Positions 1-64,000 of a DNA stretch of 64,000 bases are shown here, in pieces; position 1 is the first letter of the stretch; each line of letters begins with the position of its first letter. The stretch spans positions 2,119,822 to 2,183,821 of the forward strand of contig OW203751.1 in assembly GCA_934045075.1 (NCBI GenBank). The letters are read 5' to 3'. The DNA comes from Yponomeuta sedellus (lineage: Eukaryota > Arthropoda > Insecta > Lepidoptera > Yponomeutidae). The notes under the pieces are model-generated. The model did not search any database. It was not told the DNA's origin and saw nothing but the letters and a program-made list of their open reading frames with translations. Made by a program: the position numbers and the translations under genes.

Positions 1-1046
1 GTGAGGCCTTGGTTACTCTCTGGCGACGTGGAAGGTCGATGTTCTTCGAAGATTGGTCCGGATTCAGATCGTCAATGTCCGACTTGAATTGCGACGCAAA
101 ATGGCACGACGTACCGCGTGCCTCGATTTTGTGATTTCTTCGTAATTGCGTAGATTTTGTTGTTTCCCCTCATGGGCCACCAATTTATGTCTTAGCACGA
201 CATAATGGAGTTATTAAAACCCAATAAATATAGATACAAGACTTTAATTCAGAATAAATTAACAAATGTAAAGCGCCTTCGGCGGCGGTCAATCGAAAAG
301 TAGTTTTGCAGGTAGACCTATATAACTAATACAATGCAAGATATGCGTTTAATAATGTAGCAACATCGCGGAGCAGCAACTTCTTGCGCTTAACGTCATC
401 ACAGGCACTTGGGCCTGAACACCCACATACAATATTTTAAGAGTACCTACTACAACATCTCTCTCCTTATACATATATACATGAGTTGTGAAAGTTATCT
501 AATTAACGATCTATACAATCTAAGTTTACTAAAGTAATAATGAACACTATTCTAATCGAAGCAATCAGTCTAATGACTTACTGGTAGGTTATACAATATT
601 CTACCATCTAATTATAAATTAAGAAGCAAGTTATTTATCAGTCACAAATCCTGCATTAACCAAAACTAATAATATTTATAATTAAGTAATCTCATTAAGA
701 AAACGTTAGGCGCTTGGCCCGTATTGAGCACTGAAGTAATTATTTACAGGTTACAATGCTAATCGATATAAATCTTATATATTTACACGGATTCTAGAAT
801 TATATCTAGATGAATTCGACCCGATTCTAGCCACACCTGACATCATGTAGTGTTTGTGTCGGAGGTAATGATACGACGCGTTTGCTGGTCAAGTAAAACT
901 AGTTTATTTCAGATAACCCACATACAATATTTTAAGAGTACCTACTACAACTTGTACTTTCCCCTAATGTTGAATCTTTGATTATTTGATACAGTCGTAA
1001 CGCCTGTTGATTCTGCGATTGTAGAACGATATTTTGCACCGCTCAG
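1..1046 (+). other. RhoGAP intron upstream of window exon 1
   Basis: AT-rich, no exon seen; the PX-domain exons are not here. A 36-bp stretch containing cccacatacaatat recurs at 421-456 and 916-952, so it flanks a segment of about 460 bp in direct orientation. The cause is not clear (target duplication, or short terminal repeats of a degraded element). Confidence 0.5.
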
Positions 1047-1173
1047 GTCCGAACGAGTCTTTATGGTGGCGCGGGAAGCGCGGGTTCCGCGTGGGATTCT
1101 TTCCGCACCACTGTGTGGCCGTCATCGGGGATAAAGTGCCCCGGCACATGACCCAGCCGCCGCCCATTGTCGG
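1047..1173 (+). CDS. CdGAPr: RhoGAP exon 1 of window: C-terminal half of SH3 domain
   Basis: Acceptor ctcag at 1042-1046, donor cgg|gtaagt at 1174. After two bases finishing a split codon it reads PNESLWWRGKRGF, then GFFPHHCV, the hallmark second half of an SH3 domain (WW ligand-groove tryptophans), then VPRHMTQPPPIV. It ends two bases into a codon that exon 2 completes as Gly. The last 24 bases plus the donor are the repeating unit of the downstream 41-bp minisatellite. Confidence 0.9.
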
Positions 1174-4100
1174 GTAAGTCTGAGACACATGACCCAGCCG
1201 CCGCACATTTTCGGGTAAGTCCGAGACACGTGACCCAGCCGCCGCCCACTGTCGGGTAAGTCTGAGGCACGTGACCCAGTCGCCGCCCACTGTCGGGTAA
1301 GTCTGAGGCACGTGACCCAGTCGCCGCCCATTGTCGGCTAAGTCTGAGGCACGTGACCCAGTCGCCGCCCATTGTCGGGTAAGTCTGAGACACATGAACC
1401 AGCCGCCGCACATTGTCGGGTAAGTCCGAGACATGTTGCCCAGCCTCCGCCCATTTTTGGGTAAGTCTGAGGCACGTGTTCCAGCAGCTGCCCACTGTCG
1501 GGTAAGTTTGAGAGACTTGACCCAACAACCGCCCACTGTCGGGTAAGTCTGAGACACATGACCCAGCCCCCGCCCATTGCCGGGTAAGTCTGAGACACGT
1601 GACCCAGCCGCCGCCCATTGTCGGGTAAGTCTGAGACACGTGACCCAGCCGCCGCCCATTGTCGGGTAAGTCTGAGACACGTGACCCAGCCGCCGCCGAT
1701 TCTCGGGTAAATATGAGATATGACTCAGTCGCCGCCCATACCTTCCTGCGATGCAGGAAGAGACCCGTGCTCCAGCTGTGCATACAAGGGCATACAAGGG
1801 ACTATCTACTTTGCAGTTAGGTTTTTACATCGGAATGATATCACTGTACCCACAATATTATACTATTTTTATTTTTATTTCCACCCGGCATGGGTGGAAT
1901 TGTTAGCCTCTAAATAGGTTTTTAAAATTGTGGAGTTTTTTTTTCCGCTGCCTTTTTCTCCACTACAATACGGCCCGAAGGCGGCGGCTTACACTTTACA
2001 TTGTACATTGACATTCAGCAAACAGAATGTAAATTCTTTACGTTGAAATAAAATTATTTGAATTTGAATTGAATTTGTCCTTAGCACGGGTTAGTGCATT
2101 AAAAATAAAAAAATAGTATAATTATATTTATAAAGTTTAGAGAAGAGAAAGTTTCGCTTCTATCTGTATCCTCTAGTCTAAATGATACTGGCAAAGTTCT
2201 GCACGGATTCAATGACGTTTGTACGAGACTGGCTCTGAGTGACGGACTGAGTATTGACTCCCCGCTCGCACGCCCTCAGGTCAGTGGCGGTGGCCGCCAT
2301 GAAGCCGGTTCTCCGCAAGCACGGCAAGCTGATCTCGCTGTTCCGCAGCTTCATCCTGTCGCGGCCCTCGCGCCGCAGCCTCAAGCAGCAGGGCATCCTG
2401 CGCGAGCGCGTCTTTGGCTGCGACCTGGGCGAGCACCTGCTCAACTGCGAGCACCAAGGTCAGTGGCGGGGGGGGAGGATCCTGAATTAACAACATTTAA
2501 ATTAGAATATTTTCGGGGCTTAATCGCGTAGTAATTTATTGCTATTTTACCTCGACGTTTTGACGACGTTGCAGGCATCGTGTTCTAACTATGTGTTCAA
2601 GTCGCGAAAGTTTAATAGTACTCGTAGATTGTTAACCAAGGGCTGTATGACATCAATTGCATACGAGGTTTTTGGCGCCCGAGCGCAGCGAGGGCTCTAT
2701 TTAGCCCGATTATGCTATTGATACTTACACTCGAGGTAAAACACTCTCTCTGCTTTACATATCGATTGTGAGGTAAGTAAAAAAACAAGAAAGCAGGTTG
2801 ACTTTTTTTTTTTGACTTGACATTTTTCAATACATTTGAGAAAGAACTCCAAAACACGAAAAAAAATTACTTTCGCGCCTAGCTAATGGAAGCAAGCGCG
2901 TCAATTCGTGCTGGCCAGTTTGATTTTTAAATCGATTTCCATTAACATACGGTGTGACTGCGAAACAAATAATTCGATATTTAAAATAAAATCTTCATAA
3001 ATTCTAATATAAATTGTCTCGATTCCGATTCGAGTAAATAATCGATACCGAGAAAAAAATAGAAATATAACTTTAAAATATAAAAAAATATATAACTTTA
3101 AAAAAATATTCTTGCAGTATGAGTATGACAGTTCTTTTCAAATTCCAAAACCTATGCTGTAATGATATCCCCCGGCATTCAGGGAAGTAAGTGACTACTT
3201 ACAGAGCAAGAGATATGTAATAGTACATTATGATATAAGTGCGGTAAGTTGAAAATTACAGCCGAGGCGATATTACTAGCCCGAGCCATCGGCGAGGGCT
3301 ATAAGGAAGCAGAGGCTGTAATTTTCAAAGCGCACGTATGTCATACGACGTTTTATAACATATTTACGAGGAAATTAATAAAACTCTGACTTTGTTATCA
3401 TCACTACTTGACGACATTTTCAAATAAAAACAATATATCGGAAAGAAAAAGCGCGCGGATTTATTTTTACTTGTCCACAAATAAGCGATGCGCGCGCCTC
3501 AACTTTTTTTTTAGGCAAAGGTACAAAAACAGCCAGTATTACTAATAAAGTAAATTAATATTTTTGTATCTTTGTTACAGATAAATGGTTGTAATTTATT
3601 GTCAAAATTAATTCAATTAAAGAATTAAAAGTTTATTTGTTATATTTTATTTCCCAAAGTTAATTTTATTCATAAAATATTGACCACACTCTTGACATAA
3701 AACCTCTTTGCTAAGATTTTTAAAAGTATCATTCATTTTTAAGAGGGAGTATCTTAAAACTTTATTAAAAAAAGCACGTGCCTTTTACATTACATTATCG
3801 CACAAGTACGTAATGAGATACATCACGATATTGAAATTGGTGTAATCTCAACCACTTTACGAGCAAATATGTTATAAAATATGTTATAACATTTGAATTT
3901 TTTAGCATACGTATTTTACAGTCTTAAAGGAAACTGGATACGAAATAAAACGACCCATCTCTTTTTATTTTCGGAAATTCGATGATTTTCATTCATAATT
4001 TTCGCTTTGAATTTCGTATTCTAAAAGGATCACGTCACACATACGGCTTAATAATACTAACACCCTTGCCGACTTTTTGAAGACCATTGGAATTAAGGAA

Positions 4101-7100
4101 AGAGAAAGGAATTACTCCGACATGACATTTGAATAAATTTGAAAATGACATCTGTCATAACATTTTTAATATTAGGCAACGGTACCTCCTCATTCCATCG
4201 TATGTGTGACGTCATCACAAAATTTTTGGTTTTTATTTATTTTCTCTAAAATTAGGCAATAATAAAAATTCTAAATATTTTTTTCGTAATCAGGATAGCA
4301 AAATTAAGAAACGTATTTTTAGTTTTGGGCATTGTAAAATATTAATTGTCAATTAGCGGGGGGAAAAGAACCTCAGTCAGAATCGATTGCTGAAGACGCC
4401 AAGTCATTTGACAAGGTTCTTCAGCCAATCCTTTACTATCACAGCTGTCCGCCTGTGGAATGATCTTCCCTTGGACGTAAGATTTTCACCATCCCTGCCA
4501 ATATTTAAGAACAGAGTGCATAACCACTATTTTTCCTTAATGTAAGTTTGTTGTATTTTTGTGAATTCCCTTTCTAGTATTATGTAGGTATACATGTTTT
4601 TTTTGTTTATGTTTTTTTATTATTTTATATTTACGTACTCTATGTATGTGTATCAACTATAAAAAAATATATTGTCTAGTTGCGCCGACTACCCGCATTT
4701 CAGTTTCCGTTTCTTCTTTTCCGTTAATGGTTGTTTGGAAGAAATTACTTTTAATAATAAGGCCGCCACTTGTACTGTACTTTTTTTTTTTAAGTCTCTT
4801 ATGTAATCCCTGGTGTATATACAATTAAGAATATTCAGGGCATTCTAGGCGAGTATCAAGGTGACAGACTCAGGGGGAACATCCTGAATTAGCAAGGGTC
4901 ACAAGATCTTGAAGCAGTACTTCTGGGCGAGCATTCGCGTTCTCAATTTCGAGCACCAAGGTTAGAGGGGGAAAGATCCTTGTGGTAACACAGATTATAC
5001 AAGAACTTGCGTCCCTCTCTCTCTTCTGTTGTTCAGATACTAAGGGTATCTGGGTAATTTAAACAGATCTAATAAACCGTTTTCAGTGTAATTTATTGGT
5101 GTTTTGTTAACTAACCGAATCCTTGACACACTCTAGCGTCCAGTGAAGCCAACTTCAAAGTTGCAACAATCCTGAATTAGCTGCTGGATATAGCCCTCCC
5201 CTAATGAGCGCCACAGCGCCCTGTATTTAGCTCGCCGCATCCCAGATGCTGGATGCGGCGAGCTGCAGTTTTTTGCAGATCGTCATCCCACCTGGTCGGA
5301 GGGCCTAGCAGGTGGGACATACAGGGTTGAAATCGAGTGTTTCCCCCCCAGTGCCGCTGGTTCTGGTGGAGTGCGCGCGGGTGATCGAGGAGCGGGGCGC
5401 GGTGGACGGCATCTACCGGCTGTCTGGCGGCTCGGGGCTCACGCAGCGACTGCGCAGCGCTTTTGATGCGGGGGAGCGGCCCGACCTCAGCGCCGCACCG
5501 GTCGCGCGGGATCCGCACGCGCTGGCCAGCCTGCTCAAGATGTACTTCCGGTGAGTGCTTCGCGAACTTAACGATTGCTAGCTATGCAAAGTTATTTTTT
5601 ATATTGTTTAACATTGACGGCCTCTGTGGCGTAGCGGTAGCGCGTCTGGCCACCGTGCAAGAGGCCCGGGTTCGAATCCCGGCTGGGAACAAAAAAAAAT
5701 CCCAGGTCTTGAATGTTTACATGTTTGTGATGTCGTTGTTTCCGGTTCCCACGACATGAGCGCCATAGCGCCCTGTCTTCAGCTTGCCGCATCCAGCATC
5801 TGCCGGCAGTTTTTCGCAGATCGTCATCCCACCTGGTCGGAGGGCGTCCCTACCCTACGTTTGCCGAGTCGTGTGCTCCACTCAAGAACACGTTTACTCC
5901 AACGGTTATTGGCCAGCCCACTGCCACTTCGGCTCGCAAATTCTCTGAGCTATGTCGAGAGATTACATAATTATTTTAAAACATAGAGCTCGTGCATTGT
6001 ACTGGCTTTAACTCCAGACGTTGTCGCTTGTCCTCACTGAGCTGCCGAACATAAAGCTCGTGCATTGTACTGGCTTTAACTCCAGACGTGGTCGCTTGTC
6101 CCCAGCGAGCTGCCGAACATAGAGCTCGTGCATTGTACTGGCTTTGACTCCAGACGTGGTCGCTTGTCCCCAGCGAGCTGCCGAACATAGAGCTCGTGCA
6201 TTGTACTGGCTTTGACTCCAGACGTGGTCGCTTGTCCCCAGCGAGCTGCCGAACATAGAGCTCGTGCATTGTACTGGCTTTGACTCCAGACGTGGTCGCT
6301 TGTCCCCAGCGAGCTGCCGAACATAGAGCTCGTGCATTGTACTGGCTTTGACTCCAGACGTGGTCGCTTGTCCCCAGCGAGCTGCCGAACATAGAGCTCG
6401 TGCATTGTACTGGCTTTGACTCCAGACGTGGTCGCTTGTCCCCAGCGAGCTGCCGAACATAGAGCTCGTGCATTGTACTGGCTTTGACTCCAGACGTGGT
6501 CGCTTGTCCCCAGCGAGCTGCCGAACATAGAGCTCGTGCATTGTACTGGCTTTGACTCCAGACGTGGTCGCTTGTCCCCAGCGAGCTGCCGAACATAGAG
6601 CTCGTGCATTGTACTGGCTTTGACTCCAGACGTGGTCGCTTGTCCCCAGCGAGCTGCCGAACATAGAGCTCGTGCATTGTACTGGCTTTGACTCCAGACG
6701 TGGTCGCTTGTCCCCAGCGAGCTGCCGAACATAGAGCTCGTGCATTGTACTGGCTTTGACTCCAGACGTGGTCGCTTGTCCCCAGCGAGCTGCCGAACAT
6801 AGAGCTCGTGCATTGTACTGGCTTTGACTCCAGACGTGGTCGCTTGTCCCCAGCGAGCTGCCGAACATAGAGCTCGTGCATTGTACTGGCTTTGACTCCA
6901 GACGTGGTCGCTTGTCCCCAGCGAGCTGCCGAACATAGAGCTCGTGCATTGTACTGGCTTTGACTCCAGACGTGGTCGCTTGTCCCCAGCGAGCTGCCGA
7001 ACCCGCTGTGCACGTACCAGCTGTACGACAGCTTCGTGGCGGCCGTGGCGGCGCGCGGGGACGAGCCGCGGCAGCTGCAGCGGATGCGGGACACCGTCGT

Positions 7101-10100
7101 CAAGCTGCCGCCGCCGCACTACCGGTCAGTGGGGGGGGGGTGACGGGGAGAGGGAGCCACGACGGGGTGAGGGGGCGAGTGTTGATTCAGTGAGAAAGGG
7201 AGTGATTGAGTGTTGATTGAGTCAAGCTGCCGCCACCGCACTACCGGTGAGGGGGGGGGGGGCGAATGTTGATTCAGTGAGACAGGGGGTGATTGAGTGA
7301 TGATTGACTCAAGCTGCCGCCGCCGCACGACCGGTCAGTGGGGGGGGGAGGGGTGACAGTATTCAGTGACAAAGGACGTGTTTGAGTGAGAGATGAGTGT
7401 CAGCGAGAGAGGAGGAGTGAGTGTGTTCATTAGTTAGACAGCTAGAGTGGATGCCAGAGACCGTCGTCAAGCTGCCGCCGCCGCACTACCGGTCAGTGGG
7501 GGGGGGGTGACTGGGGGAGGGTGCTAGTGTTGATTCAGAAGGGGAGTGATTGAGTGTTGACTAAGCCAAGCTGCCGCCGCAGCACTACCGGTCAGTGGGG
7601 GGGGTTGACTTTCAGTGACAAAGGGAGTGACTAAGTGAGAGAGAGAGTGATTCAGTGTTGACTTTCAGTGACAAAGGGAGTGACTGAATGAGAGCGGGAG
7701 TGATTGAATGAAAGAAGGTGGTAGAGAGTGAGAATTAGTGTCCGAGTGTGTTAACTATTAAATTTTTAGTTACTTAGGTATTTAAACAGAGATTGACTGC
7801 AGCATGCGGGAAACCTTCGTCAAGCTGCCGCCGCCGTACTACCGGTCAGTGGGAGGGGTGACTATTGACTCAGTGAGAAAGGGAGTGATTGAGTGAGATA
7901 GAGAGGGAATTATAGAGTGAGTTAGTGAGAGAGGGAGTGAGTGTGATGAGGCTTGACAACTAAAGCTATTGTTGGAAACTAACATCGCCAAATAACTAAA
8001 GTGTATGTGTGAGAATGTTTAGCAACGCAGGGCGCGTCAGTGCATGTATGGGTAAACCGTCTATGACTAACGCTAGTGACATTTTTCTGATCGGTTTCAT
8101 GCTTCGCAAGGCACTTTAGGCAGATGGTGCCGGCTGCCGTCGATAGATGGCAGTCGTTACGCCAATTCCAAGGGTGGCTTGAAAACTTCTGACAATAAGA
8201 CCGGCCACTAGTCTTGCATGCCTCCACCAATCCGGACTTGGCCCCCGTGGTGGAGTATGGCCCATACCTTCCTCCGGGAAGAAAACCGTGCCCCTCGGTT
8301 GGGACATTATTATTATTATTAATACATTATTGCGCAATAAAACCGTACAATGCGGTGAACTTAACGCCATGAGCATGTTCTACCAGTCAACCAACCAAGT
8401 CACAATTAGTTAAGCTAAAAATGTTGTAAGTTAGATTGTTAATTGTTGTTTAAACTTTTCTTTGTTTTTTTTTAATTTAATTAAATGCCTACTTATTTAA
8501 GTAAGGAGAGCTTTTATGGATCCATCTGTAGAAGCAGATCGAGCCATAATTATCTTCGGCTGCGACCGTTCGGAGTGAGGTGTCTGCGATACTTTGCGCT
8601 GAGTGGTCGCATTTGGTTGAATGTGGCTTGATGTGTTTTGGCGCTCGTCCATATTCTAACATGCTGTCATCACACGTTTTAAAGGATTATGTAACTAGAG
8701 ATTATAAATAAAAAATAAAAATAAAAATTCTTTATTTCAGGCATTAAGTACCCATATTATGTTAGTAACAATAGTGACTTAAGACTATATTAGTAACAAT
8801 AATAACAAATTCTAATCAATTCAGATCAATCAAATCAATTATGTACTTATTTTTATTATTATTTTCAATTATTTTTGGTACGTAACTGTACAGAGACTTC
8901 TGTGTCTCTCGGCCCACATTTCGGTGTATCGGCTATCTACCCTGTCCGCTATCATAGTCAGCTTTCGTCATGATGTTTTTACATGTTATGTAACTTATCT
9001 GTTGTGTAATGCTGTAAATGAAATAAAAATAAAAAACCGTAGGACGTGACGGGTTGATGATGATGGCAAGTGATCCTGTGTAAGACTGGTATTCCCGTCG
9101 CAGCACGCTGGCATACCTGATGCGGCACCTGCGCCGCGTGTCGCTACTGGGGGCGCTCACGGGGATGACGGCGCGGAACATGGCCATCGTGTGGGCGCCC
9201 AACCTGCTGCGGGCGCCGCACGCGCAGCACGCGCTGCAGGGAGTGGCGGTACAGGTCAGTGCGCGGGGGCGGTACAGGTCAGTGCGCGGGGGCGGTACAG
9301 GTCAGTGCGCGGGGGCGGTACAGGTCAGTGCGCGGGGGCGGTACAGGTCAGTGCGCGGGGGCGGTACAGGTCAGTGCGCGGGGGCGGTACAGGTCAGTAC
9401 GCGGGAGGGGCGGTACAGGTCAGTGCGCGGGGGCGGTACAGGTCAGTGCGCGGGGGCGGTACAGGTCAGTACGCGGGAGGGGCGGTACAGGTCAGTGCGC
9501 GGGGGCGGTACAGGTCAGTGCGCGGGGGCGGTACAGGTCAGTGCGCGGGGGCGGTACAGGTCAGTACGCGGGAGGGGCGGTACAGGTCAGTGCGCGGGGG
9601 CGGTACAGGTCAGTGCACGGGAGGGTGGTACAGGTCAGTGCGCGGGAGGGTGGTACAGGTCAGTGCGCGGGAGGGTGGTACAGGTCAGTGCGCGGGAGGG
9701 TGGTACAGGTCAGTGCGCGGGAGGGTGGTACAGGTCAGTGCGCGGGAGGGTGGTACAGGTCAGTGCGCGGGAGGGTGGTACAGGTCAGTGCGCGGGAGGG
9801 TGGTACAGGTCAGTGCGCGGGAGGGTGGTACAGGTCAGTGCGCGGGGGGGCGGTACAGGTCAATGCGCGGGGGGCGGTACAGGTCAGTGCGCGGGAGGGC
9901 GGTACAGGTCTGTACGCGGGGGGGCGGTACAGGTCAGTACGCGGGGGGGACGGTACAGGTCAGTGCACGCGCTACAGGGAGTGGCGGTACAGGTCAGTAC
10001 GCGGGAGGGGGCGGTACAGATCAGTACACGTAGCGGGGGGCGGTACAGGTCAGTACGCGAAGGGGGCGGTACAGGTCAGTGCACGCGCTGCAGGGAGTGG

Positions 10101-13100
10101 CGGTACAGGTCAGTACGCGGGGGGGGCGGCGGTACAGGTCAGTGCACGCGCTGCAGGGAGTGGCGGTACAGGTCAGTACGCGGGGGGGGGGGCGGTACAG
10201 GTCAGTGCACGCGCTGCAGGGAGTGGCGGTACAGGTCAGTACGCGGGGGGGGGGGCGGTACAGATCAGTACACGTAGCGGGGGGCGGTACAGATCAGTAC
10301 ACGTAGCGGGGGGCGGTACAGGTCAGTGCACGCGCTACAGGGAGTGGCGGTACAGGTCAGTACGCGGGGAGGGGCGGTACAGGCGCCTTTGCCCCCCGCT
10401 GCGCTCAATCTTCGTCCTCTGATTTGATTTTTAATTTTAGACTAAGTCGGTATCTGTCCAATAATTCAATTCATTCATTGTCAAAACAAAATGTGACCTT
10501 AATGAAAGTCAACGTTGTTAGTTTCACAATTAATAGATTATTATTTGGAGGAAAAAGAAACTAACAAAGAAGCTCCATAAATACAATCTGTCAACCGCAC
10601 AAACCCTCGTTCCCAGGCCGTGGTGACGGAGTTCCTGATCTGCTACGCCGAAGACCTGTTCAGCGGCGAGCAGACCGCCTCGGCCGATGCGGACGGCGGG
10701 GAGCGCCGCCCCGAGCCGGGGGCGGAGCCCCGCGTGCCCTCGGGCCGGCGGCCGACGTCCCTACCCAGGGCCGCGCCCGCGCAGCTGCTCAGGTAAGCCC
10801 CGGGATACGCGGAAGATGCCCATATTGCGTCTGGAGAAGGGAGGGCAAGGTTTGTGGTTCGTCGTTTGAACTGGCTTTCGGCCTCGCGGACAAGGTTTTA
10901 GGGTTATATGGCTTGAACGAAGATCGGCTTTCAGCCTCGCGGACAAGGTTTTAGGGTTATATGGCTTGAACGAATATCGGCTTTCGGCCTCGCGGACAAG
11001 GTTTTAGGGTTATATGGCTTGAACGAAGATCGGCTTTCGGCCTCGCGGACAACATTTTAGGGTTCTATGGCTTGAACGAAGATCGGCTCTCGGCCTCTCG
11101 GATTAGGTTTTAGGGATATGCGGCACTAAATAAGCTTCGCGAAAATTTTTGGACCACTTAATTTCTTTTCGGTAATTTATTTTGTCGCAAAAGTGTCTCT
11201 GTTAACTTTCCAACTGAGGGGACGAAATTCAAGGGGAAGAAATTTAGAACTGGGATTAACTATTGCCTTGATTGAGTGATTATGGCACTTCATTTTCTCA
11301 TCCAACGCGTATGTAATTGCGGGCACAGCTAGTGAATATTATTTTCAATAGAGTACCCGGCGTGCGTGCATTCAACGAATAATGAGCGTCGATGAAGCGA
11401 AGGTGATCTGTCAGGATTGTATCAAGTGGCAGTCCCTGGTCTCTGCCTACCCCTCTGGTATACAGGCGTGAGGTCATGCTATGTAATGTTTACACTACAC
11501 TATACACTATCAACCCTCGTATGTCCCCACTGCTGGAGCACGGGTCTCTTCCTGCATCGCAGGAAGGTTAGGCCATACTCCACCACTGGGGCCAAGTCCG
11601 GGTTGGTCCACTACCATTGTTACTGGCGTAAACACACGAAAGTGTCAAAGTAGTTAGAGAAAGTGTTAGAGTAGTTAAAGAATGGAACAAACTCCCTGAA
11701 GAAATAGTGACAGCCACAAGCATTAATATGTTTAAAAACAAACTGGATAAATATCTAAAGGAAACAAAACAGACAAGGAGTTAAACACAAATGTACATCT
11801 GGATACAGGCTTCACCAGTTCTATAACTGCCTGCCTGAATTACAAATAATTATAATAATAATAATTGAGCCAATGGGCGACTCTCGAGGTTGCAGGTTCG
11901 AATCCCGGCATGGGTGAAATTTTTAGCGTCTAAATAGGTTTTAAATTTGTCCTTAGCACCGGTTAGTGCATTAAAAATAAAAATAGTATAACGTTTTTAT
12001 TGTGCAATAAAGTGTGATTACATTCGCTCCAGCCGTTTCGACCTGAAGAAGTAACGCAACAGACATACACACCCACAATCTTTCGCCTTTGTAATATTAG
12101 TGTGGTGATTCGCCTTCAGCCTGGAGGAGGCGCGGCGGCGCGGGCGCGGCCACAACCCGCCAGCCACCTCGTCCCCCGCCAGCCTGCCGCCGCCATCCGG
12201 CGCCATCGCCGCCGCCGCCGGCGCGCAGCTGCGGCCATCCGGCCACCTGCGCCCACAGTACATCGAGGTCAGTTGGCCCCCACACCTGGCACCTGCGCCC
12301 ACAGTACATCGAGGTCAGTTGGCCCCCACACCTGGCACCTGCGCCCACAGTACATCGAGGTCAGTTGGCCCCCACACCTGGCACCTGCGCCCACAGTACA
12401 TCGAGGTCAGTTGGCCCCCACACCTGGCACCTGCGCCCACAGTACATCGAGGTCAGTTGGCCCCCACACCTGGCACCTGCGCCCACAGTACATCGAGGTC
12501 AGTTGGCCCCCACACCTGGCACCTGCGCCCACAGTACATCGAGGTCAGTTGGCCCCCACACCTGGCACCTGCGCCCACAGTACATCGAGGTCAGTTGGCC
12601 CCCACACCTGGCACCTGCGCCCACAGTACATCGAGGTCAGTTGGCCCCCACACCTGGCACCACAACTTGCAACAAGTCGTCGTCGTGAGATTAAATTTTG
12701 CCCCACACTGGGCAAAATTTAATCTAACTACTAACTACGATTACATAAAGTAGTTGATAATCACGATTACAAACTAAATGAAGTAATCAGAATAAGTAGT
12801 TAAACATTTTTTAATATAGTTGAGCCATATCATAGTTTTGCTGTATGCACGTTAATTTTTATTTTAATTACGGAACAAATACTTTGCTGTGATACATTTA
12901 AGTTCAACCCGAATGGAGAACTGTGCCCCAAGATACAATTTAATTTAGTTTGGGGTTCAGAGTTACTTGATACATTGTTATGTTTTATTCTGCTCAATAA
13001 ACATTTTTCATTTCATTTTCATTTCATTTTCATTTTGATTACTAACTGCAAATTGTAGTTGCAATCACGCCGTTTATAACTACATTTCTAAATAAACTTG

Positions 13101-16100
13101 CGTATAAAAAAACAAAGGCGTGGCGCGCGCGTCGTTCATGTATCGACTTGTCGTTTGCAGGTAGGTAGTCAGAGCGCACTATCTACTCCCTGCATGTCGG
13201 GTACATGTGTTTTTTTTTTGGTGCGACGCATGCAGGGTAGTGTATTTAATTGTGTCTGACAGTGTGCCCATCCGTTCGCTACTATTGTGCGAACGAACGG
13301 ATAAATAAGATTTACAACTCAGTTAATCAGTAATCATAAGTAGTTATAAATAATTACAGCAATAAAATTGACAACTACTTAATGTACTTTAATTGCTGTA
13401 GTTAACTACATCTAACCATAACTACATGTAGTTAACTACTTTTAGTCGCAGTTAGTAATCTGATTACAAAAAGTAGTTAATTACTTCCAACACTGGTCGT
13501 CAGGCTATACTAGTCCACTGCTGGACATAGCCCTCACGTTGTGCTATCATAGGGGGTAATGCACATAATGCCCACGTTGGGCATGCGGGTTGGGGATCGC
13601 AGTTCTTGCATGAAGTAACTTGGGTGAGGTGCATGAAAGGTGTTTCTCCGAATGACGTATTGACTGAGCCCGTAAGTCTGGCGCACTCTGAGCAAGATTG
13701 GTAATCCTAGTTAGTTAGTCAGACCTGAGATTTCCGCACTTAAGTTTCATAGTTGGGCCATTGTACGTTGTTGGTTTGATTGGTAATCCTTTCACAACAG
13801 TTTTCCATCCACACAATCGGTGAATCCGTTACGCTGATTGGCTGATCCTTTCACCACGATGATTTGCCATCGACATGTCAGGCTATTTGTGCACTTGTGT
13901 ATTTAATAGTACATTACACAACTAGGGTCTAATACAAAGAAAGGCCGAGATCGCAGAAGTTTGCGGCCCGAGCTGCAAGCGAGGGACGTAAATATGCGAT
14001 CGAGAGCTTTGTTTATTACCTCCCGTGTTGGGTACATCTCTTTATGTCTACACTTGGCCAGAAAGCGGCTTTTTACGTACGCGCAGCGTGCGGAAAAAGC
14101 CACTTTATTGGCAGGTGTGGCATAATAGTTATTTGTTATACAAGAGTGCAAAGTTGCTTTTTAATTGCGTGTTCAATTTCGATGACCGAGCAAGCTAAGG
14201 ATTCTAAAATTGATTGAAAAAATTAGAATCCTGAGCGTCAGCGAGGGAATCAAAAGACCACGAGGTGAAAAATCTTTGCACTCGAGTGCAACACGTAACT
14301 TTTCATTCCATCTCAGCGAGGAAATGACTAAATGGAAAAAAAAAACGTTTACAATCAGAAGATAGGTACACTTTTATTTCAGTTTAGGTATTAATTACTA
14401 CATTATGACAGGTAAGTATTACAGAATAATCTCTAAATTATAACAAAATAATACTAAGGTATAATTAAGAAAATTTTAAAGTAACGTTGCTACAGTTATT
14501 TAAATTGAGTGTGATATTTTTTTAATTCACAAATTTAGTGCACACGTTGTTCTAAATTCAATTTACTTTATCCTCTAGAGAATTCAAACGGCTTTTCCAC
14601 TCAGATATTGAAGATTAAAAATACTCTTTCCGAGATGGTGGGGTGTTAAAGTTATCGTTGCGCTCTGTGTATTGATGGTCTGTCGCGGTGTCCCCCAGGT
14701 GGGGTCGGGCCCCAACAACCTGCCGCAGTACCACACGGTGCTGGAGCTGCCGGCGCCCGCCAAGCGCGGGCTCAAGCGCGCCCCGGCGGGCTGGCGCGGC
14801 CTGTTCGCGCGCTCGCGCCGCGCACGCACGCTGCGCGCGCGCACCGCGCCCGCCGCGGACGCGCCCGCGCACACGCAGCCGCCCGCGCAGGTGACACGCC
14901 CTTGCTAATGCTAGCTCACTAGCTCAGGACAAAACATAGATGCGCCCGCGCACACGCAGCCGCCGCGCAGGTGACACGCACTTGCTAATGACTAGCTAGC
15001 TCACTAGCTCAGGACTCAACACATACAGGTGGCAAGCACTTACCAGGAGACGCTTTCATACAACGAGCCCGCTTATTCATTCACTCGTTCAGTGGACTTC
15101 AGACCATGTTAGACATTGATACAATAATCGGTCGCACGCGCACCGTCCGCTGCGAAAGATGCGCCCGCGCACACGCAGCCGCCCGTACAGGTGACACGCA
15201 CTTGCCAATGCTGGCTCACTAGCTCAAAAAAATACGCAGTCAGACTGTACACCAGAAGAGGCTTTCATACAACGAACCCGCTACTTCATACACTCGTTCA
15301 CTGAAATTCAGACCGTGCTAAGGTTTAATACAATAATCCGTCGCACGCGCCAGTCCCGCCGCGAGAGATGCGCCCGCGCACACGCAGCCGCCGGTACAGG
15401 TGACAAGCACTTACCCTTTCACACAACGAACCCGCCTAGTTCATTTCACTGGACTCTAGGCCGTGTTAGACTTTAATAGAAGTAACACGCGCCGCCCCCG
15501 CCAACAAGGATGCGCCCGCGCAGTCACGCCCTCCGCTACAGCTGCCATACTCTTGCTAATGCTAACTCAAGACAACACGCGCAGTCAGACTGTGGACCAG
15601 GGAACTCTCACAACGAGTGACACGACCTTTAATATAATAATTGGCCGCACGCGCACCGCCCGCCGCCAGGGATGCGCCCGCGCACACGCAGCCGCCGCAA
15701 CTAGTGACATGCCCTGACTAATGACTAGCTAGCTCACCAGCTCAAGACGCGCTGTCAGAATCTGGACCGGGAGACGCTTTCATACAACAAATCTACTAAT
15801 TCACCCACTCGTTCAGTGGACTTCAAACCATGTCAGACTTTAATAGACTCCACCAAGGTGAAGCTTACATAACACTCCACCAGGCGATGCTTACATAATA
15901 CTCCACCAAGTAAAGCTTGCACAACACTCCACCAGATAAAGCTTACATAACAGTCCACCAGGTGAAGCTTTAATAACACTCTCACCAGGTGAAGCTTACA
16001 TAACCCTTAACCAAGTGAAGCTTACTTAATACTCACTCCACCAGGTGAAACTTACGTAACACTCCACCAGGTGACAGATGACAGCTTTCACAGATGACAC

Positions 16101-19100
16101 TCGCTAAATTTCCACAAAAAAAATTGAGAAAAAAGAAATAGGTGATTGATTCCAATCACTCGGTAACACTAGGTCAAGAGCGCTTATTAAAGTACTGCAT
16201 CATTGAATGAAACTAATTATTATTATTATTATTATTATTATTTATTCATTTAAATTGCATAACATTACAGTGAAAACCTTTGCGTTAAGCAATTCATACA
16301 TACAAAGTATAAACAAGTATTTTAGGCAATTCGTTAGTTACAACATCAATGAGAACTGAAAAACATAAAATTTTGAACTGTATGGGTACAAAAAAGTACA
16401 GTAAATCAAATAATCACAAATAGGACGCCCTTTCATAACGAATACATGACTAAATAACACTTCCTTGTCTTTTTATTTTGACGGCATTTGTGGGGCAGCG
16501 GTAGCGCCTACCATGCGAGATAAGCCTACCATGCGAGAGGTCCCGGGCTCGAACCCCGGCTGGGGACAAAAAGAAACCCCAAGTCTTGGATGTTTACATG
16601 TTTGTGATGTCGCTGTTTCTGGTGCCCATGACACAGGTTGTCCTAGTGTGGGGCCAGAAGGAATGCATGTGCCTGCATGTAAATGTTTTGTTATGGTTTC
16701 CATAATAAACACTGCAATTAGATGGATTTTGCTCGTTTAATTTTACATTTTTACTACTTTTCGACGATTGAAACACAACACTCCACCAGATAAAGCTTAC
16801 ATAACACTCCACCAGGTGAGGCTTACATTACTCCATTACAACACTCCACCAAAACTTTCATAACATTACACCATTTTCGACGGTGGTACCGTGGTATTCC
16901 AAGACCACGGTACTTGTAAAAGTGCCGAAACGTCGGAAAATTGTAAAATTAAACGAGTAAAATCCGTGTAAACACAGTTTTTATTAAGTCTAGTGCCCGT
17001 GTTAACCTTAGAAAATACTATTATGTTCTCCAGTTCAACCAAGACATCCCGATGGCGGGCTCGAACCTGCGTCCCGTGAAGTCGTGCGAGTCACTGCAAT
17101 CTGAAAGCGACACTCTCGCGCCGCTCGCTGAGAGAATCGTGGCGGCTCACAAGCATCACACCAGGTGAGATAAGATTAGATTAGATGTTATAATTATACA
17201 TCATCATCAACCCTTTATGTCCCCACCGAGGGGCACGGGTCTCTTCCTACATCGCAGGAAGGTTAGGCCATACTCCACCACGGGGGCCAAGTCCGGGTTG
17301 GTGGAGGATTGTAAGACAGTGGCGGGGCTTACTGTCAGAAGTTATCAAGCCGCCCATAAGGGCTCTGACATGGCTTAACGACGGCCATTACATGACAGCC
17401 GGTGTTGGGTAAAGGACCACTTAAGAACTGAACTAAAAACTAATGAAATAACAAGACACTTACAAAGTCCGTCCGCGTCGATGCCTCTCGACTGGCAGCC
17501 GGCGCCGTTCGGGATGGGTGCACTGAGGTTTGGGGATCCCTAGACTTCCCCGTCTATCCCCAAGAGCTCTTTCCTCAGAAAGCTACCTACCTGCAGTGCA
17601 CTTTCACGACATCGCGTTTTATCGCCCAATTGTGTTCACTGTTTTGGGCGATCCGTCGCCCAACACCAAAACTGTTAGTACGGGAACCGTCCCTGAATTT
17701 ATTTCGTACTCCACACGAAGATATAAGCCCGGCAATCTGATTGCCACACAAATTACACGTTTCACAACCAAAAAACAAGAGGTCAATGTCCAACTCATCT
17801 GACAGTGTCAAGTCATGGAACTGGAATCATTTAGTTTGGAAAGCTGTTATTACACACAATCAATCGCATTTTCGAAAAAGTCGAATTCAACCAATGAAAA
17901 TTGTAATTTACCTTCACAAGTGTATTATATAGAAACCTATTTGGAGGATAAAAATTCACCCATGCCGGGATTCGAACCCGCAACCTCTGGCTATCCGTGC
18001 CAGCGCTCTACCAATTGAGCCAATGGGCGACTCACCGGCATCACTGAAATTTCGAACCTCTTTACACTATTCTCTGTATTACGTACAGGCAGCGACATCT
18101 GGCTTAAGCAAATTTCATCACTTACAGCCCCGACTAGCTACTTTGCATGGGTGAAATTTTTAGCCTCCAAATAGGTTTTTAAATTTGTCATTAGCACGGG
18201 TTAGTGCATTAAAAATAAAAATAGTATAATAAAGTGTATTATATGTCTAAGCACCGTTCTAAATGTACCGTAGACAAATCGTGTTTAGGATCTCTTTACA
18301 CCTGTCTGTAAGTGGAAAAATATTACGTCTGCGATGCAGGAAGATATATACCTGTACCCCAACAGTGGGGAGGTACAAAAGGCTGCCATCATCATCGTCC
18401 TGGTATAATGTAATGCGGTAACTGCACTCAGCCAGACGTTCGGTTCAAGGCCGATCTGAAGATCTGAAGACCGAACCCGTTGCCCCCAGGTCGGCCTCGT
18501 GCGACTCCTACTTCGAGCCGTGGCAGGCCGAGCTGGCGGACATGCGCCTGCGACTGTCGCCGCAGGAGCGAGACAGACACATGTTCAGCGAGGAGGACGA
18601 CCCGCCGCCGCACACGCAGGTGAGGACGGAGGAGGACGACCCGCCGCCGCACACGCAGGTGAGGACGGAGGAGGACGACCCGCCGCCGCACACGCAGGTG
18701 AGGACGGAGGAGGACGACCCGCCGCCGCACACGCAGGTGAGGACGGAGGAGGACGACCCGCCGCCGCACACGCAGGTGAGGACAGAGGAGGAGGACCCGC
18801 CGCCGCACACGCAGGTGAGGACGGAGGAGGACGACCCGCCGCCGCACACGCAGGTGAGGACGGAGGAGGACGACCCGCCGCCGCACACGCAGGTGAGGAC
18901 GGAGGAGGACGACCCGCCGCCGCACACGCAGGTGAGGACAGAGGAGGAGGACCCGCCGCCGCACACGCAGGTGAGGGTCACTGGAGGTTGCTGGACGAAG
19001 TTGGACACTGTTGGACGTTGCTGAGACAGTACACACGTTGACAGGCCACGCTGGGCACTCTGACAATATTAGACATCGCCCGACAATATTTGACATTTCT

Positions 19101-22100
19101 GAAGAGTCAGGTACCTACCAGTCACTTCTAGACAGTCAGATAGCTACTAGACACTTCTAGACAGACAGATAGCTACCAGACACTTCTAGACAGCCATAGT
19201 TACGAGACACTTCTAGACATTCAGACAGCTACTAGACACTTCTAGACAGACAGCTACTAGACACTTCTAAACAGTCAGACAGCTACCAGACACTTATAGA
19301 TAATTAATAGACGCTTCTAGATAGTCCGATAGCTACCAGACATTTAGTTATTTATTCACTAGCACTTAGAAAACCAACAGCTTCAAGAGTTAAACTATAT
19401 GGGCCGACGTGCCACTTGCCCCTGAACTTGACAAATTTTCGCTTCACCAACATTCAGTACGACTTTGTCCCGCAGTGCGACTCCATCTGCTCTTCCCCGG
19501 GAGTCTCCGAGCTGTGCAGCGTGGAGCCCAGTCCGCGGAGGCTGCGGGTCGACATACACTCCGCTGGAGAAGTCGACAGGTCAGTGCAGCGAATAGCGGC
19601 CGCAGATTCGCGGCGTCTGTTATATTCACACCGCGACCGTCGTCGGGGTGAAGACGTGTTAGATCCCTTGTGTCTCCGCCTAGTCCGTGGACGCTGCGAG
19701 TCGACGTATATTCGATAGGACAGTGCAGCGAATAGTGGCCGCAGATTCGCGGCGTCTGTTAAATACATACCGTGAAATAGGTCTGAAGGTCACTATAACG
19801 TCTGTCTAATAAAAGCACCAGGTTCGCAACATCTGGTACTGTCTATTAATAGGTTCAGATTATATATACGATGAGAGCGAGGTCCAGAGTGATTGATAAC
19901 TGGTTAGAGCCCTGTCGGCGAAGGCTGCGGGTCGACATACACTCCGCTGGAGAAGTCGACAGGTCAGTGCAGCGAATAGCGGCCGCAGATTCGCGGCGTC
20001 TGTTATATTCACACCGCGAGCGTCGTCGGGGTGAAGACGTGTTAGATCCCTTGTGTCTGCGCCTAGTCCGTGGACGCTGCGAGTCGACGTATATTCGATA
20101 GGACAGTGCAGCGAATAGTGGCCGCAGATTCGCGGCGTCTGTTAAATACATACCGCGAACGAGGTCTAAAGATCACTACAACGACTGTCTAGTATAAGCA
20201 TCAGGTTCGCAACATCTGGTCCTGTCTATTACTAGGTTCAGATTATATATACGATGAGAGCGAGGTCCAGAGTGATTGATAACTGGTTAGAGCCCAGTCC
20301 GCGGAGACTGCGGGTCGACATACACTCCGCTGGAGAAGTCGACAGGTCAGTGCAGCGAATAGCGGCCGCAGATTCGCGGCGTCTGTTATATTCACACCGC
20401 GAGCGTCGTCGGGGTGAAGACGTGTTAGATCCCTTGTGTCTGCGCCTAGTCCGTGGACGCTGCGAGTCGACGTATATTCGATAGGACAGTGCAGCGAATA
20501 GTGGCCGCAGATTCGTGGCGTCTGTTAATCAAATCATTTATTTTGTTTAACATAGGTGACATACATGTAGGTGTTCAAATCTATTTAGGTTTCTCTATGT
20601 TATACCCATTGGGTGTACAAAAAAAAACATTATATTCACACCGCGAGCGCGTGAGGTGAAGAGGTGTTAGATCGCTTGTATCTCCGAACTGGGTAGCGTA
20701 GAGCCCAGTCCGCGGACGCTGCGAGTCGACATATATACCGCCGGTATATTCGATAGGTCAGTGCAGCGAATAGCAGATTCAGATTCGGGGCGTCTATTCA
20801 CACCGCGAGCGTAGTCAAGAGGTGTTAGATCCCTTGTGCCTCCGAACTGTGCAGCGTGGAGCCAAGTCTGCGTCATACCGCGAAGTTGACTGGTCAGTGC
20901 AGCGAATAGCGGGCTCAGATTCACGGTGTCTATTAAATTCACACAGCGGACGAACATAAATTGTGTTAGATCGCTTGTGTCTCCGAACTGCGTAGTATGT
21001 AGCCTTCGCGGTGGCTGCGTCACACCGCGAATTTGACAGGTCAGTGCAGCGAAAAGCAGCTGCAGATTCGCGGCGTCTATTAATTACACGACGCGAAGGT
21101 TCAGTTTTAGATTCTCTACGGTATAATATCCGCGAGCGAGGTCTTTAAGATCATTACAATGACCGTCTAGTAACAACATCAGATTTGCAAGGTCTGCTAC
21201 TGTCTTGTAATAGATTTAGAAAATATAGACGAGAGTGGGGTCAAAGGTCAAAGAGCATAAACCAGTTTAAAAAATAGTGGTACTTTACAACGTTTATGTG
21301 GTTTCCTGTATAGTTTTTAATCAATTAATTAATCTATTCAGACAACTCGGTTTCAAATATTAGAAATTAAAAACAGTTGTTTAAAAACTATGTTAATATA
21401 AAATCTAATTTATTATTAATACAATTTTTCACCTTTTTTTAAAAACCCATCTGACTCCAACTGCAAAGTAGGTACTCGGGGCTGTAAGTGATGCAATTTA
21501 CTTAAGCCAGATGTCGCTGCCTGTACGTAATACAGAGAATAGTGTAAAGAGGTTCGAAATTTCGCTGATGCCGGTGAGTCGCCCATTAGCTCAATTGGAA
21601 GAGCGCTGGCACGGATAGCCAGAGGTCGCGGGTTCAAATCCCGGCATGGGTGGAATTTTTAGCCTCTAAATGGGTCTTTTAAAATTGTCCTTAGCACGGG
21701 TTAGTGCATTAAAAATAAAAATAGTATAATTTTTCACCTTTTAAGATGAAAACTGTAACTTGAAAATAAGTATATATTTAGTTATTAGCTCTTATTGTAG
21801 AATATATTATTATTAAGTAGCCGACTAGCCGGACCCAGGGCACGGCACAGCGTTCCATAGCACAGGGAATCCAAGAGAGTCTCTAACATTACGTTTGTCA
21901 CCGTTTTGAAATGAAGTTTTTTTAATGTTTATTCTTGGGCGGTGGTAGCGGAGCGGTGTAGAACGCCGGCCTCTCAATCGGGAGGTCGTGGGTTCAGTCC
22001 CCGGCATGTACCAATGACTTTGTTTTCTAAGTTATGTACATTTGTGAAATTATAGTAGCAATTATACTATTTTTTATTTTTAATGCACTAACCCGTGCTA

Positions 22101-25100
22101 AGGACAAATTTAAAAACCTATTTAGAGGCTAAAAATTTCACCCATGCCGGGATTCGAACCCGCAACCTCTGGCTATCCGTGCCAGCGCTCTACCAATTGA
22201 GCCAATGGGCGACTCACGGCATTAGTGAAATTTTGAACCTCTTTACACTATTCTCTGTATTACGTACAGGCAGCGACATCTGACTTAAGCAAATTGCATC
22301 ACTTACAGCCCCGACTACCAACCTTGCAGTTAGGTTTTACATCGGTAGTCGGGGCTGTAAGTGATGCAATTTGCTTAAGCCAGATGTCGCTGCCTGTACG
22401 TAATACAGAGAATAGTGTAAAGAGGTTCGAAATTTCACTGATGCCGTGAGTCGCCCATTGGCTCAATTGGTAGAGCGCTGGCTCGCAACAACAACCCGGC
22501 ATGGGTGAAAATTTTTAGCCTCTAAATAGGTTTTTAAATTATAGTAGCAATACCACTCGCCGACTTGAAGGAAAACATCGTAAGGAAACCCTAGTGTCTG
22601 AAATGTTAACGTACCTCAGCGCTTGCTACGTACAATGGCCCAACTATGAGGCTAAGTGCGGGAATCTCCGGTCTAACTAAATAACTAACCTAATGTTTAT
22701 TCCTTCTAACAGGAAACGCAGCGCCATCGAGGAGCAGTTGTCAAACATCGGGTACATCGACGGCGGGGAGTCCCCGCGCGGCAAGTCGGCCGCCGAGAAG
22801 AGGCACTCGGACGGACGGCCGCACAGCCCGCCCGACGCTGATATAGCCAAGCGGTGAGCGAAATTTTATAAAACTCGAAGAAAAAATGGGAAAAAACGAA
22901 GTAAAACGGAGAAAAACGAAGTAAATCGGAGAATAACGAAGTAAATCGGGAGAAAAAGGAGTAAATCTGGCAAAAAACGCAGTAAATCGGGAAATAACGA
23001 AGTAAATCGGAGAAAAACGAAGTACCTAAATCTGAGAAAAACGAATTAAATCGGGAAAAAACTAAGTAAATCGGGAAAAAACGAAGTAAATCGGGAAAAA
23101 AACGAAGTAAATCGAGAATAAACGAAGATCGGGAGAGAAAGGAGTAAATCTGGCAAAAAACGAAGTAAATCGGGAAAAAACCAAGTAAATTGGGAAAATT
23201 ATATATCTTTTAACGTATGCTATCCTATCATGGTAAAAAAAATAGCACCACCCAAATAATAAGTAACATAATGTATTGTAAACGAAGCGCTCTCGTGGCC
23301 TACTCGAACCGAGTCATTGTAATGAATCGCTTGAGTAAAGCAACAACAGGCGCGGTCAGGTGCTGGATGGGTGACCGTCCCGTGACTACAGCTAGTGGCG
23401 TTCTGAGCGCTTCCGTGCTTCGCAAGACACTCTAAGCCGTTGGTGCCTTCTGTCATGTAATGGCTTGATAACTTCTGGCAGGCACGCCATTGTCTTGCAA
23501 TCCTCCACCAACCCGGACTTGGCCCTCGTGGTGGAATATGGCCTAACCTTCCTGAGATGCAGGAATAGACCCGTGCCCCAGCAGTGGGGACATACAAGGG
23601 TTGTTATCGAGTAATGTATTTTAATATTGTCCTCAGGCTATGTAAGGATCGTAAGGACGCCAGTCCGGTGGCTTCGCTTAGCGACTTCCAGTCTTCCGTC
23701 GTGAACGTTAAATTGAGGTAAGTGTGTGCTTTAAGGGAAGTGTCTGATAAGAGTTAAGACTCTTATCAGGGGGGTAACCCCCCCCCCTTTTTTGTTACAA
23801 CTTATTGCTTAATAAAACTTAAATGACATAATGCGATTTTTAAAAACCTATTTAGATCCTAAAAATTCCACCCATGCCGGGACTCGAACCCGCGACCTCT
23901 AGCGCCGCTAACCGTGCCAGATGTCAATAGGTTTTTAAAATTGTCCTTAGCATTAAAAAGAATATAATATTTTGTTTGTCCACTACTTAGCTTTTCTGCA
24001 TATGTGTTTCATTCATTAAAATCATGATATAAAGATGATTTCTACTCTTTCACTATCAGTCATATAACATTCATGCAGTCCATTAGTACAGTCGTTTGCC
24101 AACAAACAAAAAGACTTTAAATTTCAAACATTGAAAAGTCCGTCGGCACCAATTCTGGTGCTAAATGACACGAAACAATCACCCGATCGGTAATCATCAT
24201 TTCAGGGAGCGCAACTCGCCGCGCAAGGCCAAAAACAACCCATCACGATACAGTGGCATGCACCAGCCACTCACCAACCTGCCCCCAGACATAATCGATA
24301 GACATGTAACAGTGAATCACGGGGCCCAGTCCCTCCCGAGGCTCAGCTGGCACGGAAAAGACGTCCACTCGACCCTGATAAAGATAGACTGGCCCCTAGA
24401 AAACTCCTCGAGTAACCTCACGACCAGCACTCTGAACTCGAGCCCCGCCACCCCTATAACCCCTCTGTACGACACTTTGGAGAGCGATTCCGAGGTCTCC
24501 GATAGCAACAGGCAGACGATAAAGATCGATAAGGACGCGTGCGAGAACTGTGCCAAGGAGACGTGCCTCCAGTGCGAGTTGAAGGCCGCGGAGATGCCCA
24601 AAGCGGACTTTAAAATCGGTCAAGCGGTCACTGGGCTAAGCTTGCCGGAACAGGCGAACCTTCATGATAGCTTAGAGAGCCCGCCGCATTCGACCAACAT
24701 AAGCTATCAGAACTTGAATAGGCTGTCAGCCATTTCCAGCTCTTCCAATTCCGACGCTGATAAGAAGAGAGATTGTGTCGATGTTCTGACCGATAGGAAG
24801 TCCGTGATGACTTCGTCACACGAGAGCTCCTCTAGCTATTCAAACCCGTCGAAAAATGACGAGCTCTACGAGCCGTATAGCTTTACACGTCCCAATTACA
24901 TAAACTTACAGTCCAGTTCGACTACAAGCAAATCCAGTCCAAGTACGCCGTTAAAAAGTCCGCTGAAGTCCACGATCAGTATAACGTTCCGATCGCCGAC
25001 CAAGTCGCGGAGTTCGGAGTATGAGTTGATACAGAACGTCGACACGCCCACTAACGAAAGGGATTCTGTGTACGAGGACATAGATTTGGACAAAAACCTG

Positions 25101-26921
25101 TCGATTGTCGAGGACGCCAGTGTACCGGAGAAGGACGCAAGCCTGCCAACCCAGCAGGCGTGCCAACCTGACAAATACAACCAGGATCTGATCATCCTGG
25201 AGACCCCTGTAGAGCCGTGCAGCTTTGACGAAAACATCGACGTTTACAGTCAAGTTAAGTTCTTCAAAAAGAGCATTGAGGAAGTCAACGCTATGGTTCT
25301 GGAATCGCCCGAAAAGGAGCCCTCTAGACATTACGAAAACGTTCCTTTTCCCACGGCGAGGGAGAGGAAATCCAACGATTACGAGAACATTACCGTAGAT
25401 ACTCTTAAAATCTGTGATAAGGATGGCAAATACCACGACAACGGCAATTCTGTCAAGCGACAAGTGAATTTGAACGTTAGGGAGCTCGCGAATAGATTCG
25501 AGAGTCCCACGGAGCTGAAAGGGCCGTTCACCTTTGAGAAATTCAAAGCGGAAATCAAGTACCCGACTCTGGAAAGAAACGAGGATTCCAAGGACACACA
25601 AAAAGAAGTCCAACCCTCTACATCGCCGAAGTCTTTCAAACTGTCCAAAAGTTCGAACAGCGCTCGGTCCCTTGACGAGAACGCCTTCATTCAAGAGTTT
25701 GGCGCTGATACGGACAGAAGAAAAAGCATGGAGGTGCGTGAGATGAAGAAACGCGACAAATACCTTCCGGACTTGAACCTAAACTTAGACCAGAGGCCCA
25801 CGGAGGTCTTAGAAGAGATCACGCCGACCACAGAGAACAAAATCAGCCTCGTACAACGCTTTGACAAGCCCGACATCAAGGCTCTACTAGGCTTCGACGC
25901 AGAAAAGAAACTGAGCAGAGAACGTATAGAAAAATACAAGGAAGAGCGGAGGAATTTCCTTAGAGAAAAGTACAGCTCCCAGTCGTTTCGAAGTAACCCT
26001 GAACACTTGACGAAGATCAAGATAAAGAAGGACGAGAAGGAGACGAATGAAGCCAGCGATACTGCCCAGTTCGAGAGGAGGAATACGGTGGATCTGGGCC
26101 AAAGGATGCGGTTCAGTCTGGCCAGGTCGGCAGATGAGCTGGACTCCATGGATAGTGCTGATAGCTTAGAATTCAAGGAGGATGAGGCGCGCTCCAGCAG
26201 GGATTTCGAGAGGTAAGAGATTCGGGAATAACCTCTTTATTTTACTTTGAAGGTTGTAGTTGTACAAGTGGGTACGATATCGACCCTTTGTATGCCGAAA
26301 CTGCTGGGGAAATTTCTCTTCCTGCATCGCAGGAAGGTTAGGCCATACTCCACCACGGGGGCCAAGTCCGGGTTGGACCCAAATACATTGTACCCTATGT
26401 CGTTCTTGGCGCTCAAATGTTTTCCATCATTTGTACCCACTTGAAGCGCTCGTGGCCTAGTCGAACCAAGTGATTGGTGTGAATCTATCACTCGAGTTAA
26501 GTAACAGCAGGCGCGGTTATGTACTGGATGGGTGACGGTCCCGTGACTACCGCTAGTGACATTTTTCCGAGCGCTTCCGTGCTTCACAAGGCATGTTAAG
26601 CCGTTGGTGCCGGCTGTCATGTAATGGCAGTCGCTAAGCCATGTCGGAGGCCTTATATGCGGCTTGATAACTTCTGACAATAAGGCTTACAATCCTCCAC
26701 CAACCCGGACTTGGCCCCCGTGGAGTTTGGCCTAACCTTTCTGCGATGCAGGAAGATACCCGTGCCCCAGCAGTGGGGACATACGAGAGTTGATATCGAG
26801 TAGATTGTTACCTAATTTGTATTTTACTTATTGCAGAAAAGAAAAGGTGTCACCGTCGTATAACATCCGTGATATGGCGGCCATGTTCGAGCAAAAGTCG
26901 CAGAACCACGGTACCGGTTGA
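1047..26921 (+). CDS. CdGAPr: Rho GTPase-activating protein, CdGAPr / ARHGAP32-33 type (15 coding exons, 5' partial)
   Basis: The product stimulates GTP hydrolysis by Rho-family GTPases (Cdc42/Rac in this family) and links cell-surface tyrosine signalling to actin. Spliced exons give an open frame of 1333 residues plus stop. Seen in order: end of an SH3 domain (WWRGK...GFFP, residues 6-22), linker with RKHGKL, FGCDLGEHL (87-95), RhoGAP domain to about residue 279 with arginine finger in GIYRLSG (Arg124), KMYFRELPNPL and NMAIVWAPNLL, then LEEA...YIE and YHTVLELP motifs shared with vertebrate ARHGAP32/33, RPVKSCESL, and a long disordered Ser/Tyr-rich tail. SH3 followed directly by RhoGAP and these linker motifs identify the PX-SH3-RhoGAP subfamily; the PX part and start codon lie upstream of the window. 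All fifteen junction phases are consistent. Unusual: seven exons border minisatellites that copy their own splice sites. The orthology rests on remembered family motifs, not on an alignment. Confidence 0.93.
1150..1740 (+). repeat. 41-bp minisatellite copying the exon 1 donor (about 14.5 units)
   Basis: Unit of 41 bp starting gacccagccgccgccc, first at 1150 (inside exon 1), then 1191, 1232 and so on to 1683, with a degraded last copy. Each unit contains the last 24 coding bases of exon 1 and the donor cgg|gtaagt. Units differ by a few substitutions. The first unit is the true exon end, so the array grew from the junction into the intron. Confidence 0.95.
1879..2126 (+). mobile_element. SINE-A fragment split by a family D element
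   Basis: SINE-A is defined here as a tRNA-like head with box B ggttcgaatccc followed by ttttagcctctaaatagg and gcacgggttagtgcatt. This copy starts within the head at ccggcatgggtgg, is broken near 1929 by family D (to about 2070), and resumes with tttgtccttagcacgg. Confidence 0.8.
1929..2070 (+). mobile_element. Family D element (ccgctgcc ... gacattcagcaaac)
   Basis: About 140 bp with the core cgaaggcggcggcttaca and gacattcagcaaacag, ending in an A/T-rich gaaataaaat tail. Other copies: 44668-44815 (plus), 54120-54280 (minus), 58650-58780 (minus). A short non-autonomous retroelement is likely; class uncertain. Confidence 0.7.
2280..2458 (+). CDS. CdGAPr: RhoGAP exon 2: linker and start of RhoGAP domain
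   Basis: Acceptor ccctcag at 2273-2279, donor caag|gtcagt at 2459. Reads SVAVAAMKPVLRKHGKL, then RERVFGCDLGEHLLNCEHQ; the basic stretch and FGCDLGEHL are the conserved entry to the RhoGAP fold in ARHGAP31/32/33. Ends with one base of the codon (Val) completed by exon 3. No tandem array is present at this donor. Confidence 0.95.
2507..2640 (+). mobile_element. MITE-like element with tattttcggggcttaatcg
   Basis: Related copies at 30641-30770 and 56435-56572. The 30641 copy shows terminal inverted repeats (ttttcggggcttaatcg / cgattaagccccgaaa) of about 20 bp. This copy has lost most of its right repeat. Confidence 0.7.
3890..4345 (+). mobile_element. 455-bp dispersed repeat (copy 1)
   Basis: Shares long blocks with 40710-41185, for example ggaaattcgatgattttc, cacacatacggctta and aggcaacggtacctcc. 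Carries an inner inverted pair cacacatacgg / cgtatgtgtgacg, as in hairpin-type MITEs. Class unknown. Confidence 0.75.
4375..4835 (+). mobile_element. Non-LTR retrotransposon 3' end
   Basis: Decayed coding end reads AVRLWNDLPLDVRFSP then FKNRVHNHY, the usual C-terminus of lepidopteran LINE polymerases (WNxLP...FKxxL), followed by a 3' UTR with gttgtttggaagaaatt and taaggccgcc. Paralogous with 37085-37550. Confidence 0.75.
5200..5345 (+). repeat. Dispersed repeat (cagatcgtcatcccacctgg), copy 1
   Basis: Shares gcgccctgt, ttgccgcatc-like and tcgcagatcgtcatccca blocks with 5756-5960. Both lie in RhoGAP introns 2 and 3; the first ends against the exon 3 acceptor. Confidence 0.65.
5352..5550 (+). 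CDS. CdGAPr: RhoGAP exon 3: catalytic arginine-finger exon
   Basis: Acceptor after a C-run (ttcccccccag, ending 5351), donor ccg|gtgagt at 5551. Encodes VDGIYRLSGGSG, whose Arg (residue 124 of the visible protein) is the arginine finger of RhoGAPs, and LASLLKMYFR with the conserved Lys. About 30 bases upstream of the acceptor lies a match to the 3' end of the 5S-type SINE seen elsewhere in the window. Confidence 0.96.
5618..5757 (+). mobile_element. SINE-B copy (tRNA-derived)
   Basis: SINE-B has a tRNA-like head, box A tggcgtagcggtagcgc, box B gggttcgaatcccggc, then ccaggtcttggatg, tttacatgtttgtgatgtcg and ggttcccacgaca. This copy is 3' truncated. Confidence 0.85.
5758..5960 (+). repeat. Dispersed repeat (cagatcgtcatcccacctgg), copy 2
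   Basis: Second copy, longer to the right (cagcccactgccacttcgg). Source unknown. Confidence 0.6.
5983..7002 (+). repeat. 68-bp minisatellite copying the exon 4 acceptor (15 units)
   Basis: Exactly 15 units of 68 bp; the last ends at base 13 of exon 4. Each unit holds a pyrimidine-rich tract, tccccag and the exonic cgagctgccgaac. Middle units are identical by eye; the first two have diverged (the first reads tcctcactgag). Identity implies recent expansion. Confidence 0.97.
6990..7124 (+). CDS. CdGAPr: RhoGAP exon 4: RhoGAP domain middle
   Basis: Acceptor tccccag at 6983-6989, donor ccg|gtcagt at 7125. Completes Arg and reads ELPNPLCTYQLYDSF, then RMRDTVVKLPPPHY, matching the ELPNPLLTYQLYEKF and QLPPPHY blocks of the family. 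The exon starts inside the fifteenth copy of a 68-bp repeat: its first 13 bases and its acceptor are repeated 14 more times upstream. Its last bases and donor are also copied several times downstream. Confidence 0.94.
7090..7860 (+). repeat. Irregular repeat of the exon 4 donor region
   Basis: Copies of the exon 4 end (caagctgccgccgcc, cac-tac-cg) with donor gtcagt or gtgagg recur at about 7101-7126, 7223, 7310, 7467, 7567 and 7821, separated by 90-250 bp of G-runs and gtgattgagtg-type filler. Two copies include gaccgtcgtcaag or close variants, which is further exon sequence. Confidence 0.85.
7985..8315 (+). mobile_element. SINE-C copy (5S rRNA-like), diverged subfamily
   Basis: SINE-C is defined here by a head resembling 5S rRNA (ggcgcggtcaggtgctgg, gatgggtgaccg) and a 3' end with cttggcccccgtggtgg, gatgcaggaagagaccc and cagtggggacatacaagg. 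This copy shares with 58055-58385 a subfamily variant tcgatagatggcagtcg. Confidence 0.8.
8700..9100 (+). other. AT-rich intronic sequence before exon 5
   Basis: Contains ataaaaattctttatttc, a common end of retroelement tails, then simple AT-rich sequence. No exon seen. Confidence 0.4.
9104..9254 (+). CDS. CdGAPr: RhoGAP exon 5: RhoGAP domain with the conserved Asn
   Basis: Acceptor cgtcgcag ending 9103; first of many donors acag|gtcagt at 9255. Reads TLAYLMRHLRRVSLL and NMAIVWAPNLLRAP; the Asn of VWAPNLL is the GTPase-contacting residue conserved in RhoGAPs. Ends in phase 0 with GVAVQ. The exact 3' border is ambiguous, because the same donor sequence recurs about every 23-26 bp to 10380 and the frame stays open through 10277. 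Confidence 0.92.
9240..10383 (+). repeat. 23-26-bp minisatellite copying the exon 5 donor
   Basis: Roughly 45 units of gcggtacag|gtcagtgcgc with G-runs of varying length; period 23 at first, 26 later. Late copies near 9965, 10081, 10142, 10204 and 10327 include more exon sequence (cgcgctgcagggagtgg), giving a higher-order unit. The region is open in all three plus frames, so long translations here are artefacts of composition. Confidence 0.95.
10617..10792 (+). CDS. CdGAPr: RhoGAP exon 6: end of RhoGAP domain
   Basis: Acceptor cgttcccag ending 10616, donor ctcag|gtaagc at 10793. Reads AVVTEFLICYAEDLFS, the last helix of the RhoGAP domain (compare VVVEFILNHVDVLFS in ARHGAP32), then a Gly/Pro/Arg-rich linker. 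Very GC-rich. Ends with two bases of a Ser codon completed by exon 7. Confidence 0.9.
10869..11130 (+). repeat. 53-bp intronic minisatellite (about 5 units)
   Basis: Period 53, cores cggctttcggcctcg at 10873, 10926, 10979, 11032 and a diverged 11085. It starts about 75 bases past the exon 6 donor and does not contain the donor, so it is an exception to the exon-edge rule. Confidence 0.85.
11350..11490 (+). mobile_element. LINE polymerase C-terminal fragment
   Basis: Reads MSVDEAKVICQDCIKWQSLV in plus, the same block found at 53495-53830, 31617-31760 and 44202-44315 on the minus strand (EAKVICQDRGKWQSLVSAYP). Typical of the end of non-LTR retrotransposon ORF2. Confidence 0.75.
11510..11612 (-). 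mobile_element. SINE-C 3' fragment
   Basis: Antisense cctgcatcgcaggaagg and ccaagtccgggttgg; only the 3' end is kept. Confidence 0.8.
11630..11800 (+). mobile_element. LINE ORF2 C-terminal fragment
   Basis: Reads VKEWNKLPEEIVTATSINMF then KNKLDKYLKE before a stop: WNKLP...FKNKLDKYL is the retrotransposon polymerase end, a different family from 4375-4835. Confidence 0.75.
11858..11993 (+). mobile_element. SINE-A copy, 5' rearranged
   Basis: Begins as antisense ttgagccaatgggcgact, then switches to sense at gaggttgcaggttcgaatccc and runs to the SINE 3' end. Confidence 0.8.
12120..12267 (+). CDS. CdGAPr: RhoGAP exon 7: post-GAP linker (LEEA ... YIE)
   Basis: Acceptor ccttcag ending 12119, donor tcgag|gtcagt at 12268. 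Reads SLEEARRRGRG, a Pro/Ala-rich low-complexity stretch, then HLRPQYIE, corresponding to the LEEAQA...KYIEVGEGP block of ARHGAP32. Ends in phase 0. Its last 24 bases with the donor start a 46-bp tandem repeat of nine units. Confidence 0.88.
12244..12657 (+). repeat. 46-bp minisatellite copying the exon 7 donor (9 units)
   Basis: Nine units of 46 bp, apparently identical, each with the exon 7 tail cagtacatcgag and donor gtcagt. Open in all frames. First unit is the real exon end. Confidence 0.96.
12660..13500. other. RhoGAP intron 7, probable MITE with tagttaactac-type ends
   Basis: A hairpin at 12689-12726 (agattaaattttgcccc / gggcaaaatttaatct) and repeated motifs actacttaa, gtagttaactac and gattacaaaaagtag suggest one or two decayed inverted-repeat elements. 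No exon seen. Confidence 0.4.
13500..14580. other. RhoGAP intron 7, repeats without coding content
   Basis: 13500-13620 contains gcatgcgggttggggatcgc, which recurs inverted at the window end (63960-64000), so it is a dispersed repeat. 13900-14330 has cgagatcgcag / gatcgagagc-type inverted blocks. No exon seen. Confidence 0.4.
14699..14890 (+). CDS. CdGAPr: RhoGAP exon 8: YHTVLELP / WRGLF motif exon
   Basis: Acceptor gtcccccag ending 14698, donor gcgcag|gtgaca at 14891. Reads VGSGPNNLPQYHTVLELP, a basic Ala/Arg stretch with AGWRGLFARSRR, and ends DAPAHTQPPAQ, phase 0. YHTVLELP and WRxxF match YHTIIEFP and SWRSFF of the vertebrate family. The exon tail with donor is copied at least five times downstream to 15710. 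Confidence 0.88.
14857..15845 (+). repeat. Long-period repeat carrying the exon 8 tail and donor
   Basis: Exon tail gatgcgcccgcgcac with cag|gtgaca recurs at about 14938, 15158, 15368, 15508 and 15670, with intronic sequence between (gctcactagctc, tacaacgaacccgc, cactcgttcagtgg, aataatcggtcgcac). Period about 140-220 bp with deletions. Confidence 0.9.
15845..16080 (+). repeat. Short tandem repeat ctccaccag-gtgaagcttacataaca
   Basis: About nine diverged units of 24-30 bp, with a separate group at 16780-16850 beyond an inserted repeat and SINE. Units contain accag|gtgaag, which looks like a donor, and resemble the exon 9 end caccag|gtgaga at 17165, but they lie upstream of that exon and origin from it is not shown. 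Confidence 0.7.
16215..16435 (+). mobile_element. Element H copy (uninterrupted)
   Basis: Shares ttcatttaaattgcataac through aatcacaaataggacgccc with 50608-50768 plus 51166-51213. This copy shows the uninterrupted form and proves a later insertion in the other. Confidence 0.85.
16480..16697 (+). mobile_element. SINE-B copy (near full length)
   Basis: tRNA-like head with box B ggtcccgggctcgaacccc, body and 3' end ggaatgcatgtgcctgc. A duplication of taccatgcgaga sits in the head. Confidence 0.85.
16866..16985 (+). mobile_element. Short repeat with gtgccgaaacgtcgg
   Basis: Shares ttgtaaaagtgccgaaac, gtcggaaaattgtaaa and taaacgagt with 41508-41600. Terminal parts look inverted (ttttcgacggtgg / cgtcggaaaat). 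Class unknown. Confidence 0.6.
17034..17164 (+). CDS. CdGAPr: RhoGAP exon 9: RPVKSCESL motif
   Basis: Acceptor gttctccag ending 17033, donor caccag|gtgaga at 17165. Reads FNQDIPMAGSNLRPVKSCESL, then LAPLAERIVAAHKHHT, and ends two bases into an Arg codon. RPVKSCESL resembles the RPxxSxESL motif of vertebrate ARHGAP32/33. A 5S-type SINE lies just downstream. Confidence 0.88.
17210..17405 (-). mobile_element. SINE-C 3' half
   Basis: Antisense copy from cccctttatgtccccacc to cattacatgacagccgg, lacking the 5S-like head. Confidence 0.8.
17928..18232. mobile_element. SINE-A head-to-head composite
   Basis: Antisense SINE-A at 17928-18145 (from cctatttggaggataaaa through the tRNA-like head to the 5' region), directly followed by a sense 3' part, 18149-18232. 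Confidence 0.85.
18490..18619 (+). CDS. CdGAPr: RhoGAP exon 10: acidic / PPPHTQ tail exon
   Basis: Acceptor gcccccag ending 18489, first donor acgcag|gtgagg at 18620. Reads SASCDSYFEPWQAELADMR, then SEEDDPPPHTQ, phase 0. The last 30 bases and the donor form a 39-bp repeat; using any of the nine later donors would add whole 13-residue repeats without a frameshift. Confidence 0.87.
18581..18979 (+). repeat. 39-bp in-frame minisatellite copying the exon 10 donor (10 donors)
   Basis: Period 39; donors acgcag|gtgagg at 18620 then every 39 bases to 18971. Each unit translates in the exon frame as EEDDPPPHTQVRT with no stop, and the open frame runs to 19024. Two units carry a gag for gac change. 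Confidence 0.96.
19100..19350 (+). repeat. Degenerate repeat agacagctaccagacacttct
   Basis: About nine imperfect units of 24-32 bp containing gacacttctagac, in intron 10. No splice-site copy seen. Confidence 0.7.
19458..19579 (+). CDS. CdGAPr: RhoGAP exon 11
   Basis: Reads YDFVPQCDSICSSPGVSE, then VEPSPRRLRVDIHSAGEVD, ending two bases into an Arg codon; donor cgacag|gtcagt at 19580. Two in-phase acceptors are possible, cattcag ending 19457 or tcccgcag ending 19475, differing by six residues; the first is chosen provisionally. Its last part with the donor is copied in a 383-bp repeat downstream. Confidence 0.78.
19520..21065 (+). repeat. 383-bp repeat carrying the exon 11 tail and donor
   Basis: Exon 11 tail (ctgcgggtcgacatacac ... 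gacag|gtcagtgcagcg) recurs at offset 383 twice (near 19924 and 20307); three diverged shorter copies with gacag/ataggtcagtgcagcg follow at 20690-20775, 20850-20910 and 20990-21060. Each 383-bp unit also holds an internal older copy (gcgagtcgacgtata) whose donor is altered to gacagt. Confidence 0.92.
21440..21728 (+). mobile_element. SINE-A full-length copy with target duplication
   Basis: Complete element: 5' region tcggggctgtaagtgatgc, tRNA-like head (gcccattagctcaattgg, box B gcgggttcaaatcccgg) and 3' end. Flanked by aatttttcacctttt on both sides (21422-21436 and 21727-21741), a 15-bp target duplication typical of LINE-driven insertion. Confidence 0.9.
21938..22685 (+). mobile_element. SINE-F copy interrupted by a SINE-A composite
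   Basis: SINE-F has a tRNA-like head gtagcggagcggtgtag with box B gtgggttcagtccccgg, then catgtaccaatgactttg and, after the insertion, taccactcgccgac and gcgcttgctacgtacaatgg. The intact copy is 52519-52790. Confidence 0.88.
22053..22537. mobile_element. SINE-A palindromic composite with 16-bp target duplication
   Basis: Left arm is antisense SINE-A from its 3' end (tatactattttttattt) to the 5' region; right arm, from about 22345, is a sense copy ending gcctctaaataggttttt. aaattatagtagcaat occurs at both outer edges, once in the uninterrupted SINE-F at 52519. Confidence 0.9.
22713..22853 (+). CDS. CdGAPr: RhoGAP exon 12
   Basis: Acceptor ttctaacag ending 22712, donor aagcg|gtgagc at 22854. 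Reads KRSAIEEQLSNIGYIDGGE, then a charged Ser/Lys-rich stretch, ending two bases into an Arg codon. Both phases fit its neighbours. Function of this segment unknown; it belongs to the disordered tail. Confidence 0.85.
22870..23200 (+). repeat. 19-20-bp minisatellite aaaacgaagtaaatcggg
   Basis: About 16 units with variation just past the exon 12 donor (22854). Units do not contain the donor. A-rich on the coding strand. Confidence 0.85.
23286..23612 (+). mobile_element. SINE-C near-full copy upstream of RhoGAP exon 13
   Basis: 5S-like head at 23349-23385 (aggcgcggtcaggtgctgg, gatgggtgaccg), then body and 3' end cagtggggacatacaagg. It ends about 25 bases before the exon 13 acceptor. Confidence 0.88.
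23637..23717 (+). CDS. CdGAPr: RhoGAP exon 13 (short)
   Basis: Acceptor gtcctcag ending 23636, donor ttgag|gtaagt at 23718. Reads LCKDRKDASPVASLSDFQSS, then VVNVKL, with split Arg codons at both ends. Length of 81 bp is a multiple of three, so skipping it would not shift the frame. A 5S-type SINE ends about 25 bases upstream of its acceptor. Confidence 0.83.
23846..23970. mobile_element. SINE-A short composite
   Basis: Antisense head (ccgggactcgaacccgcg) to cgtgccagatg, then sense taggtttttaaaattgtcc and cattaaaaag. Confidence 0.75.
24206..26212 (+). CDS. CdGAPr: RhoGAP exon 14: long disordered tail with Tyr motifs
   Basis: Acceptor catttcag ending 24205, donor cgagag|gtaaga at 26213. About 668 residues of low-complexity Ser/Asp/Lys-rich sequence. 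Visible short motifs: YDTLES, YELIQN, VYEDID, YSQVKF, YENVPF and YENITV, the YEN type being typical Grb2-like SH2 ligands when phosphorylated; proline-directed Ser/Thr sites (TPLKSPLKS, FRSPTKS); and near the end an ordered-looking block ALLGFDAEKKLSRERIEKYK. Length of 2007 bp is also a multiple of three. Codon use and GC are more moderate than in the GC-rich exons 6-10. SH2 binding is inference from motif form only. Confidence 0.93.
26308..26378 (-). mobile_element. SINE-C 3' fragment
   Basis: Antisense cctgcatcgcaggaagg to aagtccgggttgg; lies in the last RhoGAP intron. Confidence 0.75.
26447..26802 (+). mobile_element. SINE-C full copy upstream of RhoGAP exon 15
   Basis: Complete from cgctcgtggcctagtcg through the 5S-like part (gcgcggttatgtactgg, gatgggtgacgg) to cagtggggacatacgag. 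Ends about 35 bases before the acceptor of the last coding exon. Confidence 0.9.
26837..26921 (+). CDS. CdGAPr: RhoGAP exon 15: C-terminus and stop
   Basis: Acceptor ttattgcag ending 26836. Reads KEKVSPSYNIRDMAAMFEQK, then SQNHGTG and tga at 26919-26921. The RDMAAMFE-type end looks like a conserved short linear motif. A 5S-type SINE ends about 35 bases upstream of the acceptor. Confidence 0.88.
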
Positions 26922-27014
26922 CGATAACGGTACGCGCGTAACGCTACATGATAACGTTAACTGACGGTTGTTTATTGTAAAGAGAGCGGGCGCCGGTTCA
27001 GTGAAGTAACTATG

Positions 27015-27020
27015 AATAAA
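27015..27020 (+). terminator. candidate poly(A) signal of the RhoGAP gene
   Basis: First AATAAA downstream of the stop codon, about 95 bases into the presumed 3' UTR; a second is at 27104-27109. Which is used cannot be told from sequence. Confidence 0.4.
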
Positions 27021-27639
27021 AATGTCTTCTCAATAACGTTATTTTACCGTTGCTTATGTGATTAATTAATAACGCTGTTATGCGAAAGTATCGGTTCAAG
27101 CTGAATAAAATACCGTTATAGGATAACATTCGTTTGCTGCGATGAGAAAGTACTATGAAAAAAAATACAGATTTTATTCAGTTCTGTTATAAAGGTTATT
27201 TATTGTGTAGATAATTTTGAGCGTATGTAGGTGCTGGGTATACCTAAACATTAATCCTGGGTATTACAGTGTCTGAGTGGCCACTCAACCTATCTTCAAG
27301 GTGATTTTAGAAATCGTTAGCAATATTTTAAGAGAAAGTTCTTTTCATTTTGATAAATTATTCAAACAATATTTATTTATACAATTTGTGAGTTAAGTAA
27401 AATTATATTTTTGGCGATACTCTCGATTTGCAATATCTGGTTCACAAAACATAGCTTAAACTTTAAACCACGTCAAAAATTTAAGAGTCTGACGTGTTAA
27501 CAATTTAGTTGGTCGGTGGCGACCATACGACGTTTGATTGTATACATTTTTGTAAATTTTCTAACTTCTTGTGTTACTATGGCTTGTTTATGTATTTGTT
27601 ATTGAAAAAGTCATTAGTATTTTACCTATTTTTCTTGCA

Positions 27640-27760
27640 CTGCCCATGCCAGTCTCTTCAACACCAAAGGTTTGCTGGAAGAGAAGGCTTCTTGCATTAA
27701 GCACGCCCTTGTACATTTACTCATGTAATTACCGCATCAAAGAATTAAAATCAATAAATA
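27640..27760 (+). repeat. Dispersed repeat (tcttcaacaccaaaggtttg)
   Basis: Inverse copy at 62200-62310 in a Wee1 intron (caaacctttggtgttgaag, aagggcgtgcttaatg). Probably the 3' end of a retroelement. Confidence 0.65.
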
Positions 27761-28513
27761 TAAAATGAATTTTAGTACAAACATTTATTTTACTTACCAT
27801 TGCTTTAAACTAGACTTTGATCTAAAGATTATGGTCAGAATGCTTCCTAAAAATTTTGCTAACGTATTCAAAGTCCTCTTGCTGTTAGGTGTAGTTGACA
27901 TAAAACACCATCATCTGGAAAGGCTTGAAATTGTAACGGTACTGAGATTTCCCAGTACCGTTAAAAAAACGGTATTGAAGAAATTAACAATAACGTTACA
28001 AATTCATAACGGATTTGAATTGTGCAAATATGTGCTGGATTTCTGAAGTCACTATTTTTTTGTGCATGTTTTTTTTAATTGGAGAATATGTGTTGTTGTT
28101 TTCAATAATGTTATTGTAGATTAGCGTTTACGGCCGATTTCTGAAAGGTCAAGTTTAAGTCAAGAACTTCTTTATTTTGTCTTATAAATGCCTACCAAGT
28201 TTTTTTTTGTTATTGAGAAACTAACGACTGAGCAAGTTGATTTAGATTAATCTTTCAGAATTTGACCTCTTACTTTTTACCCGACTGCGCAAGAAAGAGG
28301 GTAATTAACCCTCTTTCTTAAACTAATGAGTATCTCATGTATTTGGATCTTGAAACCGGTTTATATCGTAATATGATGCGAAACTAAATTTGAATATAAG
28401 AAAGGAGATTTTGTTTTTCAAATTAGTCCGAATTATACTATGAGGTACAGCGCCTTTATTGCGTAATATTTCATGTATACGACATCTGTGTGCAAAAAAC
28501 AATATCTACTGGA

Positions 28514-28659
28514 CTTAGGGCTGATTTTTCAATAGTCAGATAACTTTTATCTGAGGAATAAAAATGGCGGTTTGACAACTTATGTATGAAAATTATGTCA
28601 AACCGCCATTTTTATTCCTCAGATAACAGATGTCTGTCTATTGAAAAATCAGCCCTAAG
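28514..28659. mobile_element. 146-bp near-perfect hairpin MITE
   Basis: Arms of about 60 bp: ttagggctgatttttcaata ... cctcagataa pairs with its inverse ending tcagccctaa; inner arms gaggaataaaaatggcgg / ccgccatttttattcctc. Ends lie in ta, as for TA-target elements. Confidence 0.9.
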
Positions 28660-28815
28660 TCGTACAACTCCGTGGCTCAATATCACTGTCACGTATCAGA
28701 TATCCACTGAAATGGCGGTGTCCACTATATGTGGTTCATACTTTCCTTTATTATGGCTTTTGCATCTACGTAGTGAGATAATTTACACGGCGTAGTGTGG
28801 CACCTTCACTTACAC

Positions 28816-29044
28816 TACAGTCTGTTAGCTTTTAGAATATACCTCGGGCTGTAGAGTAGGCTTCGGTTTTCGCCATAATCACACGAGTGTAATACTACTT
28901 CCTGCTCCGTATAAAACTTTTCTTCAATATTTTGAAAAGGTATGTAAAGTTATAAATCACAATACAACCGATATTTCTATTACACGGATACATCCGATTC
29001 TATCCAATAGTAGCCGAGGTGTATTCTAAAAGCTAACGGACTAC
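28816..29044. mobile_element. MITE copy 1 (tagtctgttagcttttagaa)
   Basis: Terminal inverted repeats gttagcttttagaatatacc / gtattctaaaagctaac of about 30 bp. Second copy at 29309-29523. Confidence 0.85.
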
Positions 29045-29308
29045 ATGGGTGAAGGGACCACTCGGACGCTGCAGTGCCTAGGACATTGTTTTAAGACGGA
29101 GTAGGCGCGCCCTATACGGCAGAGCTAAGTAAAAATTCCACTTTCGCACACATATGTATACCTACGTGAAAAGTTACATGATCAAGACGCAGGAGAAGTC
29201 ATTTCAAACGATTAGTGTCGCAACAATAAAATTTGCTGAAAATTGCCACTAAAGTTTAAAACAACAGTTTTAAAAGACAGTTCTAAATATTTCAAAGCCA
29301 CCATTCAT

Positions 29309-29523
29309 TATAGTCTGTTAGCTTCTAGAATATACCTCGGGCTCTAGAGTAGGCTCCGGTTTTCGCCAATTTTCGCCAATTTTCGCCGGTTTTCGTACTG
29401 ATGATCGAGTTCCGATTTCAAAATTAAGTGTCATATTAGTTCCGATATTTCTATTGGGTACACGAATATATCCGATTCTAACCGATAGTAGCCGAGGTAT
29501 ATTCTAAAAGCCAACAGACTAAT
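29309..29523. mobile_element. MITE copy 2 (tagtctgttagcttctagaa)
   Basis: Same terminal repeats; interior shares ctcgggct, agtaggctccggttttcgcc and gatagtagccgaggtatatt with copy 1; a ttttcgcca-type triplication is inside. Confidence 0.85.
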
Positions 29524-29572
29524 AGACTATGACAATCCGATGTACGTGGTGTAGCCGTTTAGTGCTAGTTAG

Positions 29573-30475
29573 TCTATGGGCGATTGTGCACGAATGAGGG
29601 ATTTTACTGACAGCTATTAAAAAAAAAAAATAGTTCTAAAAGCTACGATGAGATGGCGCTGAATCGCAAGGGTTTACCTTTTTTTGTTTGTTATTGCTTG
29701 CCACAGGTAAAAACTTTATTGCTGTTTTGCGATTTCATCGTAGATAGAGTTCCCTCTACGGATTTCATCGACTGGAAGGAATCTAATCTGTGATCAACTG
29801 ATCCACGTCAACTGATCAACCATGATTTTAGCACGAAAATCAAATAACAATAATAATGCAAGAGCAAAAAGAAAAGAGGGAGGAAATTCCACGTGATCTG
29901 TGGATTGGGACCACAGAATAAACTGGAAAGTGGCATATCGCATTAAAAAACAAAAACCCTTACTTGAAAACGCCATCTACTGACAAATTAGGAACTACTT
30001 TTCTTAGCTGTCAGAAAAATCCCTCATTGTGAAGGAATTTTACTGCCCGAACATCCGATTTTATACGGTCCGAAGTGGCATGAAAAGAACGGATGATTGG
30101 CTTGTGCACTTGTCCGTCTTTACTCGGATGATACGCCTCAGTTTAGGGCAGTCTGGCGAAACTTCAAAAGAAAAAAGCAACGTACGAAACGCCCGTAAAT
30201 TTTAATGGCGGTACAACCTGACTACATGTTAGGGAGTTACAAAACGTCTCAGAATAATTATTGTTCTGAGTGCACAAGCATAAACACGTTTTTCATTGCT
30301 GTCATTTCGGACCGGAAAAAACCGTTCCGGAATGGTGTTAAAGTTAAATATCGGACATTAAAATTACGTAGAGTGCACAAACTAGTATATACATTATATG
30401 GCGTGCCATATCGGACCGTAAAAAATCGGACCACCGGACAGTAAAATTCCTTTTAGTGCACAGTCGCCCTATGGG
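29573..30475. mobile_element. Nested inverted-repeat element
   Basis: Outer ends ctatgggcgattgtgcac / gtgcacagtcgccctatggg. Inside are gagggattttactgacagct / agctgtcagaaaaatccctc (29600-30025) and ggaattttactg / cagtaaaattcc (30035-30450). This reads as one element inserted in another of the same kind. Confidence 0.7.
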
Positions 30476-30640
30476 TTAACCGTCTAGGCTGTGCCCATTG
30501 AAATGTCATTGTAAACCATGAATTGTAGTTACATGGAACGCGTAGTTGCGTTTTCTTCAGCGTTGGGCCCGTTTGGAATGATGCCTTGTTTTCCGTAATA
30601 AGTGTTTTTAATATTATGAAAACAATGATTAACTATTACA

Positions 30641-30770
30641 ATATTTTCGGGGCTTAATCGCGTAGTAATTTATTGCTATTTTTTACCTCGACGTTTCGAC
30701 GACGTTACCGTAATCGTGGTCACGATTAAGCCCCGAAAGTATTCTAATAATGAGTTCAAGTGGCGAGAGT
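30641..30770 (+). mobile_element. MITE (ttttcggggcttaatcg), with both ends
   Basis: tattttcggggcttaatcgc at the left and cacgattaagccccgaaag at the right; related to 2507-2640 and 56435-56572. Confidence 0.8.
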
Positions 30771-31189
30771 TTAAAATGTGTTATAACAATGATTAACTTT
30801 TCTACGAAATTGACCTCCGTTATCATCACAAGTACCCCCTTAGTATTATTATTATTTAATTATGTTCATTATTATTAATTAATTATTTTTGTACGTTTCT
30901 AATTAGTCCCTGTACATTCACTTTCTTATGTAATTTACTAAGTGTTAGAATCTCGTTTTTTACTTTCTAATTATAAAATTGAATTGAAAAGAAACTCAAT
31001 AGCCTTTAAACTTATTTTTTATTATTAAAGTATAACATAGTTTTAATGATGAAATAACACGATGAGTTGCCATATGTAATATGAAGTGAAGTGAATAAAA
31101 TATAATGCATTTACATACCTAATATGATATATTTTTGTAAGCCATGTTAGGTGTCTATTTATCTCGACCATTCAAGCTTATCCTAAGTA

Positions 31190-31502
31190 CAGAGTGCTTA
31201 GTGCGAATTTTTTAACTACTCCATCACGTAAACGTAAACTCATATTTCTATGGCATCGAGAAAGCGCCACCTATCGACAAGTATGGAAATTAAAGTTGCT
31301 GAGTGCGAGTTGTAATGGTTTACGTTGAGAAGTGAACACGTTTACCAGCCAAAACACGAATAAACGCGAGAGCGAGTTGTACTGTGACAGCGTTTTGCCA
31401 GTTCGAACGGTTAACTTACTCATACTCACTACTCAATGCTCGATTAACGCGGTAGTAAAGTTATTCGATTGGATCTGTCAAACTCGCACTAAGCACTCTG
31501 GA
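31190..31502. mobile_element. 313-bp MITE copy 1 (agtgcttagtgcgag)
   Basis: Ends agagtgcttagtgcgaattt / actcgcactaagcactct. Interior shared with 34468-34783 and 36778-37070, such as ctatggcatcgag and gaagtgaacacgtttaccag; clearly the same family with few differences. Confidence 0.9.
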
Positions 31503-31616
31503 CAGACGGCAATAGTCTTGAAAGTAGTCGCGTAATTAGTAAAAGGGACCTAGGGCGAGTGCGAGCGAAATGTCGTAAAATAAACCTTAATTACTTAAGT
31601 TAGAGACTAGAATAGC

Positions 31617-31765
31617 ATAACGTGACCTCGCGCCTTTATCCCAGAGGGGTAGGCAGAGATCAGGGACTGCCACTTGCCACGATCCTGACAGATCACCTTC
31701 GCTTCATCAACGTTCATTAGTCGTTGCATGCACGCACGCACGCCGGTTCCGGGTACATTAAGTAG
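31617..31765 (-). mobile_element. LINE ORF2 C-terminal fragment
   Basis: Minus frame reads RLMNVDEAKVICQDRGKWQS then LISAYPSGI, as at 53495-53830. Confidence 0.75.
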
Positions 31766-32044
31766 ATTAGAATACAGCAAAACTTTTTTATGCGGCGAAC
31801 TTAATACCATAAGCATTTTCTACCAGTCAATCGAAGGAAGTAGACAAAAAAGCTTATCACCGACCCCGACTTTCTTTCGTATAATCCTACAGGTTATGGG
31901 CCCAGCACGCTTCCACTAAACAAATACCTGGAAATTCAATCGTTTGGCACCTCCATAATTACACCCAAGTTCGCTGCTATTGATCTTGGTCACCAATTCC
32001 AATTGAATCTGCCGTTTGAATGAACGGCAAATGCAATTTCAAAT

Positions 32045-32228
32045 CGATGTCAACCCTTGTATGTCTCCACTGCTGGGGCACGGGTCTCTTCCTGCATCGC
32101 CGGAAGGTTAGGCCATACTCCACCACGGGAGCCAGGTCAGGGTTGATGGAGGATTGTCAGACAGTGGCGGGCCTTACTGTCAGAAGTTATCAAGCCGCCC
32201 ATGAGGCCTCTGACATGGCTTAAGGACT
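32045..32228 (-). mobile_element. SINE-C 3' half
   Basis: Antisense from tcaacccttgtatgtctcc to ggcttaaggactgcca. Confidence 0.8.
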
Positions 32229-33335
32229 GCCACGACACCCATGATTGCGGATTATAAATTAAAGTCTTAGTCGTAAAATTAAGAGTGTTTTGTTTATAAA
32301 TAGGTCAAAAAATCGTTTATTTATTTATATTAAGCTACCGTATATTACCAAATAGACCAACTGGGTGGTCCCTGACAAGACAGAAATCTGCTAAAATGGT
32401 CCTTCATGACAAAAAGGTTAAGAGCCTCTTCTTTTGTTGGTCTGTTCAAAACCCGAAGCACTACATTGGATTGGTTTTTTTTCATGTGTATTGAGGAATC
32501 TAACTTCGCAAGTGTTTAAGGTTTATTTTTGATTGAAATCGTACTAGCCTCACAGCTTTACATACGTGGATATACCGAAAATCGTAGTTTACCGTAAGAT
32601 ATTATAGTGAAATCGCCAAAAAAAAACGTTCTTATAGAGATAACATTTCTATATGAACTTAATTAACGTTATACAGATAGATATAATATTACAGAGGTTA
32701 ATAATTTTGAGTTCTTTGATTTCCATCAGTGTATTTTTCTTTTCTTTTCATACATATCTCAATAGTTGCTAACGGTTGTTCTAGAAAGAACTCGATAATT
32801 GACAATAATATTTAAAAAACAAGTTTTCCAAAAATATTCACTCGCGACAAAATGCTACTTTAGGAGTCTTTTAGGATAAGTTTCTCTCAACTTTAAAAAT
32901 ACTTTTAAATAAATAAGGTCTTTTTCAAAAACTGCTTTAAGTAATCGAAGTTAAAAGGAATAAGGAATTTAAATTCATAATTGATTTTTAAAAAGTTTTA
33001 CATTTTATTGAAATGTGCTGGCATACTTAGTGCGGCTTTTTTAATTGAGAATTTTACTAAGTACTTTTTTTTCTTATTGCATCTGCTATCAGTCGCCAGA
33101 CTTTAATCAGATTGTTATAAAGATTGAATAGCGTTTGGGAGGTCAGACCACCGTCTGCAACTCCCTCATGAGTCAAGCACTTGAGGCCTCTTGAGTCTTC
33201 TTGAATAACCGGATGTATCCAGTAAGTTGGATGCCAGTATATTTGGGTGAATGGCAAGTAAATAGGTACTCAAGTAACATTCTGTCAAGCCCTTTGCTGA
33301 GAAAATAGTAGACAACACTACAGTTAAATACTTAA

Positions 33336-33663
33336 CTGGAACCCGCAACCTCTGGCTATCCGTGCCAGCGCTCTTCCAATTGAGCCAATGGGCGACTCAC
33401 CGGCTTCAGTGAAATTTCGAACCTCTACACTATTCTCTGTATGACGTACAGGCAGCGACATCTGGCTTAAGCAAATTGCATCACTTACAGCCCCGACTAC
33501 CTACCTTGCAGTTAGGTTTCACATCGAAACGATATCACTGTACCCACATGATTTTACTATTTTTATTGGCTCAATTGGAAGAGCGCTGGTATGGATAGCC
33601 AGAGGTTACGGGTTCGAATCCCGGCATGGGTGAAATTTTTAGCCTCTAAATAGGTTTTTAAAT
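33336..33663. mobile_element. SINE-A head-to-head composite
   Basis: Antisense part 33336-33555 (head, then 5' region to gttaggtttcacatcg), then a sense copy from ggctcaattggaagagcgc to the 3' end aataggttttta. Confidence 0.88.
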
Positions 33664-33860
33664 AACATTTACATACAGGCACATACATTGCTCCTGGCCC
33701 CACACTAGGATACCCTGTGTCTTGGGAACCAGAAACAACGACATCACAAACATGTAAACATCCAAGACCTGGGGTTTTTTTGTTCCCAGCCGGGACTCGA
33801 ACTCGGGACCTCTTGCATGGTAGGTAGATGCGCTACCGCTGCGCCATAGAGGTCGTCTGA
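33664..33860 (-). mobile_element. SINE-B copy, abutting the SINE-A composite
   Basis: Antisense copy, from acatacaggcacatacattg to the head (box B ccgggactcgaactcggg, ctaccgctgcgcca). Confidence 0.85.
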
Positions 33861-33861
33861 G

Positions 33862-34110
33862 GAGATCCGCAGAAGAACCCGAGTCACTGATACCTATAGC
33901 TCGAAGAATTGCTCAGTTGACGGGGCAGTGGGCGGGGCACGTAGCTCGAAGAACTGATGGCCGTTGGGGTGAAAAGGTTCAGACCTGGCGACCGCGGTCC
34001 GGACGACGCAGCGAGGGCAGGCCCTCCACCGTATGGTCTGACGACCTGGGGCATTATTACGTAAATATCCACGGAGATAGATACATAGATAAAACAGCGC
34101 TTTGAAACAC
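33862..34110 (+). mobile_element. Possible LINE polymerase tail
   Basis: Reads QLTGQWAGHVARRTDGRWGE then RRSEGRPSTVWSDDL, resembling the GHVARM.DGRWG...GRP..RW.DDL end of lepidopteran retrotransposon polymerases. Short and unframed. Confidence 0.65.
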
Positions 34111-34467
34111 ACACACATAAAGCAGATCACAATGATCATCTTAACAATATAGAATGTAAAATAAATCATAACAATCAATAAAATAGAATTATCACATTAC
34201 ACAAATAGCATTGAATTAAATCACAATAGTAAATAAAAATAGAATCATCAAATTAAATTCAAATTCCATCGTGATAAATAATTAATTAAAATAGTAACAC
34301 TAAATTTCGAATGACATTTAAATTTCTATATAAAATTCTCCAATTACTTCCATCAAATCACTTAAACTATAATATGGCTCTGCCGGGCCATAGGCCGGAG
34401 TTGCGTGACGTTGATTTTTTACTTTTTTTAAGCTACTCAGGCTGTCAAGTGAATACATTTTTTGACA

Positions 34468-34783
34468 CCCAGAGTGCTTAGTGCGAGTTTTTTAACTACT
34501 CGATCGCGTTAACGTAAACTCATATTTCTATGGCATCGAGGAAGCGCCACCTAGCGACAAGTATGGAAATTAAAATTGCTGAGTGCGAGTTGTAATGGTT
34601 TACGTTGAGAAGTGAACACGTTTACCAGCCAAAACACGAATAAACGCGAGTGCGAGTTGTACTGTGACAGCGTTTTGCCAGTTCGATCGGTTAACTTACT
34701 CATACTCACTACTCAATGCTCGATTAACGCGGTAGTAAAGTTATTCGATTGGATCTGTCAAACTCGCACTAAGCACTCAGGAG
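34468..34783. mobile_element. 313-bp MITE copy 2
   Basis: Ends agagtgcttagtgcgagttt / actcgcactaagcactc. Very similar to copies 1 and 3. Confidence 0.9.
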
Positions 34784-35447
34784 TCGTCTAAACGCGTCAC
34801 TCGATATAGTGGAGTGTTACGTAATAGGAGGGCTGGTTTAGGTGGCGGGGCGTCGCTGGATGCGGGCGGCACAAGACCGTGAAGCTTGGTAAACTGAGGG
34901 AGGCCTAAGTCCTGCAGTGGGCGTCGAATGGCTGATGATGAGGAATACTGACAGTCCTATCTCTTCGATTTTCTCAAAGAGCGTGACAGAACGTTACAGT
35001 GCTACACAAGAAATAAGTCTCGCGGACGTACCTGCGCAGATGACCAAATTTTGGATGTGCGGCAAGTTGTACGACCAATCAGATAGTTTCATTTTATGGC
35101 AGGCCGCGCGCCTTTGTTGCTATTGGTTGATTCAACGTCATCGATGCAGGTGACTATTAGTTTGGCAATATTAGCGTGAGCGAAATATGTAGCGCTACTG
35201 CGGCAATCAATTCTGCACCTTAACCGTATCGGTTAAAGATCATGTTGAATGTAGGTACTTATAGCTTCGGGTACTTTCGTTACACTTTTTCCTAGTCTGC
35301 GCGAACGAAGATTCCCGAAGGGACTTTTATGATGTGTAGTACTGTACTTAAGTATTTACTTAGTGAAATACTCAATTCAGAAACCAGCCCTTATTGAAAG
35401 TCAATCGTTTTGAGATTACGTTTCAGACTTTCCAATTTCCTACCTAA

Positions 35448-35640
35448 TTATACTATTTTTAATGCACTAACCTGTGCTAAGGACAATTTTAAAAACCTAT
35501 TTAGAGGCTAAAAATTCCACCCATGCCGGGATTCGAACCCGCGACCTCTGGCTATCTGGCACGGATAGCCAGTGGTCGCGGGTTCGAATCCCGGGATGGG
35601 TGGAATTTTTAGCCTCTAAATACTTAGGTTTTTTAAAATA
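35448..35640. mobile_element. SINE-A palindrome
   Basis: Antisense arm from gcactaacctgtgctaagg to ctctggctatc, then sense arm from tggcacggatagcc to aaataggtttt-type end (here with a cttag insertion). Near-perfect inverted repeat of about 70 bp per arm. Confidence 0.87.
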
Positions 35641-36365
35641 TTTAAGTACCTACTTGGCGAAGTTTTCAATTCATAAACTGGCCCTAAGTTTTGTCCCAAA
35701 TCATTTCATGTACTCATATTAGAACATTCCTACATCGACACGCTTCATATTCAGACACGGTCACAAAAACTTTCTATTTCCGTAGATATGTATATGTGCC
35801 TATATTAGATATATTAGGTACGTTGCAAGATCTCTTTCGAATTGTCCAATTACTCGATCGAAAAAAAAAATATTCAATACGGACATTGAATTTTAATTCC
35901 AATAAGTAAGCCGACGCTTAAAATCCTCAATTTCATACACTCTGGATGCGCTTAACTTGTAAGATAGTATGAGAATATTCTTGCTTCATGCACCGGAAAA
36001 AAACATATTTTTTTTTATCAAAATTAGTGTTATTTTTTGTTATTAAAATTACTTAAGAATAATTGAGAATTTCAAACTGCTCCTTATTGGACGTGGTTTA
36101 ATTATCGTTCTGAATTAACAGAAAATTCAGCTTAGGTTTTATTTCAATAACGCGTTGTATGTAAAACTATGATTTCTGAATCTTCGAAGCTTTAATACCG
36201 TCGTAAATATATTAAATAATAATTCTGTAGTCTTATCTATCTTAGATAAAGCTTAAGGGGCTACCGGTAGCGTCACTAGCGCCACGGAAAAAAAAACTTA
36301 AGTATACGTTTTTACAATACGGGACAATCATAAAGGAGACGGGCATTTCTGGGCCTGATTATATG

Positions 36366-36521
36366 AGCGCCTCACCGGCATCAGTGAAATTTCGAACCTC
36401 GTTACAATGCCGGTGAGTCGCCCATTAGCTCAGTTGGAAGAGCGCTGGCACGGATAGCCAGAGGTCGCGGGTTCGAATCCCGGCATGGGTGGAATATTTA
36501 GCCTCTAAATAGGTTTTTAAC
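36366..36521. mobile_element. SINE-A copy with inverted 5' scrap
   Basis: cctcaccggcatcagtgaaa (antisense, 36370-36405) meets sense atgccggtgagtcgccca and a complete tRNA-like head. Confidence 0.82.
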
Positions 36522-36777
36522 ACAGTACAATGACAAATTACAAATACAATGTAAACAATTTTTAATTAAAAAGAAACATGCAAGCAATGTCAGTGCACTG
36601 CGTTGGTGAAAGGACTCCACTCAGCATTTGTCACAATGAGGAATACCTTCTGCAACGCTGGTATTCTGTGTGCACCTAATATCTAAAACAAATAAAGAAC
36701 AAAAAACACTTACTTTTTATATCTTAAAGAGCGCTTTATCTACCTCAGTGATTCCCACAGCCGGGCACTTCGGTCTG

Positions 36778-37070
36778 GAGTGCTTAGTGCGAGTTTTTTA
36801 ACTGCTCGATCGCCTTAACGTAAACTCATATTTCTATGGCATCGAGGAAGCGCCACCTAGCGACAAGTATGGAAATTAAAATTGCTGAGTGCGAGTTGTA
36901 ATGGTTTACGTTGAGAAGTGAACACGTTTACCAGCAAAAACACGAATAAACGTGAGTGCGAGTTGTACTGTGACAGCGTTGTGCCAGTTCGAACGGTTAA
37001 CTTACTCATACTCACTACTCGATTAACGCGGTAGTAAAGTTATTAGATTGTCAAACTCGCACTCAGATCC
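36778..37070. mobile_element. 313-bp MITE copy 3
   Basis: Same ends at the left; internal deletions near the right (ctactcgattaacgcgg) and right end reads gtcaaactcgcactc only. Confidence 0.88.
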
Positions 37071-37074
37071 TGAT

Positions 37075-37550
37075 GCTGAAGATTCAGTCATTCGACGAGG
37101 TTCTTAAGCAACTCATTTGCTGTTAGGGCCGCCCGGCTGTGGAATGATCTGCCGGTTTCAATAAGGCGCTCTTCTTCCCCAGCTATCTTTAAAAACAAAG
37201 TTTATGATTTGTTTTTTTTTTTTTGTTATTGTTTTTCTTAATGTAGGTATGTCTTTCTTTTTATCCTCTTGCGGAACTTTATTGTAATATTGTAACTTTG
37301 TGTATGTTTATAATAAATTTCTATACCTATGTATTATTATATGTTATGGTTTATGTAAGTATAAGTATGTATATCAATATTCGTATTTGCACCAACTACC
37401 CGTCTCACTTTTCCCTCAGCAACTCTCCAACGTAGGTTGTCTGGAAGAAATTGCTCTAAGCACTAAGGCCGCCAATTGTACTGTATCTTTGTAGTTATTT
37501 TTTGTTTGTTTTTCTAATTCCTGGTGTACATACAATAAAGAATATTATTA
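37075..37550 (+). mobile_element. Non-LTR retrotransposon 3' end
   Basis: Decayed frame with WNDLPVSIRRSSSPAIFKN, then 3' UTR including ttgtctggaagaaattgctc and taaggccgccaattgtact shared with 4375-4835 and partly 52290-52360. Confidence 0.75.
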
Positions 37551-37984
37551 TCTTATAGATAATTATGAAAAACTTGCAATACTTAAAAAACTTTTTGTAA
37601 TATGTAACGAACTAAGTTTTTCTTCATTGGTGGTGCCAGTGGAATTCCTGTAGCCCCTTAAGACACAGAGAATGTTTACATTAATATACCTACTGTACCT
37701 TTTACTCCTTATGAAGTTTATATGTAAAAAGTAAGTTTAAGAGATGAATAAATTGGAAAATATTAATGATGTGCTGGCTTGTACGTATTAAAAATATTGT
37801 TTTTTAGAGTAGCCGAAACTCCAAAATATCGATATGAAAATAAAAGGAATATGAAATATCCATGGATTTTCATTACGAAGGTCAGGCTCTTATAAAACAA
37901 GTTATGATTTTATTCCATTAGTGACGCCAGTTAGCACCCCAAAGCGCCTTAAGCCCGGATTTACAGCAACACCTAGGGCCTAGA

Positions 37985-38295
37985 TCATCGTTATCATACT
38001 CTTGTATGTCCCCACTGCTGGGGCACAGGTATCTTCCTGCATCGCAGGAAGGTTAGGCCATACGTCCAGGTTGGCGGACGATTGCAAGACAGTGGCGGGC
38101 CTTACTGTCAGAAGTAATCGAGCCGCCCGCGCGCCCTGGCATGGCTTATAACGACAGCAATTACATGACAGCCGCCACCAATCGATTAACGTGCCTTGCG
38201 AAGCACGGAAGCGCTTGGAAAAAATGGCAATAGCGGTAGTGACGGGACGGTCGCCCATCCAGCATATGACCGCGCCCGTTGTTGCTTTACCTAGT
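37985..38295 (-). mobile_element. SINE-C near-full copy
   Basis: Antisense, reaching the 5S-like head (cggtcgcccatcc, gaccgcgcccgttg). Confidence 0.83.
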
Positions 38296-38908
38296 GATTT
38301 TTTTTAAAAACACATTTTCTTTTAAATACTTCCTTTTACTTTCTGGGTCACGGATTTGTCAATGAAACCACGAGATAATTGAAACAGGGGCATTTATTTA
38401 ATACAATACTCAATATTATAATAGCAAATATACAGAAAACATCTTATTCACACTAAATATCTAACTATACCCTCATTCCCAAGATATTCCAAGCTTTGGT
38501 TACACTTTCTATGCGGGTGGGAATAGAAATATTAAGACTACCAAGAAACTTTGAAGAAACACATTATTTTAAAAGATAAGGATAACGTTTACAGATCCAA
38601 GAAAGTTGCGGTCATGTAAAGCGTAACAGAATATGATTAAAACATTATGAATAAACAGCATTCATTCACAATTTCAGCACAAACATCGACATGTTTTCTT
38701 GTTTTTATTTGCAAAGTTGTTATTCGCAAGCGACATGTCTTGCCACTGCGGGTGCACGATGTCATCATTCACTATATGACAACCTTAGAGCGGACACACT
38801 ATGAATTTCTCAATGAAATAATATTTCTATTCCCAACTGCAGCCTTACGCGAAATGTTAAAAAAGAACATTCATCAACAACAGCCATCTTGAAAAACGTT
38901 AATGCTAC

Positions 38909-39168
38909 AGTCTATTTATTCTTACTTGTCCAATTTAGTAAACAAGATTCTACCCGTAAACTGTAACTTTTTAGTCCAAAACTGCCATATTTACATAAAT
39001 GAAGTAACTTGGAACACTCTTTTAGATAACACGCTGCCATTTTTATAAACATAGTTCATGATAGTTCATGAATTTGCGAGAAAATGTCTAGTTTAGGCAT
39101 CTAATCTCAATTTTAAGGTTAGAATCTTGTTTACTACATTAGACAAGTAAGAATAAATAGACTGTAGA
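38909..39168. mobile_element. 260-bp MITE with 45-bp inverted ends
   Basis: tacagtctatttattctta / taagaataaatagactgta at the ends, with cttgtc..aacaagattcta extending the pairing. Confidence 0.9.
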
Positions 39169-39222
39169 CCCATACACGGGCCTCTAAAACTAAAGGCATT
39201 TCACTTAAAAGTAGAATTGAAT

Positions 39223-39272
39223 AGATACGGCACAAATCAATTTGAGTAAAATTGATTTGTGCCGTATCTATT
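39223..39272. repeat. Perfect 50-bp hairpin
   Basis: tagatacggcacaaatcaat / attgatttgtgccgtatcta around a short loop. Confidence 0.85.
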
Positions 39273-40216
39273 GTAATATTTTATGTTGGTTTCTCTATTT
39301 TAATCTGTGCTCCAGGTGAGATTTCGTCGCTTAGCAAACACCGTTTAGGTCAACATTTTGTGGTTATGACCAAAGAGTTTATAACCACTAGTTTTGAAAT
39401 TTTAAAGAAAAATCCTTTCATTAAATCATTACATACAGTTTGGCAAAAAGTTTAGATATTAATTATGGCAACAATATCCATACTAAAGTCCCAAAAAGTG
39501 ACTTTTCTCCTTACAAAGTTTTGTTTTTAAATTTCTAGACTTTTTTGCCAAACTATACCTACTTAAGTACATAACGTTAAGGATGAATATTTTTTTTATG
39601 ATGTGTGGAATTAAAGCCGAAACAATGCCTGAGTTTTATAATAATTATGTAAACTCTGCTTACATAAAGGACTTTGAAAAGACTAAGTGAGGAGTTTTTT
39701 GTCGATTCTTTCTTTAAAATGATCTAGATTTTGAAATGGACACCTAGTTTAAAGTTGTAACGTTCATTAGGTCACTTTTTGTGTCCCTTTGAACAATACT
39801 TTTTTGATTTGATTGATTTATTTTATATATTTCTTTAATTTCTTTTTAATTAACATAGTTATGGGACACCACTTTTTCAATGACAATGGCTAAATCCGCT
39901 AAATAGCTGACCGGCCACGGAAAAAAATAATTGGCGGGAATGCGGAAATCCGATGTTCATTTGTTTCTTTTTTATTTTGAGATCAGTTTTTTTATGTAGC
40001 TTATAAAGATCCCACTGGAGGGCACAGTCCTTCCCTCGGGGAGAGAGTGTGGGCTTAATCACCACGCGTGCCCACCGTGAGTTTTGTTTATAGTTTTCCT
40101 TATATTCGTAATGAAATGCACAGAGTTAACCTCGGGTCAAGCACTTATTTAGTTCCTCGAACTATTGGCGTCCTCGCTACGCTTAGGCGCCAAACCTTAT
40201 AATAGTAAATGTTACT

Positions 40217-40266
40217 GCAAAAGCTTATGCATCCTGTTGGTGCGACAGGATGCATAAGCTTTTGCT
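40217..40266. repeat. Perfect hairpin gcaaaagcttatgcatcctg
   Basis: Inverse arm caggatgcataagcttttgc with an about 9-base loop; followed by ttttgcttttgc. Confidence 0.85.
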
Positions 40267-40709
40267 TTTGCTTTTTTAATAAAATAAAAATTAAATTTAA
40301 ACCCCGTCTCGAGACTAAATTTCACCACTAAGTAGGCTAACAATATATGTATATTCTAAGGAGCACTGCATATACTATTTCTCCTTCATTTGCCGACTCG
40401 ATCTGAGATTGGCAACCAATATTGGAGAAATTTATTATTAATTATTCCTGACCGGACACGGTCACTGAGATTACACGGCCCTGTTATGAAGACTAACTAC
40501 AGACAAACAGCCTCTCTGTTTGCTGAACGAGCGAATAATCTATTTAACTCCTGGAGTGATATTTTGGACATTGACCTATTTGATGCAAACAACCACAGTA
40601 AGGCAAAAAATCATCAAATATCATTTCGGTACCCTTTCGGACGCATGACCAAGTATCCATCCTCGAAAAGCTAGATAGCCGTATTGGTTGCAGAAACTGC
40701 TTACGAAAT

Positions 40710-41185
40710 TGACATTTAAATTTTTTATCATACGTATTTTACTGTCTTAGAGGAAATTAGTTACGAAATTTATCGACCCATATTTTTTACTTTCGGAAAT
40801 TCGATGATTTTCATTCATAATTTTCTGTTTGAATTTCGTCTTATTCTAAAAGGACGTAACCGCCAAATGACGTCACACATACGGCTTAATAATATTAACA
40901 CCCTTGACGCCTTTTTCAATTCAATTCCTAATTAATAGCTACCCTAGAGGGATTCTGCCAAAAAACCATTGGATTTGAAAATAAAATCTGTCATAACATT
41001 TTTAATATTAGGCAACGGTACCTCCTCATTCCACCGTATGTGTGACGTTATTACACAATTTTTGGTTTTTATTTATTTTCTCTAAAATTAAGCAATAATA
41101 AAAATTCTAAATATTTTTTTCGCAATCAAGATAGCAATATTAAGAAACGGTATTTTTAGTTTTGTGCGTTGTAAAATATGAAATG
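40710..41185 (+). mobile_element. 455-bp dispersed repeat (copy 2)
   Basis: Homologous along its length to 3890-4345, with an extra stretch near 40920-40970. Confidence 0.75.
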
Positions 41186-41507
41186 TTGTCAATTGAAAAT
41201 ATTTTTTGTATCTCCAGTAAGGTAGGGAAAAATTAGTTGTGCGGTGTTGATTGCTAAGCGACGATTTGAGGTCATATTTATTATAGAAGCCCAAAATCCC
41301 TAAAACACTCCTCAAACGCCTTTTTAATAGTCTGCGGTGAATGGAAACGGTGTTGTTTATTAAACCATGATTCCTTTTAAACACTCTTCGGATGCAGTTC
41401 AAATAATCTGTGGTTACGTCTTTCTTTCATAATTAACTTTTGTAATTTTTGCCGAGGGCAGTAAACTAACAGTTAATGCTTTCAAAAAGACGCCTGTCAC
41501 CTCAGTC

Positions 41508-41605
41508 ATTCGGGACCACGGCACCTGTAAAAGTGCCGAAACGTCGGAAAATTGTAAAAAATTATCATAAACGAGTGAAATCCGTATAAAAACAGTTTTA
41601 ATTAC
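41508..41605 (+). mobile_element. Short repeat with gtgccgaaacgtcgg, copy 2
   Basis: Matches 16895-16985. Confidence 0.6.
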
Positions 41606-41781
41606 GTCTTTCTCTTTACCACAGGTGTACGGTCAGCAACTACTGAAAGTACACGCACGATGTAAATTGCGGAAGTAGTAACAGAAAATAGGCGGACGGC
41701 GTAATTTACTTTTGCGATACATTACTTTTTCAGGCTTAGTTACAATTTAGCTCGCATTATAACCAACATTAACATTTTGTA

Positions 41782-41941
41782 AGACTTTTAGTCCGGATCT
41801 ACATACGGGTGTGTGAGACGAGCAACCGACGACGCGAGCTCCGTCTCTGCTCACCATGATTAAGCTCTGAGATCGGAGCGAAACCTGGTCGGACTCTTCC
41901 TATATAACAACACCCGTAAGTAGATCCGGACTAAAAGTCTA
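41782..41941. mobile_element. 160-bp MITE with 29-bp inverted ends
   Basis: agacttttagtccggatcta / tagatccggactaaaagtct, extended by the tacgggtg / cacccgta pair. Confidence 0.9.
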
Positions 41942-42318
41942 CAATGTGTTGTGCTTACGAAAGTTTTAGTTCAAAAAACATTAAAATTCAACAATAAACA
42001 GTGAAGTTTTTAAATAACACTTTTGATTGGTTCAAACTGCCCTCAACAGCTATAAGGAGTGCCAGTCTGTTAACATCAACACTTACTGTAGGAGTTCGGA
42101 GTAACTGAAGCTACTCCCTACAACAGGCTACTTATAAAATAAATCGGACTTTATTCATCACTCGAGTTCAAAATACAGAAATTTCGTTCGTACGTTCGAA
42201 AAATAGTTGGCACAGTTGTAAAGATTGCTCATGTTCACTTTTATATAGAACGTATTATAAAAAAGTTCTGATTTTTATTCCGTTGGTGGCGCTACTTAAC
42301 GCCCAAAGAGCCCTAAAT

Positions 42319-42480
42319 GCTTTTCCACGTGCACTCGGCCGCCGTCCGGTCGCCGGGCCGGGTAATGCATGAGCTCCGGTCGCCGGCCGGTCGTTGAGCA
42401 TGTTAAAGCTGTCATTGGAGCTCATACACTACTTTACTCGGCCCGGCGACCGGACGGCGGCCGGGTGGATGTGAAAAGGC
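42319..42480. mobile_element. GC-rich palindromic MITE
   Basis: Arms cggccgccgtccggtcgccg / cggcgaccggacggcggccg, ends gcttttccac / gtgaaaaggc. The interior includes a second inverted pair gagctc..cggtcgccggccgg. Confidence 0.88.
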
Positions 42481-42679
42481 ACTATGGCGTCTCTTTATAA
42501 ACAAGGCTGAAGATGTTTTAGTCAAGACATTTGTGCTTCTATAAACCACATTGTTATCGTCAAACACCATGCCGAAGATACGCTACAAAATTATAGGGTC
42601 TCGTATCGTCTGATTACCATGCCGGAGGTCGTGGGGTTAGATTCCTACTGGGCCGCCGTACACTGGCACACATGCCCTC

Positions 42680-42870
42680 GATATGAACACTTGTATTTCC
42701 CCACTGCTGGGGCACGAGTCTTTTCCTGCATCGCAGGAAGGTTAGGCCATACTCCACCACGGAGACCAAGTCCGGGTTGGTAGAGGATTAGATGGTAGTC
42801 ACCCATCCTGCACTTGGCCGCGCCTGTTGTTGTTTAACCCAATCACTCGGTTCGCCTAGGCCACGAGCGC
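42680..42870 (-). mobile_element. SINE-C with internal deletion
   Basis: Antisense 3' end joined directly to the 5S-like head part at about 42790. Confidence 0.78.
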
Positions 42871-43399
42871 TTTTTCTCCAAGTGATTTTTGTATTTTTTG
42901 CAGTACCTCCTGCGCGTTGACTGGTAAAAATGCAATTAGCATTAAGCCCACCTTTTGTGCATTATCTTGTATTGCAATAAAGATCTAATTATAATAACTT
43001 GAAAGCATTTATAGGTGTTGTATAGATTTCATGGTAAATATAAAATATTTTTTTTCTCTTTACATCCGGTAGGGGCGTAAATTAGATCACGTGTATTCCT
43101 TTAGTGTGTCATAGGTCGTGGGTTAGCTGGAAGAAAATACTGTCTAGTATTAAGCTCGCGTTTGCACAAATTTGTCTTAAGTGCAATGAAGAATTTTCAT
43201 TCATTCATATTATCCGAATGTGTTGGGACGTATAACCAGACACTGATTTTCCGTTGCGTATCTTCGGTATAGTATGTTAAGACATTCAGAAGTATTGTCG
43301 ATAAAAATTACGTTAGCCAGTCATTTACTACGTAATGCGAAACGGGCCGATTACTGGAAACTGGAGTAAGAATAGCAACAACTGTGGGAATGGTTCCGT

Positions 43400-43645
43400 A
43401 ATAGCTTCCGTGCTTCGCGAGGCACCATGTAATGTTGGCTGCCATGTAATGTCAGTCGTTAAGCCATGTCAGAGGCCTTATGGGCGGCTTGACAACTTCT
43501 GACAGTATGACCCGCCATTGTCTTACAATCCTCCACCAACCCGGACTTGGCCCCCGTGGTGGAGTATGGCCTAGCCTTTCAGCGATGCAGGAAGAGACCC
43601 GTGCCCCAGCAGCGGGGACATACAAGGGTTGATATCGTGGTAATA
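43400..43645 (+). mobile_element. SINE-C 3' half
   Basis: From cttccgtgcttcgcgaggc to cagcggggacatacaagg. Confidence 0.82.
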
Positions 43646-44201
43646 GTAGATTGTTAACCGAGAGTAGAAAGAATCGATTCCTGAGGTTACGGACGGCTAT
43701 AGTCCGAGTAGGAATTGATTCTTTTATCCGTGTTAAACACTACTTTTCATTTCGAATATGAGGAAAACAAAAACTCATTTTTAATATTCAAATCTTAGCA
43801 TAAAAGATTATTACCTATTTTTTTTTATCCGTCACAGATACATAGAACAGATTAGTATCCCGCCAACTTATGTCGACTTTTAAAATTTTTAATATGGAAC
43901 TCATAGCGTAATTGTGGCGGCTTATTCCGCTCAAAGAAGTTTGCGCTAAGTTCACACTGGCTGTTTAGAAACTCACATGGCCGCAGCATTTTTTAATTAG
44001 TTTTTTTTACATAACTCTTCACAGCTTAAACTTCATTCCGGCCCTTAGGTGGGAAGTAATTTGAATGAGTTTTTTCCCTCCCTATGGAGGGAAGCAGCAT
44101 TTTCCACCCAATAATCAGATCAAAACAACACAACTTTCCGAGCCCTAAAAGAAATGAAAAAGATATTTTCTTCACCCCTATAACCCACCGCTGTCTACGC
44201 A

Positions 44202-44318
44202 TAACATAACCTCACGCTAGAGGGGAAGGCAGAGACCAGGGACTGTCACTTGCCACGGTCCTGACAGATCACCGTCCCATAACCAACGTTCGTTGGTCGT
44301 TGCATGCACGCTTGCCGG
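44202..44318 (-). mobile_element. LINE ORF2 C-terminal fragment
   Basis: Minus frame YGTVICQDRGK, and nucleotide match to 53495-53650. Confidence 0.7.
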
Positions 44319-44321
44319 TTA

Positions 44322-44578
44322 AGCATACTCCACCGGGGACCAAGTCCGGGTTGGTGGAGGATTGTCAGACAGTGGCGGGTCTTACTTTCAGAAGTTATTA
44401 AGCCGCCCATAAGGCCTCTGACATGGCTTGACATGACAGCCGGCTCCGACGTCTTAAAAATGCCACTAGCGGTAGTCACAGGATGGGACCCATCCAGCAC
44501 CTGACCGCGCCTGTTGTTGCTTAACTCAAGTGATTGGTTCCAATCACTCGGTTCCACTAGACTACGAGCGCTTCAATC
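44322..44578 (-). mobile_element. SINE-C copy
   Basis: Antisense, 3' truncated; keeps the 5S-like head (catccagcacctgaccgcg). Confidence 0.8.
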
Positions 44579-44667
44579 GCGCACTGATCAACATATCTGA
44601 CATTTGAAGTTAAAGATGGCAATCATGGAATCGGATTAGGTTTAAGATGACTTGAGAAAAGATGGTC

Positions 44668-44815
44668 AGAGTGGATTTTTTTTCCCCGCTGCCTTTCTCC
44701 ACTACACTACGGCCCGAAGGCAGCGGCTTACATTTTAAATTGGACATTGACATTCAGCAAACACAATGTAGATTATTTACCTTGAAATAAAAAAAAAACG
44801 ATTTGATTTGAATAA
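44668..44815 (+). mobile_element. Family D element
   Basis: ccgctgcctttctccacta to the A-rich tail, as at 1929-2070. Confidence 0.75.
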
Positions 44816-45089
44816 GTAAGTTCGGTAGGAAATCGGTGATAAAAATTCCATTACCATTTCGTTGCTATTCGTACTACAATTTGAATGGAAATGAAAAGTG
44901 CGTCAGTAACAGCTTTCGGAGTGCCCACAAAATATCAACAATTAAACGCACTAAAATTAGTCGTTTCGCAGGCAAAAACGAGCACGTAAGCATACAATTT
45001 TTTGTCGCGTTGAATAAAAACTGTTCCCAATTATTTGTTCTACTGTTCTCAGTAGAAAGAAATCTCGTAATAACAAATGTTCGGACTAA

Positions 45090-45380
45090 CCAGTGGAAAA
45101 ATTGTTCAGCAGATGTTCTGTACATATCTGCATAAAATTGTTTTGTAATTGAGCCAAAATATCTGAACAAAATTGTTTTGAATTTGAGCAAAAATATTTG
45201 CACAAAATTGTTCAGAATTTCCATTCTCAACAATTCTGTGAACAGAAATTGATCACCATAAAAAGTACAGCAAATTCACCGAACAAAAAAAATCAGAATG
45301 ACCAGTAAAACATGTTCTCTGCACGAAATTGTTCAGAATTAATAGTGGAACAAATTCTCATATCTGAATCAGCACTATTC
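45090..45380. repeat. Degenerate repeat around aaaattgttc
   Basis: Loose direct repeats of acaaaattgttttgaatttg and cacaaaattgttcagaattt; no coding sense. Confidence 0.5.
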
Positions 45381-45493
45381 AGAAAAACTTCTTTTCTGAC
45401 AATATCGCAAAGCATTCTACGGCTGCGAAACGACTAAAGAGCCAGATTCTGAATTAAGAATTTCACCAAGTAAATAGTTAACTGTAGTCCTAT

Positions 45494-45905
45494 CTTAAAA
45501 ACCTATTTAGAGGCCAAAAATTCCACCCATTCCGGGATTCGAACCCGCGACCTCTGGCTAACCGTGCCAGCGCTCTCCCAACTGAGCTAATGGGCGACTT
45601 ACCGGCATCGGTGAAATTTCGAACCTCTTTACAATACTCTGTATTACGTACAGAAAACGTAATATAACAAAAATTATGGTTTATTCCATTGGCTCTGTAT
45701 TTTGCTGCTTGTACATAATACAGAGAATTTTGAAATTTCACTGCGGCCGGGTAGTCGCCCATTAGCTCAGTTGGGAGAGCACTGGCACGGTTAGCCTGAG
45801 GTCGCGGGTTCGAGCCCCGGCATGGGTGGAATTTTTAGCCTCTAAATAGGTTTTTTTTTTTAAATTGTCCTTAGCACGGGTTAGTGCATTAAAGAGAATA
45901 TAGTT
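45494..45905. mobile_element. SINE-A inverted pair with spacer
   Basis: Antisense copy 45494-45665 and sense copy 45712-45905, each with a full tRNA-like head, separated by about 50 bp. Confidence 0.87.
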
Positions 45906-47330
45906 ACTTAAGTATTTACTTCGTGAAATTCTCAATTCAGACACCGGCCCTACGATTTCAGTCCAGTTAGGTTAACTCGTACAAACGTACTTAAAAAAAG
46001 CGACAAAGAATTAATGAGATCCATTTATGTCTAACTTATTACAACTATTAATTAGTAGAAAAAAAATCATCCCACTTTGTAGGATTTCTTCTTATATTAG
46101 TACAGTTAACTTACACGTCGCAGGCGATCTCTGGAAAAGAGAGACGGAAAACACTGAACCGCCACCGCGGGCGGCTTTCCTCACAATGTTTTCCTGCGCC
46201 TGTTACAGCTGACAACGTTAAAACTAGGTAATTTGAAACAAATGTCTACTTACATACAAGCGGGCGCAATTTATATACCGCGAGAGAAATAATTTAAAAA
46301 AAAAAACTTATCTCTAAAAAACGACCACCGAAGAGTTAATTAAAAAACACGCGTAATTTTGAATTTTTTTAAACATTACAAGACTAACATCCGGTTTCTC
46401 GAATACTTACAAAATGATTTTCACGTTTAATATTCACTACACTGTCAACGTATCTTTTTTGCCATCAGTATCAAGTATTAATACGGCAAAAGCTTATTTA
46501 TACCTAGAATAAAAGCTATATCCTTACGTGAGAAAAAAAACATATATTCATCATTACAGCTACCTTTATCATACAACGAGAGAAATTGTTAAAAAACGAT
46601 ATACTTTACATAGGGTTTTGTTTATCAAATTAATTATTATTTATTATTCATATACGTATGTACCTTTTGATTACATTTACATTATATAAATATCTGGCCG
46701 AGGCTGATTGGCTGAACGAGTCGGCCATCTTGTAAACTTCTCACTGATTGGTCAGTTTCTAGACAGCCTTTCCCCAATCGGAGGTTAACATTGTCAATTT
46801 TTAACAATAGTTTTATACAAAAACTGCAACTAACTGTAGATCTCATGTACGTAGAGTTAATTCTAATATTTGAAAAACCTAAAAATATCACAAAATTGGT
46901 GAAAGTTTTGTTCAAACTGGAAGATTTTTTTTTTGGAGAGAAGTTTTAATGCTTTTTATGTACTTACATAAATAAAAACAATTTTTTTATTAGGGTACCA
47001 AACGAAACGTTTAAATTAACACACTAAAGTAGGAACACTTTGTAAGATTATAAATTTTATCTACAGAATTTACCTTTTAACCGCAATTTTCAAAAATGTA
47101 TTTGTATTGACCAGTGGCAACTCCCTTTTTCGTACGAAATTGGGGATTTTATACCACCCTGTATAGAAAAACTGCTAGTATTTAAACTGATCAAGATTAT
47201 AATACAATTTGAACTAAAGTTCATTGTCTGAAAATACAACAAGCTTGAACGTACCCTAACATTTCAATATCACTAAAACTTTGCCACGGACCAAGGCATT
47301 TCTGTTAAAAAAGTAATCCTACACTATTTT

Positions 47331-47508
47331 AAAAAACTTATTTAGAGGCTAAAAATTCCACCCATGCCGGGATTCGATCCCACGACCTCTGGCACGGATA
47401 GCCAGAGGTCGCGGGATCGAATCCCGGCATAGGTGGAATTTTTAGCCTCTAAATAGGTTTTTTTAAATTGTCCTCAGCACGAGTTAGTGCATTAAAAAGA
47501 ATATAATA
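47331..47508. mobile_element. SINE-A palindrome, very tight
   Basis: Arms from cttatttagaggctaaaaa to ccacgacctctgg and back, centre tggcacggatagcca near 47395; about 55-60 bp per arm. The box B in both arms carries the same change (gatcgaatccc), so one arm was copied from the other. Confidence 0.9.
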
Positions 47509-47732
47509 ATCCTACACTATTTTTTTTATATTTATTTTATTTAACCATTTATTTCTCATTTATCCATCTACCTTTTCTCACTATATATAAGAAGCACATT
47601 ATAAAATCACATAGTTTGATGCTGAGGCACTTAGGAATAAAAATAAATATTGTGTGTCACTCAAAGACACATCGCTTGCTTTCACCTTTTTAATACACTG
47701 TGTTTTTTTCCATTGTAGACCCACTCCTTTAT

Positions 47733-48181
47733 AGTCCGTTTTTCAATTCGATGCAAAAAAAGAAAAGAGGCAGTGATACCACAACAAAATATATAGTTGG
47801 CCCAGGTAGACTTTTTAAAACCAAAAATAATAGACTTGTGTAAACAAAAGCCTTATGACATCAAAGGGATTTATATTTTAATACTCACTAAAGAGAAGTA
47901 TTTAAAAAAACATCAACGTAGCACACACAATATTTTCTTGGAAGTAAAATGGAAGTATTTGTTTTTTACGTAATGACAACACTTCTGTGTTGACAACCTT
48001 AGGTTGACACATCAAGAAGACGTCATTCATTTCGTTTCTCTGGGTTACGCGAATGCAAACGAACGTATCTTCTTCTTTTCGTGTCGACATTTCAAATCTT
48101 GTTGACATATTATGATTTACGACCCTGCACATGTCAAAATTACAGTTTTTTTTGGCATCGAATTAAAAAACGGACTTTAGA
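47733..48181. mobile_element. 449-bp MITE
   Basis: Ends agtccgtttttcaattcgat / atcgaattaaaaaacggact. Its ORFs show no known motif. Confidence 0.85.
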
Positions 48182-48599
48182 ACATTACAAATATTCTTCT
48201 TTTGAGATTAGAACAAAAATTGTTCTGATATCGCTCACCAGATTAACGTAAGCCCTTTGGGCTCTTACTAATAAACACCGTTTAAGCCTGGTATAGTTAC
48301 AGTGTTTTGTTCACGTCAAGAAAAGAGACAAAACAATGCATAGTTATACAAATACTTACGCCAAGTTTATTACGAAGGCTGTTAAGGTTTATTTAAAAAA
48401 AAAACACTTTCTATTAAAACACTCTTCGAATGCAGTTTTAATAGTCTGTGGTAGAGGCAAAGACCAGATTAAACTACTTTTGAAGTGTGTTTTAAGAAAC
48501 CGTGTCGTTATAAGACTGAATCTTTCCCAATAGGCGTTCTACCAGAGAATAACTTTAACTCCTCGAACAAAATCAAAATGTTTGAAACATCTAATGATT

Positions 48600-49025
48600 T
48601 TGTCCACGATTTTTAAGGCCGGTATTACAGAAGCGTACTCAAGCGCCGATCTCTACTTAAGACTAGTTTTGAGTATGGATTTAATTTTAGAACGTTACTT
48701 GAGTCGAGATTCATCAAGCGCGACTCAACTGAGTAATAGCTAATTCGAGAACGATACTTGGGTAGCAATCTCTACTTAAGTAAAGATCAAATCTGTATTT
48801 ACTCAAGTGTGTGTCCCATTAGTTGTTAGTATCAGCGAGTAGATTAACAGTTGTTAGTATCAGCGAGTAGAACTTCTTCTCGGAAAGATACAACCTGTAT
48901 TCCAATGTAAATCTACGGTGTTGTTTTATAAAAACACTCCATAAGCGCGCATGGTCTTTGGTAAAGTGTTTCCCATGTCTCTACCACAGTTATAGGGCGT
49001 TTATAGAGTGTTTTTATAAATTATA
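48600..49025. repeat. Inverted-repeat remnants downstream of Wee1
   Basis: Internal inverted pairs cactcaag/ctactcaag-like near 48635-48815 and tttataaaaacactcc / gagtgtttttataaa at 48921-49020. Two decayed MITEs are likely; the second lies in the potential Wee1 3' UTR. Confidence 0.5.
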
Positions 49026-49230
49026 AGAACCCTAGTAACTTGTTATTGAAGATGGCTCACATATTTCAGTACTCCCGAATGGTAATAGTTTCTTGATATC
49101 TTCCTTTCCGCTTGATTTGATGGAATGCGAGGTTATTTTAACGGCTCGAATCCGATTTTCAGATTACGGGTATACCTGTAACAAGTAATAAGCATGTCAA
49201 TATCCCTGGTCTGGATCGTCTGTCTTGGCT

Positions 49231-49845
49231 TTAAGGTGTCGTGTCTCACCACCGGTCAGTCACGATTCTCACCTGCGGTCAATCAAGGACTTCATCTCCC
49301 ATCGTGCCAGGAAGAGACCAGTCCCTTGTGTTAAAAGGTCTGGTCCGGCTCTCTTGTCTTTTAGGTTCATAGACTTACCTGCGGTCAGCGGCGGTCAGTC
49401 GCGAGTCTCACCTGCGGTCAGCGTCGGTTAGTTGCAAGTCTCACCTGCGGTCAGTCGCGAGTCTCACCCGCTGTTAGTCTCGAGTCTCACCCGCTGTTAG
49501 TCGCGAGTCTCACCCGCTGTCAGTCGCGAGTCTCACCTGCGGTCAGTCGCGAGTCTCACCTGCGGTCAGTCGCGAGTCTCACCTGCGGTCAGTTTCAGTT
49601 AGTCGCGAGTCTCACCTGCGGTCAGTCGCGGGTCTCACCTGCGGTCAGTCGCGGGTCTCACCTGCGGTCAGTCGCGAGTCTCACCTGCGGTCAGTTTCGG
49701 TTAGTCACGAGTCTCACCTGCGGTCAGTCGCGAGTCTCACCTGCGGTCAGTTTCGGTTAGTCGCGGGTCTCACCTGCGGTCAGTTTCGGTTAGTCGCGAG
49801 TCTCACCTGCGGTCAGTCGCGAGGTCCCCCCCCTCGGTCAGTCGC
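49231..49845 (-). repeat. 23-bp minisatellite at the Wee1 3' end carrying cag|gtgaga
   Basis: On the minus strand the unit is accgcag|gtgagactcgc; about 19 units, period 23 with 33-bp variants. The first bases, gcgactga, match the end of Wee1 exon 10 including its stop codon. A break at about 49285-49385 holds unrelated sequence. Confidence 0.88.
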
Positions 49846-49982
49846 GGCGGCGTCGCGCGGCGCGCGGCTGCGGCGACTTGGCCGCATCGTCGCGCGGCTT
49901 CTGCAGCGCGCGCCGCGCCGACCGCGTGCGGCACTTTGCCGACTCGCTCTGCACGAGGCCCGGCGTTAGAGACTTTATGCAT
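49838..49982 (-). CDS. wee1: Wee1 exon 10: basic C-terminus and stop
   Basis: Acceptor ccctctctgcttggcag ends at 49983. Phase fits exon 9; reads CIKSLTPGLVQSESAKCRTR, then SARRALQKP and a final Arg-rich end, stop tga at 49838-49840. The stop lies at the edge of a 23-bp minisatellite whose units carry cag|gtgaga on this strand. Assignment rests on phase, the polypyrimidine tract and position, as the sequence itself is weakly conserved. Confidence 0.75.
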
Positions 49983-52900
49983 CTGCCAAGCAGAGAGGGC
50001 CAACGTTACAAAGACTTCGGCAAAAATATATACGTTTAGTCATTATGTTTCTTTTTTTAAAAAAAAAAAGAAACATAATGACAAAGATAAACTTTAAAAA
50101 CCTATTTAGAGGCTAAAAATTCCACCAATGCCCGGATTCGAACCCGCGACCTCTGGCCATCCGTGCCAGCGCTCTTCCCAACTGAGCATTAGGGCATCAG
50201 TGAAATTTCGAACCTCTTTACACTATTCTCTGTATTACGTACAGGCAGCGAAATCTGACTTAAGCAAATTGCATTACTTACAGCCCCGACTACCTACTTT
50301 GAAGTTAGGTTTAACATCGGAACGATATCACTGTACTCACATGATTATACTATTTTTATTTTTAATGCACTAACCCGTGCTAAGGACAATTTAAAAAACC
50401 TATTTAGAGGCTAAAAATTCCACCCATGCCGGGATGCGAACCCGCAACCTCTGACTATCCGTGCCAGCGCTCTTTCCAACTGAGCTAATGGGCGACTCAC
50501 CGGCATCAGTGAAATTTCGAACCTCTTTACACTATTCTCTGTATTACGTAAAGGCAGCGACATCCCGGCATGGGTGGAACTTTTAGCCTCTAAATAGGTT
50601 TTTAATGTAATGTTATTATTATTATTTATTCATTTAAATTGCATAACGTTACAGTGAAAACCTTTGCATTAAGCAATTCATACATACAAAGTATAAACAA
50701 GTATTTTAGGCAATTCGCTAGTTACAACATCAATGAGAACTGAAAAACATAACATTTTGAACTGTATTTTGACTGCCTCGGTGGCGCAGCGGTTTGGCAC
50801 GCTGACTGTGCCAACGAAGGTCTCGGGTTCGATCCCCGGCCGGGTGAAACTAGGAAACGAACTTTTCCAGTTTGTCTCGGGTCTTTGATGTTATCTATGT
50901 ATTTATTACACTATTTTTATTTTTAATGCACTAACCCGTGCTAAGGAACAAATTTAAAAACCTATTTAGAGGCTAAAAATTTCACCCATGCCGGGATTCG
51001 AACCCGCAACCTCTGGCTATCCGTAACAGCGCTCTACCATTTATTTCTATGTATTTATTGTTTTAAATCTATCGTCGCGTTAGCACATATAACACAAGAC
51101 ATTTAGTTGTACTTAGTATAGGGCTAACGAGATCTGTGTAATATGTCCATGAATATTATTATTATTATAGGTACAAAAAAGAACAGTAAATCAACTAATC
51201 ACAAATAGGACGCCCTATCATTCATCACGTTCACAATATTTCAAACATTCCTCTGCTACACTTGTAAGCCGGTCAGCAAACAGATCACACTCTGGTGCTG
51301 ACTTCAAGAGGGCGTTGAGGGAGGAGAGCGCACACACGAGTGGAGAGTGGGCGCGGGAGACTAAGGGCTACGGGCCAATGTGTGGCTACGGGCACGCAAG
51401 TAGTTGTCTGGTAGAAGTTGTTATAATACCAAGCGACTCACCTCGCAGCTTCCTGCAGCTTCCTCTCGAGCAGCTCATTCTTGAGCTTGGCAGCGGCCAG
51501 CTCTCTCCGCAGCTGCGACTTGCTCTTGTTCCCGCCGGGGTTGAGCAGCGGATGCTTGCGGAGGCGCGCCGCTGAGGGCCGCTGCGTGGGGTCGGGGTCC
51601 ACCATTTTCTGTTGGGGACGGGGTAAGTTTGACTTTCATAAGATAAGATAAGAATATTCTTTATTGTACACCAGAGCACATATCATTAAACATGTCCTTT
51701 TAAAACATGGCCTTTTAAAACGGTGGAGCCAAAGCTATCCAAACGAAAACAGGTCAAATTTGCAATCCCTAAATACTCAAATTATTATGGATCTAGGCTA
51801 AGTAATTGTTTGGTACCTGCAATTTACAAAAGCCTCCCAGAGGAATTATGTAATAAGCACCTCAGAAAAGCACAATTTAAAAATATGCTTAAGCGTTTTC
51901 TGTTAAGTAGTCTGTAGACATAAAATATTATTATCGATAATTTTAGTTGTGTAGAAGATAATGTTAATTTAGTAAGATAAAAAGAACTGTTACCAAGAGC
52001 TTGCCGATAAACTGCATTAGCAGTTTGGCAAACTATTGATATTGTAATATTGCATTGTTTAAAAAAAAAATGTAATGACAATATTTGACGACCTCTGTGG
52101 CGTAGCGGTAGCGCGTCTGCCTACCGTGCAAGAGGTCCCGGGTTCGAATCCCGGCTGGGGAAAAAGAAAAAAGCCCAGGTCTTGGATATTTACATGTTTG
52201 TGATGTAGTTGTTTCTGGTTCCCACGACACAGGGTATCCTAGTGTAGGGTCAGAAGCAATGTATGTGCTTGTATGTAATTGTTATGTTATGTAAATGTTA
52301 TACAAAGTACAATTGGCGGCCTTATTGCTAAAAGCAATTTCTTCCAGACAACCTTACGACGATTCTTATAAGAATACTTGTAACGATGCAAACCTCTTTA
52401 CACCATTTTTATTTCTTTTTCTATCATTTTCAAATATTTAAATTTTGTCACACATTTCGAAATTTCCCTCATTTTTCATCACTACTACTTTACCCTTCGA
52501 CCAGATCTGACTAAGCTACGTGGTAGCTGAGCGGTGTAGAACGCCGGCTTCTCAATCGGGAGGTCGTGGGTTCGAACCCCGGCATGTACCAATGACTTTG
52601 TTTTCTAAGTTATGTACATTTGTGAAATTATAGTAGCAATACCACTCGCCGACGGTGAAGGAAAACATCGTAAGGAAACCCTAGTGTCTGAGGTGTTAGC
52701 GTACCTCAGCGCTTGCTACGTACAATGGCCCAACTATGAGGCTAAGTGCGGAAATCTCAGGTCTAACTAACTACTGCCAAACTACGTAGTGAATGTGTGT
52801 GAATGTGAACTAACTAAGGGGATATACTATTTTTTTATTTTTAATGCACTAAGCCGTGCTAAGGACAATTTTGGCACGGATAGCCAGAGGTCGCGGGTTC

Positions 52901-55900
52901 GAATACCGGCATAGGTGGAATTTTTAGACTCTAAATAGGTTTTTAAAATAAGGGGATATACGAGCATTTGGTGATTTTTTTCGACGTGTTTTTTCTTGCG
53001 CTACTATGTAAACGGTATACATAGAAATGACAAAATGAAGTCTTGATAAGTAATATTTAAATTAAAAAAATAGTTTTTCTTGTTACTTCACAGGAGTACT
53101 GACCTTCAAGAGCTGATTGAACTCCCTAGACAGGTTGGGAAGGTCTGGCAACTTGCTAGAGCGATAATCGTGCCACAGCTGCCCATTTTTGGGCAGGGGA
53201 CCGCCGCCGCCCGCCTCGAAAAGGGTTAGCCCTGCGAACGGTACATTGGTTTCGTCAGACAACTCAGGTACAAGTGTTAGTAAAACAATAGATTCTTTTA
53301 AAAACCTATTTAGAGGCTAAAAAATCCACCCATGCAGGGATTCGTACCCGCCACATCTGGCTATACGTGCCAGCGGTTTTTTTCCAACTGAGCTAATGGG
53401 CGACTCACCGGCATCAGTGAAATTTCGAACCTCTTTACAATATTCTTACGTAATACGTAATAGATTATTTGACAGTGCGAAAAATAAACATGCATAACCT
53501 CACGCCTGTATACCCAGAGGGGTATCTATGCCTACCCCTCCGGGTAGGCAGAGACCAGGGACTGCCACTTGCCACGATCCTGACAGATCACCTTCGCTTC
53601 TTCAACGTTCATAAGTCGTTGCATGCACGCACGCCGGTTCCGGGTACTCTTTATCTTTCCCTTTGCTAATACATCCCCTATTTGGTCGATGTATGTTCGC
53701 CTGGGACGTCCCTTACCAGCCCTTCCACTCACATTCGCAATATATATTTGTTTTGTCAATCTTCATCCTCTCCAGATGTCCAAACCAACGTAACAAAGTA
53801 TTCATCAAATTAAAGCGAAAAATTAAGTACTAATTATATTGTATCAATTATGAGTTTTAAAACCGCTTTAAAGCATTTTAACTGAAAAAAAAGTGGATCA
53901 TTTCTGCAAAAGACAGGACAAAACTTGATAATTTTGTATCTGTAGAAATTTTATCAAAAACGATCAGGATTGGTCGAATCTATAATGACGTTCGGAAGAG
54001 CTCGTGGCCTAGCCAAACCGAGTGATTGGAATCAATCACTTGTGTTAAGCAACAACAGGCGCGGTCAGGTGCAGGATGGGTGAACTTGTCTACGATAAAG
54101 AATATTTTATCTTCTATCTATCTATGTCAAATTCAAATTCAAATCAATTTATTTCAACGTAAAGAATTTACATTCTGTTTGCTGAATGTCAATGTACAAT
54201 GTAAAATGTAAGCCGCTGCCTTCGGGCCGTATTGTAGTGGAGAAAAAGGCAGCGGAAAAAAAAAACTCCACTCTAACCAAATACATCAGTTGCCATTATG
54301 TAAACCTAATAAGATTTCATGATTGCCATTAACAACCCTAAATGCCAAAGCATTAGTCAAATGTCTCACAATAATAGGGGAAAACATAAGTGCTGCGGCC
54401 AGACACACGGACAGCACTAGTTCACGAGCATAACGCAGTGCTCAGCCATCATCAGTCTCAACCATTTTGGAGGGAGATAGATGACCCGAACACCACGCTA
54501 CCATTCGAATGACCTTTAGCAACATTCCCTGTTAATCTAGAGTGTAATTATTCCTGTCTCAACCAAAGCCGTACATTGGTAAATCTCAATAATTTGAGAT
54601 TTAGGCAATTTTTTTTTTTTTAATAAAGGGTTTTACGGCCCTGGATCCGTGTCCTTTTGAGCCTTGAGTATTGTATTAGTTTTTTATAGTATTAGTTATA
54701 AATTTCCGCAAAAAATGGGCGTTTTTAGCGAAAATCGTTTTAAGTTTTCAGATAAGAGCACTTATCACTTCCGTATCACTTCACTATAATGTTCAGTTTT
54801 TCCAGTCACTTTAAATTTTTATTCCACTGTTCATAATGAATTTATATAAGGGGGCGAAAAAGGTAGGATTGCTAAGTAGATTTGGAGATTTAGGCAACCT
54901 GGTAATTTTTTTTTTTGCGCCACCATGACACCCCTGTCAGTTTAATGTCATGTGATGTACTGGGGGGTCGTTAGTGGGGAGGTTAAGCTTAATATGTATG
55001 TTGTTGATTGTCACCTGTTTTTACACACTAAATAAAGTAAAATATAAGTCGGTCAGGCACAGGATGGGTGAGCGTCCCGTGACTACCGCTCTAGTGGCAT
55101 TTTTCCGAGCGCCTCCGTGCTTCGCAAGGCACGTTAAGCCGTTGGTGCCGGCTGTCATGTAATGGCAGTCGTTAAGCCATTTAAATATTACTTCCTTAAA
55201 AAAAAAATTATGGGAGGCTTGTTAACTTCTGATAGTAAGGCCGGCTTTATGGGAGGCTTGTAAACTTCTGATAGTAAGGCCGGCTTTATGGGAGGCTTGT
55301 TAACTTCTGATAGTAAGGCCGGCTTTATGGGAGGCTTGATAACTTCTGATAGTAAGGCCGGCTTTATGGGAGGCTTGATAACTTCTGATAGTAAGGCCGG
55401 CTTTATGGGAGGCTTGATAACTTCTGATAGTAAGGCCGGCTTTATGGGAGGCTTGATAACTTCTGATAGTAAGGCCCGCCACCGTCTTACTATCCTCCAC
55501 CATATGAAATATCCATGTATTTTCATTACGAATGAAAACTCTTATAAAACAAGTTATGATTTTATTCCATTAGTGACGCTAGTTAGCACCCCAAAGCGCC
55601 TTAAGCCCGGATTTACAGCAACACCTAGGGCCTATATCATCGTTATCATACTCTTGTATGTCCCCACTGCCAGGGCCACCACTCCACCACCAAGTCCCCG
55701 GATTTGGCCCCCGTGGTGGAGTATGGCCTAGCCTTCCTGCGATGCAGGAAGAGACTCGTGCCCCAGCAGTGGGGACATACAAGGGTTGATAATGAGTGGT
55801 GCATAATTTTAGATTTTTTAAAAACCTATTTAGAGGCTAAAAATTTCACCCATGCCGGGATTCGAACCCGCAACCTCTGGCTATCCGTGCCAGCGCTCTA

Positions 55901-58900
55901 CCAATTGAGCCAATGGGCGACTCACGGCATCAGCGAAATTTCGAACCCCTTTACACTATTCTCTGTATTACGTACAGGCAGCGACATCTGACTTAAGCAA
56001 ATTGCATTACTTACAGCACCGACTACCCACTTTGCAGTTAGGTTTAACATCGGAACGATATTACTGTTACATGATTATACTATTTTTATTTTTAATGCAC
56101 TAACCCGTGCTAAGGAACAAATTTAAAAACTAAAATTTATTTAGGTTTTTTGCCATTTGGTATTTCAAATGTAAGTTTTTTTTTTTATACCAAACGAAAG
56201 TAAAATATTCTCACCGAAGGCGAAGATGTCGGCCTTGGTCAAGTGGGAGACGTCTTCCTGGAGCACCTCCTTGGGCAGGTACCGGCAGTCGCCCTCCTCC
56301 ACTTGCGGCGAAGACAGACACGTCACGTGGCCGAGGTCGCCTGCAGTCAACCATTGATATTGTTAGAGAACAAAATAGCACAAACTATTGGCTTATTCAA
56401 ATAAACTACATTTGAATGGTATAAAAGGCTCAAGATAACATATTTTAAACTTTCGCGACTTGTACACATAGTTATAATATTTTCGGGGCAGTCTTCTCGT
56501 TACCACGATGGCTGTAACGTCGTCGTCGAATTACTACACGATTAAGCCCCGAAAATATTCTAACTAGGCTCAAGATAGTTTATGTGAATTTGAGAAGTGT
56601 TTTAGAGGAATTCTCTCTCTCTCACAAACACACACACATACACCCTCACACGCACGCACACGCTTCACGTCCATGTCTTCTTTCATTTCCTTTGTTCGTT
56701 TGTTCCTCTTTCTTCATTCCTCCCTCCCCCCTTCCTTCCTTCTTTCCTTCCTTCCTTCATTTCTTCCTTCCTTCCTTCCTTCCTTCCTTCCTTCCTTCCT
56801 TCCTTCCTTCCTTCCTTCCTTCCTTCCTTCCTTCCTTCCTTCCTTCCTTCCTTCCTTCCTTCCTTCCTTCCTTCCTTCCTTCCTTCCTTCCTTCCTTCCT
56901 TCCTTCCTTCCTTCCTTCCTTCCTTCCTTCCTTCCTCCCTCCCTCCCTCCCTCCCTCCCTCCCTCCCTCCCTCCCTCCCTCCCTCCCTCCCTCCCTCCCT
57001 CCCTCCCTCCCTCCCTCCCTCCCTCCCTTCCTTCCTTCCTTCCCTACCTCTCTCCCTAAATCCTCCATCCCTTCCTTCATGTTTTCCTTCCATCCTTCCT
57101 CGTCCGTCCACTCACCGATCTTGTACTTGTGGTGGTCGCGCGCGGCGGGCTCGTCGTCGTCGTAGCCGTCGTCGGAGTCGTGCCCGCCCCCCTCCGCCCC
57201 GCAGACGAACACGTTGCCGGGCTTCACGTCCATGTGCGCCAGCTGCAGCGAGTGGATGTACCTGCCGGGTCAGGTGTGGACGTCGTTTGTGATGTCATAT
57301 AGCTATTAATCCACATAAATAAAATTCAAAGTCCTGACTAACTCTATCATCAACGCCCAGCCCAAGCCGTTGGACCTAGGAAGCTGAAATTTTGCACTGA
57401 CGTCTATATATCATGTAGGCAAGGAATAAGACCGGATTTTTTGAAATTAAACCACTAAGAGGGCGATATAAACAATGTTGTCTAATGTTCTTGAAACTTA
57501 AAATAAATACTCTTCAACACAATTGATTAAACACGTGTTTCGCCGTTTTTTTTTTATTTAACCCTTAAGGCAGGGGTTGCAAAATTTTGTATCTACTAAT
57601 GTTAGGTACGTTTGTCAACTTATCGTAGCAATACCATTCGCTAACGACGAAGGAAAACATCGTGAGGAAAACCTAGTGTCTGAAGTGTTAATACACCTCA
57701 GCGCTTGCTACGTACAATGGCCCAACTATGGGGCTAATGCGGAAAATGTCAGGTCTAATTAACTACGCCTCTTATTAAATAAAATAACATACTAATAATA
57801 AATTATGATTAAGATTAGATACTAATTAAGAGTTAAGATTAGATACTAATAATGAATTATTAAGATTAGATTGGTATTTAATACTAGACATAAAAATAAA
57901 CTGTAATTTCTACGATTTAGACTTGCAAAAGTTATGTAATCCTTTGTGTGGCACTGTGTAACTGTATGAAGTTCCACAGCCAGATTCCTCAAGATATATA
58001 CGCGGTTTGACAAATGTCTTAAGATCCATCCGAGCATAAAAGCTCCATCATCATCATCAACCGATTATGTCCCCATCGATGGGCACGGGTCTTTTCCCTG
58101 AGGAAGGTATAGGTATACTCCACCACGGGGGCCAAGTCCGGATAAGTAGAGGGTTGCAAGACGTGGCTGGTCTTACTGTCAGAAGTTTTCAAGCCGCCCT
58201 AAGGCCTCTGACTTGGCTTAACGACTGCCATCTATCGACGGCAGCCGGCACCAACTGCTTAACGTGCCTTGCGAAGCACGGAACCGCTCGGAAAAACGCC
58301 ACTAGCGATAGTCATAGAAGGTTACCCACCCATGCACTAAACGCGCCCTATATTGCTTAACCTTCGCGATCGTTTAAGATCACTTAGGTAGCCGGGACTG
58401 CCAGCGATTCAAATAGCCTGTTAGTTGGTTTTTATTAAAAGTAGGAAAACACTAATGTTGCGGCCGGACTCGATAAATGAACTCACGCCAACCCGTCGGC
58501 CACGTGCGCAAGCAGGAGTAGCAGTTCGCTCTCCGGGAGAGGTCCCCGCGCGTCCAGCATCTGCTGCAGGGAGCCGCCGTCGCAGTACTCGTTCTGGATT
58601 ATCATGTGGTCGTCTTCCGCCCACGCCGAGTAGTATCTGAGGGGTGATGCAATAATTCAATTAATTTCAACGTAAAGAATTTACATTCTGTTCGCTGAAT
58701 GCCAATGTACAATGTAAGCCGCTGCCTTCGGACCGTATAGTAGTGGAGAAAAAGGTAGCGGAAAAAAAACTCCCCTCTGACATCTTTTCTCAATTATATT
58801 CACTTTAATGCACTAACCCGTGTTAAGGACAATTTTAAAAACATATTTAGAGGCTAAAAATTCCACCCATTCCGGGACTCGAGCCCGCAACCTCTGGCTG

Positions 58901-61900
58901 TCCGTGCCAGCACTCTTTCCAACTGAGCTAATGGCCAGCCAGAGGTCGCGAGTTCGAATTCCGGTATTTGTGGAAATTTTAGCCTCTAAAGAGGTTTTTA
59001 AAATTGTCCTTAGCACGGGTTAGTGCATTGAAAAAAAAAGAGTATAGTTATTCGTGATGTCCTATTTTTAGCACGCCAGGGCTTAGGAGGATACGTAGAT
59101 CCAGAGCCCAATTTTGTGACCACGTCTGTGGAGACATGGTCACAAAATTGGGCTCACATTTGGCTCGCTTATGACATCTTCACATTTTAATTTTCATTTC
59201 GCCGCCAGCTATCAGCCATGAACTTCTCATCGGGATGACGGCCTCGGCGGCGCAGCGGTTTGGCGCGCTGCTGTAAAACCGAAGGTCTCGGGTTCGATCC
59301 CCGGCCAGGACAAACAAGGAAACGAACTTTTCTAGTTAGTCTCGGGTCTTGGATGTTATCTATTATTATTATTATTTATATATTTATTCCTATTCCTATA
59401 CCCGGGGGATAGTCCCTCGTCTGCGCAGACCTTACAGCTGATTAAAGCCCGGCATACACGGCAACGATAAAACTGCGCAAACGAACTGTGCAGTTCATTT
59501 GCGCATCTTATCGAACGTAGGTAGTGCGTCCACATATCTACGTCGATCGTCAGTTCCCAGCAGAAACTTCAGACAGACGAAATACACGTCATTCGCGATG
59601 GAAAACGATGAAGTGCTTGCGCTAGTCTGACTTATTTACACCAACCCTTCCGAAATAACTGAATGATTGGCCCGACTTCCGTATACACACTACGATAAAT
59701 GGAATGATCTGCCCGTGGAAGTGAGAAAAGCAAAGTCCTTGGCTTGTTTTAAGGCACTGGTGAAATCCCACTATCTCACTGGATAAACTGGAAAACTGTT
59801 GCTTATATGTATTAATTGTATAAGTATTTATTTTTAGGTGTTTATGTATATTATTATTTCAGTATATGTTGCTTACCTATATGTATTTATTTTTTAGGTG
59901 TCTATGTATGTATATTATTATTTAAATATATGTACATTATATCGTAGGTAATTATAAGTAATTATATTCTCGCACTCCCTTGCTGTTTGTTATCAATATA
60001 TTTTCGATTTAATTATTTAAGTACATGCACCACGTACTGACTATATTCTTCATGCAATCCACTCCATCCAAAGGTTGTCTGGAAGAGATCGCTCTAAGAA
60101 TCATGGTTGTAATATTTTTCTGGTTGTGCAATAAAGTGTTCTCTATCTATCTAAAACTGTGCAAACGCGATCGACAACGATTTATCGAACAGATTTTGAA
60201 CCTTGCCCCGATGGCTTGCACCAACCAAAAAAACTGCACCGATTTTTGTCCACACGTTCGATGAAACTGCGCAAATGAACTGTGCAGTTCGTTTGTGCAG
60301 TTTTATCGTTGCCGTGTATACCGGCCATTACTCACCTGACGACATGCGCATGCTTCCCGAGCGCCGCGTGCGCATAAACCTCCGTGAGCGCGGCCCGTTC
60401 GGCGGCCGAGCCGGCCACGGGCCGCAGCGACCGCTTCACGGCGTACACGCAGCCGTCGAGCCGGTTCAGGCACTTGCTGACCCGCCCGAACTGGCCCGTC
60501 CCGATCACGCCCAAATCCACGAACTCCACGTTGTACCGGGATATGTTCGACTCCTGCGGGTTGCGAGGGTTGCGTTTTAGGACCGGGGGTGTTGCGAAAC
60601 GGGACCTTATTTAGGTACTCGAATGTTGCGATTTTTAATGTTAGTATTTTCTAAGGTTAACACGAGTACAAGACATAATTAAAACTGAAAACCTATTTAG
60701 AGGCTAAAAATTTCACCCATGCCGGGATTCGAACCCGCAACCTCTGGCTATCCGTGCCAGCGCTCTACCAATTGAGCTCAATTGGTAGAGCACTGGCACG
60801 GATAGCCAGCGGTTGCGGGTTCGAATCCCGGCATGGGTGAAATTTTTAGCCTCTAAATAGGTTTTTAATTTGTCCTTAGCACTGGTTAGTGCATTAAAAA
60901 TAAAAATAGTATAATACAGGTACATACATTGCTTCTGGCCCCACACAAGGATACCCTGCCCTTATTTGATATCGATATCTTATCTTATTTAAGTCGGTGA
61001 AACTCACCCTCAACCGCTTGGCGGGCTGCTCGGGCGTCGCGTCCCACCCGCAGACCGGCGTTTTGGACAACGCGCGCTTTTTCTTGTTGAGGGCTTGCCC
61101 TGAAACGTTTAGTTGAGATTTACTTTCAAACATGGTAGGAAACTGCTAGGTAAGCAAGATGGTCTGCTGAAAGTACGCACTGAGTGTTGCTGCCGTATTT
61201 TTCGTTTGGTGTTTAATAAGTTACATTTTTACATACAGGCACATACATTGCTTCTGGCCCCACACTAGGATGCCCTGTGTCGTAGGAACCAGAAACAGCG
61301 ACATCACAAACATGTAAACATCCAAGACCTGGGTTTTTTTTTTGTTGTTCCCAGCCGGGATTCGAACCCGGGACCTCTTGCATGGTAGGCAGACGCGCTA
61401 CCGCTACGCCACAGAGGTCGTCAAATGCTCAGAAAGTGATATTTTTTCAATCTACCGTGTTTCTCTCGCACTGCAGTTACTAAGACGGTATTGGGACATG
61501 AAAAGTGGGACTGCACTGCGTACCTAGTCACTATTAGAGACGGATCCATTGATCTGGAATCTTTCATAATTTGCGCGAATTTTCATTATTTTACAGGACA
61601 GGAGTGTCAGAAGTGGGATCCAATGACTGATCATAGAAAGTAAATGAAAGAAAGTTCATTTTAGCCTACGTTCACGTTAGCCATGCTAGCCGCAGGTGGG
61701 CAGCCGAGCGCGCTAGTAATATTGCTCTTGCATTACATTTTGCCAAAAAGTACTGTGATATCAGAAGTGGGATCCAACGACGCACCATCAGGCGTAAAAG
61801 GGTTGGTATTAGCCGAGGCTCGGCGTGGCTCACCCGGCTCGTCGAGAGAAAGAGTGTCGAGCGCGCTAGCAAAATTGCTCTAGCATAGCACTTTGCAAAA

Positions 61901-63245
61901 AAATACTGGGATATCAGAAGTGGGATCCAACGACTCACCATCGGGCGTAAAAGGGTTGATATTAGCGGAGGCTCGGCGTGGCTCGTCCGGCTCCTCGGGA
62001 GGCAGGCTGCCGAGAGCGCTGTCATCCGCCGGAGGGTGTAGGTGGTGGCTCGAGCCCGACACTTGGCCTGCGGGGAGGAAAAGTGGCGTGAGGAGAGCTG
62101 TGGGATTGTTTACACCAGCGCCTGTACAGGCGTTTACAGTCTTTGTTAGTCAGTACTGACATTTCCGCACTTAGCCTCATATTAACCTCATATCATACAT
62201 GAGTAAATGTACAAGGGCGTGCTTAATGGAAGGAAGAATGGAAGAAGCATTCTCCTCCAGCAAACCTTTGGTGTTGAAGAGACTGGCAAAGGGCAGTGCA
62301 GGAAAAGAAGGTGGAATACAATAATAAACTTTACATAAACATAGGGAAATACATTAAGTTAAACCTACAGGGGACCTATGATCACGATTAATTACATATC
62401 AGATTAGTTGGGCCATTGTAGGTACGTAGCACGCGCTGAGGTACGTACAATGGCCCAATCATGAGGCTAAGTGCGGAAATCTCAGGTCTAACTAACTAAG
62501 CGCTGAGGTACATTAACAATTCAGGCACTAGGGTGTACTCATGTTTGCATTCACGGTTAGCGAGTGGTATTCCTACTATAATTTGACAAATTTACATAGC
62601 TCAGAACAACACAAAGTCATTAGTACAGCGAGTTGAACCCACGACACCCAATTGAGAAGCCGGTTCTTTGGGTGAAAATTAAGAAAGTTATAGAATATAT
62701 GACGTCCTAAATATGGGACGCCTGGACGAGCTGTCATTTAATGGCGGCTCGGTAACTTCTGACAGTAAGGGCCGCCTCTGTCTTACAACCCTCCACCAAC
62801 CCGGACTAAAATTTTGCAAATTTTGCACACAGGGTCTATCTATATATAATGTAGGCAAGGAACAAGACCGGATTTTTTGAAATTCAACCCCTAAGGGGGC
62901 GAAAAGGATTGCCAAAATTTGTATGGGAAGTATGAAGAATGTTGTCTAATTTTCTTGAAACTTAAAATCTTCAACACAATTGATTGAACACGTGTTTCGC
63001 CGCTTTTTAAGCGCGTGACGGGTTAAGGGAGTGAACGGGGTTGCAAAAAAAGTTCACGCGGACGGAGTCGCGGGCAAAAACTAGTCATCATCACAAAGGA
63101 CTCCAGGTATTAGGAGGTGAATACGACTGACTCACCGACTGGCGCGCAGTCCTTTGGCGGGAAGAGCCTGGAGCGCGGCGCGTGGTGTGTGGGCGTGGAG
63201 CACTTTTCTAGAAGGGTCTTCGGTGTGTGCGGACTGTCGAAGAGT
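49838..63245 (-). CDS. wee1: Wee1 kinase (10 coding exons, 5' partial)
   Basis: Wee1 is the nuclear kinase that delays mitosis by phosphorylating Cdk1 on the inhibitory tyrosine. The spliced minus-strand exons give 469 residues plus stop with all phases consistent. Seen: LFDSPHTPKT and NINPFTPDG in the N-terminal region, PAKRLR, glycine loop GTGQFG (128-133), catalytic Lys in VYAVKRS (150), EVYAHAALGKHAHVVRYYSAW, YCDGGSL, catalytic loop HMDVKPGN (Asp244; Met in place of the usual HRD Arg, as is normal for Wee1), GDLGHVT in place of DFG, EEGDCRYLPKEVLQ, KADIFAFG, DPDPTQRPSA, and a basic helical tail KLKNELLERKLQEAA. Myt1 is excluded by the Wee1-type HMD loop, the NPFTPD motif and the lack of a membrane segment. 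The N-terminus lies beyond the right edge. Confidence 0.95.
50091..50605 (-). mobile_element. Two tandem antisense SINE-A copies plus a sense scrap
   Basis: Copies at 50091-50392 (full) and 50393-50566, then sense catgggtggaacttttagcc to 50605. Lies in the Wee1 intron between exons 10 and 9. Confidence 0.85.
50608..51213 (+). mobile_element. Element H interrupted by nested SINEs
   Basis: Element H halves at 50608-50768 and 51166-51213 flank SINE-G (50769-51165), which is itself split by an antisense SINE-A (50907-51040). Confidence 0.88.
50769..51165 (+). mobile_element. SINE-G copy split by SINE-A
   Basis: tRNA-like head tcggtggcgcagcggtttgg with box B gggttcgatccccggcc; 3' part from ctatgtatttattgtttt. 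Second copy at 59236-59390. tctatgtatttatt on both sides of the SINE-A is the target duplication. Confidence 0.87.
51442..51608 (-). CDS. wee1: Wee1 exon 9: end of kinase domain and coiled tail
   Basis: Acceptor ccccaacag above 51608, donor gcgag|gtgagt at 51441. Reads KMVDPDPTQRPSAARLRKHP, then LRRELAAAKLKNELLERKL and QEAA. DPDP.RPSA is the last kinase helix motif; the Leu/Lys-rich tail resembles the helical Wee1 C-terminus. Confidence 0.94.
51640..52075 (+). mobile_element. LINE ORF2 C-terminal fragment and tail
   Basis: Reads LSNCLVPAIYKSLPEELCNK then AQFKNMLKRFLL and stop: the polymerase C-terminus type with LP..L and FK..LK. Preceded by ttctttattgtacacc. Confidence 0.72.
52087..52288 (+). 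mobile_element. SINE-B full copy
   Basis: Head tctgtggcgtagcggtagcg, box B gggttcgaatcccggc, 3' end gtatgtgcttgtatg. Confidence 0.88.
52519..52795 (+). mobile_element. SINE-F intact copy
   Basis: tRNA-like head gtagctgagcggtgtag, box B gtgggttcgaaccccgg, body with aattatagtagcaatacc uninterrupted. Confidence 0.87.
52825..52952. mobile_element. SINE-A short palindrome
   Basis: Antisense 3' end to ctaaggacaatttt, then sense from ggcacggatagccagagg to the 3' end. Confidence 0.82.
53104..53231 (-). CDS. wee1: Wee1 exon 8: kinase C-lobe
   Basis: Acceptor gttcgcag above 53231, donor tgaag|gtcagt at 53103. Reads LTLFEAGGGGPLPKNGQLWH, then LPDLPNLSREFNQLLK, matching the PLPRNGDQWHEIR..LP.IP..LS.EF..LLK block of human WEE1. 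Confidence 0.93.
53296..53455 (-). mobile_element. SINE-A antisense copy near Wee1 exon 8
   Basis: Starts about 65 bases upstream of the exon 8 acceptor in transcript sense; head diverged (ttcgtacccgcc). Confidence 0.8.
53495..53840 (-). mobile_element. LINE ORF2 C-terminal fragment, longest copy
   Basis: In minus: RWFGHLERMKIDK, then after a frameshift KGRPRRTYIDQIGDVLAKG and EEAKVICQDRGKWQSLVSAY. RW.GH..RM...GRP...D is diagnostic for the end of non-LTR polymerase ORFs. Confidence 0.82.
54000..54088 (+). mobile_element. SINE-C head fragment
   Basis: cgtggcctagccaaaccgag to the 5S-like caggcgcggtcaggtgcagg and gatgggtg. Confidence 0.75.
54120..54282 (-). mobile_element. Family D element
   Basis: Antisense; gtttgctgaatgtcaatg and gtaagccgctgccttcgg. 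Confidence 0.77.
55050..55500 (+). mobile_element. SINE-C with internal 39-bp satellite
   Basis: Starts in the 5S-like part (ggcacaggatgggtgagcg); within the body the segment gggaggcttg..aaggccggctttat is repeated seven times (55212-55484), then body resumes cccgccaccgtcttac. Confidence 0.88.
55655..55795 (+). mobile_element. SINE-C 3' fragment
   Basis: cccgtggtggagtatggcc to cagtggggacatacaagg; an inverted scrap (gtatgtccccactgcc) precedes it. Confidence 0.78.
55812..56132 (-). mobile_element. SINE-A antisense full copy
   Basis: Head, 5' region to gttaggtttaacatcgg, then a second antisense 3' end tactatttttatttttaat to 56132. Confidence 0.85.
56215..56340 (-). CDS. wee1: Wee1 exon 7: activation segment
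   Basis: Acceptor gactgcag above 56340, donor cttcg|gtgaga at 56214. Reads DLGHVTCLSSPQVEEGDCRY, then LPKEVLQED and LTKADIFAFG. DLG replaces DFG, and the EEGD..YL..EVL block is the Wee1 activation segment that selects the Cdk1 substrate. Confidence 0.96.
56435..56574 (-). mobile_element. MITE (ttttcggggc), copy 3
   Basis: Inverted ends aatattttcggggc / gccccgaaaatatt flank the core acgtcgtcgtcg. In a Wee1 intron. Confidence 0.75.
56615..57050. repeat. Microsatellite tract: (CA)n, (TTCC)n, (CCCT)n
   Basis: CA-rich start 56618-56665; then mainly ttcc units 56725-56935, ccct units 56936-57026 and ttcc again. On the Wee1 coding strand this is (GGAA)n/(GGGA)n, purine-only for about 300 bases. 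It lies in the intron after exon 6. Confidence 0.97.
57116..57261 (-). CDS. wee1: Wee1 exon 6: catalytic loop
   Basis: Acceptor cccggcag above 57261, donor gatcg|gtgagt at 57115. Reads YIHSLQLAHMDVKPGNVFV, then an acidic Gly/Asp insert and KYKIG. The HMDVKPGN loop carries catalytic Asp and Asn. A long (GGAA)n/(GGGA)n tract, read on the coding strand, starts about 65 bases past the donor. Confidence 0.96.
57340..57560 (+). mobile_element. Helitron-like or MITE repeat, copy 1
   Basis: Shares atgtaggcaaggaataagac, ccggattttttgaaatt and cacgtgtttcgccg with 62810-63090, where it ends cgcgggcaaaaactagt, a sequence type common at lepidopteran Helitron ends. Class by memory only. Confidence 0.55.
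57595..57770 (+). mobile_element. SINE-F 3' part
   Basis: tagcaataccattcgc to gaaaatgtcaggtcta; head lost. Confidence 0.75.
58053..58385 (-). mobile_element. SINE-C, diverged subfamily
   Basis: Antisense full-length copy with cgacggcagccggcacc; like 7985-8315. Ends about 100 bases from the Wee1 exon 5 donor. Confidence 0.8.
58487..58636 (-). CDS. wee1: Wee1 exon 5: hinge region
   Basis: Acceptor cccctcag above 58636, donor ttggc|gtgagt at 58486. Reads YYSAWAEDDHMIIQNEYCDG and GSLQQMLDARG: the SAWAEDDHM..QNEYC.GGSL signature of Wee1 hinge and helix D. Shorter helix D segment than in human WEE1. Confidence 0.95.
58650..58782 (-). mobile_element. Family D element
   Basis: Antisense; ttaatttcaacgtaaagaat and gtagtggagaaaaaggtagc. 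Begins about 15 bases upstream of the Wee1 exon 5 acceptor region in transcript sense. Confidence 0.77.
58799..59048. mobile_element. SINE-A palindrome
   Basis: Antisense 3' end to gagctaatggcc, then sense ccagaggtcgcgagttcg to the 3' end; both outer ends are SINE 3' ends. Confidence 0.87.
59236..59395 (+). mobile_element. SINE-G copy
   Basis: Head tcggcggcgcagcggtttgg, box B gggttcgatccccggcc, then gaacttttctagttagtctc. Confidence 0.83.
59449..60326. mobile_element. TIR element ending beside the Wee1 exon 4 donor
   Basis: Ends ggcatacacggcaacgataa / ttatcgttgccgtgtatacc with aaactgcgcaaa(c/t)gaactg on both sides. A LINE 3' end (59690-60150, WNDLPVEVRKAKSLACFKA) is inserted inside. The right end lies about ten bases from the exon 4 donor. 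Confidence 0.82.
59690..60165 (+). mobile_element. Non-LTR retrotransposon 3' end inside the TIR element
   Basis: Reads KWNDLPVEVRKAKSLACFKA then LVKSHYLTG and stop; tail with ggttgtctggaagagatcgc as in 4375-4835, ending caataaagtgttctctatc. Confidence 0.78.
60336..60553 (-). CDS. wee1: Wee1 exon 4: kinase N-lobe
   Basis: Acceptor acccgcag above 60553, donor gtcag|gtgagt at 60335. Contains SRYNVEFVDLGVIGTGQFG, CVYAVKRSLRPVAGS and LTEVYAHAALGKHAHVV: glycine loop, VAIK-type Lys and the Wee1-specific helix C (EVYAHA). A TIR element ends about ten bases beyond the donor. Confidence 0.97.
60688..60914. mobile_element. SINE-A perfect palindrome in a Wee1 intron
   Basis: Arms of about 90 bp: aacctatttagaggc ... 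accaattgag / ctcaattggt ... gcctctaaataggtt, centre at 60780 with no loop (caattgagctcaattg). It occupies half of the 454-bp intron between exons 4 and 3. Confidence 0.92.
61008..61099 (-). CDS. wee1: Wee1 exon 3: linker before the kinase domain
   Basis: Acceptor gtttcag above 61099, donor ttgagg|gtgagt at 61007. Reads QALNKKKRALSKTPVCGWD, then PEQPAKRLR, the PAKR block preceding the kinase domain in Wee1. Basic KKKRALSK could act in nuclear import (inference). Confidence 0.88.
61226..61424 (-). mobile_element. SINE-B full copy
   Basis: Antisense, from acatacaggcacatacattg to the head ctaccgctacgccacagagg. A fragment of the same family is at 60917-60957. Confidence 0.87.
61686..61945 (-). 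repeat. 153-bp duplication of the Wee1 exon 2 end and donor
   Basis: The segment with gggcgtaaaaggg (exon) and the donor region recurs at an offset of 153 bp; a third partial copy lies at 61686-61770 (gccaaaaagtactg). In the duplicate the donor reads gtgcgt where the gene has gtgagt. Confidence 0.88.
61939..62067 (-). CDS. wee1: Wee1 exon 2: NPFTPD motif
   Basis: Acceptor cccgcag above 62067, donor gatg|gtgagt at 61938. Reads QVSGSSHHLHPPADDSALG, then RRASANINPFTPDG; NINPFTPD is strongly conserved in Wee1. The 3' part of the exon with its donor is duplicated just downstream (61770-61870). Confidence 0.92.
62200..62685 (-). mobile_element. Dispersed repeat and diverged SINE-F
   Basis: 62200-62310 is the inverse of 27640-27760. 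62420-62680 is antisense SINE-F with gtggtattcctactataat, cacaaagtcattagtac and head remnant cccaattgagaagccgg. Confidence 0.72.
62725..62812 (+). mobile_element. SINE-C middle fragment
   Basis: gagctgtcatttaatggc to caccaacccggact, directly followed by the Helitron-like repeat. Confidence 0.7.
62810..63092 (+). mobile_element. Helitron-like or MITE repeat, copy 2
   Basis: As 57340-57560; ends tcgcgggcaaaaactagtca about 40 bases from the Wee1 exon 1 donor. Confidence 0.58.
63136..63245 (-). CDS. wee1: Wee1 exon 1 of window: N-terminal regulatory region
   Basis: Minus-strand acceptor tttccag just above 63245 and donor tcg|gtgagt at 63135. Reads LFDSPHTPKTLLEK, then SRLFPPKDCAPV. The SPHTPKT core resembles the Cdk-type phosphosite region conserved in animal Wee1 proteins. 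Confidence 0.88.
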
Positions 63246-63293
63246 CTGGAAAGAATAGAATAATTTTATTTATGACAGTGTTCATACATTATG

Positions 63294-63660
63294 CTGTTTC
63301 TGGTTCCCACGTCACAGGGTATCCTAGTGTGGGCTTAGAAGGAATGTATGTGCCTGTATGTAAATGTTATAAAAATATTACTAGCTGTGCCCCGCGGTGT
63401 TACCCGCGGTTTATCGATTTTCCCATAGGAATAAGATATTTAGCCACAGTAAAACGCAGCCTATATGAAGACCTCTGTGGCATAGCGGTATCGCATCTGC
63501 CTACCATACAAGAGGTCCCAGGTTCAAATCCCGGCTGGTGACAAAAAAACAAAAAACCCCAGGTCTTGGATGTTTACATGTTTGTGATGTCGTTGTTCTG
63601 GTTCCCACGAAACAGGGTATCCTGGTGTGGGATCAGAAGCAATGTATGCAAACTTCCCCC
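63294..63660 (+). mobile_element. SINE-B copy and fragment around a Helitron-like end
   Basis: 3' scrap at 63294-63370, then ctagctgtgccccgcgg (63380-63440, typical inverse end of the repeat at 62810), then a full SINE-B 63467-63655 (box B aggttcaaatcccggc). Confidence 0.8.
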
Positions 63661-64000
63661 TTCGTAATATTAGTGACATGTCACAGTGTCAAGTGTCATA
63701 TGTTCTTGACTTGATGATGTGATAATTATGTTCTTTGTTATCTCATTGTAATTATTATAATGCTGTCTATATACATACGGCACAGGCCTTCGCTCTTCGA
63801 GAGAGAAATAGAGATTATGGTGTTGATTTGATTTCATTACCGCGCGTGCCGTGCTTTGTGGTGTCGGCCTAGAGAATAGCACCAACCCAATTCTGCCCGC
63901 GGCTGTCGTAAAAGGCGACTAAGGGACAAAAACAGCAGCGCCCCCTGCAGTATAATTTACCGAACTGCGATCCCCAACCCGCATGCCCAGCGTGGGGATT
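63660..64000. other. Right edge: repeat, no exon seen
   Basis: 63838-64000 matches a dispersed repeat (ctgcgatccccaacccgc), inverse of 13545-13610. The missing Wee1 5' exon(s) are not recognisable here. Confidence 0.45.

Follow-up and report, generated by a model that had tools for sequence, protein, structure and literature searches.

In what follows, the window is the whole stretch of 64,000 nucleotides of Yponomeuta sedellus that was analysed, and it belongs to an assembly of 657.5 Mb in 57 contigs. It carries two genes. The first one, on the forward strand (1047..26212), is a CdGAPr gene encoding a RhoGAP with an SH3 domain, whose best matches are found in Cydia, Ostrinia and Papilio, and 13 of its coding exons were annotated in the window (R1 to R13). 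The second one, on the reverse strand (49838..62067), is the Wee1 kinase gene, with nine annotated coding exons (W1 to W9) and with highest-ranking named matches in Lepidoptera. The exon limits of both genes were set from the sequence together with orthologues and homology, and the joined R1 to R8 frame of CdGAPr reads through. The original prediction had placed ten arrays of tandem repeats at the coding-exon borders of these genes; its RhoGAP exons 1, 4, 5, 7, 8, 10 and 11 are our R1, R4, R5, R7, R8, R10 and R11, and its Wee1 'exon 2' is W1. Nine of these arrays are confirmed, and the tenth, at Wee1 'exon 10', is set aside, as it starts at the stop codon.

The arrays claimed earlier are listed by TRF, and the units that we inspected contain both the end of the exon and its splice site. 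As was also predicted, the first unit of the donor arrays is the true exon end, which keeps the reading frame, and the array runs from there into the intron. All the arrays of CdGAPr are on the forward strand. At the donor of R1 (exon 1047-1173), a 41-bp unit that joins the last 29 exon bases to GTAAGTCTGAGA is repeated 14.6 times (1145..1739). The R5 array (9239..10383; exon 9104-9254) is built from a unit of 23-26 bp in about 42 copies, with GCGGTACAG on the exon side of the border and GTCAGTGCGC on the intron side, and the R7 array (12244..12661; exon 12120-12267) contains 9.1 copies of a 46-bp unit that are 100% alike. The repeats at R8 (14861..15720; exon 14699-14890) have a degenerate unit of about 209 bp, and those at R11 (19524..21060; exon 19476-19579) have a 383-bp unit whose later copies are degenerate. 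The R10 array (18590..18976; exon 18490-18619) consists of 9.9 copies of a 39-bp unit, which form an open frame of 13 codons each (EEDDPPPHTQVRT), so that later donors, if they were used, would add in-frame repeats to the protein. Exon R4 (6990-7124) is affected at both ends: upstream, an acceptor array (5980..7002) repeats 15 times a 68-bp unit that ends in TCCCCAG followed by the first 13 exon bases, and downstream (7125..7860) five copies of the donor junction, CACTACCG followed across the border by GTCAGTG, are found at +122, +209, +367, +466 and +720, scattered rather than arranged in a single clean tandem array.

In Wee1, the donor repeat of W1 (61699..62020, reverse strand; exon 61939-62067, ending in ..NINPFTPDG) has a 153-bp unit in 2.1 copies. 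The array at the other end of the gene (49377..49847, reverse strand; last exon 49838-49981) has a 23-bp unit with a CAG/GTGAG motif. It was set aside as a splice-junction array and left out of the counts: it begins where the last exon ends in its TGA stop, and the best copy of a junction there reaches an E of 0.2. The Wee1 C-terminus reads ..PRAARRRRD* here, and it reads ..DRRTDRRKKV or similar in several orthologues.

To count junction copies in a uniform manner, each of the 43 junctions of the window (21 donors and 22 acceptors) was used as a 65-base BLAST query made of 45 exon and 20 intron bases, and a copy was retained if it spanned the junction, lay within 3 kb and had an E below 1e-3. 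Under these settings, same-strand copies are found at 9 of the 21 donors (R1, R2, R4, R5, R7, R8, R10, R11 and W1) and at one acceptor out of 22 (R4), and opposite-strand copies at none of the 43 junctions. A symmetric query (35 + 35) gives identical counts, with every copy on the intron side; with the asymmetric one, 5 of the 47 matches of R5 are centred upstream, and we take them as register-shifted matches at the array start. The R2 donor (exon 2280-2458), which was absent from the earlier list, owes its place to a lone decayed copy located 2.5 kb downstream in the intron (4925..4985, forward strand; E 2.8e-4), and it gives two matches with the symmetric query. The two ends of the R2 exon are themselves alike in 13 of 14 bases, CAGGTCAGTGGCGG at the acceptor and exon start (2277-2290) and AAGGTCAGTGGCGG at the donor (2456-2469), a likeness that may reflect an old duplication linking them. 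Beyond 3 kb, no junction query has a strong match in the window (E of 0.02 or weaker). The junction queries thus share no element, so that a single transposon or introner family is rejected and the arrays are, as predicted, unrelated in sequence.

We then considered how often such overlaps would be expected by chance. If one unit per array is placed randomly, 0.97 junction overlaps are expected on average, and the observed value, 8 of 28 arrays, was reached in none of 20000 trials. If whole arrays are placed, the mean rises to 3.8 and P is 0.02; when the placement is limited to arrays with 4.5 copies or more (5 of 11 at junctions), P is 0.06. The one-unit model corresponds to an array that expands from a single duplicated unit. 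Chance is rejected from these simulations, with the whole-array result being the weaker one. The noncoding background cuts the other way, as the DNA is repeat-rich by the same criterion: among 1500 random noncoding 65-mers taken from the window, 320 have a nearby copy on the same strand and 156 have one on the opposite strand. Among the 320, 156 fall in ten 1-kb bins where junction arrays lie (1, 6, 7, 9, 10, 12, 15, 18, 19 and 20 kb), and the remaining 164 are about as numerous as the opposite-strand ones. Queries from exon interiors have a near copy in 3 of 569 cases in the window, versus 19 of 191 in the block of the PWP2 gene described below.

Outside the window, two samples were examined junction by junction. 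The PWP2 gene comes from contig C1, where it lies within a 50-kb block; it is the only gene annotated in this way in a 200-kb sample made up of 18 stretches on contigs C1-C4 and two beside the window. Its frames join in the part of the gene examined. Two of its 16 donors have copies, as does one of its 15 acceptors, a rate that is biased upward because the gene was picked after TRF had revealed arrays in the block. The background of this block is 164 of 1500 noncoding 65-mers with a near same-strand copy and 182 with an opposite-strand one. In locus L014, a pyrimidine-rich tandem repeat (4238-4444) ends near a PWP2 exon acceptor with no evident exon bases, and we class it as an intron-only repeat adjoining an acceptor. 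The second sample consists of twelve internal kinase exons, hand-picked at intervals along 137 Pkinase places with their sequence unseen beforehand; one of the 12 donors has copies within about 600 bases, and none of the 12 acceptors does. Together, these samples give 3 of 28 donors and 1 of 27 acceptors, so array-bearing donors are denser in the window (9/21 vs 3/28, p = 0.017). When all the samples are pooled, 12 of 49 donors carry copies versus 2 of 49 acceptors (Fisher p = 0.007, unchanged with the symmetric query), and all of the 119 copies are on the intron side. Both types of border are therefore affected, the two acceptors being R4 and p13 of PWP2.

At the scale of the 657.5-Mb genome, we looked for triplets of the donor 8-mer CAGGTGAG separated by gaps of 12-42 bases, the control being the same letters written backwards. 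This gave 447 matches versus 16 for the control. Taken singly, the two 8-mers are about equally common (3 and 4 occurrences in the 200-kb sample). Triplet matches overlap inside arrays, so match totals are not array totals: the 16 control matches sit in four arrays, and GGTGAGTGGAC occurs in three of these, so that they look donor-like as well. Twelve distinct arrays are present among the 100 of the 447 CAGGTGAG matches that were listed, and we examined the 5' flanks of all twelve, including L059, for which the retrieved sequence began within the array. Eleven of these twelve arrays start where an open frame ends, in most cases a GC3-rich one, and nine have an exon homologue, namely INTS9 (5e-45), DUF2045 (2e-21), PI3Ka (2e-17), a TRIM67/TRIM9 domain (9e-15), BLTP1 (6e-11), spectrin (5e-11), WD40 (3e-8), CHD5 (4e-6) and, as a weak match under the Pfam cut-off, Nup54 (1e-4), whose exon gave no match in a PDB search. 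Two others, L056 and L062, have open frames for which the homology search returned no match. With a second motif, CAGGTAAG, the raw matches show no genome-wide excess (79 vs 79 for the control); they are found in nine arrays, and those of the control are all on one strand. The predicted genome-wide excess of splice-spanning arrays is thus borne out for the first motif and not, in raw counts, for the second. Junction arrays in PWP2, in a kinase exon and in the genome-wide CAGGTGAG set lead us to reject a purely local oddity of the window. On contig C2, two different donor-motif arrays (19861016-19861682 and 19865239-19865870) lie on the same strand 4 kb apart, and they are perhaps at two exons of one gene.

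Similar duplications can be seen in the annotated proteins of other Lepidoptera. Internal duplications are present in 8 of 32 lepidopteran CdGAPr and Wee1 records, versus 2 of 205 non-lepidopteran or unnamed ones, where identity is low, and a stricter cut gives 7 of 32 versus 0 of 205; many of the 205 comparison records are unnamed, and the Wee1 records P0141, P0147 and P0149 are in neither group. Several of the lepidopteran tandem duplications fall at exon borders. In Cydia fagiglandana, the CdGAPr exon equivalent to R1 is repeated as well, with a different unit of 50 residues, which suggests that amplification is recurrent; the Wee1 exon W1 is repeated in Cydia amplana, and the end of W8 in Plutella and Helicoverpa. 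Four annotated Wee1 proteins (P0121, P0122, P0142, P0163), from Helicoverpa, Plutella, Cydia amplana and Operophtera, contain peptides duplicated in tandem close to exon borders or right at them. Such duplicated peptides are possibly mis-annotated introns, or real repeats due to arrays of this kind, and they are a warning that gene models can be in error, since duplicated exon ends do occur in annotated lepidopteran proteins. For PWP2, no internal repeat was found in 43 lepidopteran records.

Repeats of this kind have precedents. In the human interferon-induced gene IFI6 (6-16), donor-like units of 12 bp stand in tandem at an exon end; the moth arrays would resemble this arrangement, with the difference that IFI6 is one gene. 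Its minisatellite reportedly gives rise to multiple splice donor sites (NAR, 1995). Zhuo 2007, Rogers 1989 and Gao and Lynch 2009 are said to have derived introns from tandem arrays or from tandem genomic duplication of AGGT. In one account of intron gain by tandem duplication, a segment with splice signals is duplicated (PMC2891723). There, a duplication inside coding sequence leads to a new intron, whereas in the moth it is junctions already present that are multiplied, with no change in the position of the intron. The closest relatives are the mirages of amphioxus, described in two papers (PMC3087553, PMC3902484) as minisatellite-like tandem duplications across exon-intron boundaries, at both 5' and 3' borders, in the genes Adh3, BflGb6 and BflGb9 (globins) and PGBD5; their units are 10-160 bp, many contain splice signals, and splicing is reported to be undisturbed. 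Mirages of the amphioxus type are also polymorphic in copy number and somatically unstable. The moth arrays are like them in that the units span the boundary, the authentic junction is beside the exon, the copies are in the intron, and donor as well as acceptor borders are affected in several unrelated genes. This is therefore not a new kind of phenomenon, and the earlier suggestion that systematic expansion at existing junctions had gone undescribed is not supported. The amphioxus cases concern several lancelet genes, whereas in the moth, studied in one assembly, 11 of the 12 donor-motif arrays sampled sit at exon ends, donors are favoured over acceptors, and an array can have up to about 42 copies. 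No earlier report of junction arrays in Lepidoptera was found in the open-licence literature searched, and within that literature the lepidopteran lineage, the scale and the donor bias are new.

We favor, with a probability of roughly 0.7, the view that these are 'mirage' minisatellites, in which a junction-spanning duplication was expanded into the intron by minisatellite turnover and was tolerated as long as a correct junction remained. A short tandem duplication, probably produced by slippage or microhomology repair between the exon end and the proximal intron, would capture the end of a coding exon together with the adjacent intron and its splice site; the duplicated unit would then expand into the intron through ordinary minisatellite turnover, by unequal exchange or slippage. 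Such arrays would survive because the copy adjacent to the exon still yields the correct junction, which would make the duplication harmless. At donors, the correct copy is transcribed first and could be recognised ahead of the spares; at acceptors, the wrong copy is transcribed first, and arrays would be purged more often, which would account for the donor bias. The frame-keeping copy adjoins the exon, the arrays extend into the intron on the coding strand, they recur in the genome with unrelated sequences, and donors exceed acceptors; the use of the first donor is predicted from reading frame and orthology. Donors may also mutate at a raised rate, which the mirage explanation does not require. 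Of the drivers evoked in the original prediction, either a process particular to junctions, at R-loops or paused polymerase, or selective tolerance may be at work.

A bolder version would make of active 5' splice sites a hot spot throughout lepidopteran genomes, where co-transcriptional breakage or slippage keeps spawning donor minisatellites. The copies would be retained as working spare donors, and introns would grow from their donor end as the junction copies itself; we regard it as a tentative possibility. Its mutational part can be considered separately, and we find it rather unlikely that a process acting at active 5' splice sites (R-loops, U1 or polymerase pausing, reverse-transcribed splicing intermediates) seeds the duplications. 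The donor bias, which exists although both borders touch the same GC-rich exon, is expected under such a process, and junction seeds far exceed random unit placement; selection against acceptor arrays, however, predicts the bias equally well. The copies themselves bear on this too. In the ten donor arrays pooled, mismatches to the real junction affect 34 of 891 core positions (3.8%), whereas the exon side has 219 in 2076 and the intron side 113 in 1347. The donor core is thus better preserved overall and not in every array, since in three of the ten (R11, p10 and W1) it is no better preserved than its flanks. This is suggestive only, because the sites are non-independent and the copies were found by similarity, and the preservation may stem from the use of the copies or from alignment effects rather than from a mutational process.

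Base composition offers another explanation, which we consider unlikely, namely that GC-rich exon ends are prone to form minisatellites and that splice sites are incidental passengers. Across the window and PWP2, the last 30 exon bases are indeed GC-richer at array-bearing donors (0.65, n=11) than at the others (0.56, n=26; p = 0.04), and the junction arrays of the window are 54-74% GC. Yet the acceptor ends of the same exons rarely bear arrays, and both array-bearing donors of PWP2 are only 50-53% GC. It is quite improbable, in turn, that the arrays were selected as spare donors conferring splicing robustness or variation in protein length. This could explain why the GT is kept in 92 of 96 copies in an ungapped scan, as well as the preserved core of the pooled arrays, the open codons of R10 and the fact that some lepidopteran gene models read through duplicated exon ends. 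However, the copies were gathered by similarity, which favours intact ones, and most units of the window have lengths that are not multiples of three (41, 68, 23-26, 46, 209 and 383, versus 39, 153 and the 141 of PWP2), so that internal donors would usually shift the frame. Finally, the P of whole-array placement and the high noncoding background could be invoked for an assembly error, or for common tandem repeats that overlap exons by chance. This is very improbable given the 57-contig assembly, the variant patterns among units, the unrelated listed arrays at exon ends (11/12) and the similar duplications in the annotated proteins of other species.

If the mirage explanation is valid throughout the annotated genome, a defined sequence context, the donor junction, could be linked to the origin of minisatellites. 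Models of intron growth and of intron gain by tandem duplication would become testable in an order with many sequenced genomes, and the arrays would provide a natural experiment in which the spliceosome has to choose a single donor from as many as about 40 that are nearly identical. The window also contains minisatellites that are noncoding and in which the junction test finds no exon sequence (10873-11119, 15847-16074, 19105-19300, 22884-23198 and 55208-55476); several of them are near array-bearing exons, and they can be used as controls.
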